A DNA stretch of 64,000 nucleotides from Ascochyta rabiei (lineage: Eukaryota > Ascomycota > Dothideomycetes > Pleosporales > Didymellaceae), in NCBI RefSeq assembly GCF_004011695.2, contig NC_082417.1, forward strand, positions 310,001 to 374,000. The letters run 5' to 3'. How positions within the stretch are numbered: the first letter of the stretch is position 1; each line of letters opens with the position of its first letter. The notes beneath the pieces were generated by a model. It had not been told where the DNA came from. It did not search any database and was given only the letters and a program-made list of their open reading frames with translations. A program made the position numbers and the translations under genes. Positions 1 to 64,000 of this stretch are shown here, piece by piece.

Positions 1-496
1 CGTGTCGTGGCCACTGGGGTGCGCCCGCTCACAGAAATACTGCTGGTACAGGCTCTCCAGGCCCTTGACTGCCGCCTCCGGCCCGAGCCGCTCTTGCACG
101 TACTGCAGGATCCTGTGAGCGTGGAACGTGTTCGCAAACGGGCCCTCTCCGAAATCAAACACGACGCCCTCGTCCTTGCCCAGTGCGCCCATGTAGTCGC
201 AGTACAGGTTGAACTTGTCTTCGGACCCTTGGTACTTTTCGTCGCGGTACCATGTGTGGCGGTCGATGCCCTCTTGGCTGAACTTGGGGTGTAGCTGGTA
301 GGGTGCGATTTGGAGTTGGAAGGTTACGGTGGAGGAGGAATTGGAGTCTCGGTATTGGGCAAGCGCTTTTTGGAGACGGAGAAAGCCGAGGTAGGTCCTG
401 GTTGGTGTTAGAGGGTGGTGAGATGGGGTGAAGGAGTGGAGCGAACCAGGGACATATTGTGTCAAGGGTAAATGTTATTGTTGAGTCGTAGCCCAT
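1..496 (-). CDS. DsbA/FrnE-family thioredoxin-fold oxidoreductase, 3' part outside the window
   Basis: The reverse strand gives exon 1 at 496-447 and exon 2 from 397 to beyond base 1. They are joined across a 49-bp intron (446-398) with a CTAAC branch site and a CAG acceptor. The join reads LDTICPWTYLGFLRLQKAL, the opening of the DsbA/FrnE (2-hydroxychromene-2-carboxylate isomerase-like) family: a first beta strand, then a CPWx active site. Here the second active-site Cys is replaced by Thr. Further on there are ANTFHAHRILQY and a helical stretch typical of the family's inserted domain. About 146 residues are visible and the C-terminus lies off the window. Members are thiol-disulfide oxidoreductase-like proteins; the substrate cannot be told. 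The intronless reading frame stops early, which supports the intron. Confidence 0.85.
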
Positions 497-926
497 GATA
501 GATTATGCATAAGCTTGCTGCTAATGATGATGGGAGGAGAGGTTATAGAAAATGTTGGTTTCAGTTCAAGTGACAGTGCGGGTAATCACGAGAGGAACAT
601 GTTTGGATACAACCGAGCTGGTGGGGACATAACAGCTTCGGATGAGCTCCGTATCGCCTAACGTCATGCGGGGATGTTGTCATGATCTACGCTAGGATGG
701 AGAGGGACCGAGGTGTGGCTGAAGCCGGGGAAAGTGGCGTATGAGGTATGCGTGACGAGTGGGCAACAGGGATGAAGACAAGTATTAATATTTAGTCTGA
801 AGTGTAAGCATTGCAATGGATAGCAGAATGAACATGCAGACGCCAGGGGGTCTGTCTAATCCCAGTGACCAGCAGTGACAACAGGTATCTTCATCTGGAC
901 ATTATCGAGTCCCGCCGACTGAACGC
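497..926. other. Intergenic region between two minus-strand genes
   Basis: This 430-bp stretch separates the 3' end of the BAR-SH3 gene from the start codon of the DsbA-like gene. I see no coding frame with family features. It should hold the terminator of the former and the promoter of the latter. No clear TATA box or other motif stands out. Confidence 0.6.
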
Positions 927-2515
927 CTAATTCAGCTTCACGTAGTTGCCTGGAGCCGTTAGCGCATGTGAGCCCTTGGCCAATGTGTAGGTACGTACCT
1001 GGGAACTGGCCTTGCTTGCCTCGGACTTTGCCAGTCCACCACTCGTTCTCGTTCTGCGTCCGTGTGATGATCTCGATGATGTCGCCGGTGAGGAAGCTGA
1101 GATCACCTTCTGATTGCGCTTCAAAGTCGAATAGGGCTGTACAGGTCTCGGCGGCAGGCATACCACTGAGACGTGATGGCTTGGGCTTCGGCGGTGGTGG
1201 TGCTGCGCCCTTTGCCTTTGCGGCAGAGCCCCACGAGCCTTGTGAGAGTGTTGGTGACTTGACGTCTGCCACGGCGCTTGATGGGCCGGCGCTGTATGGG
1301 GGTGGTGCCTCGGCGTCTTCGGATATCGATGCGCGGCCCGCCTTTGCCTCCAAAGCTTTCGTTGCGTACTTTGACTGTCCAGGCCGTCCTCCAGGCCCTG
1401 TGCGTCCGCCAGTTGTCTTGAACTTGACGACCGACAGTTTTTCCGCTTCCGCCTGCGTGTCTCCGCGCTTCTTCTCGTAGGCTGCCTCAATGTCCAACTC
1501 CAAGTCAAAGTAGCCAATGTCAAGCCGTTGCATGCGCTCGTGCAATGTGTAGAAGACGTTCAGCTGCATGTAGTAGAATGACTGGAACAGGGGCTGAATG
1601 AACTCGCGCTCCAGTGCGAACAGCTTGGGCAGCTCGTCCTTGAGGAGATCGTTGAAGTAGTTGTAATCCTGGGTGGCCTGCTCGACATCGTTTTCGGCGC
1701 GGTACATTGCCTTTTCATCTTTGAGGGTCTTGTCCTTTTTGTCTTGCAGCTTCTTGAGCGTGGTTCGGTGACGGTCGTAATCAAGCTGCTTGTGGTCGCG
1801 CTTGGCGCCCAGCTTCCGTACCGCTTTGATGATTTCGAGCAGCTGGTTTGCGGGCGAGATGACTCGTGATTCTATCATCTCGAGTTCAGGCTTCAGGGTT
1901 TCTTGTAGTTCCCGCACGACCAGCTCGTACTGCTCGCAGGCTTCGATGCCGGCCGTGTTTCCTTCGTCGTGGAACGAGGTGGGGTCCGACATTCGTCCGG
2001 AGATGGGCTTGTAGATTTCCGCCACGGCTTTGGAGAACTCAATCTGATGTGAGAGCATGCCTGTGGGCGTGTGGGTTAGAGGGGAGTGCAGGGGTGTATC
2101 TTTGGCTATGCGCACCGTTGATAGCTTCAAAGTACCTGGTGGATGTGAGCTCTCACGATGGCTGTAGCGGAGGTTCAGGTGATGGCCTACTTCTTGGACT
2201 CCTCATGCAGCTTCTTGGTTTCCTTCTCTAGCTCGGCAAAGCGACGCTCGGCATCAATGTAGATGGCATCCTTTGTGATCTCGCCCTACACGTGGTCCGG
2301 TTAGCGCATGGCTGGGCGCATCCGCGAGGGAGGGCGTGCTCCCGGGGTGGGGTCGTGTGCAGCGCATGCAGTGGAGGACGTACGATGTTGAAGCGCTGCT
2401 TGATGGTTTGTGGCGCCTAGCGAGAGCCGTCAGTGCTGTGTTGCGGCCTAGGTTGGGACGTGAGGAAGTTGGGCCGTACCCTAGTCACGCCTTTGGTCAA
2501 GCCCTTCCAGCTCAT
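927..2515 (-). CDS. RVS167: BAR-SH3 endocytic adaptor, amphiphysin/Rvs167 (Hob1) type
   Basis: Six exons on the reverse strand: 2515-2480, 2416-2384, 2285-2191, 2135-2116 (20 nt), 2060-999 and 949-927. Together they encode 422 residues. The start [15 protein letters not shown] is the conserved N-terminus of the Rvs167/Hob1 group. A BAR domain (about residues 1-240) is followed by a Pro/Ala/Ser-rich linker and a C-terminal SH3 domain (about 365-422: [27 protein letters not shown]). The last intron (998-950) falls inside the SH3 domain; reading through it replaces GNYVKLN with an unrelated tail. The family senses membrane curvature and acts with actin at endocytic sites, usually as a heterodimer with Rvs161. 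Yeast Rvs167 is somewhat longer (about 480). The promoter region is shared with NFS1, which is transcribed in the opposite direction. Confidence 0.95.
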
Positions 2516-3081
2516 TGTGGGGTAGCACGGGGGGTTTGTCTTGGATTCGCAGTGCGGGCAGAGCGGATTCGCACGTCGGGAGCGTGCAGTCGCAAGGAAG
2601 GGCAGCGCGGAGAGGGGAGTGGGAGAGTGGGCGAGTGGGCGAGTGGGCGAGTGGGTGAGTGGGTGAGTGGGTGAGTGGGTGAGCGGGTGAGTTATGGCGC
2701 TGGTGGGTCTTGACTATGACGTCTAAGCCACACCATGTGGCATTGACCCTGCGCGGCCCGGGCGATGCAACGCTCCGACTGCCTCTTTGTCTCGCTGTGC
2801 GCTCTGTCTGAGGGCCGCCCGACCCGGAGCGCGAAGCAGCAGCAGCGCATGGCTGCCCGGCGTCCCCAGCGATCGTGTCGCGTGAAGGGTGAAGCCGCGG
2901 TCCTGCGCCTGGTCCGGCAGCTCCGCGAGTCCGCGGGTCGTGCGCCGACATGTCCGTTGCCCGCGGTACTTGGTAGACGGCGGGCTCGGTGTAGCGCGTT
3001 AGTCAGCCGAATCTTTGTTCATCGAGTGCCGAGTGACGGGCACCTCTCGCCCACAGCTGCCTACACAGCCTCATCACCACC
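2516..3081. promoter_or_regulatory. Divergent intergenic promoter region, RVS167 / NFS1
   Basis: The two start codons lie 566 bp apart and point away from each other, so both promoters must lie here. The side nearer RVS167 contains an 8-bp minisatellite (listed separately). The rest is GC-rich, with no open frame that shows family features. No clear TATA element was found. Confidence 0.55.
2616..2692. repeat. 8-bp minisatellite, GAGTGGGC/T units
   Basis: About nine tandem copies of an 8-bp unit, GAGTGGG followed by C or T. The C variant forms the first block and the T variant the second, as expected from stepwise expansion. It sits in the divergent RVS167/NFS1 promoter region. Confidence 0.85.
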
Positions 3082-4730
3082 ATGCCGCACATCACCACCA
3101 TGCCGCACATGGCCCCCACGATGGCGAGGCAGGCCCTGCGCATTGCCTCGAGGAGATACCCAACGTCGACGTTCGCCCGCACATCGCTCCGCCCCGCTGC
3201 GAGCAGCCGCAGCTATGTGTCCGAGACCAAGTCCAACAGCGCCTCGATCAACATCGACACGACGATCCAGGCCGAGAAGAAGGCCTTCCTCAACCAGACG
3301 GGAGAGCGCGCAGCGGAGGCGACCATGCCAACGACGGGCCTGTCCGCCGACGCCATGATGAGCCCGACTGCTGGTGAGTGCCGCCACTCGCCCCCCGCCA
3401 TGCCCATGCGTGACTGAGGCTGACCCTGGCAGGCATCCTGAAGCAAGCCACCGTCATGGACCAGGGGTCGCGGCCCATCTACCTGGACATGCAAGCCACC
3501 ACCCCCATGGACCCTCGCGTCGTCGACGCCCAGCTGCCCTTTATGACGGGCCTGTACGGCAACCCGCACTCGCGCACGCACGCCTACGGATGGGAGACGG
3601 ACAAGGCCGTCGAAGATGCCCGCGCGCACATTGCCAACCTCATCGGCGCCGACCCCAAGGAGATCATCTTCACCAGCGGCGCCACGGAGAGCAACAACAT
3701 GAGCATCAAGGGCGTAGCCCGCTTCTTCAAGCGCTCGGGCAAGAAGAACCACATCATCACCGCACAGACCGAGCACAAGTGCGTGCTCGACAGCTGCAGG
3801 CATCTGCAGGACGAGGGCTTCTCCGTCACCTACCTGCCCGTCCAGAGCAACGGCCTGGTCGACTTGGCGCAGCTGGAGGCGGCCATGCGCCCAGAGACGA
3901 TGCTGGTCAGCATCATGACCGTCAACAACGAGATCGGCGTAGTGCAGCCCATGGAGGAGATTGGCAAGCTGTGCAGGTCCAAGAAGATCTTCTTCCACAC
4001 CGACGCCGCGCAGGCCGTGGGCAAGATTCCCCTGGACGTCAACAAGATGAACGTCGACCTGATGTCCATCTCCGGACACAAGATCTACGGGCCAAAGGGA
4101 GTGGGTGCTTGCTACGTACGGAGAAGGCCTAGGGTCAGACTCGACCCCATCATCAGCGGAGGTGGACAGGAGCGAGGCCTGCGAAGTGGCACCCTGGCAC
4201 CACCGCTTGCGATTGGGTTCGGCGAGGCGGCGCGCATTTGCAAAGAGGAGATGGAGGTACGTACACGCTGCGTTCGGTAACGTGGTAGCAGCACTGACGT
4301 GCAACAGTACGACAGCAAGCGCATCACAGCACTGTCGAACCGGCTGCTCGAGGGCCTGCTCGCTATGGAGCACACGACATTGAACGGCGACCGCGAACGA
4401 CATTACCCTGGCTGTGTCAACGTGTCTTTTGCTTACGTCGAGGGCGAGTCTCTGCTCATGGCGCTCAAGGACATTGCGCTCTCCTCGGGCAGTGCTTGCA
4501 CATCGGCGTCGCTCGAGCCCAGCTACGTTCTCCGTGCTCTGGGTAGCAGCGACGAGAGTGCGCACAGCAGCATCCGCTTTGGAATCGGACGATTCACCAC
4601 GGATGCTGAGATTGACTACGTGCTGAAGGCGGTCAAGGAGCGTGTCTCGTTCTTGCGCGAGCTCAGTCCGCTGTGGGAGTTGGTGCAGGAGGGCGTGGAC
4701 CTGAACACGATTGAGTGGAGCCAGCACTGA
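3082..4730 (+). CDS. NFS1: Mitochondrial cysteine desulfurase
   Basis: Three exons: 3082-3373, 3433-4256 and 4308-4730, giving 512 residues. The introns of 59 and 51 bp have GTGAGT and GTACGT donors. The enzyme is a PLP-dependent class V aminotransferase-fold protein that removes sulfur from cysteine for Fe-S cluster assembly and tRNA thiolation. Visible motifs: catalytic His in TEHKC (about 212), PLP Lys in [10 protein letters not shown] (about 314), and the mobile-loop Cys in SSGSACTS (about 436). The C-terminus ends in [23 protein letters not shown], typical of eukaryotic Nfs1. The Arg/Ser-rich N-terminus fits a mitochondrial presequence. The start could also be the ATG at 3100, 3109 or 3121; all keep the presequence. 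Length is close to yeast Nfs1 (about 497). Confidence 0.97.
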
Positions 4731-4840
4731 GCGATGGAGGGAGGATACCCGGCGGAATGGTGTACAATAGAGGGGCGCATTGGGGTTCTATCCCGCACAC
4801 GCTCGCTGAGGCGTGAATGACAGAAATCATTGACTTGAGG

Positions 4841-5180
4841 TGTATTTCATGGAGTGTATTAGGTGTATTAAGTGTATTGAGTGTATAGTGTATTGGGTGT
4901 ATTAAGTGTATGGAGTGTATAGTGTATTGGGTGTATTAAGTGTATGGAGTGTATAGTGTATTGGGTGTATTAAGTGTATGGAGTGTATAGTGTATTGGGT
5001 GTATTAAGTGTATGGAGTGTATAGTGTATTGGGTGTATTAAGTGTATGGAGTGTATGAAGTGTATTAGGTGTATTGAGTGTATGGAGTGTATGGAGTGTA
5101 TGGAGTGTATGGAGTGTATGGAGTGTATGGAGTGTATGGAGTGTATGGAGTGTATGGAGTGTATGGAGTATATGGAGTGT
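4841..5180. repeat. GTGTAT satellite with 34-bp higher-order repeat, then 9-bp repeat
   Basis: The whole block is built from GTGTAT-centred units of 8-9 bp. From 4888 a 34-bp composite unit (GTGTATTGGG, TGTATTAAGT, GTATGGAGTG, TATA) repeats head to tail at 4888, 4922, 4956, 4990 and 5024; the last copy diverges at its end. From about 5075 to 5171 the array becomes a simple 9-bp repeat, GTATGGAGT, in about ten copies. The structure shows two expansion phases: a small unit first, then amplification of a four-unit composite. Confidence 0.93.
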
Positions 5181-5365
5181 TTTTAATCGAGTGTGTTCAA
5201 GTTGGGTGTGTGGAATAGTAATGGTTATAGAATACCGACCGTTATTAAATACCAACGCGTTGAACAGTAGCTGTTATAGAGTATCGATGCATGGACGGAG
5301 GCGGCGAACTTGGCTCGCGCTCGCGCTCGGCGGAGGAGCTCGAGCTCCAGGCCTTCCCCGCCGCC

Positions 5366-5490
5366 AGAGGCACAGGCAGAGGCACAGGCAGAGGCACAGG
5401 CACAGGCAGAGGCACAGGCACAGGCAGAGAGGCACACGCACACGCACAGGCAGAGAGGCACACGCACACGCACAGGCAGAGGCACACGCA
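5366..5490. repeat. GGCACAGGCAGA / GGCACACGCACA microsatellite
   Basis: An imperfect tandem array of hexamer-like units (AGGCACAGGCAG, then AGGCACACGCACACGCAC) that ends three bases before the VPS23 start codon. It therefore forms the immediate 5' leader or core promoter of that gene. Confidence 0.85.
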
Positions 5491-5492
5491 GC

Positions 5493-6563
5493 ATGGCCGT
5501 GCCGGAGACGACGCTCAACTGGCTGTACAGCGTCTTGACCAGCGTAGGCCTTCTCCGCTCCCTCTCCTCATGCACACGATGGTCCACTCACGCACCCGCA
5601 GAACTACGCCGACGTCAATCGCACCTACCACGATGCCACCGAGGCGCTCGCCCAATACCCGTCGCTCGCAGTGCGCACCGACGTCTACAGTACGTGACCC
5701 CACGCCCACCACGGCCCCATCCCTCGCCGAGCTTCGAGTGTCGCGCGTCGAGTGTCGAGCGTCGTCTCCAACCGGCCGCGCGCACAGCGACTGACTGCCC
5801 CAGCGTACGAGAATGGCGCCTCGCACCTCCTGCTCAACCTCAGCGGCACCCTGCCCGTCACCTTTCGCGGCGCCACCTACGGCTTCCCCGTCGCCGTCTG
5901 GCTGCCCTACGCCTATCCGCGCGAGTCGCCCATTGTGTACGTCAAGCCCGACAAGGACATGCTGGTGCGCCCTGGTCAGCACGTGAGCGGCGACGGACGC
6001 GTCTACCACCCCTACCTCGCCCAGTGGGCCAAGTATTGGGACGTGAGTACCGCCTGCGCTCTGTAGTCGCTTGCTGACCCCCACCACAGAAGTCGACGCT
6101 GTTCAACTTCCTGGCCCTCCTGCGCGCCGTCTTTGCCAAGGAGCCCCCCGTCCGCTCGAGGCAGCCCCAGCCCCAGCCCCAGCCCCAGTACACGCTGAAC
6201 AATGCGCCCACCCAAGCAGGCCCTCCATCGCTTCCTCCACCACCCGCAGAGTACCGCCGCTCGATGCTGGCCACACCACGTCTGTCACCTTCGCCACCAC
6301 CTTCGCATGGCCCGCCAGCGCCACCCCCAAAGCCCCCGAAGCCACACGAGCAGAACAGACCAACTCCCCAACCCCAACACGACCGATACGCGCAGCCTCC
6401 CCCACTGCCACCCCATCCACCGCAACACCAACCCCAGCCGAACAGCCACGGTGCGCCGCCCTACTGGCAACAGCCAGGCCCCACACAAGCGCAGAGCACT
6501 CCACAGCGACAGAGGAGCTACGACTTCACACCAGCAACACCCGTGTCGAGTCGCCCACGACCC

Positions 6564-6614
<51 letters not shown>

Positions 6615-7567
6615 ACCCTCCAGTCCGGACCATATGGACTCGGGGGCCCCGTTGGTCCTATCGCGCCTCAGCGCCAGCGACAAGCACCCAGCTATCCAGC
6701 CCACGTGCATTCAGAGCAACCCCTCGCACATGGCGTACCGGCGCAGCAGTACCCAGGTCAACATGGCCCACCTCAACAGCACGGTCAGCCACAGCCACAG
6801 CCACAGCCACAGCAGTACCGACAACCTACTCAGCAATACCCGCCTCAGCTCCAGCAACACCAGCCATACCAGCAGTTCCAACCGCCGCCCACACAAGCGC
6901 CACCGCCAACAAAGGCCGCGCCTGTCAATCTCCTAGACGATTCGCTTCAAGTCACCCTGCCTTCGCAACAGGGCAATCAAACATCCCTTCCCCTCCCTCC
7001 CGTGCCCCCAAACCCACAAAAGGACGCACTCCTTACAGCACTGAGCCAAGCTCTTGTCTCGCAGACCCGCCAGATAGTAGCTTCGAATCAGGCTGCAGTG
7101 GCGCCTCTTCGCGCACAGCAGCAAGCACTCCAGACTGCGTATTCCCGACTGCAAGCCGAGCTGGGTGAATTGCACCAGCTAGACGCTGCACTCGCTTCTA
7201 ACGAACAGATCCTGAAGGGGGCCATGGTCGAAGCGGATCGCGCAATGGACGACGCGCGGCGGAGACACGCACCAGATGTCGACGACGTTCTCGTAGCGCC
7301 TACCGTCGTAGGCCAGCAATTGTACACACTCGCGGCCGAAGAGAGGGGCATCGCTGACGCTCTGTTCGTCTTGGGCAGAGCTCTTGATAGGGGACGAATC
7401 ACTGCAGATGTCTTCGTCAAGGTAGGGCAAATGCATCCAAGTAGGATCAGCGCATGCTGACAAGCCCACAGCAAACGCGAAGTCTAGCCCGGGAGCAGTT
7501 CTTGAAGAAGGCGCTTATCAAGAAGATTGCAAAGGGGATGGCGCTGGACGAATACCAGATGCGGTGA
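5493..7567 (+). CDS. VPS23: ESCRT-I subunit Vps23/Tsg101 (UEV domain)
   Basis: Five exons: 5493-5543, 5602-5689, 5804-6042, 6090-7421 and 7472-7567, giving 601 residues. The frame stays open only with these GT-AG introns. The N-terminal UEV domain (about 1-150) shows LSGTLPVTFRGATYGFPV, WLPYAYPRESPIVYVKP and the GRVYHPYLAQW motif. UEV folds like an E2 enzyme but lacks the catalytic Cys and binds ubiquitin and P(T/S)AP motifs. The middle is a long Pro/Gln-rich linker containing a coding (CAGGCA)n tract. The C-terminal third has a coiled-coil stalk and the steadiness box (QTRSLAREQFLKKALIKKIAKGM). The last 32 codons lie after a 50-bp intron. The protein acts in endosomal sorting of ubiquitinated cargo at the multivesicular body. 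It is longer than yeast Vps23 (385) because of the linker. Confidence 0.95.
6561..6615 (+). repeat. Coding (CAGGCA)n hexanucleotide repeat inside VPS23
   Basis: About nine copies of CAGGCA encode an alternating Gln-Ala run in the disordered linker of VPS23. Because the unit is 6 bp, length change keeps the reading frame. The same GCAGGCACA motif makes up the microsatellite just upstream of the gene. Confidence 0.9.
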
Positions 7568-8116
7568 GATCCGTGACAAGACTCACCCATTTTGATTCTT
7601 GTCCAGATAACTGCGCCTGTGTAACAGCACTGACCGTGGCCTGCCGCGAACACGCCACAAGTGCACCAGGTGTCCGAGTGTCAGAATCAGTCACCAAGTC
7701 GGCTTCGTTCAGCACACGGGCGATTCGCGAGCTGTCAGACCGGTCATCGATCGAGACAGGCCCAGTTGCATTCATGTCAAGAGACGCACATACGCTCGAA
7801 GCAACAGATCTTACTCAAGTTGACTGAAGACGGGTAAGCCCGTGGCACGGAGGCGACGGTCGATCAGGTACGGGTGCACTGACCCCTCCATGTAGATCTA
7901 ATTAAAGCCGTCTATGGCTGAATGCACACTTGGCGTTAGGCAACCATCCCGTCTGTCATGTGGCACAGCAAACAGGGAGAAATTGTTAGTCGTGTGGGAT
8001 TTCTACTCTTCTTCATCCTATTCATCTTCTCCTTCTTCATCTCCCAGTGACGCTCGCTTTCCGTTTTCGCGTTGCTTTCGCGCAGCCCTTCGCTTTTATT
8101 CATATCTCCCTACATA
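7568..8116. promoter_or_regulatory. Intergenic region with pyrimidine-rich promoter tract before the 4-TM gene
   Basis: This 549-bp gap holds no convincing gene. At about 8007-8045 lies a CT-rich tract (TCTTCTTCATCC, TCTTCTCCTTCTTC) about 70-110 bp before the chosen ATG. Such tracts are common at fungal core promoters and transcription starts. Confidence 0.55.
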
Positions 8117-9424
8117 ATGTCAACACCACAACCTCAACCCGCGCCTCAGGCGCCACAAATTACAACAACTTCCCCTGCAGGACACACGACCACAGTCCCT
8201 TCCTCGCCCCCGGCCCACACGACCAATACGCCTCCCCAACCTCTGGCCGCCACTTCGTCTCTTACGCCAAATGCACCCACGATGACTGCCCCATCGTCAG
8301 CGCCCCTCCAGGCTGGGCCTGTCCAAGCCACCTACGCCGACCTGGAGCCTCTGACCTATAACGAACAGCTCAACGCCGTCGACCGCCTATGGAAATTTAA
8401 GCTCGCTCTGACCGCCATCCTGATAGTGACGGGCATCATCGGTATTGGCTGCATAGCCTGGGCTGTCAGCACCGCAAATGAATTCCGTTCGGGCTATGAC
8501 TACGGCTACGACAGCACATGGTCTCTCCCCTGGGGGTTGATCACACTCTCCATCTCCGTCATCTGGTGCATTCTCTGTGTAGCGCTCTTCCTCATCCGCA
8601 AGCGCCCTGTGCACCCCGGCGCACGCGTCACCATGGATTTACTCCTCTGGCTTGGGTTTTTGACGACTGCACTGTTCGCCATGGTTGCGCTCGTAGATCT
8701 CTTGCAATGGGGCGAGTACGGCACGCTGGGCTACTCTTCAGGGTGGAAGAGCAGGTATGGCGACTACGTGCTACAGCGAAACAACACCTGGGTCTGGGAA
8801 CAGGACAGCGGCTCCTCGTCCGTCACGTATGAGCGCACCTGTAACGGCTCAACGTCCTCGACGAACTCTTATAGCTACTATTATACCGACAATCCTTTTA
8901 AGAACTGCGCCGAGATGGACGCCTACGTCAATGCACTCTGGCAGGCGAAGCCAAAACGCGCACGCACTGAGTTGACGGGCGTGGTGTGTCAATTCATTGG
9001 TCTGGCTTTGCACTTTGCGCTCTTCGTCTGGGCCTGTGTAGACTGCCACAAGCACCGCCATTCTAAAGTCTCCAAGGACGCAGAGAAGATTGCAGCAGGC
9101 ATCGTCGAGAAGATGGTACAGAGTGGCGCCGTCGTGCCACCGCCTGGACGGGCGCACATGAGGATGGATGCGTGGCAGCCAAACTACCACCCGCTGCCCA
9201 GTGCATCCAACAGCTTCGCAGGCCAAGGACAGGGCCACTCGGTGCCAGGACAGCATCCCATGTACGCACACCCGATGCCGGGTCAGCCGATGGGAGGGCA
9301 GGGCGTACCACCGGGGCCGCAGCCGTACGAGCAGCCGTTGCCTCCCCTGCCGAAGCGTCCCCAGCAAGCGGGGCCAAGTCATGAGAAAGGGGTCGCGGCA
9401 AGCTACTACGAGCCGGGACAGTAA
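8117..9424 (+). CDS. Four-TM (MARVEL-like) membrane protein with proline-rich cytosolic tails
   Basis: One uninterrupted exon encoding 435 residues. The N-terminus is Thr/Pro/Ser-rich (about 1-70). Four hydrophobic segments lie near 94-118, 139-161, 173-196 and 288-310. Between TM3 and TM4 is an approximately 90-residue polar loop rich in Ser, Tyr and Asn, with two Cys (about 242 and 264) and possible N-glycosylation sites (NNT, NGS). The tail is Pro/Gly/Gln-rich. This four-helix layout resembles fungal MARVEL-domain proteins, but I see no diagnostic motif and give no function. An in-frame ATG at 8072 would add 15 residues; I prefer 8117 because the CT-rich leader and cATAATGTC context suit it. 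The gene is convergent with the F-box gene. Confidence 0.85.
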   Translation: MSTPQPQPAPQAPQITTTSPAGHTTTVPSSPPAHTTNTPPQPLAATSSLTPNAPTMTAPSSAPLQAGPVQATYADLEPLTYNEQLNAVDRLWKFKLALTAILIVTGIIGIGCIAWAVSTANEFRSGYDYGYDSTWSLPWGLITLSISVIWCILCVALFLIRKRPVHPGARVTMDLLLWLGFLTTALFAMVALVDLLQWGEYGTLGYSSGWKSRYGDYVLQRNNTWVWEQDSGSSSVTYERTCNGSTSSTNSYSYYYTDNPFKNCAEMDAYVNALWQAKPKRARTELTGVVCQFIGLALHFALFVWACVDCHKHRHSKVSKDAEKIAAGIVEKMVQSGAVVPPPGRAHMRMDAWQPNYHPLPSASNSFAGQGQGHSVPGQHPMYAHPMPGQPMGGQGVPPGPQPYEQPLPPLPKRPQQAGPSHEKGVAASYYEPGQ

Positions 9425-9458
9425 TGGCAGGAACAACAAGGCAACGTATAGCGCGAGA

Positions 9459-9502
9459 GGAGGAGGAGGAGGAGGAGGAGGAGGAGGAGGAGGAGGAGGA
9501 GA
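9459..9502. repeat. (GAG)n trinucleotide repeat
   Basis: About 14 uninterrupted GAG units, starting about 35 bp after the stop codon of the four-TM gene. It probably lies in its 3' untranslated region. Confidence 0.95.
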
Positions 9503-9704
9503 TGAATAGTATAGATACCCCGGGCAATGAAATTAGCTCCCATGATAATTCGAATCCTCTCAGCTTCCATGCAAATGATGGTTCAACTTTTCTCAACCTC
9601 CATGCAAATACTGCTTCTCCCAGGTCGTGCATCCACTCTACCGACATTTCTCGCGTATCATGCGCATGCAGTTTACGACCTTCTCATCTACTCCCGTCCG
9701 TCTG

Positions 9705-9800
9705 CCAGTCCGTCTGCCAGTTCGTCTGCCAGTTCGTCTGCCAGTTCGTCTGCCAGTTCGTCTGCCAGTTCGTCTGCTAGTCCATCTGCCAGTCCGTTTA
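9705..9800. repeat. 12-bp minisatellite, TCTGCCAGTTCG units
   Basis: About eight tandem copies of a 12-bp unit (TCTGCCAGTTCG, with C/T variants at the edges). The central copies are identical, which suggests recent expansion. The array lies between convergent genes. Confidence 0.92.
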
Positions 9801-10113
9801 GCAGTCCTTCTTTTGCTAGGCTGCTGGTTGGGTTTGGTACTCAATGCTCTACCTCAATTCCCTCTCGTCTGGTTGCAAACTCGGCACGTGGGTCGTGTAG
9901 GAGGGTCGCTTTCCTGTTGTGTCCTTCCTTTCGTCGGACCCTGGCCAATACGCTTCATCACGTTGCGGAAGCTGCCTTTGCGCAATCCTATCGCAAGCGG
10001 TCCCGTGCGGTTGCCTGCCCTTCCTGTAGGAAAAGACCTGACCGATCTGCATATCGTTGTCGAATCCTGGCAGATGGCCTCCCAGGGTATCATAACCCTC
10101 ATCCCTGACCTAC

Positions 10114-12184
10114 TCAAGAGAACGCGACCTCAAACTCGGTCGAATCCATGCCCCATATTTCGATCCACTTCACGCTCTCCCTGCTCACCTGTTCGATATG
10201 CCTTACTGGACCTGCGCGCTTTGCGTTTATGCTGTTTTCCTGGCCTTTTGGAGTCTCCGGCCCCCCCTTCCGGGGGTAGATGACAGCTCCAAGCTTGTAC
10301 ACCAGCCTTTCCCCTAGACCGATATATTTCAGGTTCCTGTACTCCGGTCGCCAGACCTCGGTAGCTATGGCAAACGCGTGCATGTCTTCCGTCGTATCGA
10401 TCTTTTCGGCAAGCTCAGTGCCCGGCCTGACCAGGAGTCGTATTGCCCACAAATTCGGCACCATACTCATAATCTGACGGAGCGACTCGAATGGAGGGAC
10501 ACTACTGCTGTAGCCTAGTTGTTCGAGTTTGGGGAGTGTCTGGCAGATCTTGTATAGCGCGTCGTCTGTAAGCTGCCACAAGTCCGACAGCAGAAGGTGC
10601 CGCATACCGCGGTGGTTCGATTGTACAACAGCAAGAAAGTCGCCGCCCACGCTGCGACGCTGGTGTTCGTTCATGTTGGGCGTGCCGACCGCGCTCGTGG
10701 TTCCGGTTGTCATGCCAGGCGTTGCAACGGAAGGCGTGGTCGGTGTTGCCACGGTGCTGCCTGACTTGGAGGTCCCTCGTGTTCGCTTCGTGCTGACTAT
10801 GTATATGCGCTCAAGACCCTTGAATTCCCTAAGCATGCGCACGCCCTCTTTGTCCATGGTGTCCACGCGCATCACCTTGAGATTGGGTTGTACGGGCTGC
10901 TTGTGCTGCAGCCGCCAGGCGTCGTCGAGGAAGACGGTCATGGGGTCCGAAGAGCCCATGGAGTTGATGATTGTGAATTCAGAGACGGTCAATGGGTTGA
11001 AGACTTGTTCGTCGCTGTCACCAAAGAAGCGCGTGTACAGGTTCCACATTTCAAATCGCCTGATGGGCAGCGAGACCTTGTTTGCAACACAGCGGGCAAA
11101 CATGGACATCAAGTTGGTCGACTCTTCTCCGTTCTCGCGCATGCGTGGGCTCCAGTGCAGTTTTAGGTTCTCGAGTTTCTTTGCGCCGGCTAGCACCATG
11201 GATATGTCGTCTGGATAGCAGAGAGGGTCGATGTCGTACACGACCAGAGTGGTTAGATTCGGCAACGAGGGTATGGTGGTCGTTGGGCGAGGTATTCGAT
11301 TGGTCTGGCAGCGAAGCGTGAGGGAAGTGAGCGAAGGCTTGCTGACGAGGCCCTGGTAGACGGTGGTCAGGGGCTTGGTGTTGAGCTCCCAGCTGGCGCA
11401 CATCAGCACTGTTCCCGGCGTGTGGGCGCGGCCAGATACCTACGCAAAAGCCTGGAGGTTCTTCATACGGTCAAGGGCGGCGCGGATGGCAATCTGCAGA
11501 ACCATGCTGTTGTCAGGCACGCGGCCTTGCCTGTAGTGGTCGACGTCATGTTCGCGCCAGTCGCCAATGACGCGAAACAGCTGGACGTAGTCGGCGAAGG
11601 TGCGCGTGACCAGCGTGTTGAGGCCGGAGGAGAAGGGGCTGCCCCCGCCAAAGCCCTCGGGCCGGCCGTCGATGTAGCGAATTTCGGCGTGGGAGTGCAG
11701 GGTGACTTGCTCGTACAGGCGCGGGAGGGTCATGTAGTAGAAGAGGCGCGAGGTGCGCGTGATGCGCGCGAGGTCGGCGACATGGTCCAGCTGGAGCGGC
11801 TCAGTCAGCAGAGGACGGTAGGGTCACGGAGAAGGGTGGGATGGGTACGTGGGTGAGGATGAGCTGGATGAGGTGCAGCGGCAGCTCCTTGGCCTGCGCG
11901 GCATTTGGGTGCGAGCGCGCGGGCGAGGTGAACCAGGTGTGGATGGGCGCGGTGATGGGCCGCTCCGTGCGGTGGAAGTCGTGAGAAGCGGTCGCTGCGG
12001 AGGCAAAGGCAGAGGCAGAGGAGGCGCTCGTAGCCGTATTCGCAGGTCTAGTCGCAGGTCTAGTCGCAGGTCTAGTCGCAGTCGCAGTCGCATTCGCAGT
12101 CGCATTCGCAGTCGCATTCGCAGTCGCAGTCGCGTCCGCGGACGGGCGGCGCGCGGAAGTCGGCGTGCTGGCGATGGGGGGCAT
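10114..12184 (-). CDS. F-box protein with leucine-rich-repeat-like C-terminal region
   Basis: Three exons on the reverse strand: 12184-11849, 11790-11444 and 11392-10114, encoding 653 residues. Introns of 58 and 51 bp restore the frame across KELPLHLIQLILTH / LDHVADLARITRTSRLFYY, which is an F-box (about residues 100-150), and across NLQAF / WELNTKPLTTVY. The C-terminal two thirds show irregular Leu-rich segments such as PSLTSLTLRC, PNLTTLVVYD and KKLENLKLHWS, as in fungal F-box proteins that use a degenerate LRR for substrate binding. The partner would be Skp1 in an SCF ubiquitin ligase; the substrate is unknown. The N-terminus is a low-complexity Ala/Thr/Asn/Arg stretch encoded by a tandem repeat. 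The 12184 ATG is the first in frame. Confidence 0.88.
12041..12132. repeat. Coding 12-bp minisatellite in the F-box gene
   Basis: Units of TCGCATTCGCAG and TCGCAGTCGCAG, plus a TCTAGTCGCAGG variant, repeat in frame. On the minus strand they encode Ala-Thr-Ala-Asn and Arg-Pro-Ala-Thr runs near the protein N-terminus. The unit length keeps the frame. Confidence 0.88.
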
Positions 12185-13321
12185 GGACGGCTACGGCTGC
12201 ACAACCACGACAGTCTCGAGGATAGGGTCGAAGCAGCGGGGTCATGTTAAGCATGAGCACGAGCATGCCACCTGGACGTGAGCGCGCTCGAGTCGGCCAG
12301 CTCGTCCATTGCCTGAGCTCTGGCTCTAGCTCCCCATCTAGCTCCGTTCTCTGGTCGGGCTCCGCAAATGCCGATGGCAGCCACGACCCCCGACCCCCGA
12401 GAGGATTAGTCCGCCAGCGCCTCGACACTCGTCCTGCAGCCCTGCAGCTCGGCAGCCCTGCCAGGCGCCACACTTTCCCGAGAGCTCGGCGACTAAGCCC
12501 GTTACAGACGTGAAGACCTTGGCCAGACGTCCTGCACGGCGCACGCGCTGACGCCATCTCGCCCTTTCTCGTCCTTCCTTCCAGAAGCAGATCATCGGAC
12601 CATAATAATTAGAGTACGGAACGTGACCAAGCCGGTTTAGGCAGGCGACTGTTGAAATTACTAGATTTTTCTCGCTTACTATAGTCCAGAACTGCAATGA
12701 CAGGTGTAGCTTAGTACTTTGATTTAATCAACAACCAAGTGAGAACATTAAACTTGTATACCTAGAACGCGTTAAAAGCGTATTGGAAGCACGCAGATAC
12801 AGCTGTATAGAAATATATTTCCAATATACATAAAACACATCCTAAACATGTCCTAAATATCTTTTATAGTTAGTCTAGGGGTAGTCTAGGGTTGGTCTAT
12901 GGTTAGCTTAGGGCTTGTTTAGACTAGCTTAGGGTAGGCTTAGGGTTAAGGGGGCTAGGGGTAGATCGTCAGAATTAGCTAAGGCTATAGTCTATAATCA
13001 TAATCTATTTAAAATACTTTTAGAGTATGTTTAAGTATATCTCCATTCTTACTTTAAGAATTTATTTTTACATGTTCTAAACACATTACAAGTACGTTTA
13101 ATTAAGCGAAAGCTAGGGCCTAAATAAGGATAGTCCTTTGGTCTGCCTCATGGTCCGATGATCTGATGCTTCTCCTTCCTTCTCCCTTGGCCGCCTCCTG
13201 CTTGCGCGAACAGCCAAAGCCCCACCCTCTCCACTCAGCACAACACACCATGAGCCCTGCCTGTACACTGGTTCCAGACAGCTCTTGCTTTACCCCCGTC
13301 ATCGCATCTTCTGTAGCCCGC
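12185..13321. other. Intergenic region, F-box gene to TDP1, with an AT-rich island
   Basis: The first ~450 bp are GC-rich and should hold the F-box gene promoter; I see no supported gene. From about 12,640 to 13,130 the base composition drops sharply to AT-rich, unlike the flanks (listed separately). The last ~190 bp precede the TDP1 stop codon. Confidence 0.6.
12640..13130. repeat. AT-rich island, likely small RIP-affected repeat or MITE relic
   Basis: About 490 bp of AT-rich sequence in a GC-balanced region. Near its centre (about 12,865-12,965) are many degenerate TTAGGG/CTAGGG-like motifs. Flanking this, CCTAAACATG-type sequence near 12,840-12,870 resembles the reverse complement of sequence near 13,010-13,045, giving weak terminal inverted repeats. 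It carries no open frame. It resembles the mutated sequence beyond 18.5 kb, so I read it as a small mutated repeat. Exact ends are not resolved. Confidence 0.45.
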
Positions 13322-15168
13322 TCAGGAACCCATAAGATGCGGGAGTCGTCCCTCGTACCGCTCTCCTGGATACCGAAAGGGAACCTCGATTGTCCCCTCG
13401 AAAACACGCATAGCCGGGACCCCGCCTTCTTCGAGCTCCAAGGCCTCCATCTGTTCTCTGGGCACTGGCACAACCACGCCGCATTCCCAATTTCGAATGC
13501 TCAGCTTGCCCATCTTTCCGTTCTTCAGCACCTTCTGCGACCCCCACGCCGACCCAGAGAGGTTCGCTGACCCCACGTAGACCCACGCAAACCCTGTCCC
13601 ATCAACATGTCGTCCACGCGCAAACAGCAGCTTGTTATGTGAGATCATGCCCGTGCGTGTCGATGTGTAGTCGCGCAGACACGCTGCAGGAAACGTTGGC
13701 AGGTTGTAGTGCTCCTTCTTCAACGAAACAATCCCGGCGCAGTCAGGACCACCAATACTGGCCTGAATGGTCTCCTTGGTAGGATAGTATATGCGCATCT
13801 TCTGTTGAATGGCTGGTACCGTTGAATCAGAACCGGCGGTGAACGGCAGACCTTGCGCGGCAAGGTAGATACGCTGAAGCAGACCATCGTCAACCGCACC
13901 TAGGGAGGATGCAGCATAGTCCAGCTCAAGAGACGCAACCTTGTCCAGATGCAAATCTCGCATGGCTTTGGATAGCCCTGGCAGGCCGGTAGGGTGCAAC
14001 GCTGATCCGTCAAAAGTACCACCGCTGCAATGGGTAAGTCCACGTGACTCACTTCGAGGGTTTGCACTTACATGGAGTGGACAAAGGCAAGATGCCTGGT
14101 CTGAGAAAAATCAAACTTCAACACACCCTCGACTACTCTTCGGTCCAGCTTTTGTGCCTCGAGGAAGTAGATCAGCTCGTATCCAAATGGCGTAAGCTCC
14201 TCCTTGCTCCCCACAATACCATCCGCCCTTCGAGGCAGGTCAATCACAAAGACTGAATTCTCCAAAACACCAGGCTGCCACTTGTTTCTCACTTCTCCCC
14301 AGTACTCTCTCTCCATGTTCGCTGTAGTGACCACGACTCTCAGCTTGGTGTCGCTGAACATCAACATGTACTTGCTGTGCGAACTCAACGTCACGCCGTC
14401 CATAGGCGGAAAGTGGACAACCAAGTTGGGTATGCCATGCTCTGCCAATTCGCGTCTCCAGCGTGCCTGGGTATCTGCACCCTTGGCATTCATAACCCAT
14501 ATCTGCTTGACCTTGTTGTGACTCAATTTGCTGCCCAGCCATTCCGCGTCCCATTGGAAGGAGCTGATGACTGCAATGTTGACCGTCGACGCCTGGACTA
14601 GCTCATCAAGGGTGATGTCGTCGGTGCGTGGAAACTTGGTCGCAAAAGTGCGCTTTATGGCTCCTCTGGGGTACTGCATCCCTGCATCTGACTGTGACTG
14701 GGTGCTTGGGGTGCTGCCTTTCACCACTTCAGGTACCGGCGCACTCGGCCGTTGTTTGGAAGGTCGCTCTGTGGAGAGGCTGCGCTTTCGCTTTCGCTTC
14801 TCTAGCCGGGCAAGACGCGCTAATTCCATGGCTTTACGATCCCAGCCAGCCGCTTCAGGTTTCTGTTCCGCGCTGTACACCAAGTTCCCCCTCTGTTGAG
14901 TCAACTCTGTGGTGGTGGTGGTAGAAGCCGACTGCTCACCGGTGGTGACTGCACCCGAAGGCGTTTCCGATTTTGAAGAGCACATGTTCTCTTGCAGAGA
15001 TAGCGCTATAGCCCGTCTCAGATCATCACCGTCACTGTCATCATCGTCACCTACGTTGTCCGAGGTGAGATCAACAATCGTATGGTCTGTCGGCATGGCG
15101 GAAGGACTTTGCTGCATAGATAGGGCCACGGCCAGCTTCAAGTCCTCGTCATCGTCCGAATAGTTCAT
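13322..15168 (-). CDS. TDP1: Tyrosyl-DNA phosphodiesterase 1 with two N-terminal UIMs
   Basis: Two exons on the reverse strand, 15168-14072 and 14024-13322, split by a 47-bp intron with a GTAAGT donor; 599 residues. The join gives FVHSIGGTFDGSALHP and continues the domain. The family hydrolyses 3'-phosphotyrosyl bonds to clear trapped topoisomerase I. Both HxK catalytic motifs are visible: SSHSK (His about 264, Lys about 266), followed by TTANM, and ISHNK (His about 495, Lys about 497), followed by GSANLSGSAWG. The N-terminus has two ubiquitin-interacting motif-like helices, DDEDLKLAVALSMQQS (about 6-21) and DDLRRAIALSLQE (about 48-60), then a basic KRKRKR stretch (about 124-129) that could be a nuclear signal. 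Confidence 0.95.
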
Positions 15169-15435
15169 CGTATTGCTAGCAGAGCTTGGAGTTTCGCGTG
15201 GTATTTGCGTTTACGTGTTTGGTTGAAGAGGTGACCGACCAGCAAGCGGATTTAAGCGAGGGGCGAGAGTACGGTACCGGTAAACACGCGATTTCGCGCC
15301 ATCACGTGCGCTGTAACTTGCCGAATGCTCAAAACGTCCGATAGCATCACACGTTCATCATGGCTGCGGTGACAACACTTTCTTTCATTTCTGTTGGGTT
15401 TGATTACTTTTCATTCTCACGTGTGTACTTAGCAG
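15169..15435. promoter_or_regulatory. TDP1 promoter / URM1 3' region
   Basis: The 267 bp between the URM1 stop and the TDP1 start, both on the minus strand. It contains a CACGTG (E-box-like) site in ATCACGTGCG near 15,302 and another CACGTG near 15,419. No gene is seen. Confidence 0.5.
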
Positions 15436-15855
15436 CTACCCTCCATGTAGTGTAGACACAAACATGATGTGATCGCCTTTTTGCAACTCGTACTGATCTT
15501 CGCCCTCCAACTCCCAGTCCGCCTCGTTGATAAGGACCAAGATTCCTGGACGTCTGTCAAACAAGTCAGAGAAATTTCATAGCACTGTTAATCCAAACTT
15601 ACACGGTACCGTCAAGAACGAACATGTCCTTCCTTGGATCCTTCATGACCTTGTCGCAGAGATAGGTCACAAGGAAAGCTACGTTTGACGGTTCTCCGCA
15701 GTCATTTCTGCTAGGAATAGAGAGGGAATGCTTCTTCTGGTTTGCGAAAAGTAACTCTAATCCCCCACTACAGGCATCATCAGACACGGGTGTGCTGCAA
15801 AGTTATACACAACGTACCTAAACTCTACCTCTACAGACAAGGTTCCGTCACTCAT
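15436..15855 (-). CDS. URM1: Ubiquitin-related modifier / sulfur carrier Urm1
   Basis: Three small exons on the reverse strand: 15855-15818, 15767-15603 and 15553-15436, with introns of 50 and 49 bp. They encode 106 residues, close to the usual ~100. The start [12 protein letters not shown] leads into SGGLELLF. The second join gives [23 protein letters not shown]. The C-terminus is FVSTLHGG, the invariant Urm1 ending whose Gly-Gly is thiocarboxylated. Urm1 is activated by Uba4 and passes sulfur to the Ncs2/Ncs6 thiolase for s2U34 in tRNA. It also acts as a protein modifier under oxidative stress. No single open frame reveals this gene; it appears only after splicing. It is divergent from ELP2. 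Confidence 0.96.
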
Positions 15856-16047
15856 GCTCAAGGTAGCGTAGCACTGATCTCGCTGTGGATCGGTCTTTGC
15901 CCTGGAGCTGGCTGCGAGTGCAGTGAAAGACGCCTCAGGTGCAATCTAAACTGGATCGGGCATGCTAAGCGAGGTGAAATCCTCGAGAACATGAGAAGAT
16001 GACGACTAGCCGATGAGCCTGCCACTCCACACCGCAAAGACTTCAAG
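15856..16047. promoter_or_regulatory. 192-bp bidirectional promoter, URM1 / ELP2
   Basis: The start codons of URM1 (minus) and ELP2 (plus) are 192 bp apart and divergent, so one short region must drive both genes. No clear TATA box is visible. Confidence 0.75.
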
Positions 16048-18494
16048 ATGAACATTACGTCGGAGTTTGTGTCAATAGGCGGTAACAGAAATCCTGCTGC
16101 AGCAGACTGGGACGTATATGGCTCTGGTATACTGGCATTTGGTGCAGACAATTGCATTGCGCTGTGGCATCCTCAAGTATTTTCCTTTATCGACATGCCC
16201 AAGGAGACACTGACCCTGTATAGGACGGGCAACTCGGTGGGGTACATGCAGTCTTGAATGGCCATACCAAAGACGTCAACGCTGTCAAGTTCTTTCCTAC
16301 AAACTCATCAGACGTCTCTATCCTGCTCAGTGGTGCAGCGGATAATACGATTCGCATTTGGCGCGCCCAAACAAGGGGAACGCCCAAGTATGAATGTGTC
16401 AAGAGCGTCTCTGGACACACGAATCCCATCACCAAAATCGCGACGTTGCCTGGATCAGACATCTTTGCTTCCGGATCATCAGACGGTTTAGTCAAGATAT
16501 GGAAGCTTGTCCATGATGACACCTTTACAGCCACCGAAGTCGAGCTACTGCAAACGATTACACTGTCGCCGAAGTACTTTCCTTTGATCCTCGCACTCGC
16601 GCAGCTGGATGCCAATTCGATGGTATTGGCGGTTGCAGGCACCCGTCCTACTATCCAGATTTTCGTTTCTCGAGATACCCAATTTCAGCTCTCTGCGACA
16701 CTCACGGGACACGAGGGATGGATTCGTGCGCTTGACTTTACTCGCGAAACCACCAACGCGAACAGCGACCTGTTGCTAGCCTCTGCAAGCCAAGACAAGT
16801 ATATCCGTCTGTGGAGATTCCATTCCGGCAACGAACTTCCTGTCGCAAGTAGCGCCCTCAATGACCCAGCTCTCGGGGGTCTTGTCAAGTCGCTTTCCAA
16901 CAAAGCGCACTGGATCGAATCGCCAGAATCGAAACACTCCATCACCTTCGAGGCACTGCTGTTAGGGCATGAGGATTGGATCTACACAGCTTCGTGGCGG
17001 CACCGAGACGGCAGACTGCAACTACTTTCAACATCGGAAGACAACTCTCTTGCGATTTGGGAGTCAGATCCAGCATCAGGCGTGTGGGTGTGCACTACTA
17101 GGTTAGGCGAGATAAGCGCACAGAAAGGATCTACAAGTGCTACAGGAAGCGCAGGAGGCCTCTGGATTGGTCTTTGGTCACCTGACAGTAACTCTGTCGT
17201 TTCATTGGGCAGAACAGGAAGCTGGAGGAAGTGGACCTACTCCACAGCTAAGGACATGTGGACTCAACAAGTTGGAATCACAGGCCATGTCCGAGAAGTC
17301 AGTGGACTCACATGGTCAAGGCATGGCTCATACCTACTCTCGACTTCGCAAGACCAAACGACACGACTCTTTTCCGAGTGGAAACAGGGAGAATCTGCCT
17401 CATCATGGCACGAGTTCTCTAGACCGCAGATCCATGGCTACGATCTCAACTGTGTGGACGCGATAAGTGATACAGAGTTCGTGTCCGGTGCTGATGAAAA
17501 GCTTCTTCGCGTCTTCGACGAACCAAAGGGTGTCGCAGGAATGCTGAGCAGGCTTTGCAATATAGAATCTTCCAACGCCAGCCACCTGCCTGACGCAGCC
17601 AACATTCCCGTTTTGGGTCTTTCGAACAAAGCCATCAAAGCCATAGGCGATGACGAGGAAGTGGAGAACGACGAAACAGATGAGCGTGAAGCTGTTGACC
17701 CTACTTCCAGCATCCGGAAATCCGCCCTTGAGTTCAATCATCCGCCCTTTGAGGACCACCTTGCCCGGCACCTGCTTTGGCCTGAGACAGAGAAGCTTTA
17801 CGGACACGGCTACGAGATCTCCGCAGTAGCTGTTAGTCGAGACGGTAACCTTGTCGCAACAGCTTGTCGAGCTAGTTCAATTGACCACGCCGTCATTCGT
17901 CTGTATGACACGAAAGAGTGGCTGGAAGTCAAGCCGGCGCTGAAGGCTCATTCACTTACAGTCACTTCACTACATTTCTCCCCTGGCGACAAGTACTTGC
18001 TTAGTGTTGGGCGTGACAGACAATGGGTCGTCTGGGAGCGTAGCACCGAGCCTTCGCTTTACACCCTGAAAAATTCGAATCCGAAGGGACACTCGCGTAT
18101 GATTCTGAACTGCGCATGGACACCACTTGAGCAAGCGACCTTCCTGACAGCTGGGCGGGACAAGTCAGTCAAAGTATGGCAGATAGTCGACAGCGAGGTG
18201 CAGCTCAAAGGTACGGTGACTGCAGATGCAGCCGTTACAGCGGTTGCAAGCAATGAGAAGGTACTGGATGGAAAGATTTGGTTTGCTTTTGGAACGGAGA
18301 CTGGTGAGATTAGTATTGCGACTGCAGTGACGGACACGCTTGACAGCATTGCGGTGACAATAATGGATGCGAATATATCACCTGCTAAAACCATCAATCA
18401 GATTGACTGGAGGCCTAACAGAGACGAAGAGCGTAGTCAACAGATTGCAGTAGCAGCAGATGACTCCTCTGTCCGAGTATACAACGTTGCATAG
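16048..18494 (+). CDS. ELP2: Elongator complex subunit 2, WD40 protein
   Basis: Two exons, 16048-16176 and 16224-18494, joined across a 47-bp intron with a CACTGAC branch site; 799 residues, matching the ~790 usual for Elp2. The join reads IALWHPQ-DGQLGGVHAVLNGHTKDVNAVKF. Many WD40 blades are visible in two seven-blade halves: ISGHTNPITKI, TGHEGWIRALDF, LGHEDWIYTASW, TGHVREVSGLTW, YGHGYEISAVAV, KAHSLTVTSLHF and KGHSRMILNCAWT. Elp2 is the scaffold of the Elp1-Elp2-Elp3 half of Elongator, which makes the cm5 group on U34 of tRNAs. The gene ends at the last bases before the AT-rich compartment. Confidence 0.96.
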
Positions 18495-18791
18495 GCAATA
18501 AATTACTAGGGTAGTCAAAAAATTTATTAGTTGAAGTTTTTCTCTTGTAGACAATTTTCAATGGTTTGAAAAAAGGAAATGTGGTAAGCGATAACTAATT
18601 TTGCTACAACTAGTTACATAAATATTCTTTAAAAATAAGTAAAGAGTTCTCTATACCAGCCTGTCGCACAAGCTGTTAGGATTAGAAGTTTTTACAGAAC
18701 TAAGGGACGAGATAATAAGAGAAGATAGAATATATTGTTAACAATATGCTCTATAGGTATATTACCTACATAGGGTGATTTAGCTACTATG
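18495..18791. other. Start of AT-rich compartment, unassigned
   Basis: From the ELP2 stop the sequence becomes strongly AT-rich at once. It probably contains the ELP2 3' untranslated region, but no gene or intact repeat is recognised. The composition matches the mutated repeats further right. Confidence 0.5.
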
Positions 18792-19106
18792 TGTTACAGT
18801 CTACAGAACATAGAAAAGATTAGACTAGTCACATGTAGCTATAGTATAGTTATTATAGTAATAAAATAAATAAGTTATAATCTACATTATAGTACCTCTT
18901 ACAGCTTCTATAAAGAGCGTACAAAGCGTTTATAAGGGAGGATAGACTTAAAGAGAATGGTAGGTGTATTAAGGTACACAGTATATAGTAAAAAGACTTA
19001 TTACTAGTATATTAGTAATAACCTCTAACACCCTTATATAGTCTAGGCTAACTAGCTCTATAGTAGCTTGCTAAGAGTAGTAGAGGTATATATAGGCCTT
19101 ATAACA
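18792..19106 (-). repeat. LTR relic, likely 3' LTR of gypsy D
   Basis: The segment begins TGTTACAG and ends TATAACA. Its first ~80 bp resemble the start of gypsy C's LTR (TGTTAC...CTAC/TAGAACA). The part from 18,909 to 19,106 is similar along its length to 46,066-46,267, the proposed 3' LTR of gypsy G. Shared blocks include GTGTATTAAGGTAC and TATATAGTCTAGGCTAACTA. I read it as an LTR at the left end of the minus-strand gypsy D, but no target duplication was found, so the outer limit is uncertain. Confidence 0.55.
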
Positions 19107-20580
19107 ATACAGGATAATAAAAGTCTCTAAAAGATGTGGGTATCCGCTACGAGGTGTATAGGAGCACTAGGATAGTTTACACAGAGAATTGTTCTATTCC
19201 TATAGGTCTTATACAAAAGAATACTTAAAAACTAGCTCTCTATACCTATTAACCTTATGCCTTTTATACCTTATAAGAGTTAGAAAGAATTAGAGTGCTG
19301 GCCTAGGGTGTAGGGTGGACACAGATGTAACAGCACTAAGTTAGTAATAGGTTAGAGAGAAATTAGATAAGGCTTTAGGTAACTAGTATGTTATACTACC
19401 CCCCCTCTTATATAGGCAGATTATCCTAATATATAAAAAAATCTATATTATTATTCTCTAGCAGGATTATACCTATTTATTGTTATTTTAGAGTATTAGT
19501 AGCTTACTATTATATTATTTTAATTTTATGTTATTACTTTTATCTAAGGTAAAGATAACTCTTTCTTACCTATAATATTATTAACTAATTTTAAGGTATA
19601 AATAAGCTATTTCCTTAATTATTTAGTATACTATCTATTTATTATTATTATTATTATTATTTAGGTATGTTGTGTGTGTATATAAACAGATAAACTTTAC
19701 ACCTTTCCTTACTCTAATAGACACTATTTCTTACTATAAGTATACCTGCTATACTACTTTATATTCTTACTAATAATTATAGGTTAATTACTTAGTTACT
19801 AGACTAATACTAGTCCTACCTAGAGCTCTTATAGAGGTCTATAGGGTTATTTATATTTATTTAGTTTACGCGTTTATAAGAAGAAGAAAGGTTAATTATA
19901 GCGTTCTTAAGGTGTTATTATCTAAGTATACTTATTACATACTTAAAAATAAGAAGTGTTACCTAATAAGTATAATCTTTTTCTATTTTTACCTAATACT
20001 AACAGTTTCTAGGTTCTAGTTTACGCTAGTCTAGAATATATAACTTTTTTAGGTAACCTTACTATATAGAGGTAAAAGGTTAGAGAGAAAGAGGAGGATA
20101 TAGAGTTAGTAGTAGAAGTAGTAGAGTTAAGGTAGGATACCTAGTATATTATTATAGAGTTAGTAAAGGATCTAGTAAGTATAGTATAGGTAATAACTAC
20201 CTAGCTTAAAGAAGTCTTAACTACTAACGTAATGCTACACTAGTACTATATTAGCCTAACTAAAGAAGAGGTATTAGAGAGAAAGAGGATAGTAGAGTTA
20301 GTAAAATATGTAGAGGTGTTAACTAAAGAGGTAGTTAAGCTGTAACAAAAGATAGTCTGTTAAGGCACTAGAGTTAGAGAAGTATTAGTAACGCTAGCAC
20401 CTGCTCTACCTCCTAAGAAGAAGGGTAGTGCTAATAAGCTAAATATCTTAGTTAATAGTAACTCTATTATAAGTAATATTAAGAGACTATAAAAGGGTTT
20501 TCTTATTTATATAGTAAGAAGGGTTCTTTCTTTTATTCTTTTTCTTTTATCTTTTTAATATATAATATAGTTAGAGGTAT
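19107..20580 (+). pseudogene. Antisense coiled-coil accessory gene relic in the 3' region of gypsy D
   Basis: This region lies between D's LTR-like end and its minus-strand pol, but reads best on the plus strand. At about 20,090-20,493 one frame gives charged, helix-forming sequence: VREKEEDIELVVEVVELR, KEEVLERKRIVELVKYV, LTKEVVKL, then ALPPKKKGSANKLN, ending in a stop near 20,492. Breaks are TAA/TAG only. It looks like a coiled coil with a basic tail. The first kilobase cannot be read and holds ATT microsatellite sequence near 19,635. Function is unknown. Position and strand match the antisense genes of elements B, C, G and H. Confidence 0.4.
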
Positions 20581-23500
20581 TTTAGCTTTAATAAATTCTT
20601 TTTATCCTTTTATAAATTAAGATGTCTTTATACTTACTAAATCTCCTAGCCTTCTTCCTACGCTTTAATCTACTTAGCTAGTACCTTTAGAGGCCTAGGT
20701 TAATTAGGGTACTTATTATAGTATAACCTTAGCTTATATAGAGCTTCTATAAAGTTCTTTACAGGATACTAGGTTAAGTCTAGGTTATAGATAACCTAGC
20801 TTATAGCTAACCTAGCTTATATAGTACTTAAGCTTTTAGTAGATAATCTTACTAGCTAAAATTTCTTAAACTTTCTATTCTTTTCCACCTTAAACAGAGA
20901 TACCTATAGGTTTTAGAGCTTCTTATCTAAGTAAGAGGTTATTAGGATTCTTATATAAGACGTTTAGTGCAAACATATTATATATTTATAAGCCTAGTAG
21001 AAGTTTTAAATAATATAAGTAACTTACCTGCTCTAGGACTTTAAAGGGACCCTCTTACTTATTAGATAGCTTCTAGCTTAGTTGCTTTATTTTTAAGTTC
21101 TAGGTAGAAAGATATATCTTTTACTAATAGTCTAGTTTATAGGGTAATAGTAGCTATTAACTATAGAGTGTATATAGTCCTAAGTATTCTTTATATTTTC
21201 TTTAGCTACCTTCTAGGTGTTATATATGTAAGTAGCTAATACTAAGGTATTCTTATAATTAAGTTTCTTAACTAGGTTTATACCTAAATTAGCCCTATTT
21301 TAATCCTAAATCTATTTAGGCTTACTACTATAGATAGCTTAGTAAGGTAATACTCTAATTAAGGAATATAGCAGAGTAGGTTAGGCACAATTAGTAATTA
21401 GAAGAAATTTAGACTAGTTATCTTAGTAGTATAAGATAAACAGGTAAAGTTACTAGTCTATATACTTATTTATAATTTCTATTTAGCTATTAATTTCTTT
21501 ATAATAGGTTATAGATAGTTTAATCTTTATACCTATAATCTAGCAGAATTCCAACTAGAAGGTTTATATAAATTATAGTCCTTAGTTGCTTATAATAGTT
21601 TTAGAAGTGTGTCTAAATTAATATACCTATTATATAAACAAGTTTACAATTCTATATACTGTAATTATTTTATAGCACAGGATTATTATAGCTTATTTAG
21701 TTAATTGATTAATAATAACTATAATCTAGTTATAGCCTAATTTAATTTTAGGGGAGTTTTTAAAGTTAATATATAGAGTTTATATTAGCTTATTAGGTAT
21801 TAGTAAGAGATGTAAGTATTTGTAGAGCTAGGTCTATTTTAGGTAACCTTAATAATAAGGGATGTAATTCTAGACATATTGTTTACAAGTAGCATTTATC
21901 CCCTTCTAGTAGTACTGTTGTAACAGTAGCTAATAAGTCTTCTTAGCACTAGGATAAGCAGTTAATAGCTAGTTATAGGCCTTTCTAATTAGGTAGGTAT
22001 ATAAGGTAGAGTTAGCTAGTATATATAGTTAATCCTAATAGAGTAGAAGTCTGTTATAGATCTAATATAGCAATACTAGAAACAAGCGTTCTTACTTAAA
22101 GGACTTCTAATTTTCTTTAATAAGGGCTTAGATTAATTTAAGCAAATCTAGGTCTATAATAGGTTGTATTATTTAGATAGTAGATACAGCTAGTTTAGTT
22201 TTAGCCAGGTATTTCTAAGCTAAATTAAAATTAATCTGTTTGTGTAACTGCTGTAGACCTAACAGTACCTAGGATTAGTTATCCTTCTTAGTAGATTTAA
22301 GGTTTACTAAATCTTATTCTTATTAACTAAGGATATTAGTATACTTTTTATTCTTTTCTAGGGTATATTTAATATAGAAGTTAAATAGAGCAAGAGCTTC
22401 TGCCTGTTATGCTTATTAAGCGTTTAGAACTTTAGTAGTTATAGAATATTCTAAGGATTAATAGTTAGAGTAGACACAGATCTGTTTTGTAGCAGAGGTA
22501 AGTTTAGATCTCTACTTATAGAATGCTTATAAAATAGCAAATAGTTCCTTATTATATATCTCCTAGTTAACCTTAGTACTAGAGAGTACTTAGCTGTAGA
22601 AAGCAACTAGGTACTATTTATTATTTAGGTGTTGTTAGAACATAACTCCTGTAATAACTCTATTAGATATATTAGTTTTAATCTTTATATTATACTTATA
22701 TTTAAAGTAGTATAAAGTAGGTATAGATAATAGTGCCTCTTTTAAGCTTTTTAAAACTAGATTAGTACTAAGCAGTCTATTTAAATAGGTTAGCTAGGCT
22801 TTATAAGGTAATAAGGGGCTTAGCTATATATAAGAATTTAGGTAAAAATTAATCATAAAACCTAGTTAAGCCTAAGAATAACTTTACACTAGTAATAGTA
22901 GTAGAAGAGGTCTTATTCCTTAGGGCTTGTACTTTCTTAGAGTCTACTTTAATTCCCTTGTAAGTTAGGATATATCCTAGGTATTTAGTATAAGTAATAT
23001 AGAACTTGCTTTTCTTAATATCTACTTATAGTCTAGCTAATTAGAGACATTCTAATACTAGTTTAACGTGGCGCTTATATGCAGCTAGATTTTTAGAGTA
23101 GATAAGGATATTATCTAGGTACGTAATACAGAAGTTATTAAGGTATTTAATAAGAATATTATTTATATATTATTAGTACGTAGCTAGTCTATTATATAAT
23201 CTAAACAGTAGAACCTTATACTTATACCTGCTGTAATAGGTATAAAATATAGTATACTTCTCTAATACAGAGTCTATACAGATTCTGTTAAAGGTGTTCT
23301 AGATATTAAACTTAGTAAAGATCTTAGCTTTTAAGGGTTAGGCAAGTAGCTTATCTATGCGCAGTATTAGATAGAAGTCTTTTCTAGTAAGAGCGTTAAG
23401 TTTGTAATAGTTAACGTAAATACGTAGGCTTCTTTTTAGTTTATAAATATAAAGTATTAGTAATATAAAAGGGCTCTAACTTTTATTAATCTAACTATAT

Positions 23501-23616
23501 TTAAGTTAATCTTATATAAACTTCTTAGTAGCCTTAAGTTCTCTAAGATTTTGCTTATACAGGTGCAAGTAGGAATTTAGTAATTATCCTTCTAAGATAA
23601 TTTTATAGTTATAAGG
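20581..23616 (-). pseudogene. Gypsy D pol, RT to integrase part (RIP-degraded)
   Basis: The reverse strand carries a Ty3/gypsy pol with many TAA/TAG stops. It runs from 23,616 downward: YNYKIILEG leading into the reverse transcriptase, KATKKFI, LLFRLYNR, YINNILIKYLNN and TYLDNILIY (the YxDD box as YLDN, near 23,090). RNase H, integrase and a chromodomain-like end (near 20,650-20,700) should follow to the left. The frame continues across element A: the last bases here (TAAGG) join 43,111 to give ESRTLLEFYPYNYKIILEG without a break. D is therefore the host of A. Confidence 0.8.
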
Positions 23617-23784
23617 TGTTAGATTAGATGGTAATAGTAATGAGTTGATAATAATGTATTAATGTTCTGTTGTTGTTCTATATAAGGGTGATTTTCGTCT
23701 TATCTAGGTTCTAGTAGGGGCCCCTGCACAGTTTCTTAGCAGGTATATTACCTAACCTATTTCTCTAATACCTTTTATTTAACA
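23617..23784 (-). repeat. LTR of copia A (3' LTR)
   Basis: 168 bp, starting TGTTAGATTAGATGG and ending TTTAACA on the plus strand. It differs from the partner at 42,938 by transitions, for example TGTTAGATT against TATTAAATT and GATGG against GATAG. TAAGG precedes it. Confidence 0.93.
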
Positions 23785-26700
23785 CACCCCCTTAGCTTAG
23801 AATCCTATTGTAAGCTGCGTAAACTAGTTAATTAACTCTTTAACGTAAGGTCCTCTAGTTGCTCTTATATCTTCTTAAGCAGGATATCCCTTAATATACC
23901 ATTCTAGCCCTTAATAAGTCCTAACTAATTAAGAAAGCTAGCCTATTTGCTAATTAGTAATAACTTTATAAATCTATCTATAATTATATTATTAGATAGG
24001 ATGTATTCTACTTTAATTCTTTTATAATTAACTTCTTATTATAACTAGTAGTTGTGTATATGAACATGCTAAAGTTTAGTTTATATTTTAGCAATGTCTG
24101 TAGTAACTAGACATATTATCTACATATTATTATATTTAATTATTATTATTAGATTACTTAGGGTTACCTAAAGCTCTTTTAATAGTTAAGGGGTAAATAT
24201 TGCTTCCTTAGCTACTTAAGACAGTGCTAGGAGCTTAGCCTTAGTAGTTAACGTTGTAACAGTATCTTGTTTATTTGCTCTCTAGGTAATAAGTCCTCTA
24301 AATAGCTTAATAGCATATCCTTAGGAACTCTTCTAGTCTACAGTGTTATTATCAAATAATGCGTTACTTGTAACTTTAAGTCCTTAGCCCTGTCTAAAGT
24401 TAAGTAACAGATTTCTTGTCTTCTAGAGGTACAGAAGCACTTAGTTAGCAGCGTCTTAGTATTTATTACTTAGGTTAACTAGAAAGTATGTAAGTTGTAA
24501 CGTAGCAAATGCTATATTAGGTTAAGTAGTTACTGCTGTAAATAACAGGGATCTATTCTTTTACTAATATTAATTAATCTCTAGTAGTTTAGCTAGACTG
24601 TTTCTAGGCTTAAGTTTAATTCTAGATATTAGCGTGTTATGCCTTACGTCCTGTCTAGTTACTAATTAACTAATCTTATTAACGTATGCGGCTTGTAACA
24701 ATTAAATTATCTATTACTGTCTATTACGTTAGACTTCTACACTAAGGAACTATTAAAGGTTATCTCCTCTAGTGCACAGGTATTACTCCTGTATCTGTTT
24801 AATAGTATTATCTGCCTCTTGTTTGTGCTTTAGGTGGTATATAATTATAATGTTGTCTATATAGAAGAAGATAATTATTCTATCCTTAGTTATACAGCAT
24901 AGCTTTTATAGTACTTATTTAAATCTAATTCTAGCTAATATTACTGTAAATTTCTTCTGCTATAGTAGAGGGGAGATGCAGAGTCTGTACAAGGCTTTCT
25001 GTACCTTTAGTAAGGTGCCTGTCTTCTAGTATCTTCTTAGTATCCTTATGTATATTTTGCAGTTAATAGCTATATAAACAAATGTATTTATAATGTCTTA
25101 TTATTTTAGTTTAAAATTATATTTTATAGTAATTTCTATTAGTATTCTAAGTAATTAGCCTATAAGTGTTGCTGTATATATATCTTATAACGTAATATTA
25201 TATTATTAGTCTTCTCTAACTATAAGCCTTACTTTATACTTATTAAGGTAGTAGTATTTGTTAAACTTATATGTATAGACCTATATACAGTTAAGTACTT
25301 ATTATCTAGACTTCTAAACTAGAGCTGCTAGAACTTTAGTCTATAACTCTATTTGTTTGTAGCTTTATAGGTGTTTGTTTTCTGCTTGTTTAAATATCTT
25401 GTAGAGAGGGTAATCCTCTAGCTTTAAGTAGGCTGTAGGTAATAGCAGGAGTTTATTCTAATGCAGCTTAATTCCCTTTGCTATACTCCTCTTTAATTAA
25501 GCTTTATTAAAAGGTTTTCCTTTATATTAACTAAGGTGTCCTGCCTTAGTGCCTGCTATAAATACAGCTGTCTACAGCGTTATTACAGACGTTCCTTAGT
25601 CTTATTTAAGTTAGTCTGTTGTCTTATTATAGCTTATCTATTTAGTTAGGAATACTGCTAGCAGAGGAGTTAGTAGAGGCGTTGGGTATGCCTCTACAAT
25701 CTTTCTGCCTTAGTAATATTAGGGTTGTTTAGCACGCAGAGTGTTCTCCTACGTTGTCTTATTCTTATAGAATGTTTTAGTTTTAGATATATAGCTCTAT
25801 GTAGCTAGGAGTTTAACTATACTAATCTATATTATAATTTCCTCTAATATGTTATACATAAGGTTATCTATAATATCCTTTATTTTGCTGTTAAATATTG
25901 TTTCTTTATTAAACACCACATTACAGGTGCTAAATACTTTAGCTATTAATAGGACCTAGATTTAGTATATGTTAGTAGACTGGTATCCTACTAAGTATCT
26001 AATCTATACCTTTAGGTCTAGTCTTTATAGCCTTAATTTTCTTTAATAAGTGTTATTAGTTATAGTAAATGCTTTGCATCTGTATACTCTTAAGTAAGCC
26101 TAGTTTAGTTTTTAAGGTCTAGTAACTATGCTATTTATAGCAGCTGCGTGCGTAAAGAATATTTTATACAGTAATTTCTACTTATTTAGATAATTTAGCG
26201 TCTAATTGTATAGGTATACTGCTGCTCTAGTAATTTCTAGCTAGAGTTTCTATAGTAGATTTGCGTCTAGTTAAATTACGCGTACCTTCTCTTTTATTAC
26301 ACCCTCTAAGCGTTTAGCTCTTCTATTTTAAGCTTGTGTGTCTAGAGTAGAAGGCTTAAGTCTTATTAAGAAGGACGTGCACTATCTCTTAACCTCTTAT
26401 TTAACTGTAATAATTTTATTATCTATCTTAATTACCTTAACTGTAATATTAAACTGTTTCTTTAAGAACTAGATAAAGATCCTAAGTAGATAGATATTAG
26501 ATCTTGCAGGCCTGTTGTCCTTAAAGTAGAAGTTCTACACATACTAAGAGTGTTAGCAGGTAATAAGTATTTAACTCTATTCCTTATTAAAGCTTCCTAC
26601 TTTATATTTATAGAAGTCTATAGCTATTTATTTACCTAGGCCTTTGTTATTTAATTAAAGGGTTCTTTATATTTAATACTTTAATTTTAATTATCTATAT

Positions 26701-27407
26701 GTATTATATTACACTATTATAATACTTTTAATCTTTACCCCCTTAGATTAATACATAAGGTGCTTAATTGTAGATAGTCCTAGATATCTAAGCCTCTTAT
26801 GCTATATTATAGCTGTTACTCTCTAAAGTAATCTTCTATTGCAATTTATACGTATATAGAGTGCTATTATAGCTATATTTAGTTGTTTAATAACCTACTA
26901 TCTAAAGCTTTCTATTAGGATAGCTATAGTGTTACTATTTCTTTAATATAGCGTTGTTAGATCTTCTTAGTTATCCTACTATATTTCTTGTCTTTAGAGT
27001 AGCCTAAATAATACTAGGTTGCAGAGGAAATCTAGGCACTATGCGACATTGTCTAAGCGTAGTACTTATTAGCCTTAAGATCCCTCTGCTAATATATTAA
27101 CAGTACTATATCCTTATATCTAGACCTTAGAGTTTCTAGTCTAGATATAATCTTCTATTGCTAGCTAGCGTACGTCTCTAAGTCTTAAGAGGTTATTACA
27201 GATATGCGTAGTTAAGCCAGAATCTAGGAGAAATACCTCCTTTAATAGATATCTTTAATTGCTTACGCTACATGCTGCTTTTATACTACTTTTATTAACC
27301 TAAGCAATTTCTTAGCTATCTAGTTACTTAATAATCTTATCTAGTGTTTAAGACGTCTTAATGTGTAGAGTAATTAATTAAGAGTTTGTTATTGCTAGGT
27401 AGGGTTG
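23785..27407 (-). pseudogene. Copia A pol: protease, integrase, RT, RNase H
   Basis: Reverse-strand copia polyprotein with many TAA/TAG stops. Near 27,200-27,235 the protease reads LLDSGLTTHICNN with the catalytic DSG kept. Integrase should lie around 25.7-26.9 kb. The reverse transcriptase is clear near 24,780-24,900 (FFYIDNIIIIYHLKHKQEAD). The second Asp of the YVDD box is Asn, a G-to-A change that would kill activity. The N-terminal part lies on the other side of B (41,638-42,937). Confidence 0.75.
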
Positions 27408-27562
27408 TGTTAAGGACTGGCCTTAGGGTGGGATGTAATAAGGGTTAATATAGTATTGTATCTCTTAAGGAGGTAACATGTTGCGTGTCCTTCTAATATG
27501 TCTGTAGGGCACATAACTATCCTGTCTTGCTTAAGGCTTAGACAAGGTCTTAGCCTATAACA
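27408..27562 (-). repeat. LTR of gypsy B (3' LTR)
   Basis: 155 bp with TG...CA ends, preceded by target duplication GGTTG. Nearly identical to 41,478-41,632, with differences almost all transitions. Confidence 0.93.
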
Positions 27563-28199
27563 TACCTTCTTTCCCTATCTCTCCTTAGCTAAATGTATTT
27601 TGCTAGGTCCTTTCTGTGTTTTACGTAGACTAGCAGGCGCTAGTAGTAGGTAAACCCTAGAGCTAGTTATAGTTGCGTAAGGGCCTACCTCTTAGTAGGT
27701 TAGCTGTTAGTCTAGTCTGTAGTTTACCTAGGGTAGTCCCTACGCACACCTAGGTTGTTTTTGTTTTACCTAGTGCACCTTCCCTTGTTAGACGCTGTAC
27801 TACTCTCTACTCTTACCTAACCTACCTGTGTTATACCTGCCTGTCTTTTTATACCTACCTCTCTAGTTTAAATAATATATCTGTTATTGCGCCTAGCTCT
27901 AGTTACTAGGCTACTAGTTATAGGGCTAGTAGTCCTTCTAGCAGAGGTAGTTATAGCCTGCTACGTTCCCTTCTATCTACCTATAACATTCCCCTAGTAT
28001 TTTATAATAGTTATCTAGGTTTTAAATTATAGAATCTAACTATGTCTATAGAGAGCCTGCTATTACTATATTAGTAACTATAAGGTTAAGGGTAACTCTA
28101 AGGACAAGGACTTAGTCCCTGTCCCTGCCTACGCTGTCCCCTACTACCCCTGCTACCAGCTTACTATCCTTACTAGCTAGCCTAGTAAGTGTCTTATGT

Positions 28200-28870
28200 C
28201 TATTATAGGCCTGCTACTAGCTAATTCTATCTACAGCTAACTACCTCCCTAGTGCTAGCAAGACCTACTGCACCTGCACTAAGCGCTAACGCGTTTATTA
28301 TTAAGACAACAGTCTTTTTACTGCCAATGCAGAGCTCTACTATACCTAGTGTAACTTTAAGGGGTATATCTAGGTATATAGCTTTATCCTAGGTCTATAT
28401 CTATAGCTAATAGTTATTAAGGCATCTATATATAGTAGTAATGTCTATATTAATGTAGCTAGAACCTAGGGTGTTAATAGTAATAAGGCTAACTAGGGTA
28501 GGTAGCCTACCTTTGTCTGTAAGTATCCTGCCTGTTACTGTAAGAGGTGTTCTACTAATCTGCTATACACTATTTAGGCGCCTACTATAAGCTCTGCTAA
28601 GCCTATAAGTTAACCCTTAACCTAGCCTATACTAACCTCTTACTAGCTAAGTAGCTAACCTCTTCTTATATTGCCTATTCCCTCCCTAAGCCTAGTACGC
28701 AGATTACGCTGCCTACTACACCTTTATCTAGCTGTTGTAGTAGTAACTAGTTTAACGCCTACTTTTAACAGTTTATGTCTACTATAGAGATAGCTATTAA
28801 GACACAGACTAAGCGCATAAACTAGATTAAGAAGGTCTAGGCCTGTAATACTATAGGTCTTCTGCCTATA
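28200..28870 (+). pseudogene. Spliced antisense Cys-rich accessory gene relic in the 3' region of gypsy B
   Basis: Between B's 3' LTR and its integrase, the plus strand (antisense to gag-pol) reads as a gene. From 28,260 one frame gives KTYCTCTKR, then TANAELYYT, CNFKGYI, ASIYSSNVYINVART and PTFVC. A 59-bp intron follows (28,519-28,577), with a GTAAGT donor, TACTAAT branch site and TTTAG acceptor. Splicing keeps the frame: FVC-AYYKLC, then AYKLTLNLAYTNLLLAK and STIEIAIKTQTKRIN. In this frame the stops are TAA/TAG, as RIP would create. Cys occur as C-x-C, single C and C-x4-C, suggesting metal binding. True ends are unknown: 1.8 kb (27,563-29,400) is available. I do not recognise a named family. 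Confidence 0.6.
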
Positions 28871-29399
28871 TTAAGAGTATAGCTAATCTGCCCTAAAGGA
28901 GGCTATAAACTAGGTTAAGCGCTTACTTACTATGCCCTACTGCTGCCTAGAGTACCTGTTATTATTCTGCCTATCCTGCTGTCTGCGCTCTGCCTCCCCT
29001 ACTAAGCACTGCCCTTCCCCCTACTAGATCTGCTTACCCTCCTACTAAGTCTGCTTACCCCTCTGCTACTGCTGCTTACCCTCTCTATTAGAGCTGCGCA
29101 CCCTACGTTATAGCACTACAGCACCTACCTCTTACTTCTTAGCCTAGTTATAACAGGCCTGCAGTATCTCTGTTAGTAATAAGGAGGAGGACAAGGAGAA
29201 GGATAACTATAAGTAGGACTACTGCTGCTGCATAGTGCGCAATTAGGCCCTAGACATAGCTACTACTGCCTGCTGTTCCTTATCTAATAAGACTATCTTT
29301 TAAGAACTAAGTTCCTGTATTAGTAGCTAGTTAAGTATAAGAAGTAGTTTTATACTGTTACTGTAGGGGTCCTAAGCTCTCCTGTGCTAGGCACTAGGC

Positions 29400-30899
29400 C
29401 TAGCGCAGCATCTCCTAATAGGACCTCTTAAGGGTTATTATAAAATAATAAAAGTTCTTTCTACTTTAACCTACCTCTTATATTCTGTGTATGCTGCTAT
29501 AAAAGCCTTTTAGGCTATTATATCCTATAATACGTCTAAAGGCTTCTATATTAGCTTTGTATATCCTTTCTATTTAACTAGAACCTATAACTTATTCTGT
29601 CTATAGGCCTTCTTCTTTTTTAGGATTATCTCTACCTCTTATTTAGCTAAGGTTAGATTGTTCTTCTCTAGGACAACTAGTAGACCTAGTCTACTTTCCT
29701 GTAGGCGCTGTATTAGTAGTAGGTTAGAAGCTGTACATTCTAGCAGGTCTATATACACTATCTTATAGAAGTTGCCTAGTAAATCTAGAGTAACATTTAA
29801 AGGGGTAGAGACTATAACTACTGTGTACTAGGCTTATAACTAGTTAAGCTTCTAGCTTAGCCTATTAGTTTTTATATTATAGAGGGAAAACTACACCCTA
29901 TTTTCTATATAGTACTACTCTATAGGCCTAAAGCTATAGTCTGTTATATTCTAGGTGCGTTATTATACCTATACTATAGCTGCCTAAGTAAGCTCTATAC
30001 CCTGCTAGAGGTAGTCTAGAAAATAGACTACCTGTCTCTATAGTGTGTTCTAGCTAATAGTTAGGAGCGCTGTTATCTGTAGGAGGTCTACATTATAGCT
30101 GTAGAGAAGTAGGTTAGAACTAACCCTAGTAACTAAAGAATTACAATTATTAAGAGCTAGTTAGTAGGCTAAAAGGTAGTTAGGCTAGTTATTCTGTTTA
30201 AAGTTAACTATAACCTATAGGACTACCTGCACCTCTTAGTTAGCCTACTCTGTCCCTCTATCTATCTAGGGGTAATAGGCTGTATAGAGTAGCTAGTCTA
30301 CCCCTATAAGGCTACACAGCATTGTCTAAAAATTTCCTAGCTAGTCTAAGCTGCAGTCTAAGATTATAGAGCTAGAAAAGCCTTAGAACTACTACTATAT
30401 ATTATAGAAGACCTTAGCATAATATTCTAAAGTTATAGAAGTTATTACCTTAAGTTGTATATACTTAGAGAGGTATTCTATAATAACTAAGAGATAGCGC
30501 AGTGCGTCCTTATTAGCCTAAGAGAGGTTAACTATAAAGTCTATTAAAATCTAGAACTAAAAATAGTTAGTAATAGGCAGTAGCTAAAGTAAGCCCTGCT
30601 GTTAGCGCTGTAATACGTGCGTGCTAAAACAGTAGTAGTTATAGATATAACACTAAACGTCCTATAACATCCCCTTCTAGTAGAAGTTACGTCTAATAAT
30701 ATAAAACATAGCGTTAGCACCTAGATAGCCTGTTAGGTTAGATTTGTGTACCTTTTAGATTATTATAGTTATAAGTAGCTTCTAATATAGAACCTATATA
30801 ACCCTATACTATAGTAATATACTATAAGCACTAAGTATATAATCTATAATCTACTAGGTAGTCTTAGCCTTAGGAGGGACCTAGCAGGCCCTATTATAG
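29400..30899 (-). pseudogene. Gypsy B pol, integrase part
   Basis: Reverse-strand integrase remnants, including FSLYNIKTNRL...KLN near 29,830-29,900, matching the usual VWLSLKNIKT-RPSKKLD segment at the integrase C-terminal end, with stops at Gln/Trp codon positions. It is the 3' continuation of the pol at 38,009-41,477, cut by element C. Confidence 0.65.
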
Positions 30900-30904
30900 A
30901 CAGC

Positions 30905-31415
30905 TGTTACGATCTATAGAACATAGAAAGGATTTATCTAATTACAGTAGCTGCAGCACAGTGATTATAACAACAGAACAAACAACAAGTAAGTAACAAT
31001 TACAAGTAAGCAACAATTACAGTGTTAGCACTTAGCTAGGGGCTAAGGGGACACGTGACTTAATTAGGACTTAGCGCAATTAGTACAATTAGTAATTAGT
31101 GTAATTAGTACTTAGTGCAATTAGAAGATGCACAACACTAATTAGTCTGTATTACTACTACAGTTATTAAAGTATATAGTTTATAGGAACACAACCCTTA
31201 TAGTTTATGTTTAACTTTGTTAATTAACTTTGTTATTAGAATATCTTAACCCTGCTTATAAAACAGATAGTCTACTCTATACTCTTCCTTACAAACCCTA
31301 GTTGCTACAGTCTTTAACTAGACAACTACCCCTTTAAGAACCCCTGCACGTACTTATCCCTAAGACCTAATTAAACAATTACTTACAGACTTTGTCTAAA
31401 GTGTAAAACTTAACA
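30905..31415 (+). repeat. LTR of gypsy C (5' LTR)
   Basis: 511 bp, TGTTACGATCTATAG to AAACTTAACA. It contains an AACAATTACAAGTAAG-type internal repeat and an ATTAGTACTTAG / ATTAGTGCTTAG repeated motif. Differences from the right LTR are mainly transitions on both copies. Confidence 0.94.
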
Positions 31416-31429
31416 TTTTAAACACCCCT

Positions 31430-34400
31430 AAGATAAGTACTACAGGATCTTGCGCTACCCCTAGCAGCTCTAGCATAGATGTAGACATAGAAGGAGCTGT
31501 CTACACCTTAAGCGTTATAAACGTTAACAAACCAGATTAATACTATAGAGAGCGTAACAAGCTTAACAACTAGCTTATGCAGTAGGACCTCTTCTTTACC
31601 TTCTAGGGTAAGAAGGTTCCCATAGACAAATAAGTAGTCCTTGTTACTAGCTATATGCGTAGCAAAGCTTTCTAATAGATTAAACCCTTTGTACAACAGT
31701 TTTAAGCTAGTAACTTACTAGCTAAGGTAGATAGATAGATAAACGACTTTAATAACTTTAAAGAAAAGATTAAGCCAATCTTTAGAGTCTCTAACAAACC
31801 TACTATTGCTTAACGCAATATTTAGAAAATCAAGCAGGACAAGTCAGCCGCTAATTACGCTGCGGAGTTTTAGCAGCTTGCTACTAACACTAACTAGGAC
31901 AACACTGCTCTAATAACTATGTTTAGACAAGGACTAAAGCCTAAGGTTAAGGAGGAACTTATGCGCACCAGCGCAAGTACTAACAAACTTAACAACCTTA
32001 TTAATACCTCTATTAATATTAATGTGCAACTATATAAACTTTAGTAAGAACTTTATAATAACCCTAGAACACGCATTGTCGCTATTGCTATCAATTACTT
32101 ACTAAGGAACTAATAGCGTAATAACCTAAACTAAAGATAACAAGAAGGATGTTATTAGCCTAACACTAGCTAACGTATCTACAGTAACACGCAAAGTAGA
32201 TACTTTAGACCAGAGGCTATAGATCTCTTAAACCTTAATAAGGGACTGCTACTAGGACAGTGGAACGCGAAGGGTAGAGGAGGACATTACTCCTACAAGG
32301 ACAGTAGTAAGGACTGCTACAACTGTAGCAAACTAGGCTACTTCGCTAGAGACTGTAAGATAAAGAACAAGGTTCTTTAACAGCTTAATGTCCTTACCTG
32401 CAAAGTTAATACTGCAGATGCTAGTAACTAGGAAGTAGTTACTAATAATATAGGGCAACTTATAGAAGACCTAGAGTCTAATTCTAAGGATAATAACAAA
32501 TGTATTAAACCTTCTATTTGTAAGGCAACTCCTTACTATAACCCTAAAGAAGATAAAGGAGAAATAATTACTAATAGCAACTGCTACTATAAGGCAATTA
32601 AATGCTATATAGATAGAAACGTTATTAAGATAGGTAAAAGGCACAGCAGACTATTTTAAAGGCAAGGAAGTTACTACTTCAGCCTTAAAGGCAAAGAGCT
32701 TATAGTCCTTAAACGTAAGTTAGAGGACATTGCTGTAGAATAAACTATGCTAGATAACATTAGAATACCATATAAAGAGACAAAGGACTACCAGCATAAG
32801 ATAGACAACCTCTTAGATAGTCCTTAACCTTTAATATTTAAAGAAACTAGCACTTAACGCTAGCAACGCGACTGTTGCAGGGAACAGCACGCATGTTAAC
32901 AGAATAAAGCAGCTTATACGCAGTAGTGCTAGAAGCTTATCTATTATAAGGAAGACTTAGAACATAGCAAGTACAACCTAACTATTAAAAGGCTTGTTAG
33001 ATAACTTAAATAAGACATTACTAACTACTACAACGCTTTAAAAGATCTTAAAGAAGCTAAAGACTAACTATAGTGTAAAAAGGAACTACAGCACAGCAGT
33101 AAATAAATGCGCTAGCACCTGCAGTTGCCTTTAGCCAGCCTATAACCCTAGTACAGCCTAGACATTAGAAATCCTAGACATAGAGACCGTACGTAGACAG
33201 CTTACAGTAATAACTTATGTAAAATACACTACAACGCTAAGATTAATAACAGATAGTTCCCTAAGGGACATACCTTATATTACGCATAGTAGTATAACTA
33301 TAAGAACAACCTATGCAAAATGCACCTTATTAACAAACACAACTGTGCCTACTTTCCTAGAACAGACAACCCTTAAGCAATTATTTAGATATAGCTAGTA
33401 GTTAATAGACAGTGCTATAACGCGCACTAGCAGAACTACCTAAATTAGAACTGTAAGGTTTACTAAGGACACAAGGAACATAACAGATTTAAGGATAAGT
33501 CTTTTTTAGGACAGTGCTAGAGAGCGCTAGGGATTAATCTATCAATTCCATTAGGACTAATCGCCTTATTAAGCTTACTATTATACTAAATAGAGTAGAG
33601 CTATCAGTATTATTAGACTTAGGAGCCTAGGGAAACTACATATCCTATAAGGTAGTAGAAGGAGCTAGACTTTAACTATAGTATAAAGAAGAACTATACC
33701 TATTATAAGTAGCTAACAGAGAACTAATGCTAGGGGAAGAAAGAATTACGCTTAAAGTACAAGGTGCCCCCCTAAGGATATACAACTATAAAGAGAAGTT
33801 AGACCTTAATATTCTTAGAACAGCTGCCTATAATGTTATATTAGGACTACTATAGTTATAAGAGCATAATCTATAAATTAACTAGAAGAAGTAATAAATC
33901 TTGTTTAATGGATGTAAGCACTGTACAGCTGTACTAATACCTACGTAACGTACACTGCAGTTAGTAGATAAGAAGAAGATTAATAATATCTCTTTAACAC
34001 ATAAGACGCGCTAAGATAGAGCAGTTAACTACAACATAAGGAAATAACAGTTAGTAGTTAAGGAGAAGGATGGTGTACTTCTTAATATCCTAGATAAATA
34101 TAAGAGTTATATAGAACTCTTCTAGTATAAGAAGACTATAAAAGTATTACTACAGCATAAACTATAGGACTGCAACATTAAGCTCTAGAAAGGGAAGGAA
34201 CTACCCTTTAGACCTATATACGGACTCTTAGAAAAAGAACTTAAGGTACTACGCAAGTATATTAAGGAGAACCTTAAGAAAGGATTTATTAGAGAATTAG
34301 AATCCCTAGCAGGATTTCCTATTACCTTTGCAGCTAAGAAAGACAGCTTGCTACGCCTATGTGTTAACTACTAAAAACTTAATAATATTATAATTAAGAA

Positions 34401-36870
34401 TTAATACCTACTACTAAACATTAAGGAGTTATAAGATAGACTTAGCAGAGTATAATACTTTACTATACTTAATTTACGCAGAGCGTACAACCTTATACGC
34501 ATAAAGGAAGGTAAGGAATAGAAGACAGCATTTAGAACCTATTACAGTTATTATAAGTACCTAGTTATGCTATTTAGGCTAACTAATACACTAGCTACGT
34601 GTTAGGCTCTAATTAACAACATATTAAGAGCGCACCTAGATAGAACAATAGTAGTATACCTTAATAATATCCTAGTGTACAGTAAGACACTAGAAGAACA
34701 CATAACCTACGTTAAGGAAGTATTAGACTACCTAGGAAGAGCAGACCTCTACCTAAAGCTAGAGAAGTGCAAATGGCACAAAGAAGAAGTAGAATTCTTT
34801 AGCTATATTGTAGGAAGATATAGAGTAAAGATAAGCCTAAAGAAAATTTAGGTTGTAAAAGATTAGCTAACGCTAAAAATAGTTAAGGGAATCTAGGAAT
34901 TCCTTAGCTTTGTTAACTTTAACTAACGCTTTATTAAGGACTACTCTACAAAAGCGCTGCTGCTTATCAAGCTAACGCAGAAGGATGTTCTATTTAAATA
35001 GGAACAAGCATAAGAAGATTCCTTCTAGTTACTTAAATAAGTATGCGTAGAACCACCTACAATAATTATATTTAAGAGTAGAAAACTACTTTAAATTAAA
35101 ACTAATACCTTAGACCTGGCATTAGGAGCTTACATAACATAAGAACAAGATAGACTATAGCACCTAATTACCTACTATTTATAAAAGTTTACAGGACTAG
35201 AAGAAAACTACAATATGCATAATAAGGAACTTATAGCAATTATAATAGCCCTAGAACACTAGAGAATCTATATAGAAAGCTGCTTAGACCTTACTATATA
35301 TACAGACTACAAGAACTTAGTTTATTTTACAATAACTAAGGTTCTTAACAGAAGACAAGTTAGATAGTTAGAACTGTTAGGAAGATATAAGTTTAAGATA
35401 TTATATACCCTAGGAAAAGATAATAGTAGAGCTAACGTTCTTAGTTAACAACACAACCTTACAGGAATAAAAACAATTAATAAGCACGCTATACTTAGAA
35501 TTAATAAGGATAGATCCTTAGGACTATTACAGCAGCTTAACAACATAATGTAAGTTTAACAGAAACAGCACATCCTGTTGCAAGTACTAGAGGAACTTTA
35601 AGAAGAAATTATAGCTAGCTATTACAACAACCTGCTATATAGACACCCTAGGATCACGTACATAATAGAACTTATTAAAAGATATTATAAGTTTAAGAAC
35701 ATAAAAGACAAGGTTACTAAATATATTAAGAACTATATTAATTATTAATAAAATAAGTATAGTACGCATACAAAGTACAGAGAAATATAGGTAATAGAGC
35801 TACTAACAGCACTATAGACGAATATTACTATAGACTTTGTTACGCAGTTACCTGTCTCTAAGGACCCTGTTACAGGATATGCCTATAACGCTATCTTTGT
35901 TGTAGTAAACAGGTTCACTAAGTACGCTAAGATAATACCTTTTTAATACAATTATACTGCTAAGCAACTAGCTTACATATTCTTAGACTAAGTAATTAGA
36001 TACTACAGCATACTAGAATCTATTATTAGCAATTAAGATAAGCTCTTTACATTAAACTATTAGACTACGCTGTTAGCAGCTATAGGTACTAAGAAGAAGC
36101 TATTAACTACCTATTACCTATAAACAGATAGATAAACTAAAAGAACAAATTAGACTATAGAAACATACCTACAGATATACAGTAACTAGTAGTAAGATAA
36201 CTAGGTTTTACTATTACCTATAGCACAGATTACGTACAATAACAAATTATTAGAAGTAATAGGCACAACGCTGTTCTTTGCAAATCACAGGAGACACCTA
36301 AATCTCTTTACTAGAAGTCTAGAAACAACTATTTAGACTAGATTAGCATTATCCTTAGTAGCCAAACTAAAGGAAGTACACTAGAAATCGCTAGAAAACA
36401 TCAGCAAAGCTTAAGAACAAGTAATCTCCTATGTTAACTAAAAAAGAAAAACAGCACTTTAGCTAAAAGAGGGGGATAAAGTCTATCTTCTTACAAAAAA
36501 TCTTTAAACGCAAAGACTAACAAAAAAACTAGACTACGTTAAAGTTAGACCCTTTTTTATTTCTAAGTAGATAAGCCTAGTTAACTACAGACTTAATCTG
36601 CTAAAGGATGTAAAGATCTACCTAGTATTCTACATCTCCTTATTAGAACTAGCTAACTCTAGAACGCCTATGTAGAAGAACTTCTATTACTAAGCTAACA
36701 GTAAAGACTAATAGGAAGTTAAAAAAATAATACAACACTAGAAGGAAGGTAGCTAAGATAAATATCTAGTTAAGTAGTTAGGATACCCTAACTTAGAAAA
36801 CACATAGGAACTAACTACGCACCTTATAAACTGCTAGCAGTTATTAAAGCAATTAAAAGAGAATAATTAG
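31430..36870 (+). pseudogene. Gypsy C gag-pol polyprotein (RIP-inactivated)
   Basis: Plus-strand order as in Ty3/gypsy: gag (31.5-32.4 kb) with FNNFKEKIKPIFRV and LITMFRQGLKPKVKEELM, then a zinc knuckle DCYNCSKLGYFARDCK (32,312-32,358; the His is Tyr). Next, protease (LLDLGA, near 33,610, DSGA mutated), RT (33.9-34.9 kb; [30 protein letters not shown] near 34,650 with YLDD as YLNN), RNase H (YTDYKNLVYF near 35,310) and integrase (TNITIDFVTQLPVSKDP near 35,820). The end is a chromodomain-like part and a stop near 36,868. Nearly all breaks are TAG/TAA that one transition derives from Gln or Trp codons. No frameshift is needed over long stretches. Confidence 0.88.
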
Positions 36871-36884
36871 GCAGTGCTACGTTG

Positions 36885-37410
36885 CTCTCCTAGTACTCTA
36901 AGGGCTGGCCTTTAAAGGCGCTCTAGGTACTAGGCAGCAATAAGAACTTATCAGACAGATCCAACTTAATAGTCCCTGCCTCCAATTACTCCTGCTCTTT
37001 AATACCGCGCTCCTCTACTGCAATAGCCTCCTTAGCATAATAGTCTAACAAATCTATTTATTGTTGTAACTGCTCCTTACGCATATAAGCTACATGTAAG
37101 TCTTCTATAGCTTTTTTAGATATACGCAGCACTTTAGTTTACGCTTTGCAACTCTCTTTTATGCGCACACGTAACTTCTCTTTCTTAGACGCTAGTTAGG
37201 TAAACTTAGATTAAGTTACCTTTATGTTATAATGTTGCCCTAAGCAAACACACTTGCTACATTTCCTATATTAAATGTAAACCTTACATACTTAGTTATG
37301 CTTTATATGAGTGTTGCATTTCTACACTATAATCTCTCTAAAGGACTTAATAAATTTGTACAAATAATAACAGTAAGCTAAACTTAAGATAGTTAGTTGT
37401 TTTAGCATTG
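36885..37410 (-). pseudogene. Antisense Cys-rich/coiled-coil accessory gene relic in the 3' region of gypsy C
   Basis: Between the end of pol and the right LTR, the reverse strand reads in one frame for about 170 codons, tail-to-tail with pol. The N-terminal part is Cys/His-rich: KCNTHIKHN, VCKVYI, then YRKCSKCVCLGQHYNIKV. A long charged helix follows: LASKKEKLRVRIKESCKA, TKVLRISKKAIEDLHVAY, MRKEQLQQ, IDLLDYYAKEAIAVEERG. The end is LDLSDKFLLLPST. Internal stops are TAA/TAG only. The layout suggests a small metal-binding domain plus a coiled coil. It is not gag, pol or env of any type I recognise, and I give no function. Confidence 0.65.
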
Positions 37411-37493
37411 TTAAGACCTGCCTAATAATTAAGGAAGGGCCCTGCGTTATATGAATAAGCTTAAGAGATTAAGCTAAGACGGAAGGGGGATAG

Positions 37494-38003
37494 TGTTACA
37501 ATCTACAGAACACAGGAAGGATTCGTCTAATTATAGTGGCTGTAGCACAGTAATTATAACAACAGAATAAACAACAAGTAAGTAACAATTACAAGTAAGC
37601 AACAATTACAGTGTTAGCACTTGCTAGAGGCTAAGGGGACACGTGACTTAATTAGGACTTAGCGTAATTAGTACAATTAGTAATTAGTGTAATTAGTGCT
37701 TAGTGCAATTAGAGGATGCACAATACTAATTAGTCTGTATTACTACTACAGTTATTAAAGTATATAGTTTATAGGAACATAACCCTTATAGTTTATGTTT
37801 AACTTTGTTAATTAACTTTGTTATTAGAATATCTTAACCTTACTTGTAAAACAGATAGTCTACTCTATACTCTTCCTTACAAACCCTAGTTACCACAGTC
37901 TTTAACTAGACGACTACCCCTTTCAGAACCCCTAAACGTACTTATCCCTAAGACCTAATTAAACAATTACTTACGGACTTTGTCTCAAGTGTAAAACTTA
38001 ACA
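37494..38003 (+). repeat. LTR of gypsy C (3' LTR)
   Basis: 510 bp, TGTTACAATCTACAG to AAACTTAACA, followed by ACAGC. Preceded by the polypurine tract. Confidence 0.94.
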
Positions 38004-38008
38004 ACAGC

Positions 38009-41000
38009 AGACAGGTGCGCTATATACCCTATGTCCTACTAAATACCTTTGTCCTACAGTAATTACATATACGCGTTAATAAAAAGTAGAGGTATACTAG
38101 GGCCTAGTATACTAATTACTAACACTAAAACTAGGGTTATTATCCTATAGACCCCCCCTAACCTCCTATTATAGTTCTGTTCCTAGCAGCTTAGCATATC
38201 TAATTAGGCTGCTAAGCGTTCTAGGCAGAAGCAAAGGTAGAAACAGAACTTTAATAGCTCCTCTACCTATTAGTGCTGCCTCTTACTTAGCCTGCGTGCT
38301 ATAGTAAAGTACTAAAGGTTCTTATAGTTAGTTAGGATAGTAAACAGCCTAGTAATAGACCCTAATTTAGCTGCCTAGACACCTAGGCACTTTATAACAG
38401 TAGTTAACTCCTTATTATAGATAGTATAGTTCTGTTATTCTATTATAAGTATAGTAGAGTAGTACGCTACTAGGCAAAGCACCTTCCTATGCTATTAAGA
38501 AAGGCAGCTGCCTAGCGCCTTACTAGAGCAGTCTGTCTCTAATAGTGTTTCTTACTTAGGGTCCTACTAGGCTAGGACTAGTTCTGTTATAAATGCGTTC
38601 TTTAGCTAGTAGAACACTGCGTCCTCCTTCTACCCCTACCTAAACAGGATATCCTTCCCTATAAGTTAATTAAGTAGGGTAGTAATATTAGAGAAGGATA
38701 GGATAAAGTCCTAGTAGAAGTTAGTAAACCCTAGGAAACTGCAGACCCTGCGTAAAGACTGTAGGGCTTCCTAATTATAGATAGCCTTAACCTTCTTAGG
38801 ATAAGAATAAATGTTCTTTCTAGCTTCTATAATATATCTTAGGTAGTATACTTTCTTTATTATAAATACGCACTTCTTAGAATCTAAATATAGCCCTACA
38901 TTGCGTAGAAGCATAAGAACTCTACTAACCTTTCCTAAGTAGTCTGTCCTAGTACTGCTACTGTAAACTAGGATATTATTTAGGTACGTAGTAGTATAGT
39001 TGCCTAATATCTCTTAAAGCGCGCTGTTGATATAACGCTAAAAGGACGCTAGTGCTCTAGCTGGGCTAAATAGGCAGACTAGCTACTTAGAGAGCCTAAA
39101 ATAGGTGTAGAACGTAGTAAGGTGCTTATCTCCTTCTATAACATAAATCTAGTAAAATGCTAAATAGATATTAACCTTAAAGAACTAGTAGGCACCCTCT
39201 AGTGTACGCAAGGTCTCCTTAATAAGAGGTAGTAGGTACTAGTTAGTAATTATAATACTATTAAGTGTGTAATAGTCTACGCATATACGCTACCTGCTAG
39301 AGGACTTTTTAACTAGCAGGACTAGGGCCCCTACTAGGGAAGAGGAGGCGCAGATCTACCCCTTATCTATTAGTGCTAATACCTGTTTCTATAGCTTAAG
39401 TAGCTAGTCCCTTAGTATGTTATACAGAGGGCCCTAGAGTAGAGGCTTCTCCTTTCTAGACTAGTTACGTTGTAACTGTATGTAGTAATCTATCTAGCCC
39501 TTATATAGGGGAAGGCTAGAGGCCTTACTCTTATTAAATAGGTCCTAAAACTAGACTAACTTAGGGGGAAGAGGGTCTACCTCCTCTACTGTCCCTTACG
39601 CTCCTAGGGATTAAACTAAGAGGATTTTAGTAATGTTGTAGAGGCTTATAGAGACAAACTAGTCCCTAGGCAGGCGCTTCTAGAGCCTATTAGCTAGAGT
39701 CTTATTAAACTTAGTTACTAATAGGAGAGCTATGTAAATGTTTGCTGTATACTGTAAGGATTTATAGATAATAAGGTTCCCTACCTATTATATCCTTAGT
39801 GTGCCCTTTTCTATGTCTAATACTACACCCTCTTATTAGAGCTAGAGCTTTCCTAAAATAATATCCTAGCTTAGACCTAGTACTATGTAGGCTACAGCCT
39901 ATAAGCACTACCTATCTAAGTTATACCTAAACAGGACTAAATAGGAGATTATAGACTTCTTACTAGTGCCTACTAGTTACACTAAGTGTTATAGCAGTAC
40001 TTTAATAAAGTCTCCTCCTAAGCGCGTAGTAAAGTTATTGCTTACTACGCTAAAGTATTTATACCCTAAGTCTACTAGCACGTTAGCCTAAATTACCCTA
40101 TTAATAAATAATAGAACATAGAATAGGGGGTTGTCTATAGAGTCTGTAATAGCTCCCCTAGTAGCCTGTAATGCCTCTGTACTAGTAGTCTCTCCTACTA
40201 ATATACTCCTACAGCGCTCCTAACTTAGACTTATATTAGAAGTAGCTAGTTTCCCCTATATAAACTAGCCTCTTTCTTACCTAAGATTATTACTGCCTGT
40301 ACTGTAGTTACTACTGCGTTAGCATAATCCTAGTAAATATGTCCTTCTTTGCTGCACTAGGTACATAGGTTAGCCTTCTAGCGTTACTAAAATACCTTAT
40401 TAGGAACCTACGTAGCCTAGTTAGGAGTAGACTACTTCTAACCTCTATACTTAGTACTACTGCTAGTGCAAACTATAGATATAACTGTTATCTTAACATT
40501 ACTGTCTTTATTATACTTAGGCAGCGCCTAGGTAGAGATATAGCGCAGCTAGTTTTCTATAGCTATAGTCTTAACGTCTATAGTAATAGACTTATACTCT
40601 ATAATAGCTATATTATAATCTATATAAGTTACTCCTTAGTTTATTACTATATTATAGATATTTATGTTTAGGGCCTAGTAGAGCTTTAATAGGCATTGTT
40701 CTCTGTCCTAGTAGAGGCTACTACTTTACACTAGTAGCTGCTTAAACTAGATAAAAAAGTCTAAAAATAACTTGTTAGGACCTTAACAGACGCTTTCTAG
40801 TTTTGCCTAGGCCTGTTCCTGGCTGTAGTTGTTGCTGTAGCAGAATTCTAGGTATGCTAGGAAATCCTCTAGGCTCTACACACCTTAAGTACCCCTAAAC
40901 TTATAGAATAGAGCTATATCTTATTACACAGACGTGCTAAGCTAGGACTATATAAAGGTAAACATGTCCTATAGCCTACTAATAAAGGATATATCTACCT

Positions 41001-41477
41001 ACAGCTTATATTCTATTATAACCTACTACGCCTTAAATAAGGATTTATTTCTAGTAAAGGCCTTGCCTATAGGAAGAAGTTTCCTATAGGCTGCAGACAT
41101 CTGCATAGAGGCATACAGGCCTAGAGTAGACGCTAAAAACAGCGCTTTATAAGGTAGGTTAGGGGCTAGGGTAGATATTAATAGGTACAGCGTTGCTTCT
41201 AAGGAGGATAATAGGACTGTAGACGCAGGTCTAGTATAGGCGCTAGCTATTTATACTAGAGATTCTACAAACATATATATATTAGAGTTATTACGCTTAA
41301 GTAATACTATACGCTTATTAGTAGCTAATAAGGCTTACTATAAGTTTATTATAAACTGTAATTTCTAGGCTATAAATTCCTAAAGGGTTAAGGGGACAGA
41401 TTTGTCTAAGGGGTTATTCTAGGAGCTAGCTAATATAGTATAAGTGCTAGCTGTTCTCCTAGAAGAAGGGATACAAA
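38009..41477 (-). pseudogene. Gypsy B gag, protease and RT part
   Basis: The reverse strand from the right LTR leftward carries gag with a zinc knuckle read as LCT-CSKEGHIY-DYANA (near 40,330-40,380; last Cys mutated to Tyr). Protease follows, then a clear RT: LVLLVKKSSS, RICVDYYTLNSIIITN, PLIKETLRTLEGAY, FFKVNIYLAFY, LFSPARALASF-RYINSAL (about 39,320-39,000). Stops are TAA/TAG. The frame is then cut by element C at 38,008. Confidence 0.82.
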
Positions 41478-41632
41478 TATTAAGGACTAGCCTTAGGGTG
41501 GGATGTAATAAGGGTTAATATAGCATTATATCTCTTAAGGAGGTAACATGTTGCGTGTCCTTCTAATATGTCTGTAGGGCACGTAACTATCCTGTCTTGC
41601 TTAAGGCTTAGACAAGGTCTAAGCCTATAACA
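41478..41632 (-). repeat. LTR of gypsy B (5' LTR)
   Basis: 155 bp, TATTAAGGACTAGCC to CCTATAACA, followed by GGTTG. Its first dinucleotide is TA instead of TG, a G-to-A change. Confidence 0.93.
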
Positions 41633-41637
41633 GGTTG

Positions 41638-42937
41638 CTTTAAACTAGTATTTAGTTTATTTACTGTTCTTTATAAGTCTAGCTTATATTAAAGTTTATA
41701 CTGTACTAGCTTTATAATATTTTAATTTAGTTTAAACTACTTAGGGGTTTCTGAATTATTATTAATATAGTAACAGTTACTAATGTTATAGCGCTGTTTG
41801 TAAGCTAGACATATGTCTACAGCTTCAACTACATTTCTTCTTTAGAATTACTTAGACTTATTGCTAGACGTATTTATTTTGCGCTTTAATTACCTTTAGT
41901 TTAGGGCTACAGATAGCGCTCTAATTTGCACATTTAAGGCGTCCCTCTATATGTTTAAGTTAGATTTACTACTTACTATAAAGGCTCTACTATCTATTAT
42001 AAAGGCACTTTTTATTCTACCTTATATTAGATAGGCTAGGCTTATATGCTTATAGAAGAGTTTTATTATCTATCTTCTTTCTATATTACTTTAGTTGCTT
42101 CCTGCACTAGTAAATGTTACTATCTATACTAGGGTAATCTTTAAGACTGCTTTTAGGAAGTTATCTAAAACTAGCTTACTCTATATTACGTCCCCTATTT
42201 TAAGGGCTTCTGTATAAGTTAAAGCTTAGTTATATTTACTAAGCTATAGTTCCTAATTTTATAGGACTCTTATAGGCTTTAGTGCTTTATAGTACCTTTC
42301 TTATACCCTTCTAATCTTATTATTAAGATCTACTCCTACTACTGCCTAGATATTTTTAATCTAGGTCTGCAGAGTGCTATATTTGTTAAAGCAGCTTACT
42401 TATAGATAAGGGCTAACTATAGCATTTAAGTATTTTATTATTATAGCTATATATTTCTGTTTATCTTAGTAGTTTTACTTATGTATTTTGTATAAGATAA
42501 AAATTATTTTAAATTCTTATGCGTTGCTGTTGTATACTTCCTTTCTTTCTACTAAGAGTTCTAAGTATTATATTAGGGTATTAGTTATTGCTATAAAGGT
42601 ATTAACAGGGTTAATTAATTCTTATGTAGTTATGCGCGTATTACCCCTTATAGTTTATGTTAAGGAGGATGCCTAAGTGCTCCTTAGAGCAGAGGCTAGT
42701 TTATATTCTAAGATAAGTAGAGGTTGTAGTTTAATAGGCTTCGCGCGTAGTTAAGTGTTGCCTTCTAGGTCTATAATATCCTAAATTTCTAGAGCTTTAT
42801 ATTGTATCTTAAGTTAGCGATACTAGGAGATCTATTTACTTAAGTTAGTAAGAATAACTATCACGTCCCTCTAGTTTTGGCTAGTTGCTATTTTGCTTGT
42901 TATTAGCGCTTATTATAGCAGCAGTAAGACTCTTAAT
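41638..42937 (-). pseudogene. Copia A N-terminal (gag) part
   Basis: The 1.3 kb between B's right flank and A's right LTR corresponds to the 5' (gag) end of minus-strand copia A. Only short readable stretches remain. Assignment rests on position: its left edge joins 27,407 just upstream of A's protease. Confidence 0.6.
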
Positions 42938-43105
42938 TATTAAATTAGATAGTAATAGTAATAAATTAATAATAATGTATTAATGTTCTGTTGTTGTTCT
43001 ATATAAGGGTGATTTTCGTCTTATCTAGGTTCTAGTAGAGGCCCCTACATAGTTTCTCGGCAGGTATATTACCTAACCTATTTCTCTAATACCTTTCATT
43101 TAACA
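42938..43105 (-). repeat. LTR of copia A (5' LTR)
   Basis: 168 bp, TATTAAATTAGATAG to CATTTAACA, followed by TAAGG. More G-to-A changes are seen here than in the left copy. Confidence 0.93.
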
Positions 43106-43632
43106 TAAGGATAGAATTCTAAAAGAGTTCTAGACTCTGTTTTACTAAACATATTAGCATATACAGTATATTTCTCTAGTAAGTACTCTCTTAGAAGGTA
43201 GGCGTTTTCTAGATTGTCTAGGTTAAGATAGTTATTAATAAGGTAGTTAATCTTATATAGACTAGTAGTAAAGAATTTATTCTATAGATTTTTTATAGAA
43301 AAGTAAAAGGTATTTACAGGAATTATAAGAATATTTGTAGCTTAGGTTAGAAGCAAGTTAGCAGCCTTTTAGGTCTAGGCTAATGCTAAGGTTTAAGATT
43401 TTAATAATTATAAATTTCCTCTAATCTAATAGATAGAATAGTTTAGGCTTTAGCTCTAATAATATTTCTCTATATTCTATAAGTAATTCTAGTGTTATAT
43501 ATTCTATAAGACGTAGGCTAAAGGTATAGAGTAGTTAAGGGTTGTTAATAGTAGAGGGTTAGGGTTATATAACTAAGGATACTTTACTAGCTATATAAGC
43601 TAAGTCTATTTGTAAGGGCGCTGTAGGCAGGC
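43106..43632 (-). pseudogene. Gypsy D pol, region upstream of RT
   Basis: Reverse-strand continuation of D: IDLAYIASKVSLVI, LRLIEYITLELL, LELKPKLFYLLD and LLEKYTVYANMFSKTESRTLLEF, the last matching the EFADVFSK-ESRTLPEH-PYDHKI segment that precedes gypsy RT. It joins 23,616 directly when A and one TAAGG copy are removed. To the right it is cut near 43,632 by another LTR-like segment. Confidence 0.78.
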
Positions 43633-43811
43633 AATGGAGCAGAGCAAGATGGGACAAATAATAGGGTAATATTTAAGAGATAAGACAAATTATTAATAGA
43701 TAAGTCTTAAGGTTTATGAATATTATATACGTGTGTGGCTAGTAGGTCCCTAGGCTTAGCCTGGGACCTGGCTGAGGTATCTCCTGGCGTAGGGAGAATA
43801 CTTGTAACAAT
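43633..43811 (-). repeat. Candidate 3' LTR of a further minus-strand element (J)
   Basis: The segment reads TGTAGGCAGGCAATGG...CTTGTAACA on the plus strand, with TG/CA ends and about 179 bp. Directly to its right the reverse strand is purine-rich (AAAGAGGAGGGGGCTAT), like a polypurine tract before a 3' LTR. The segment is less AT-rich than its surroundings and contains an inverted repeat, GGTCCCTAGGC/GCCTGGGACC. No second copy or target duplication is in the window, so this is a candidate only. Confidence 0.45.
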
Positions 43812-46065
43812 AGCCCCCTCCTCTTTAAAGGTTCGTCCTAAACTGTAGAGAGGTCTCTAGTAACGTTATTAAGCTCTAGAAAAACCTCCTATAGAGGGAA
43901 AAACTTAGTAGGAGAAATACAGCGCTAGTAGAGGTCTATTAGTTAGCGTCTATAGGGATAGGAAGCTGTTTAGCACGCAATAGACGCTAGCAATCCTATT
44001 CTTCTAACGTTTGCCTAGTAAGCTACTAGGGCAGTGTTGCTGCGCAGCTAGGTGGATAAGTCTTATTTGTAAGAGACTAGCTAAGGCTAAGTCTTCCCTT
44101 ATACCTTTATTAGCTGCTAGTTAGTAAGCTATTACTTCTACTAGATATTACTATAAATAATGCCTTAGTAGTTATTAGCTCTAAAACCTATATAGCTAAG
44201 GCTATAGGGAGTGTAATAATTATACACTAAATAGGTAATATATAAGGGTTATTATTTACTTTCTACGTGGTATACGCAGCGCCTAGCACTAGGCTAAAGG
44301 TTACCCTAGGCGTACCTGCTATTTGCTCTCTGCAATCTCCTAAGTAATTAGGTGCCTTAATTCTAGGGCTAAGGCTGCTAGAGGCGTAAGTGGTTAGACG
44401 TTATCTGCCTTATAGACTAGAGCAGTAAGTCCCTAACTAGTAACGTCTGTAAGAGGATTGCTAGCAGCTTCTACAGCCCTGTTCCTGCGTAAACTAGCCT
44501 AGGATTTACTTATTTGTGGGGGATCTTATCTATATGCTAGTAGTAACAGTAAGCTGTTAGCCTTACTATACCTAGTGCCTTACTTAGACCCTTACGTAGT
44601 ATAGTCTAGGCTTTAGTGTTTGTTTATAATGTAAATCTTAGGTAAGATTACTAGTTACTCTTCTAGCAGTTAATAGACCTGTACCTAGATATTTATAATA
44701 AGAATTATCTTCCTATATAGTAGATAATAACAGGTAAGAGAGTAGTAAGAGGTTAGGTTATTACTAGAGAGCTGCTAGGTAGAGGGAATTTAACATATAT
44801 AAGGACTATATCTACTTACTTATAGTACCTTATTATTTCTACACCTTTATCTATATCTGCCTTCTAGCCCTTACCTTTTACACTATAATACCCCTTCTAA
44901 CATATATCTTCTATAAGGCTCTACCTAACTATATCTACTAGCTACCTAAGGGTATACAGCCTTAGCCTTTACTTTTATAGTACTAGTGCTGTACTAATAT
45001 TACGCACTTAACTACCTTATCTAAGAGTAACCCTAATAGCACTATCTTATCCTTTATTTATGTCTTTTGTTAGCCTAGTAGGTATAGGCTTTATAAGGAC
45101 AACTTTAGCGTATACCCCTACTGCGTCTAATTAAAGAAAGAGAGGTGTGTTAAGGTATTTCCTACACTGCCCTAGTGTCTACTCCTGCTAACTTTTATAG
45201 ATTAACCCTGTTTTCTATTAAGCCTATAACATGCTTAATTTCTTAATTAAGTATGCCCTCTATAAGACAAATAATAAGACAGTTACCTAAGGTAACTAGG
45301 TAACTAATAATAATATAATTGCTTAGGTGTAGGTGTACTAGCAGACTACCTATAACTACGCTAAGGCTTATTATAACAGCTTTATTACCTATAATACTGT
45401 AGTTTGTTACTATATTAATAAGTCTAGTCTAAGTAAGACTAAGTATACTTAAGCCTATTAAGTTTCTTAGTTATATAACCTTAAGCAGTATATTATAGGT
45501 GTTTTTCCTCCCTCTCTTTCTTATACAGAGCTAACTTACTATAGGCTGTAGTTAGGACTATTAGTATAAAGCTTCCTAATAATATTATAATTAATAGCAT
45601 AATTAAGGATTACTTCTAGAAGACAGGTAGTGCTTATAACGTAGAAAAGCGGTAGTACTACTATAGTACTAACCTGCCTTCTGCTGTTTAGGCTCTGTTA
45701 GCTCCTTTTAAGTAGTTTTTGTTGTCTCTAACTAAACCTACCCTAGGTAGTTATTATTGTTGCAGCCCCTTCTATAAGATAAGCCCTTCTAAGGGTTATA
45801 GAGGAGCTACTTTAGCTGTAGTTATAGTTATAAAGACCCTCTATTCCTATAATACTTCTTAACAGACTAGTAGATAATAATAAAACTCTCTACTTCTATA
45901 AAGGTGCTAGTCTTTACTAGTAATGTATTAGATAGACGCTAGGCCTCCTTTAGCCTCTAGTTGCACAAGTCCTAGGACTATCTATCCTTACTTTCCTATT
46001 AGCTATTTTAGAGTAGGGTTTATAAGGTAGACTTCTAAGGACATCCCCTCTTTTACTTTAGTTGC
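43812..46065 (+). pseudogene. Degraded region right of the J LTR, with Cys-rich plus-strand reading
   Basis: About 2.25 kb between the candidate J LTR and the G LTR. Most is unreadable. At 45,029-45,205 the plus strand gives NPNSTILSFIYVFC, then RYRLYKDNFSVYPYCV, LKKERCVKVFPTLP, a Cys-containing stretch with TAG/TAA breaks. Strand and position (antisense to the LTR/PPT orientation, next to the 3' LTR) match the accessory genes of B, C, G and H. No pol of J is seen; it may lie beyond G or be lost. Confidence 0.35.
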
Positions 46066-46267
46066 TGTAAAGAGTGTACAAGGCGATCACAAGAGAGGAT
46101 AGGGTTAAAGAGGATAGCAGGTGTATTAAGGTACGTAGTGTGTAGTAACAAGACTAATTACTAGAGTATTAGCAATAACCTCTAATACCTTTATATAGTC
46201 TAGGCTAACTAGCCCTATAGTAGCTTGCTAAGACTAGCAGAGGTACCCCTAGGCCTAGCGCCTAACA
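46066..46267 (-). repeat. LTR, proposed 3' LTR of gypsy G
   Basis: About 202 bp, TGTAAAGAGTGTACAAG to GCGCCTAACA, similar to 18,909-19,106. On the reverse strand the sequence just right of it is purine-rich (AGAGAAGGGAGGCAT), a fitting polypurine tract for a minus-strand element extending right. The next minus-strand gypsy pol on that side is G. The partner LTR would lie beyond 64 kb. Confidence 0.6.
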
Positions 46268-46309
46268 ATGCCTCCCTTCTCTAGATTGTTTAGCTTAAAT
46301 AATAGTATA

Positions 46310-48173
46310 ACGTACCCTACAGGCGAGCCGCTTAACGGGCGAGCCGCTCACTTTTGCCAAGCCCCCACCAAACTTCTCCTCCTACACCAATGTCTTCTTA
46401 ACAACACCATTTAGACGCGTTAAAGGAAGCTTAGATACAGCTTGCGCTCTAGGCTCTTAAACAAGACGCAAATCTCTCTTAGCGACGCGCTGCAGCTATC
46501 TACAGGGTCCCTTAAAAGACACTAAGCAACCGATATATAGGACAACCTTTACACGCAGATTCTATAGCTAACTTACAGAAGCTAGACAATAATAAGGAAG
46601 AGGTAATTATTAAGCATATTCTTAAGCTAGATGCGTAAGGATTCTCCTCTTAGCTCTTAGATGTAGCTACTATAGCTAATTCTTTACGCGCTAAGCACAA
46701 TCTAGGCCCTATTAGCGTAAACTAGCCTAGTACGTTTATTAAGCAACACCTAGAGCTTAAAGTTAAGTTTAATTGTAAGTACAACTACAAGAGAGCCCTC
46801 TGTAAGGATTCTAAGGTTCTATAGGGCTAGTTTAGCCTAGTAGCTAACATTAAAGCTAAGTATAGTATCTAGGATAAAGACATATACAACTTTAACAAGA
46901 CAGGCTTTATAATAGGCTAGATCTTTCTAGAAGTAGTTGTTACAGCTTTAGAACGACAGGGTTAGCTAAAGGCTATCTAGCTAGGCAACTAAGAGTGGGC
47001 TACAGCTATAGTAAGCATTAATGCTAAAGGATAGGCTATTCTAGCCTTCCTTATCTTTAAAGCCTACTACTACCTCTCTACCTAGTATAAAGAAGAGGAT
47101 CTGCCTTATAACTAGGTTATTAGAGTCTCTAATAACAGCTAGACTACTAACAAGCTTGGTCTTAACTAGTTAAAGCACTTTAACAGGCATACAAAGGAGC
47201 GTACTATTAGCACCTACTGTTTACTTATTATTAATAGTTATAAGAGCTATAACTCTCTTAAATTCTAGCAATACTATAAGGATAACAAGATTATTACTCT
47301 CTATTTACCTCCTTACTTATTACACCTTATATAGCCCCTTAATCTAGGTTGTTTTACTGCTTTAAAGAAGGCGTATAGGTACTAAGCTAAAATACTTATA
47401 TATAACTAGATTAACTATATTATAAAGACAGAGTTCCTACCATGCTTTATACGCGCCTACAATGCTGCAATTACTTCTAAGAACATCTAGAGAGGGTTCT
47501 AAGGTGCTAGATTAGTCCTATTTAACCTAGACTAGGTTATAATAGCCCTTAATGTAAAGTTGCGCACTCTATCACCACTACTACCTGTTAACAACAAGCT
47601 CTAGCAGTTGTAAACCCTAAGCAACACCCTTAAACTTAGGTTGTAATTAACGCTTGTAAAGATAAGGATTTAGAGGTATATAGATAGTTTGCCTACCTCT
47701 ATAGTTAAGGCGTTTAAGAAGGTAGTAAAAGGGGCAGCAATAATTGCGCATAAGCTAGTGTTAGCGCAATAGGAGATTACTTAGCTTTAAGCTACTAATA
47801 AGGTAGCTATACAACAAAAATTACACAAAAGAAAGTAAGTTTAGGTAGAAGGGACCCTAATAGTTAAGAATAGCCTGCGATTAACAACTCTAAAGGAGTT
47901 TAGGGCGCGTAGTAATAGGAAGAAGGTAAAGAAGCAGGTGCGCGCTAAAGGAGGTAAGCCCTCCTAAAGACGCTGTAGACAGTGCAATCAGACAGGACAC
48001 AACGCGCGAACGTGTTAGAAAGAGGTAGAAGTAGTTTCTAAATAGTATTACAGGCGATACTGCACTTTACAGTACTAAACTAGGTTGTTTTAGGCCATAA
48101 TAGGGTGGAGTTTAGTAGGGGCTTGGTAAAAGTAAGCGGCTCGCCTGTTAAGCGGCTCGCCCGTAGGGTACGT
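46310..48173 (+). mobile_element. Pogo/Fot-type DNA transposon F
   Basis: Long terminal inverted repeats match between 46,310-46,368 and 48,115-48,173: ACGTACCCTAC, then two tandem copies of a GGCGAGCCGCTTA-like motif, then CTTTT(G/A)CCAAGCCCC. TA flanks both ends (46,308-46,309 and 48,174-48,175), the Tc1/mariner/pogo target duplication. Length 1,864 bp. It lies just inside G's proposed 3' LTR. Confidence 0.95.
46390..48078 (+). pseudogene. Pogo-type DDE transposase of F, catalytic residues lost
   Basis: One frame of 562 codons from the ATG at 46,390 with many TAA/TAG stops. Order: N-terminal psq-type HTH (RRAAAIYRVP, KTLSNRYIGQPLHAD), CENP-B-type HTH, then the DDE domain. All three expected catalytic Asp appear as Asn: IYNFNKTGF (usual FDETG), CLLIINSYKSYNS (usual IDGHxSH) and PLNLGCFTALKKAY (usual PLDVGCF). 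The C-terminus has a CCHC knuckle, RRCRQCNQTGHNARTC (about 47,967-48,014), intact. RIP-type G-to-A changes explain the Asp-to-Asn losses. Confidence 0.88.
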
Positions 48174-48673
48174 TAATTAGCAATACTATATTATTTTAGC
48201 CTAGTTTTAGACGTGTTTACTCTGTCTATCCTGTTATAGCTAATTCTAACTAGTTTTAGGCATTTTAGACGCCTTGTAAGGCTAGATAGGGCTTAATACT
48301 AATTCTGCCTTTACCTAGTAAAAGTTAAACAGAAATCCTCTCTTACCTCTTACTTTACCTCTAGGGTCTAGGCAGCCGTCTGTGCAGGCTAAAGCTCTAA
48401 CTAGGTAGCTAGCAGCATATAAGCTATCTATACCTCTAGTTTTATTAGTTACTACTATATCTTACTTTATTTTAGTAAGTACTAACCTATTCTGTCTAGC
48501 ACTTTTGTAAGGATAGCTAAGGGATTTTCTAGGTCTTTCTAGCATGTTCTAACACGTTTTGGCAGATAGCACTACACAATACGCCTTAGTAACCTTCTTA
48601 GACTACTCCTAACTACTACCGCCTACTACTAACTGTTACTAACTATTACTAACTACTATTTACTATAGCTGTA
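48174..48673. other. Degraded sequence right of transposon F
   Basis: AT-rich sequence with no clear protein. A possible plus-strand intron lies at 48,507-48,565 (GTAAGG donor, TTCTAACAC branch, GGCAG acceptor), so an upstream exon of the next gene relic may be here. Confidence 0.4.
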
Positions 48674-49684
48674 ATGTTAATACCTACTTACTATAAGATT
48701 AATATTACTAAGAATAGTAGGACTGCTAAGTAGTGCTATATACTCTATCTTTACTATATTACTAATAGTAATGTCTATAGAAACTGTTGTTTCTCTACTA
48801 ACCTAGCTTTATAGGGTAGCCTGCGCTATAGGGAAGCCTAGGCCTACTACTACAGAGAGTGTTACAATAGCAATAAGCATTACCTATTAGTACGTGTTTT
48901 ATCTCCTTTTAGCTTATTTTAGTATCTTTTAATATATTTAGGGCCCTAATAAGTATACTAACAGCTATTTAAGGCTTTCTAGCAATATAGCGCGCCTTTA
49001 CTCTAGTTGCTACCTAGTTACTACTACTTATACTGCTATTGTTAATGTAGCTAGCGTTAAGACTACCCCTATAACATCTGCTACTACTACGCCTATGTCT
49101 ATTAATAAGAAGACTACAATAGGCAAGTCTATTATCAACTAGGCTAGCTTGTTACTAGGTATAATTTAAGAGTATGTTCTGCCTCTTTTTAGCTTATTAT
49201 AGCATAATCTAACCTTTATAGGAACTATTTACTATAGGAAGAGCTACTTATACTCTATAATAGCAACACCTGCGTATATAAGTTAACCTTGTCTAGTATC
49301 TACGTTAAGAAGCGTAATTAATCTAAGGCTAGCGCTGTTAAGGCTGAGATAAAGCGAAAGAAGATGTTAGAGGAGAGCAGTAGTAAGTCTAATCTAGACG
49401 CGCCTATTACCCCCTGTAAGAAGGTATTATAGCACGTTTTAACCTATTTTAATAATATCTAACTTCTTTTATAGTTAAAGTACCAGATTACAGGTACTAG
49501 AAAGACCCTTAGTTAACTCTAGGAGGAACAAGAGGAGCAGGAGGCTGCTAAATAGGCTGCCGCTAATGCTGCTGCTGCTGCTGCTGCTACTAAGAAGCCT
49601 TATAGTGGTTGCAAGGCTACTACTTATACCTATAGTAGTAGTTATAGTTAATAGATGTTCCCTATAATAGAAGGTTTAAATTAA
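48674..49684 (+). pseudogene. Spliced antisense accessory gene relic in the 3' region of gypsy G
   Basis: Plus-strand gene antisense to gypsy G's gag-pol. Exons 48,674-48,889, 48,942-49,171, 49,222-49,423 and 49,475-49,684 join in frame across introns of 52, 50 and 51 bp. Donors are GTACGT, GTATGT and GTATTA; the last two introns have TCTAAC branch sites. From the ATG: IPTYYKINITKNSRTAK, then YRNCCFSTNLAL, YYYRECYNSNKHYLL, a Ser/Thr-rich part, EELLILYNSNTCVYKL, KAEIKRKKMLEESSSKSN, DAPITPCKK-LKYQITGTRK, EEQEEQEAAK, an Ala run and KKPYSGCKATTYTYSSS. Breaks are TAA/TAG only. It has Cys pairs followed by a charged helix and an Ala/Ser tail. Family unknown; a free-standing gene or element is the alternative. 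Confidence 0.6.
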
Positions 49685-52572
49685 TAATACCTAAGTTTGT
49701 AGTTAGTAGACAGTTTTAGGCTAATATAGCAATTAGGTGCATTACACTCTTAGATAGTCTAAATAATACTAGAAAGGTGTTCTTTTATACTAATTCTCTT
49801 TTATTTACTTATAATTATAACTATATAACATAGTATATAACTTTCTTTATCTTCTTATATTAAAAATAGCTATAATAGGCTAAAAGATATCTAGGTTAGC
49901 TAGTCTGTATTTCTTAGGGTAAAGTAGAGTTTTAATTTCCCTTAGCATAAACTATTAAATACTTATTAATTAAAAAACCCCTATAGAGAAAAATTATAAT
50001 TAAGTAAAGGTATTTAGCCTTTTTAGTCCTCCTCTTTTTTAGACTTTAACCTTAACGTCTTATTACGCAGTCTAAGTAGTTACTTTATTATTTTCTAGTA
50101 TTATTTTAGCGCTTCTTTAGAAAGATTTGTGCTAATTTCCTAGGAGTTTTCTAATTTAGGGAATCTGTCCTACTTAATAAGGTATTCCTACTGTCTATTG
50201 TCTAGTTACCTTCTGTTAAGGACTTTTTCTATATCTTACACCTTTTCTTCCTCTTTAACTATAGGTTCTTATATTTATTCCTATATAATTAGAAGTTAAC
50301 TTCTTAGTATGTATAGGTCTAGCAGTAATGCATAGAATACTAGGTAGATCCCTTTTATTCCTAGCAGGTCTACTCTGTATGCACTAGGGCTAATCTAGGC
50401 TATAATAGTCCTAGGTCCTAGGTATTTCTAGTCTAGCTTCTTCTTTAGGCGTACTGTCCTAATGTTCTTACTAGAGACTAGTACTTTGTTACATACTTTA
50501 AACGGTGCTAGTAGTTATTTCTTATCTAAGTGTTTCTTTTAATACTTATTTAACTTTTCTATATTTACTTTACAGGTAGCCTATAAGGTAATAACTCTAG
50601 CAGCTAATTCCTTTATAAGGGGAGATTCTCTGCCTTTTAATACTAAAGTAGGCTAATCTGTGCTCCTTAGTTCTATACTATAATAGGCTTAGAAAGGTGT
50701 TATATTTATAAATATATAAATACTATTATTATACGCAAATTCTATAATTAAAATCTATAGGGTCTAATTATCTTATTCTAGAGTATAGCAGCAATATAAG
50801 TACTATTTAAAAGTCTAATTTTACCTTTCTGTATAGCTATCTGTCTAGGGATAATAGGCTAACGTTAAGACTTGTCTTAAGTTTAAATAGTAGTTAAAGG
50901 TTTCCTACGTCTTTAAGTTTATTAGCAGCCCCTAATCTAAGATAATTTATGCTAGCGCGCTGTATAAGCAGATAATTTCTCTAATCTAGGTATATACTAG
51001 ATCTTTTCTATCTTAATTAGCCCTAGCTAGTATATAGTGTGATATTTTAGTTAATTTACATACTACTACTAGTATAGAGTTATACACCAGCCTAGCTACC
51101 TTACTAAAGGGTAATTCTGTAATAAAATCTATTGTTACGTCCTTCTATAGTTAGCTTAGTACTAGTAAAGGTTATAATAACCTGTACAGTTTATATTAGG
51201 CAGTAGTTAATCTCCTACATACTAAGCAGTTGTGGTAGTAGTTAGATATATCCTTATTAATGCCCTTCTAGGTGTATCTGCGCTAAATCTTCTCTAAGGT
51301 CCTTTATGCTCTAAAGTGTCCTAATATTAGGTTATTATAACATTCTTTAATAACTTACACTTTATCTTTTAGCCTTATAAGCAAGATACGCCTCTCCTTA
51401 GCTATATTATCTTTTTCTAGGTTATTTTATCCTATTTTAACGTTGCTTAACTCTTTTTTAGTACTAGAGAGTTTGTCTGTGTTGTCTAAGTCTGTTATTA
51501 GCTCTGTCTAACTGTTCTCTCTTAATTCTTCTCTTTTAAGATCTCTTATGTCCTTTCTTCCTTTTATAGACAAATAAAGGGTTATAGCTGCTACTAGGGG
51601 AGTATTAGGGTTCTTTCTAGTTAGGATATTCTAAAGTAGTTATATAAAAGCCTTATTATACTTTTATAAGAGGTCTTACACCTCTCTTATATAATTAGGA
51701 TGCTGTAAAGGTCTATCTATAGGGTTTGTAGACCCTAGATAATAAGTAATTATAAAGTTAAACTTAGATAACACTAAGTATGCCCTTACTTGCTAATAGC
51801 TAAGAACCTTTATCTCTATAAACTATTTTAGGTTTTAGTAATCTATTAAGATCTTAAAGAAGGTACTGTCTAAGTATCTTTGCTAATGCTGTAGGCTCTA
51901 GACAATTATAAGAAGTTTCTAGTTATAAGTATTATACTTATACTCTACTTAGATTAACTTCTTTAAATAGAAGTCTACAGGCCTCTATTAGGCCAGCTTC
52001 CCCTCTCTAGGGACTAGTTAACTAAGGATTCCTAAGATAGCGCCTCTAGAGGCATCTACTTCTATTCTAGTCTGTCTTCTAGGTATAAAGTAAACTAAGA
52101 TAGGTACGTTAATAAATAAATCCTTTATATTCTAGAAAGCTTATAGGGATTCTTTACTTAGCTTAAGAGGCTAACTCTCCTCCTTCCTTATTACTTAACT
52201 AGATTTAGCCAACTTTAGCCCTTTCTAGGTTAATTAGGTTAATAGCAAGGCTAATTTAGAAAACCCTATAATAAACCTCTAATAGTAGTTTATAAAGCCT
52301 ATATATACTTAGATATTATTAACTATGCGCAGAATTAGCTATTCTTAGATTGTTTTAACCCTGTCTAGGTTAATACCTACCCCTTTAGGTAAGACTATAT
52401 ACCTAAGGTACTCTATATATTAACAGTACTATTTACACTTATCTAAGTGCATATAGAGGTTTACTTTACAAAGCCTCTCTAAGACCTCCTTAACGTGTCT
52501 AATATAGTCTTCCTCTGTCTTAGAGTATACTAATATGTTATCTAGATATATAATATAAGTTATATTAACTAA
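49685..52572 (-). pseudogene. Gypsy G pol, RT C-terminus to integrase
   Basis: The reverse strand carries the 3' half of a Ty3/gypsy pol with many TAA/TAG stops. From 52,572 downward: LVNITYIIYLDNILVYSKTEEDYIRH, KEVLERLCKVNLYMHLDKCK, IVLPKGVGINLDRVKTI, FINYY, then RNase H and integrase to about 50.0 kb. The frame continues to the right of copia H at 61,715. The left 300 bp (49,685-49,990) are unassigned. Confidence 0.8.
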
Positions 52573-52825
52573 TGTCGCGCAGCCGAGCCTGTGGATGACT
52601 AATAGGGTGCTCCCCTATCCAATTGAGCTTGCGGATTATTGTTAAGTGGCTCCTTTCTCCACAATTAACCACCGAGCTCCTGAGGGTCGCCTACAAAGCT
52701 TAAGTAAGCAAGATTACATAATAACCAAATTTCCTTTATACTTAAGCAATATGTTACATATTAAATATATAGACACTAATTAAATTAATTAATTACCTAA
52801 GTATAGTCCTCTAAGCTCTGTTACA
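52573..52825 (+). repeat. LTR of copia H (5' LTR)
   Basis: 253 bp. Compared with the right copy the changes are transitions in both directions: TGG/TAG, TGA/TAA, CCA/CTA, GAG/AAG. A site reading ATTGAG here and ATCAAG in the partner fits an ancestral ATCGAG mutated on opposite strands. Confidence 0.94.
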
Positions 52826-55573
52826 GTTATAAGCCTAGCTTCCTAAGCACAGTAGATCTCCCTACGCACTCAGCAACGAGCTTGTTAGACATTGCTTAAC
52901 CGCTCTAATTTTGCCTAATTATCTTTTTTATCCTAACTCCACGACTGCTACTATAGGCGAGCTAGTTAACTACAATACTTAAGCTCTCTTAGGTATCCTA
53001 ACAGGACCCTATTAACTTAAATTAAGGTCTAATTAGCCTAATTAGTTTATTTAACTTATGTGGCACGCTAAGCTTTGTAACGTATAGGATTTAGTAGATC
53101 TAGACGCTAAAGACGCCCTAGGGATGCACGATAGAGCCCCTAGGCTACCTATCATAGGCTCTGCCCCCACCCGACCGCCGGCTTAATCGACCCGAGCCTA
53201 GAGCGTCCAACCCAACAAGCCTCCTGCAGGCCTAACAATCCTTAAGACCTACAACCAAGAGCTCCTTAGGTACAAAATAAGAGCAAGCAAGTGGGCAGCT
53301 AAGGCCGAGCGCCTTCAGAAGCTCTGGAACTGGGTCAATACCACAGTAAGCCTAGCAATCCTGTCACTAGTAATAGTAAAGCTTATTACCTAAAACACCA
53401 TAATGCTACAATTGCTTGTATGAGCCCTAAAGGAGGAGCTTGCTTTAACAGATATAAGCACTAAAAACCAGGTTAGAGCGGAGTACAGGCAGCACCTAGG
53501 AGCTGCCAGGCAAGGCTGAGCCACTCTACAGGATTAGTATTAGAAATAGTTATACCTGTATATGCGAGCCAAGTTATATAAGCTCTCTAAGGTTACTAGG
53601 GAGCTTGCCGTACAAGACTTCTTAGATACCTTAAGCTACCAGATTGCCCCAGAGTAGGCCCGCACAATAAGCCAAAGGATCATCTAGGACAGTATCCTAG
53701 GGCTTAAAACGCTTAATCTAGACTAGGTTTTAAGGGTCTTTAGTAGGTTAATGTATAAGCATACTATAAGATCAGGTAAAGATAACCTAGGCGTTTTTGC
53801 GACCTTTAGTACCCGCTCAGACGCTCTATCTAGCCAAAATAACGCGGGCGGGAGCTCTAGGAACAACGCCAGCAGCTTCTTAGGATACGTCTGCCCTTGT
53901 AAACAAAAAGGTAAGACCTACAAATAGAAGCCTACTAATTGCTGTTTCCTTAAAACTGCTGTTAGAGGGAGCTCCTTACCACCTGTTCAGATAAGCAAAA
54001 AGAACAAGCAAGAGACTTGCTAGAGGCTTAGATACCAAGAGCATAAGGAAACCTAAAAGGCAATAGAGTAGCTCAGATGGACTGCAAACGCTCTATTAGC
54101 TATTACTTCAGCCGCCACTAGCTAAACCAAGAAAGTGGAGTTTCCTGGCAACGTCTAAGCAGCTCTAATTAATCCAAAATTAATAACAAATCTAGTAGAG
54201 AACATGGGATCTAGGGTATACAACCTTATAGATTTTAACACTTATCTATTAACAGATAGTACTATTTTGGACAATAGAGCTGCTACGCACCTAGTTAACA
54301 GCGCCAATCGGCTGGTACCTGGATCTTTCTGCCCCACTGGGCCCACCGACACAGTAGAAGCAGGTACCCAGGCGCTCCCTATATCCAGACAAGGAGCTTG
54401 CTTGTTTAAGAACGCTCTGTACAGAAAGCGCGGCCTATATACTAAGAACCTGCTCCTTTAGGATATTATAGTTGTAGAAGGATTCTATATTAACATAATC
54501 TTAGAAGCTTGCCTCTAAGAGAAAGGAGTCTGGTACCTAGGTCTAGACAGCTCTCTTCGTGTGGGATACATTAAAGATCTTAATAGGAGCGTCGTATGTG
54601 CTACTCTTAAGCGCGCTTACAACCTTACTTTCCTTAAATATAAGCCACTTTCTCTCTATCCTCCTATCCTTAACGCAGTAACGACAAAGCGATCCTATGA
54701 ATCTTACCCACGCAGCTCGCCTAAACAGCTGTGGCACGCCTAAGCTGGTTATCTAGGCCTAGAGGCTCTTTAAGCGCTGGTAACAAAGGCGCGCAGCGTG
54801 CGTATCAACGGGACGCTCTAAAAAGATTGTAAGATTTGCTTAACAACCTACGCCAAGCAAGTAATATTACAGAGAAAGAGAGAGAGACCAGCATAACTGT
54901 TTTAGAGAGTTGGCTGGGACCTGTTTAATATGCTGTTAGGCAGAAGAGGCGAATTATAGACGCTTGTGATTAAGGAGTACTATAGTAGGAAGCTCTTTGT
55001 GTTTACTTTATAAGGTAAAACGTAACTAGAGATCTTACAGGTCCTTACAAACTTTACAAGCTAGGTACGTACCTAGTACAAGCTCTAAATCTGCAAAATT
55101 AGCTAAGACAATAACACAGTAACACTCCTGTAGAAAGGGAGCTCAGCATATAAGCGCTAGGCGCTTAATTAGGGAATAGATATAGATCTCTCTCCTCTAT
55201 ACACACACAAGCCGAATAGAGGAGCAGAAAGAGCTGGTTAAGAGATAATCACAAAATCTATCAAGATGAGGAGCGGAGCAAATCTACCCCAGAAGCTCTG
55301 GCTAGAGATTGTTGTAGCGGCGGCATAGCTCTATAACATAAGCCCATCGCACGCACACAAGCTACAGAGCCTAAATAAGAAGCTTAATCTCTAGTTTACT
55401 TAGTATTTCTGATAGTATAAGCCAGAGCAGGTAAGGGTAGCAACAGCAGATCTAAGACCCGATTGGAGCGGGATTTACGCCTACAGCTGCCAAGCCTACC
55501 CCTTAAACAAGGAACAAGCAGCTAGGCGTAATTAGAGGGGCTTTAAAGTCACTCTAAGGGGGCATATCGGCTA
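52826..55573 (+). pseudogene. Copia H gag, protease and integrase part
   Basis: Plus strand. Gag from about 53,080: DLVDLDAKDALGMHDRAPRL, then KTYNQELLRYKIRASKWAAK, RTISQRII, FSRLMYKHTIRSGKDN and a Cys-containing CPCKQKGKTYK (near 53,890). Protease: TILDNRAATHLVNSANRLVPG (near 54,255; DSGA-type site now DNRA). Integrase: QLWHA-AGYLGLEAL (near 54,730), DCKICLTTYAKQVI, VIKEYYSRKLFVFTL and SPLYTHKPNRGAERAG. Breaks are TAA/TAG. The frame is cut by transposon I at 55,573 and resumes at 57,354. Confidence 0.82.
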
Positions 55574-57351
55574 AGATCGGCCCCCTAGTGTTCGGCCACC
55601 CCTAGTGTTCGGCCACCTCACCCAAGTAAGCTTCACTATTTTGAGTCGTGATTTTTCAACAACAACGATTACAATTGCCACTCTGTACACATAGACTGAA
55701 GCGTAAGAGCTGCTGCTGCTGCTGCCGCCTTTTTAGCTTCGTCTTCTCCTTGCCGTGATGCCTGCTCAGCTTGTAATGCTGCTGCCCGATCTATAGCAGC
55801 CTTAATCGCCTCAACGTTGCTATAGCGCTCATTTGGATTAACTTAAACTCGCTTTCTTGAGTGAGTAATAGTAGCACTATCTAATTGATACTTGAGGCGT
55901 TGATTTTCAAATTCTAGCCGAGCTGCGCGGGTGTTGGCTCTGGCAATAGCCTTGCCTGCCTTGCCAAGCATCAGGCGTGTGCTCCGTGAATGAGATTCTG
56001 ATAGAATAAGCTGCTGAGCCTTGTACAAGGCCTGTGAGCTCTGAGGCGTGGCAAACACGTCATCTGAGGCTTAAGTAGATGGTGGAGGAGTGATAGGCCG
56101 GCCTGATACTTGAGATGAGAGCAGTACAAGGTCTGGGTTGTATGGGCAGAGGCCAGCAGCCTTCCACCCGGCTCGTATGACTCTCTCAGATAGTCCCTTA
56201 TCTCTCGCCTTATTGTATAATGTGACAAAGCGCTCCTTCTTGATAGGTGCTGCGTCATCAAGTGCTGAGAGGGCTCGGATCCCGCTACGGTAACGAGATT
56301 TGAGTACTGAGAATGGAGCCAGATCTAGCGGCTGGAGGACGTGTGACGCGTGAGGCGGGAGGTATAGGAGATAGACCTTGCTCTGCTTACAGAGCCACAT
56401 GAAGTCTATTGGGATATGAGAGCCGTAGCCATCCAGTATAAGTAACCGCCAGCGACCGGGTTAAGGTGTAGTTTGAGGCAGAAAAATCCGCTTCAGCCAC
56501 TCAGATCTAATAGCATTTGACGTCTATCCATTCTCTGACGTTGTATAGAGCCAATCAGGTACCCCTTATGCTGGGAACCACGTGGATTGTAGATGCTTGC
56601 CTTTAAAGATGACTAGGCATTGAAGCTTCTTGCCAACGGCTGAGATGGACTTAATAATAGACACCCACTCACGATCCTCTGGGGATTTGACGTAAGCCTT
56701 CTTCTTTAACGAGCTAGCAACCACACAGGAGTTGCTACATACCCCAAGGCCTACCCCAGTCTCATCCATGTTCCATATGTCCTCATATTGTATACCCAGC
56801 TTAATCCGCGTACGCTCAAACAACTCTAGAAACGCGCGTATAGTCTCATAGTTGGCTGCTGTAGTCCTTGCGCTCTTAATCTTTCGGCCAACTATAGAGG
56901 CGACGCGTGGGTTACGCGTGATGAAATGGGTTACCCATTTATGCCCGAGTGGCTCGTAGTCGCCGTTCATGTGGAGGATAAGGGTAGCCATTTCTCGTAC
57001 GCGTGGATGGGAGGGTGGCTGTACGCGTGAGTCCTCTTCAAGTATCCAATTTACTAGAAATTGCTCTTATTCTGGAGTCAATCGCTGCTGTTGATGATGA
57101 GCTATCGCGTTGGGTTGGCGACCGCTGAGGCGCTCTTGGATCGTTGATCGGGGGACGCTATAGGCCTTGGCAGCCTGCCGTTAGCTTGTAAAAACACCAG
57201 AATTGAGATCAGCGATAGCAGATTGTATAGCCACTTCACGGGGATCCATTTTGATGGCGTGGCGTTGAGAGTATAGAGCGTCAAAAACAGAGTAACGCGT
57301 TGTGTTGGGTGGCCGAACACTAGGGGTGGCCGAACACTAGGGGGCCGATCT
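55574..57351 (-). mobile_element. Pogo/Fot1-type DNA transposon I, lightly mutated
   Basis: Inverted repeats begin AGATCGGCCCCCTAGTG at 55,574 and end CACTAGGGGGCCGATCT at 57,351. Each holds two tandem copies of a CCCCTAGTGTTCGGCCA motif. TA flanks both ends (55,572-55,573 and 57,352-57,353). Length 1,778 bp. It is inserted in copia H pol. Its composition is less AT-rich than the surrounding DNA, which suggests it arrived late or met fewer RIP cycles. Confidence 0.95.
55669..57249 (-). pseudogene. Pogo-type DDE transposase of I, seven premature stops, catalytic triad kept
   Basis: One reverse-strand frame of 527 codons from ATG at 57,249 to TAA at 55,669, with no frameshift. Order: psq HTH (DPREVAIQSAIADLNSGVF, RQAAKAYSVPRSTIQERLSG), CENP-B-type HTH (EQFLVNWILEED, HPRVREMATLIL, GHKWVTHFITRNP), DDE domain with all three Asp: NMDETGVG, LLILDGYGSHIP, QPLDLAPFSVLK. 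A C-terminal coiled coil follows (KAIARANTRAARLEFENQRL). The seven internal stops are TAA or TAG, each one transition from Gln or Trp. It differs from F, whose triad is lost. Confidence 0.92.
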
Positions 57352-57353
57352 TA

Positions 57354-59840
57354 CCTCGTAGGGTACCAAGCATCTAACATCTATTGGATATAGGTCCCTA
57401 TAATTAACTAGGTTATAATAACACGCAACGTAACCTTTAATAAGGAGCTCTTTTATAATAGAGCAGATAAATCTACTGCTATAAGCGCTAAAGAAGCAGA
57501 GGCAGTAGTAGAAATCCTCTATGAACCTGGCGAGATTACAAACGCGGGAGAAGCAATCAAGCTCCCTAACAGAGACCTGACGCTTGGCAAGTCCTCTAAG
57601 CATCAGCTCGGGGGTGACACTTGGGAGCAATCTTGATTGCTAGATAGCCAGTCTAGTAACGAAGGAGCTCCTGAGACAGAGACTGTACGCGCGGCAAGCT
57701 TAGCCAGCAAGCCGCTGGAGATCCGTGCAGAACGACACCAAGAAACAGGCCTCCTATCCCCTGACCCAACGCCTAAGCCAGAGCCACTGGCCTTAGGCGG
57801 GGAAGCTCCTGAAGAGGAGAATCTAACTGACAGCTTACGGGAAGTGCACTTACCTAATTAGGAAGGGAGCGCGCCAGTAGATAATAAGGATCTTAAGGAA
57901 GAAGATCTACTAAGACCTGTATCACTGATTGTTCTAATACCTTCTTAAAGGACAATAGGAGCAGATAAGGCAGTAACGAGACGCTTGTATCAACGGAGAG
58001 TCTAGGGTCCAGCCATAAGGCGGAGCCGCCAGATAGATAACCGCGAGCGCGATGAACCTGCTAATAATTATAAGGATAGAGCAGGACAGTACTTAGTAAT
58101 AAGCTCTATAAGAAAGCACAGGTACTTCTGGCTTATCTACCTACTGTTTGAATATGCGAACAAATATGGCATAAGTAGAAGAGAGCTTGTTACTATCTAT
58201 GCGGTGCTCGCGGCGTCTGTCTTAAAGAAGGAAAAAATCCCTTCAGAGCAGCGCACGCACTGTGACGAGCTCCCACCTTTGCTAAAGAAATGGAAGGATC
58301 TCGCCTACTACCTACTAGGAGCTCTATTTTGCCAGGCTTGTAAGAAAGAGATAGCCACACTTATAGAAAAGAGAACCTAGAAAGAAATAGACTAAGCGAG
58401 CGCCTTAGCTAGGCCTCTGCCGCTTAAATAGGTCTTCACATATAAGCTAGATTAAGATAGTTACTTCCTTAAATGTAAGGCAAGGATCTGTGTACGCAGA
58501 GATCTACAGGCCAAGGATTTAATCGTCTCAACCTACGCCACAACGCTTGCCTCCAGGTCTTTTCGCACCATGGTGGCGATAGCTGCCCAGTTTGACCTGG
58601 AGCTCTATTAGTATGACGTCGCAGGCGCGTTTCTTAACGCGAGCCGCCAGGACCAACCCCAAGTGCTCTGCGAGCTGCCAGATAGCTTTACAAAACCTAA
58701 GAAGGTAGTCCTACTTCTACAGGCTCTATATAGGTTACGTGATTTGCCGGTTCTATAGTACAAAGAGCTCTTAGCTACTCTCTAGAAGCTCGGCCTAATC
58801 GCGTTAAAAGAGGAACCTTGCTTGTTCTATGACGCTGAATGCTGGATAGTGCTACTGTTCTATGTAGATGATATTCTGCTAGCCTATTATAAGGACAATT
58901 GAGCTGCTGCAAAGCATCTTATAAGCTTATTAATGGCCAAATACCAGATAGAAGACTATAGAGCTGCTGAATGGTTTCTAGGAGTGCGTATTATCCGCGA
59001 CAGAACTGCTAGAACTATTACACTCGCGCACGACGCCTATATTAACAAGCTTGCTACCAAATTTAGAGTAGTAGAGAAGAGATCCTTCCTAACAGTCCCC
59101 TTCCTGATAGAAGAGCTACTTAAGTATAACAGGCAAGCTTTAAAGCAAGAAGTTAAAGCGTTTTAAGAGCGGGTGGGATCTATCCTCTACACAGCAATTA
59201 TAATCTAACTAGATATAGCGTATGCCGCCTCTTAGCTGTCCTATCATCTTACAAATCTAGAAGCTGCTTACTTTAAGGCAGCAGCTCAGGTTATAGCTTA
59301 CCTCTATTGAACAAAGCACCTGGGGATACAGTACGGAGCTCACTAAGGCAGCCAATTGCTCATCTGTAGGGACGCGTCATTTGCCGACAATTAGGAGACT
59401 AGACGCTCCTCTTAGGGGTATATCGTGCAGCTCTTTAGTAGTCTAATTATCTAGAAAGCAGCACGTCAATCAACAGTGACGACTTTGACCACTAAAGCTG
59501 AGTTGTTAGCGTTAGAGCATGTGGCTAAGGAAGCAGCAGCTCTTAAACAGTTTCTACACGAACTTTAGCTAGACTTAGGGGTGCTGTAGGAGATTTTCTG
59601 CGACAACTAACAAACAATCTGATTAGTAGTAGAAGAGAGCGAGCGGCTTACTACTTAGCTGCGCTATGTAGATATCTAGAATATGTAGTTAAAACAAGAG
59701 TACGCCAGGGGAAATCTCCAGGTAACGTACCTCAAAACAAGCGAGATGCCAGCCAACGGTCTCACAAAAGCGCTCCCCAGACAGGCTCACGAGCGCTTTG
59801 TCTTACACCTGAACCTGTTTAGCATTAATTACATAGAAAA
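57354..59840 (+). pseudogene. Copia H reverse transcriptase and RNase H part
   Basis: Plus strand, continuing H pol: YLVGYQASNIYWI, ITRNVTFNKELFYN, then an acidic linker (near 57,640-57,860), DLIVSTYATTLASRSFRTMV, YDVAGAFLNASRQDQ, ALYRLRDLPVL-YKELL, LFYDAECWIVLLFYVDDILLAYY (YVDD intact near 58,865), MAKYQIEDYRAAEWFLGVRI and RNase H: ICRDASFADN, TTKAELLALEHVAKEAAALK, EMPANGLTKALPRQAHERFV. A dozen or more TAA/TAG/TGA stops break it. Reading is otherwise continuous. Confidence 0.85.
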
Positions 59841-60310
59841 AGAGCAGGTTAAGGGAGAGGCAGAAGATTGTGGTATTGCTGGGGAGGACAACCTCCTCCC
59901 TAAATAGGCAAAAGAGCACCTGTAACTACCGGTGGCAGCTCTTTTAAGCGCTTAACTAACAGCTACAGGGCTTAGCAAATTCTTTAAACTATGTATAGGG
60001 AGGACAGCCCCCTCCCTATAGGTATCTAGCAGCTCCAAAACCTGACCCAACCAAGGAGGGTACTCAGAAGAAGTACCTATCCTTAATCAGGCCCTTCACT
60101 ACGCAGAGAGCGCAGCGCAGATCAGTCGCCTGCTATAAGCTTGTTAGCTAATAAAAAACAACAAGTTATAATTGCTTACGGAAGTTGTTACTCTACCTAA
60201 GCAAATAAGCTTGTTAACTAGCTTAATCCTAAAGGGCTTAAGGCGGATGTCGCTAAATAAGCTGTTAGACTACTATTTATAAGCGCTATTTAAACAAAAC
60301 CTACAGAAGG
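59841..60310. other. Post-pol region of copia H with short hairpins
   Basis: No coding frame is clear. Two similar inverted repeats are present, GGGGAGGACAACCTCCTCCC near 59,880 and AGGGAGGACAGCCCCCTCCCT-like sequence near 59,998. They could fold as hairpins. Confidence 0.45.
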
Positions 60311-60720
60311 TGGCACAAATGCCCTTAGGCGCAACACCAGCAGCGCCTTCCCTGCCTACTAACACAATTAATGCACATAGGCACTAAACTGTTCACTATA
60401 AGCGCGTTAACGCAGCGCTCGCAGGGAATGATCCTGCGAGCGCCCTGTGACGGGTCGCAAGCTGGTAGGGGGGGCGCGGGCAGCGCGCGAGGTGGCGGTG
60501 GCGGCAGCGAGGCTGCATAGGCGGCGGCGGTAAGGGCGGCAGCAGCAGCAGTAGCAGCAGCAGCAGCAGAAGGAGCAGCCAAAGCTGCAGGCGCAGGCTT
60601 GGGCGCGGTTGTGGTTGTGGTTGTGGTTATGGTTGTGGTCGTGGGTGTGGGCACAGGCGCGGCAGAGCCGCTGGCGGCACGGGCAGCAGCTCAGGCGGCG
60701 GTAGCAGCGGCGGTGCGCGT
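60310..60720 (-). pseudogene. Antisense Ala/Thr/Pro-rich, Cys-ended accessory gene relic in the 3' region of copia H
   Basis: A GC-rich stretch inside AT-rich DNA. The reverse strand is open for 109 codons (60,654-60,325) and, through one TGA, further upstream. It encodes a low-complexity Thr/Ala/Pro part, PPPPPRALPAPPLPACDPS, then a Cys cluster: IPCERCVNALIVNSL, VPMCINCVSRQGRRCWCCA, and after a TAA, GHLCHLL. The spacing C-x2-C, C-x2-C, C-x-C-C suggests a metal-binding module. RRCWCCA-GHLC resembles RKCSKCVCLGQHY of element C's antisense gene. The long run of repeats may have limited coding constraint. Function unknown. Confidence 0.55.
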
Positions 60721-61461
60721 AAGGCGCTTAAATTTAGGTTCTCTCTATAGGCCAAAGTTAGCAAAACCTCTAAAAAGAGCTAGTAAAACAAGGCTAGGAA
60801 GCTTAAACAGACGCTGTCTAAAAAAGCCTTTAAGGCTATAGAAAGTGCTAAAGCTAATAAAACTACTTAAAAGAGCTGGTAAACAAAGACAGGAAGCTCG
60901 AATAGACGCTCCCCTAAGCTATTACAACTACAGAGGAAACGCAAACCTAGCAAAACAACAAAGAAGCATGTAGGGTAGGTCTAAGGAGCGCAAAACTAGC
61001 AATTGGTATACTTACGGCTATATTAATAGAGATAGTTAAAGAAACAGAGAAAAACAAGCAGGTGAGCTGGTTATATAGATCTCTAAAACGCCTAGTAAAA
61101 GTAAGAGTAAATGCGACTTTCTCTAGGCAGCACGACGTTACCAGCTTAACAGCAAATAGACGATTACTAGTCTATACTATCCCTCTTATCTAATAAGGTT
61201 TGCAAGAAACAAGTATAGGAAAGGATACTTAGCAGCTTAGTAATAAGGAATCTGCAGCTAAACAAGCGTCTGCCACCTACTTCAGCCGCTCGGCAGAACA
61301 ATTAGAGTCAGCAACGGGTTACAATTAAACCAAGACCACTAGAGAGCATTAAAACTACCAACCACAAGCTTAGAAATCTAGTTTAAGAATTTAAGAGCCT
61401 GATTACCTACGCAGCAGCTCTTAGAAGACAGGCGATCCTGGCTGGGATCACCTGGGGGGTG
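60721..61461. other. Unassigned 3' part of copia H before the right LTR
   Basis: AT-rich but with readable plus-strand patches (for example NWYTYGYINRDS near 61,000 and YLIRFARNKYRKGYLAA near 61,190). I cannot assign a family. It ends in the polypurine tract CTGGGGGG before the LTR. Confidence 0.4.
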
Positions 61462-61714
61462 TGTCGCGCAGCCGAGCCTGTAGATAACTAATAGGGTGCT
61501 CCCCTATCTAATCAAGCTTGCGGATTATTGTTGAGTGGCTCCTTTCTCCACAATTAACCACCGAGCTCCTGAGGGTCGCCCACAAAGCTTGAGTAAGCAA
61601 GATTACGTAATAACTAAATTTCCTTTATACTTAAGCAACATGTTACACATTAAATATATAGACACTAATTAAATTAATTAATTACCTAAGTATAGTCCTC
61701 TAAGCTCTGTTACA
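61462..61714 (+). repeat. LTR of copia H (3' LTR)
   Basis: 253 bp, followed by ACTAA, the same five bases that precede the left LTR. Confidence 0.94.
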
Positions 61715-64000
61715 ACTAATCTTATTAGTGCCTTATTTATATAGGCCTTAAATTAGGTAGAAGTATTTATAAGTCTAAACAGTATTACTATATACTTAAA
61801 ATGTCTATACCTAGTTTAAAAAGTAGTCTTCTACTTATCCTCTTTCTTAATTTAGATATAGTAATATGCCTTATATATATCTAGTTTAGTATAGAACTTA
61901 GCTTACGCTAGTTATTCTAGTAACTCTGTAATTAGTAGCAATAGATAGTAGTTTTTAACTGTTATCTTCTTTAGACCTCTATAGTCTACACACAGTTATA
62001 GGTTGCTGTCTTTCTACTTTAAAAAGAGAATAGGCGCCTCTGCTAGCAACCTTAAGTGTTATATCTAGCTATATTGTAGATATTCTACTAGATACTTTCT
62101 AAGTATCTCTAATTCTGTTGTAGATAGTCTGTATAACAGTTAGTAGAGGGAAGTAGCTTCTTCTATAATATTAATTGCTAGGTTATACTCTCTATGCTCT
62201 AGTAGAACCTAAGTATTATCCTCTAATTCTAAGTACGCATATTTACAATACAATTTTAGAATTAGGCTCTTTTTAGCAGATATTAGGTTATATATACCTA
62301 CTAAGTTTACTATATATATATAAACGTCTACTAAGAGACTTCTTATAGTGCGTTTAAACTCTTTAGCATCTTCTAACGCTATTTTTTCTAGTTTAGGAAA
62401 GTTTCTATACTTCTTCCCTTAGAAGAGCATACGCTAGCTTAAATAGCTTAGCCTAGGGTTTGTCTAGTTAATCTAGGGTAATCTAAGGTATATCTTATAC
62501 CTTTATAGGTCTATAACTATAAAAGGTATCTGTTAGACCTTCTGTCTTCTACAGGAGTTAACAATAGATACTTCTGCTGTAGTTACTCTGTAGATAGGTA
62601 ATTCTGCTCTACCTACACCTTTAGCTACTATTTTATTTAATAGTATAACCTCTAGATTCTGCTTCTTTGCTAGGAGAACTAAAATTCAGTTTAGTTGTAA
62701 CCCTCTATCTATTAAGGCTTCTATATTCCCTATATTACCTATAGATGCTTTAACTATAAGTAGGCATATATATTCTAGGTATACTACCTTATAAAGAGAG
62801 ATATTCTCCTTCTTCTTTTTAGACAATTTAATATAGGCTATAGAGAGGAGATTAGCTTTTAGGTCCCTTGTCTTTTCCTAACTTATCTAGAGTAGGGTCT
62901 TTCTAGTTTAACTTTAGCTTTAGGCAGTTAGGGTAGTAGTAGCTAGTTTCTCTGTACTTAAGGTATGCGTTTTAGGCCTTATACAGCCTATCTTAGCTCT
63001 TTTTACCCTTTACTAGCTCCTTACAGAACCTCTTAGACTTAAACAACTTTTTTAGGGTTTTTATATTCCCCTCTAACCTAGAGTTACTAAATTAGCGCTT
63101 CTATAGTCCTTTGTTAGTTATCTTACCCTTAGCTAGAGTCTTCTTAGGTAGCTGTTAGCTATACTAACCTAGTCTCTAGTTAATAATATTAGCTTGTTCC
63201 TCTACCTTTAGGATTGTATCCCTTTAATTATAGGGGATAAGAAACAAGTCCTTTTATATACTTAAAAGCAGTGTAGTAATATATTCTAGTACTTAGAGCT
63301 CTAGCGTATATAAGTTGCCTAGTTTCTCCTATAGTAGACGTATAAAATCTAACAGATCTATAGAAGACTAAGATTTTTACTACTTATATTACTTTAAGGA
63401 CTTATACGCTGCTTACTTGCGTTTAGCTAGTGTTTCTAGAGCATCTAGTATAACTCTTTTTAGCTCTTACTACGTTAGTTCCTAGGTTAGCTAATTATAG
63501 TAGTTAGTTGTGTAGTAGGCCTACTACAACATCTTTAGGTTCTCTAAGAGGTACCTTACACTAAAGTTAATCTTTTGTTCCTCTATAAAGAAGTTAACTA
63601 GAGATTAGAGGAAGTATCTTTTATAATCTCTCTTCTAATAGTTATGCTTTATATACTTCTATAGGGGTTTAGGTTATAAAAGAACTATAGATAGAGAAGA
63701 TTATGGTTTCTCTACCTCTTCTAGTACTTTTTAGAAGGATAGGATTATTACTAGATCTCCTTTGTTGTATTTACGTCTAAGTTTATAAAAAGAGGAAAGT
63801 TCCTTATAGTCTTTTACCTCTTATAACTATTTACGTAAGTTTTCTAACTCCTGTTATTAATTACCTACTTCTAGGCTATTCTAGCCTTCTTTAGCTAAAG
63901 CTGCTCTATAGATGCAAATTCTAAGGTAAGGTGTACTACCTAGAGGACCTACAGATCCTCTTAAGGCACTATAGACACTTAGTGTCTGTTAAGGTATCTT
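61715..64000 (-). pseudogene. Gypsy G gag and pol N-terminal part, continues beyond the window
   Basis: Reverse strand. Next to H the RT continues in frame: FRLINTST-FKAYINKALIRL joins VNITYIIYLDN at 52,572. Further right come RT N-terminal and protease regions, then a degenerate zinc knuckle (KYRETSYYYPNCLK, near 62,922-62,964; a Cys and the His now Tyr) marking gag. Many TAA/TAG stops. The 5' LTR must lie beyond 64 kb. Confidence 0.72.

What the first reader, a model, noticed from the sequence alone, without database searches (positions are those of the whole stretch)
18792..63990. Recurrent antisense accessory genes in the 3' region of several unrelated LTR retrotransposons
In gypsy B, gypsy C, gypsy G and copia H, and less clearly in J and D, a gene relic lies between pol and the 3' LTR on the strand opposite to gag-pol. 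The products share a style (Cys-rich segment, charged helix or low-complexity part) but not one sequence. Two of them have introns on the antisense strand. Convergent accessory genes in both gypsy and copia elements of one genome point to a selected function, such as host-defence interference, regulation of the sense transcript, or capture of a host regulator. Antisense ORFs are known from some plant gypsy elements; I am not aware of a described fungal system like this, but I cannot search.
Basis: partly seen in the sequence, partly recalled or inferred. Interest (0 to 1): 0.88.

Follow-up and report, generated by a model that had tools for sequence, protein, structure and literature searches.

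The report
Spliced antisense genes in fungal retrotransposons
In the chickpea-blight fungus Ascochyta rabiei, every examined copy of one copia-type jumping element holds, on the strand opposite to its own genes, the remains of a second gene that is predicted to be cut by three introns and likely made a small cysteine-rich protein, and a gypsy-type element shows a similar pattern; such antisense genes were known mainly from plants and from Botrytis.

Summary
Partly confirmed. The AT-rich part of the window is a stack of RIP-damaged LTR elements of Ascochyta rabiei. Copia H carries a well-supported antisense gene between pol and 3' LTR: four exons adding up to 196 codons, three introns with fungal splice signals kept in 17-21 of 22-24 scorable copies, a six-cysteine module (C or RIP-type Y in 143 of 144 cells), a terminal stop in 23 of 23 copies. 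It runs tail-to-tail with pol. In gypsy B an antisense exon has no stop in 8 copies (other frames 10-17%) and is followed by introns in compatible phase. G and C show antisense introns, but their exons are weakly supported; D shows nothing; J could not be placed. Part of G is a separate pogo-like transposon (46308-48175). The intervals themselves are contiguous in 17-39 copies per family, so they are not late insertions. Function is inferred: likely a zinc-binding accessory regulator made from its own antisense transcript; no RNA data were available and codon-position constraint is only suggestive. The kind is known (plant aORF-3R; Boty brtn in Botrytis); a multi-intron form in a fungal copia element appeared in none of my searches.

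The parts
52573..61714 (+). copia element H (LTRs 52573-52825 and 61462-61714; RVT_2 58408-59085; pol stop about 59905)
   Evidence: LTR repeats; RVT_2 E 2.1e-18; TSD ACTAA; stop shared by scorable copies
61016..61021 (-). H antisense exon 1 (start codon plus one codon; ATG in 6 of 24 copies, ATA in 18)
60745..61015 (-). H antisense intron 1, 271 nt, all three signals in 21 of 22 scorable copies
60305..60744 (-). H antisense exon 2: basic start, Ala/Thr/Pro linker, six-Cys module C-x2-C-x12-C-x10-C-x2-C-x5-C
   Evidence: Cys columns; stop density 0.014, lowest of six frames; the GC-rich linker is also open on the sense strand (106 codons)
60253..60304 (-). H antisense intron 2, 52 nt, all signals in 17 of 24 copies
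60180..60252 (-). H antisense exon 3
   Evidence: stop density 0.006 against 0.030-0.205 in other frames; 4 of 4 transversions at third positions
60133..60179 (-). H antisense intron 3, 47 nt, all signals in 18 of 23 scorable copies
60064..60132 (-). H antisense exon 4 with terminal stop (TGA 12, TAA 11 of 23 scorable copies)
18903..46256 (-). gypsy element B, interrupted by nested elements; 3' LTR 18903-19099, 5' LTR 46060-46256
19783..19965 (+). B antisense exon I, C/Y-rich, no stop in 8 copies
   Evidence: family-wide 19 of 30 copies without stop, 11 with one
19966..20012 (+). B antisense intron 1, 47 nt (donor lost in the window copy), all signals in 5 of 8 copies
20013..20174 (+). B antisense exon II, charged stretch
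   Evidence: stop density 0.072, only third lowest of six frames
20175..20243 (+). B antisense intron 2, 69 nt (window copy only)
20244..20492 (+). B antisense exon III, tentative
   Evidence: window copy only; second lowest of six frames
27754..28015 (+). C: stop-poor antisense stretch, tentative exon
   Evidence: stop density 0.016, lowest of six; transversion phase p=0.17
28185..28252 (+). C: antisense intron, all signals in 23 of 30 copies
48942..49171 (+). G antisense exon I, tentative
   Evidence: lowest of six frames
49172..49221 (+). G antisense intron 1 (3 of 3 copies)
49222..49423 (+). G antisense exon II, tentative, charged
   Evidence: lowest of six frames
49424..49474 (+). G antisense intron 2 (2 of 2 copies)
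49475..49651 (+). G antisense exon III, tentative; not the lowest-stop frame
46308..48175 (+). separate pogo-like DNA transposon inserted in gypsy G; not an accessory gene
   Evidence: 67-bp terminal inverted repeats; DDE_1 E 6.7e-20; G copies that match up to its borders lack it

Best explanation
The pol-to-3'LTR interval of copia H, and with less certainty that of gypsy B, holds a predicted intron-containing gene on the strand opposite to gag-pol that is shared by the family's copies and would have encoded a cysteine-rich accessory protein. Shown: interval shared by copies, antisense frames poor in stops, splice signals in compatible phase, six conserved cysteines in H, tail-to-tail arrangement with pol. 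Inferred: the gene is transcribed from its own promoter in or near the 3' LTR, because its introns can be spliced only from antisense RNA; the same orientation lets the introns survive passage through the sense genomic RNA. The protein likely binds zinc and nucleic acid in the nucleus and regulates the element's own expression or replication, as proposed for plant antisense ORFs. RIP then damaged the copies. G and C probably carry genes of the same kind.
For: H: exon lengths 6+440+73+69 = 588 nt; three introns with donor, branch and acceptor in 21/22, 17/24 and 18/23 scorable copies; six Cys columns C 122, Y 21, S 1 of 144 cells, and Cys to Tyr is a change RIP makes; terminal stop in 23 of 23 scorable copies; model frames have the lowest stop density of six in exons 2 and 3 and tie for lowest in exon 4. 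Two copies 73-78% identical in DNA keep the exon-2 frame and the start-exon donor, and intron signals where they can be aligned. B: exon I 0 stops in 479 codon cells of 8 copies, other frames 9.7-16.7%; 19 of 30 family places with at least 54 codons aligned have none. Intervals shared (only the best 40 candidates were scored in each call): H 21 near full-length of 45 matched places, C 25 of 47, B 17 of 49 covering at least 1,685 of 1,851 bases, G 39 of 40 covering at least 1,882 of 1,924. Strict intron pattern: 5 in 7.8 kb of antisense intervals, 1 on the sense strand of the same intervals; 9 of 300 shuffles reach 5.
Against: No RNA data. Each of the 22 H copies has 1-5 in-frame stops in the model, one of them shared by the scorable H copies, and some have frame-shifting indels that the stop counts ignore. 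Transversions by codon position inside H exons are not decisive (counts by position mod 3: exon 2 Cys part 4, 4, 2; exon 4 1, 1, 0), and their rate in exons 2-4 (0.057, 0.055, 0.029) is not clearly below that of introns 2 and 3 and the downstream stretch (0.096, 0.043, 0.061). Part of the H linker is open on the sense strand too. No Pfam match above cut-off, no PDB or protein-database match. The intron pattern was written after H and B introns had been seen. B's Cys pattern has Tyr in all 8 copies at three of six positions; B exon II is not the lowest-stop frame. Copies are related, so stop counts are not independent, and the B frame was chosen because it was open. In C and G sense-strand runs are as long as antisense ones.
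Confidence: 0.68

Rival explanations
1. The antisense genes are separate transposons that inserted into the LTR elements in reverse orientation.
For: True for two places: a pogo-like element with DDE_1 and 67-bp inverted repeats in the 3' end of G and one at 55572-57353 in the 5' part of H.
Against: The intervals themselves are contiguous in 17 to 39 copies of each family, and no inverted repeats of their own were found at the thresholds used.
Confidence: 0.05
2. The stretch is non-coding antisense or 3' untranslated sequence; the open frames are chance in C/Y-rich, RIP-altered DNA.
For: C and G: longest stop-free runs are as long on the sense strand; for C the stop test has no power even for pol; transversion rates in H exons are not clearly lower than outside; D is empty.
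Against: For H: phase-compatible four-exon model, conserved Cys, conserved introns and stop. For B: frame-specific scarcity of stops.
Confidence: 0.2
3. The antisense transcript, not a protein, is what counts: it pairs with the sense genomic RNA and feeds silencing or limits copy number.
For: Discussed for plant elements in PMC7264820 (passages seen); convergent arrangement with pol.
Against: Does not explain six conserved Cys, stop-poor frames and introns in compatible phase.
Confidence: 0.12
4. Captured host gene carried as a passenger without function for the element.
For: Introns are typical of host genes; orientation would preserve them.
Against: A search of the genome with one 86-residue piece of H found no donor gene: 24 matches at E<=10, 22 H-family copies and 2 H relatives. 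The gene is kept in relatives about 25% diverged in DNA.
Confidence: 0.2

Closest known systems
Boty brtn (antisense gene of a Botrytis cinerea gypsy element; Zhao et al. 2011, cited in PMC7264820, PMC8365987, PMC4227169; original paper not seen)
   Same: Fungal LTR element with an additional gene antisense to gag-pol between pol and 3' LTR
   Different: Boty is gypsy; here the best case is copia with three introns and a six-Cys module. No sequence comparison was possible: the BRTN sequence was not at hand
Plant aORF-3R: maize Grande gene23, rice RIRE2, Silene Retand, bean PvRetro13 (PMC7264820, PMC11963269)
   Same: Position, antisense orientation, presence in most copies, an own antisense promoter reported for Grande, suspected nuclear regulatory role
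   Different: Plant hosts; Retand elements carry TRP28 (PF04195), no such match here; the words 'intron' and 'zinc' did not occur in PMC11963269, nor 'intron' and 'zinc finger' in PMC7264820
ORF3 of bdelloid rotifer LTR elements (PMC5408684)
   Same: Accessory genes shared between unrelated retroelement types, expressed from spliced messages
   Different: In the passages seen they are not described as antisense, and the types are enzymes, env-like or membrane proteins (GDSL, DEDDy, TM)

Membership tests
[quoted passage not shown]
   H gene 61021-60064 between pol stop about 59905 and LTR 61462; B likewise
aORF-3R (antisense additional ORF between pol and 3' LTR) | antisense to gag-pol | tested here: met
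aORF-3R (antisense additional ORF between pol and 3' LTR) | present in all or most copies | tested here: met
   H 21 near full-length intervals of 45 matched places, the rest shorter pieces; B 17 of 49
aORF-3R (antisense additional ORF between pol and 3' LTR) | open protein-coding frame | tested here: inconclusive
   H open but for 1-3 stops in 20 of the 22 H copies and 4-5 in L029 and L030; B exon I fully open in 19 of 30
aORF-3R (antisense additional ORF between pol and 3' LTR) | antisense transcription | not testable with these tools
   no RNA data held
Boty brtn family | sequence similarity to BRTN | not testable with these tools
   no BRTN sequence at hand; database searches with H peptides gave no hit
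Retand TRP28 family | PF04195 domain | tested here: not met
   Pfam scans of the intervals, no such hit
pogo-like DNA transposon | DDE transposase and terminal inverted repeats | tested here: not met
   met at 46308-48175 and 55572-57353, not in the H, B, C intervals or 48177-50100 of G

The most novel reading that the evidence does not exclude
Copia H and gypsy B (and perhaps C and G) carry one exchangeable antisense gene module, a six-cysteine exon followed within three codons by a short intron, that spread between unrelated LTR families of a fungus; antisense orientation is kept because only there can an intron-containing accessory gene survive the RNA stage.
Probability: 0.28. Interest if true: 0.75.

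Novelty: new variant of a known kind. Interest (0 to 1): 0.55.

Why it matters
It extends antisense accessory genes to a fungal copia family and to multi-intron genes, gives exact splice junctions that RNA-seq can test, and offers a simple reason (intron survival) for the antisense orientation. It also warns that RIP and nested pogo elements can hide or mimic such genes.

Tried and rejected
Fixed-stop test with a 90% threshold had no power, pol failed too; with an all-copies threshold it works for H pol (3 of 383 codons against 13-23 in the other five frames) but not for C pol. Frame-by-frame protein comparison of C with its relative gave similar identity in many frames. Six-Cys pattern in C: an unspliced match at 28968 lies in a low-complexity stretch, and a spliced reading around 28126-28296 needs positions that are Tyr in all 30 copies, so no claim for C; the strict column scan finds nothing in B. 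C/Y patterns without a stop occur 4 times in 45 kb on both strands. Protein searches with H gave 1 and 81 word-sharing candidates and no hit, although the database holds fungal proteins. One search used a wrong frame of L071 and serves only as an off-frame control (7-13 stops per about 105 codons in its first 18 rows; it also spans the intron). Literature: ten searches; no description of a spliced antisense gene in a fungal copia element appeared in their listings; most subscription papers are not held. Row counts include duplicate rows (window copy twice, three loci twice); one search recounts 24 distinct H-type copies.
Full report
Setting. The window is contig C13:310001-374000 of a 40.9-Mb genome in 23 contigs. 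The Elp2 gene at 16227-18491 is 100% identical to a protein named from Ascochyta rabiei whose longest contig has 1,536,791 bases, the length of C13. So the host is the chickpea-blight fungus. From about 18.8 kb on, GC is 26-51% per kb and the DNA is a stack of LTR elements damaged by RIP (repeat-induced point mutation: C to T in CpA). For H the RIP signs are mixed: TA/AT is high (1.8-2.7) in all 21 rows, but the CpA index is near 1 (0.86-1.18) in 19 of them and low (0.30-0.33) in L029 and L030.

Anatomy. LTR pairs and Pfam scans with X at each stop give: gypsy B (minus strand, 18903-46256), inside it copia E (23619-43105), inside it gypsy C (27410-41632), inside it gypsy D (plus, 30905-38003); then gypsy G (minus, from 46.3 kb to beyond the window end), cut by copia H (plus, 52573-61714). 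B, C and H have about 1.5-1.9 kb between the last pol domain or pol stop and the 3' LTR; D has only about 0.64 kb. In G the border of the 3' LTR was not found; 48177-50095 holds 1.9 kb including some LTR.

Not separate insertions, with one exception. The intervals are contiguous in many copies (only the best 40 candidates were scored per call): H 21 near full-length matches among 45 matched places, C 25 of 47, B 17 of 49 covering at least 1,685 of 1,851 bases, G 39 of 40 covering at least 1,882 of 1,924. The exception is 46308-48175: a pogo-like transposon with 67-bp inverted repeats, a DDE_1 transposase on the plus strand and TA at both borders; G copies listed match up to its borders and lack it. 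It could pass for an antisense accessory gene of G, but is not one.

Copia H. Comparison of H with two relatives 73-78% identical in DNA showed conserved antisense peptides that change frame at GT...AG boundaries. The model: exon 1 61021-61016, intron 271 nt, exon 2 60744-60305, intron 52 nt, exon 3 60252-60180, intron 47 nt, exon 4 60132-60064 with the stop. The exon lengths add up to 588 nt, 196 codons. All three signals (donor, CTRAY-like branch, AG) are kept in 21 of 22, 17 of 24 and 18 of 23 scorable copies. The start codon is ATG in 6 of 24 copies and ATA in 18. Six columns spaced C-x2-C-x12-C-x10-C-x2-C-x5-C hold C 122, Y 21, S 1 in 144 cells; Y is what RIP makes of Cys. The terminal codon is a stop in 23 of 23 scorable copies. 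In-frame stops inside the model number 1-3 per copy in 20 of the 22 H copies and 4-5 in the two most damaged; the four relative rows of that call, which are two distinct copies, have 4 each over the shorter part aligned. One stop is shared by the scorable H copies. Frame-shifting indels in the linker of some copies are not in these counts. Stop density in the model frame is the lowest of six for exons 2 and 3 (0.014, 0.006) and tied lowest for exon 4 (0.007); part of the GC-rich linker is also open on the sense strand (106 codons). The pol-frame stop at about 59905 makes the two genes convergent.

RIP-immune test. RIP makes transitions only, so I counted transversions by codon position. For H pol the third position dominates (for example 9, 1, 0 in 59150-59449, p = 0.0007), so the test works. 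In the antisense gene it is suggestive only: 60050-60349 gives 10, 2, 2 (p = 0.01) with the excess at third positions of the exon-3 frame; exon by exon the counts are small (exon 3: 4 of 4 at third positions; by position mod 3, exon 2 Cys part 4, 4, 2 and exon 4 1, 1, 0), and the rate in exons 2-4 (0.057, 0.055, 0.029) is not clearly below introns 2 and 3 and the downstream stretch (0.096, 0.043, 0.061). So constraint on the protein is likely but not proven. In B exon I the most diverged copy differs by 10 transversions, 6 at third, 4 at second, none at first positions.

Gypsy B. In 8 copies the antisense frame 19783-19965 has no stop in 479 codon cells, the other five frames 9.7-16.7%. Family-wide 19 of 30 places with at least 54 codons aligned have none and 11 have one; the same family searched in a wrong frame has 7-13 stops per about 105 codons in the first 18 rows (which also spans the intron). 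The frame was picked because it is open, and copies are related, so these counts are not independent events. The frame ends at a 47-nt intron, all signals in 5 of 8 copies (the window copy has lost its donor), followed by a charged stretch, a second intron of 69 nt and a further open stretch, all in phase; exon II is only third lowest in stops and exon III was seen in one copy. The C/Y spacing near the end of exon I (19858-19959) resembles the H module, x2, x10, x8, x2, x6, and as in H an intron follows within three codons; but Cys is seen in some copy at only three of the six positions.

Gypsy G and C. G: introns 49172-49221 (3 of 3 copies) and 49424-49474 (2 of 2) in compatible phase with low-stop exons I and II; exon III is not the lowest frame. 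C: a stop-poor antisense stretch 27754-28015 (density 0.016, lowest of six) and an intron 28185-28252 with all signals in 23 of 30 copies. In both, sense-strand open runs are as long, and for C even pol cannot be told from noise, so these stay tentative.

Introns as further evidence. A strict fungal intron pattern (42-90 nt) occurs 5 times in 7.8 kb of antisense intervals, once on their sense strand, and 4 and 7 times on the two strands of the whole 45 kb; 9 of 300 dinucleotide shuffles reach 5 (mean 1.59). The pattern was written after the two short H introns and one B intron had been seen, so this is supporting evidence only.

Function. No Pfam match above cut-off outside pol and pogo domains, no PDB relative (best line E 0.6), no database protein, and no host donor gene with one 86-residue query (24 matches, 22 H-family copies and 2 H relatives). 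From anatomy I infer: separate antisense transcript, because the introns have the antisense polarity; introns survive because the replicating RNA is sense; six cysteines suggest zinc binding (recalled chemistry, not tested); role as accessory regulator, by analogy with plant antisense ORFs. Host-defence interference remains possible and untested.

Literature. [quoted passage not shown] PMC8365987 (passages) uses brtn for BcGypsy1. PMC4227169 and PMC5987419 (passages) mention brtn. PMC11963269 (abstract and passages) shows TRP28 antisense ORFs in Retand. PMC5408684 (abstract and passages) covers rotifers. PMC7341154 (passages) describes the A. rabiei ArME14 assembly, 40,927,385 bp, 21% AT-rich, 15% repeats; the terms Gypsy and Copia do not occur in its main text. 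The original brtn paper was not seen.

Verdict. A real, degraded antisense gene with predicted introns in copia H, a good second case in gypsy B, tentative ones in G and C, none in D. New variant of a known kind.

Noticed in passing
55572-57353: Pogo-like DNA transposon (DDE_1, HTH_Tnp_Tc5, HTH_psq on the minus strand, 54-bp inverted repeats, TA at both ends) inserted in the 5' part of copia H; it accounts for 1.8 of H's 9.1 kb.
   Followed up: partly
46308-48175: Pogo-like transposon with 67-bp inverted repeats in the 3' end of gypsy G; one search lists dozens of copies at about 94% identity.
   Followed up: partly
4819-5126: Short tandem array in the gene-rich part (steps of 9, 16 and 25 nt); one frame reads Cys-Met-Glu repeats, another Ser-Val-Trp.
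   Followed up: no
23619-43105: Copia E has only about 5.2 kb of own sequence and so little room for an accessory gene; a natural contrast to copia H.
   Followed up: no
L029, L030: Two H copies on contig C3 are far more RIP-damaged (GC 0.34, 84-85% identity) than the other H copies.
   Followed up: no
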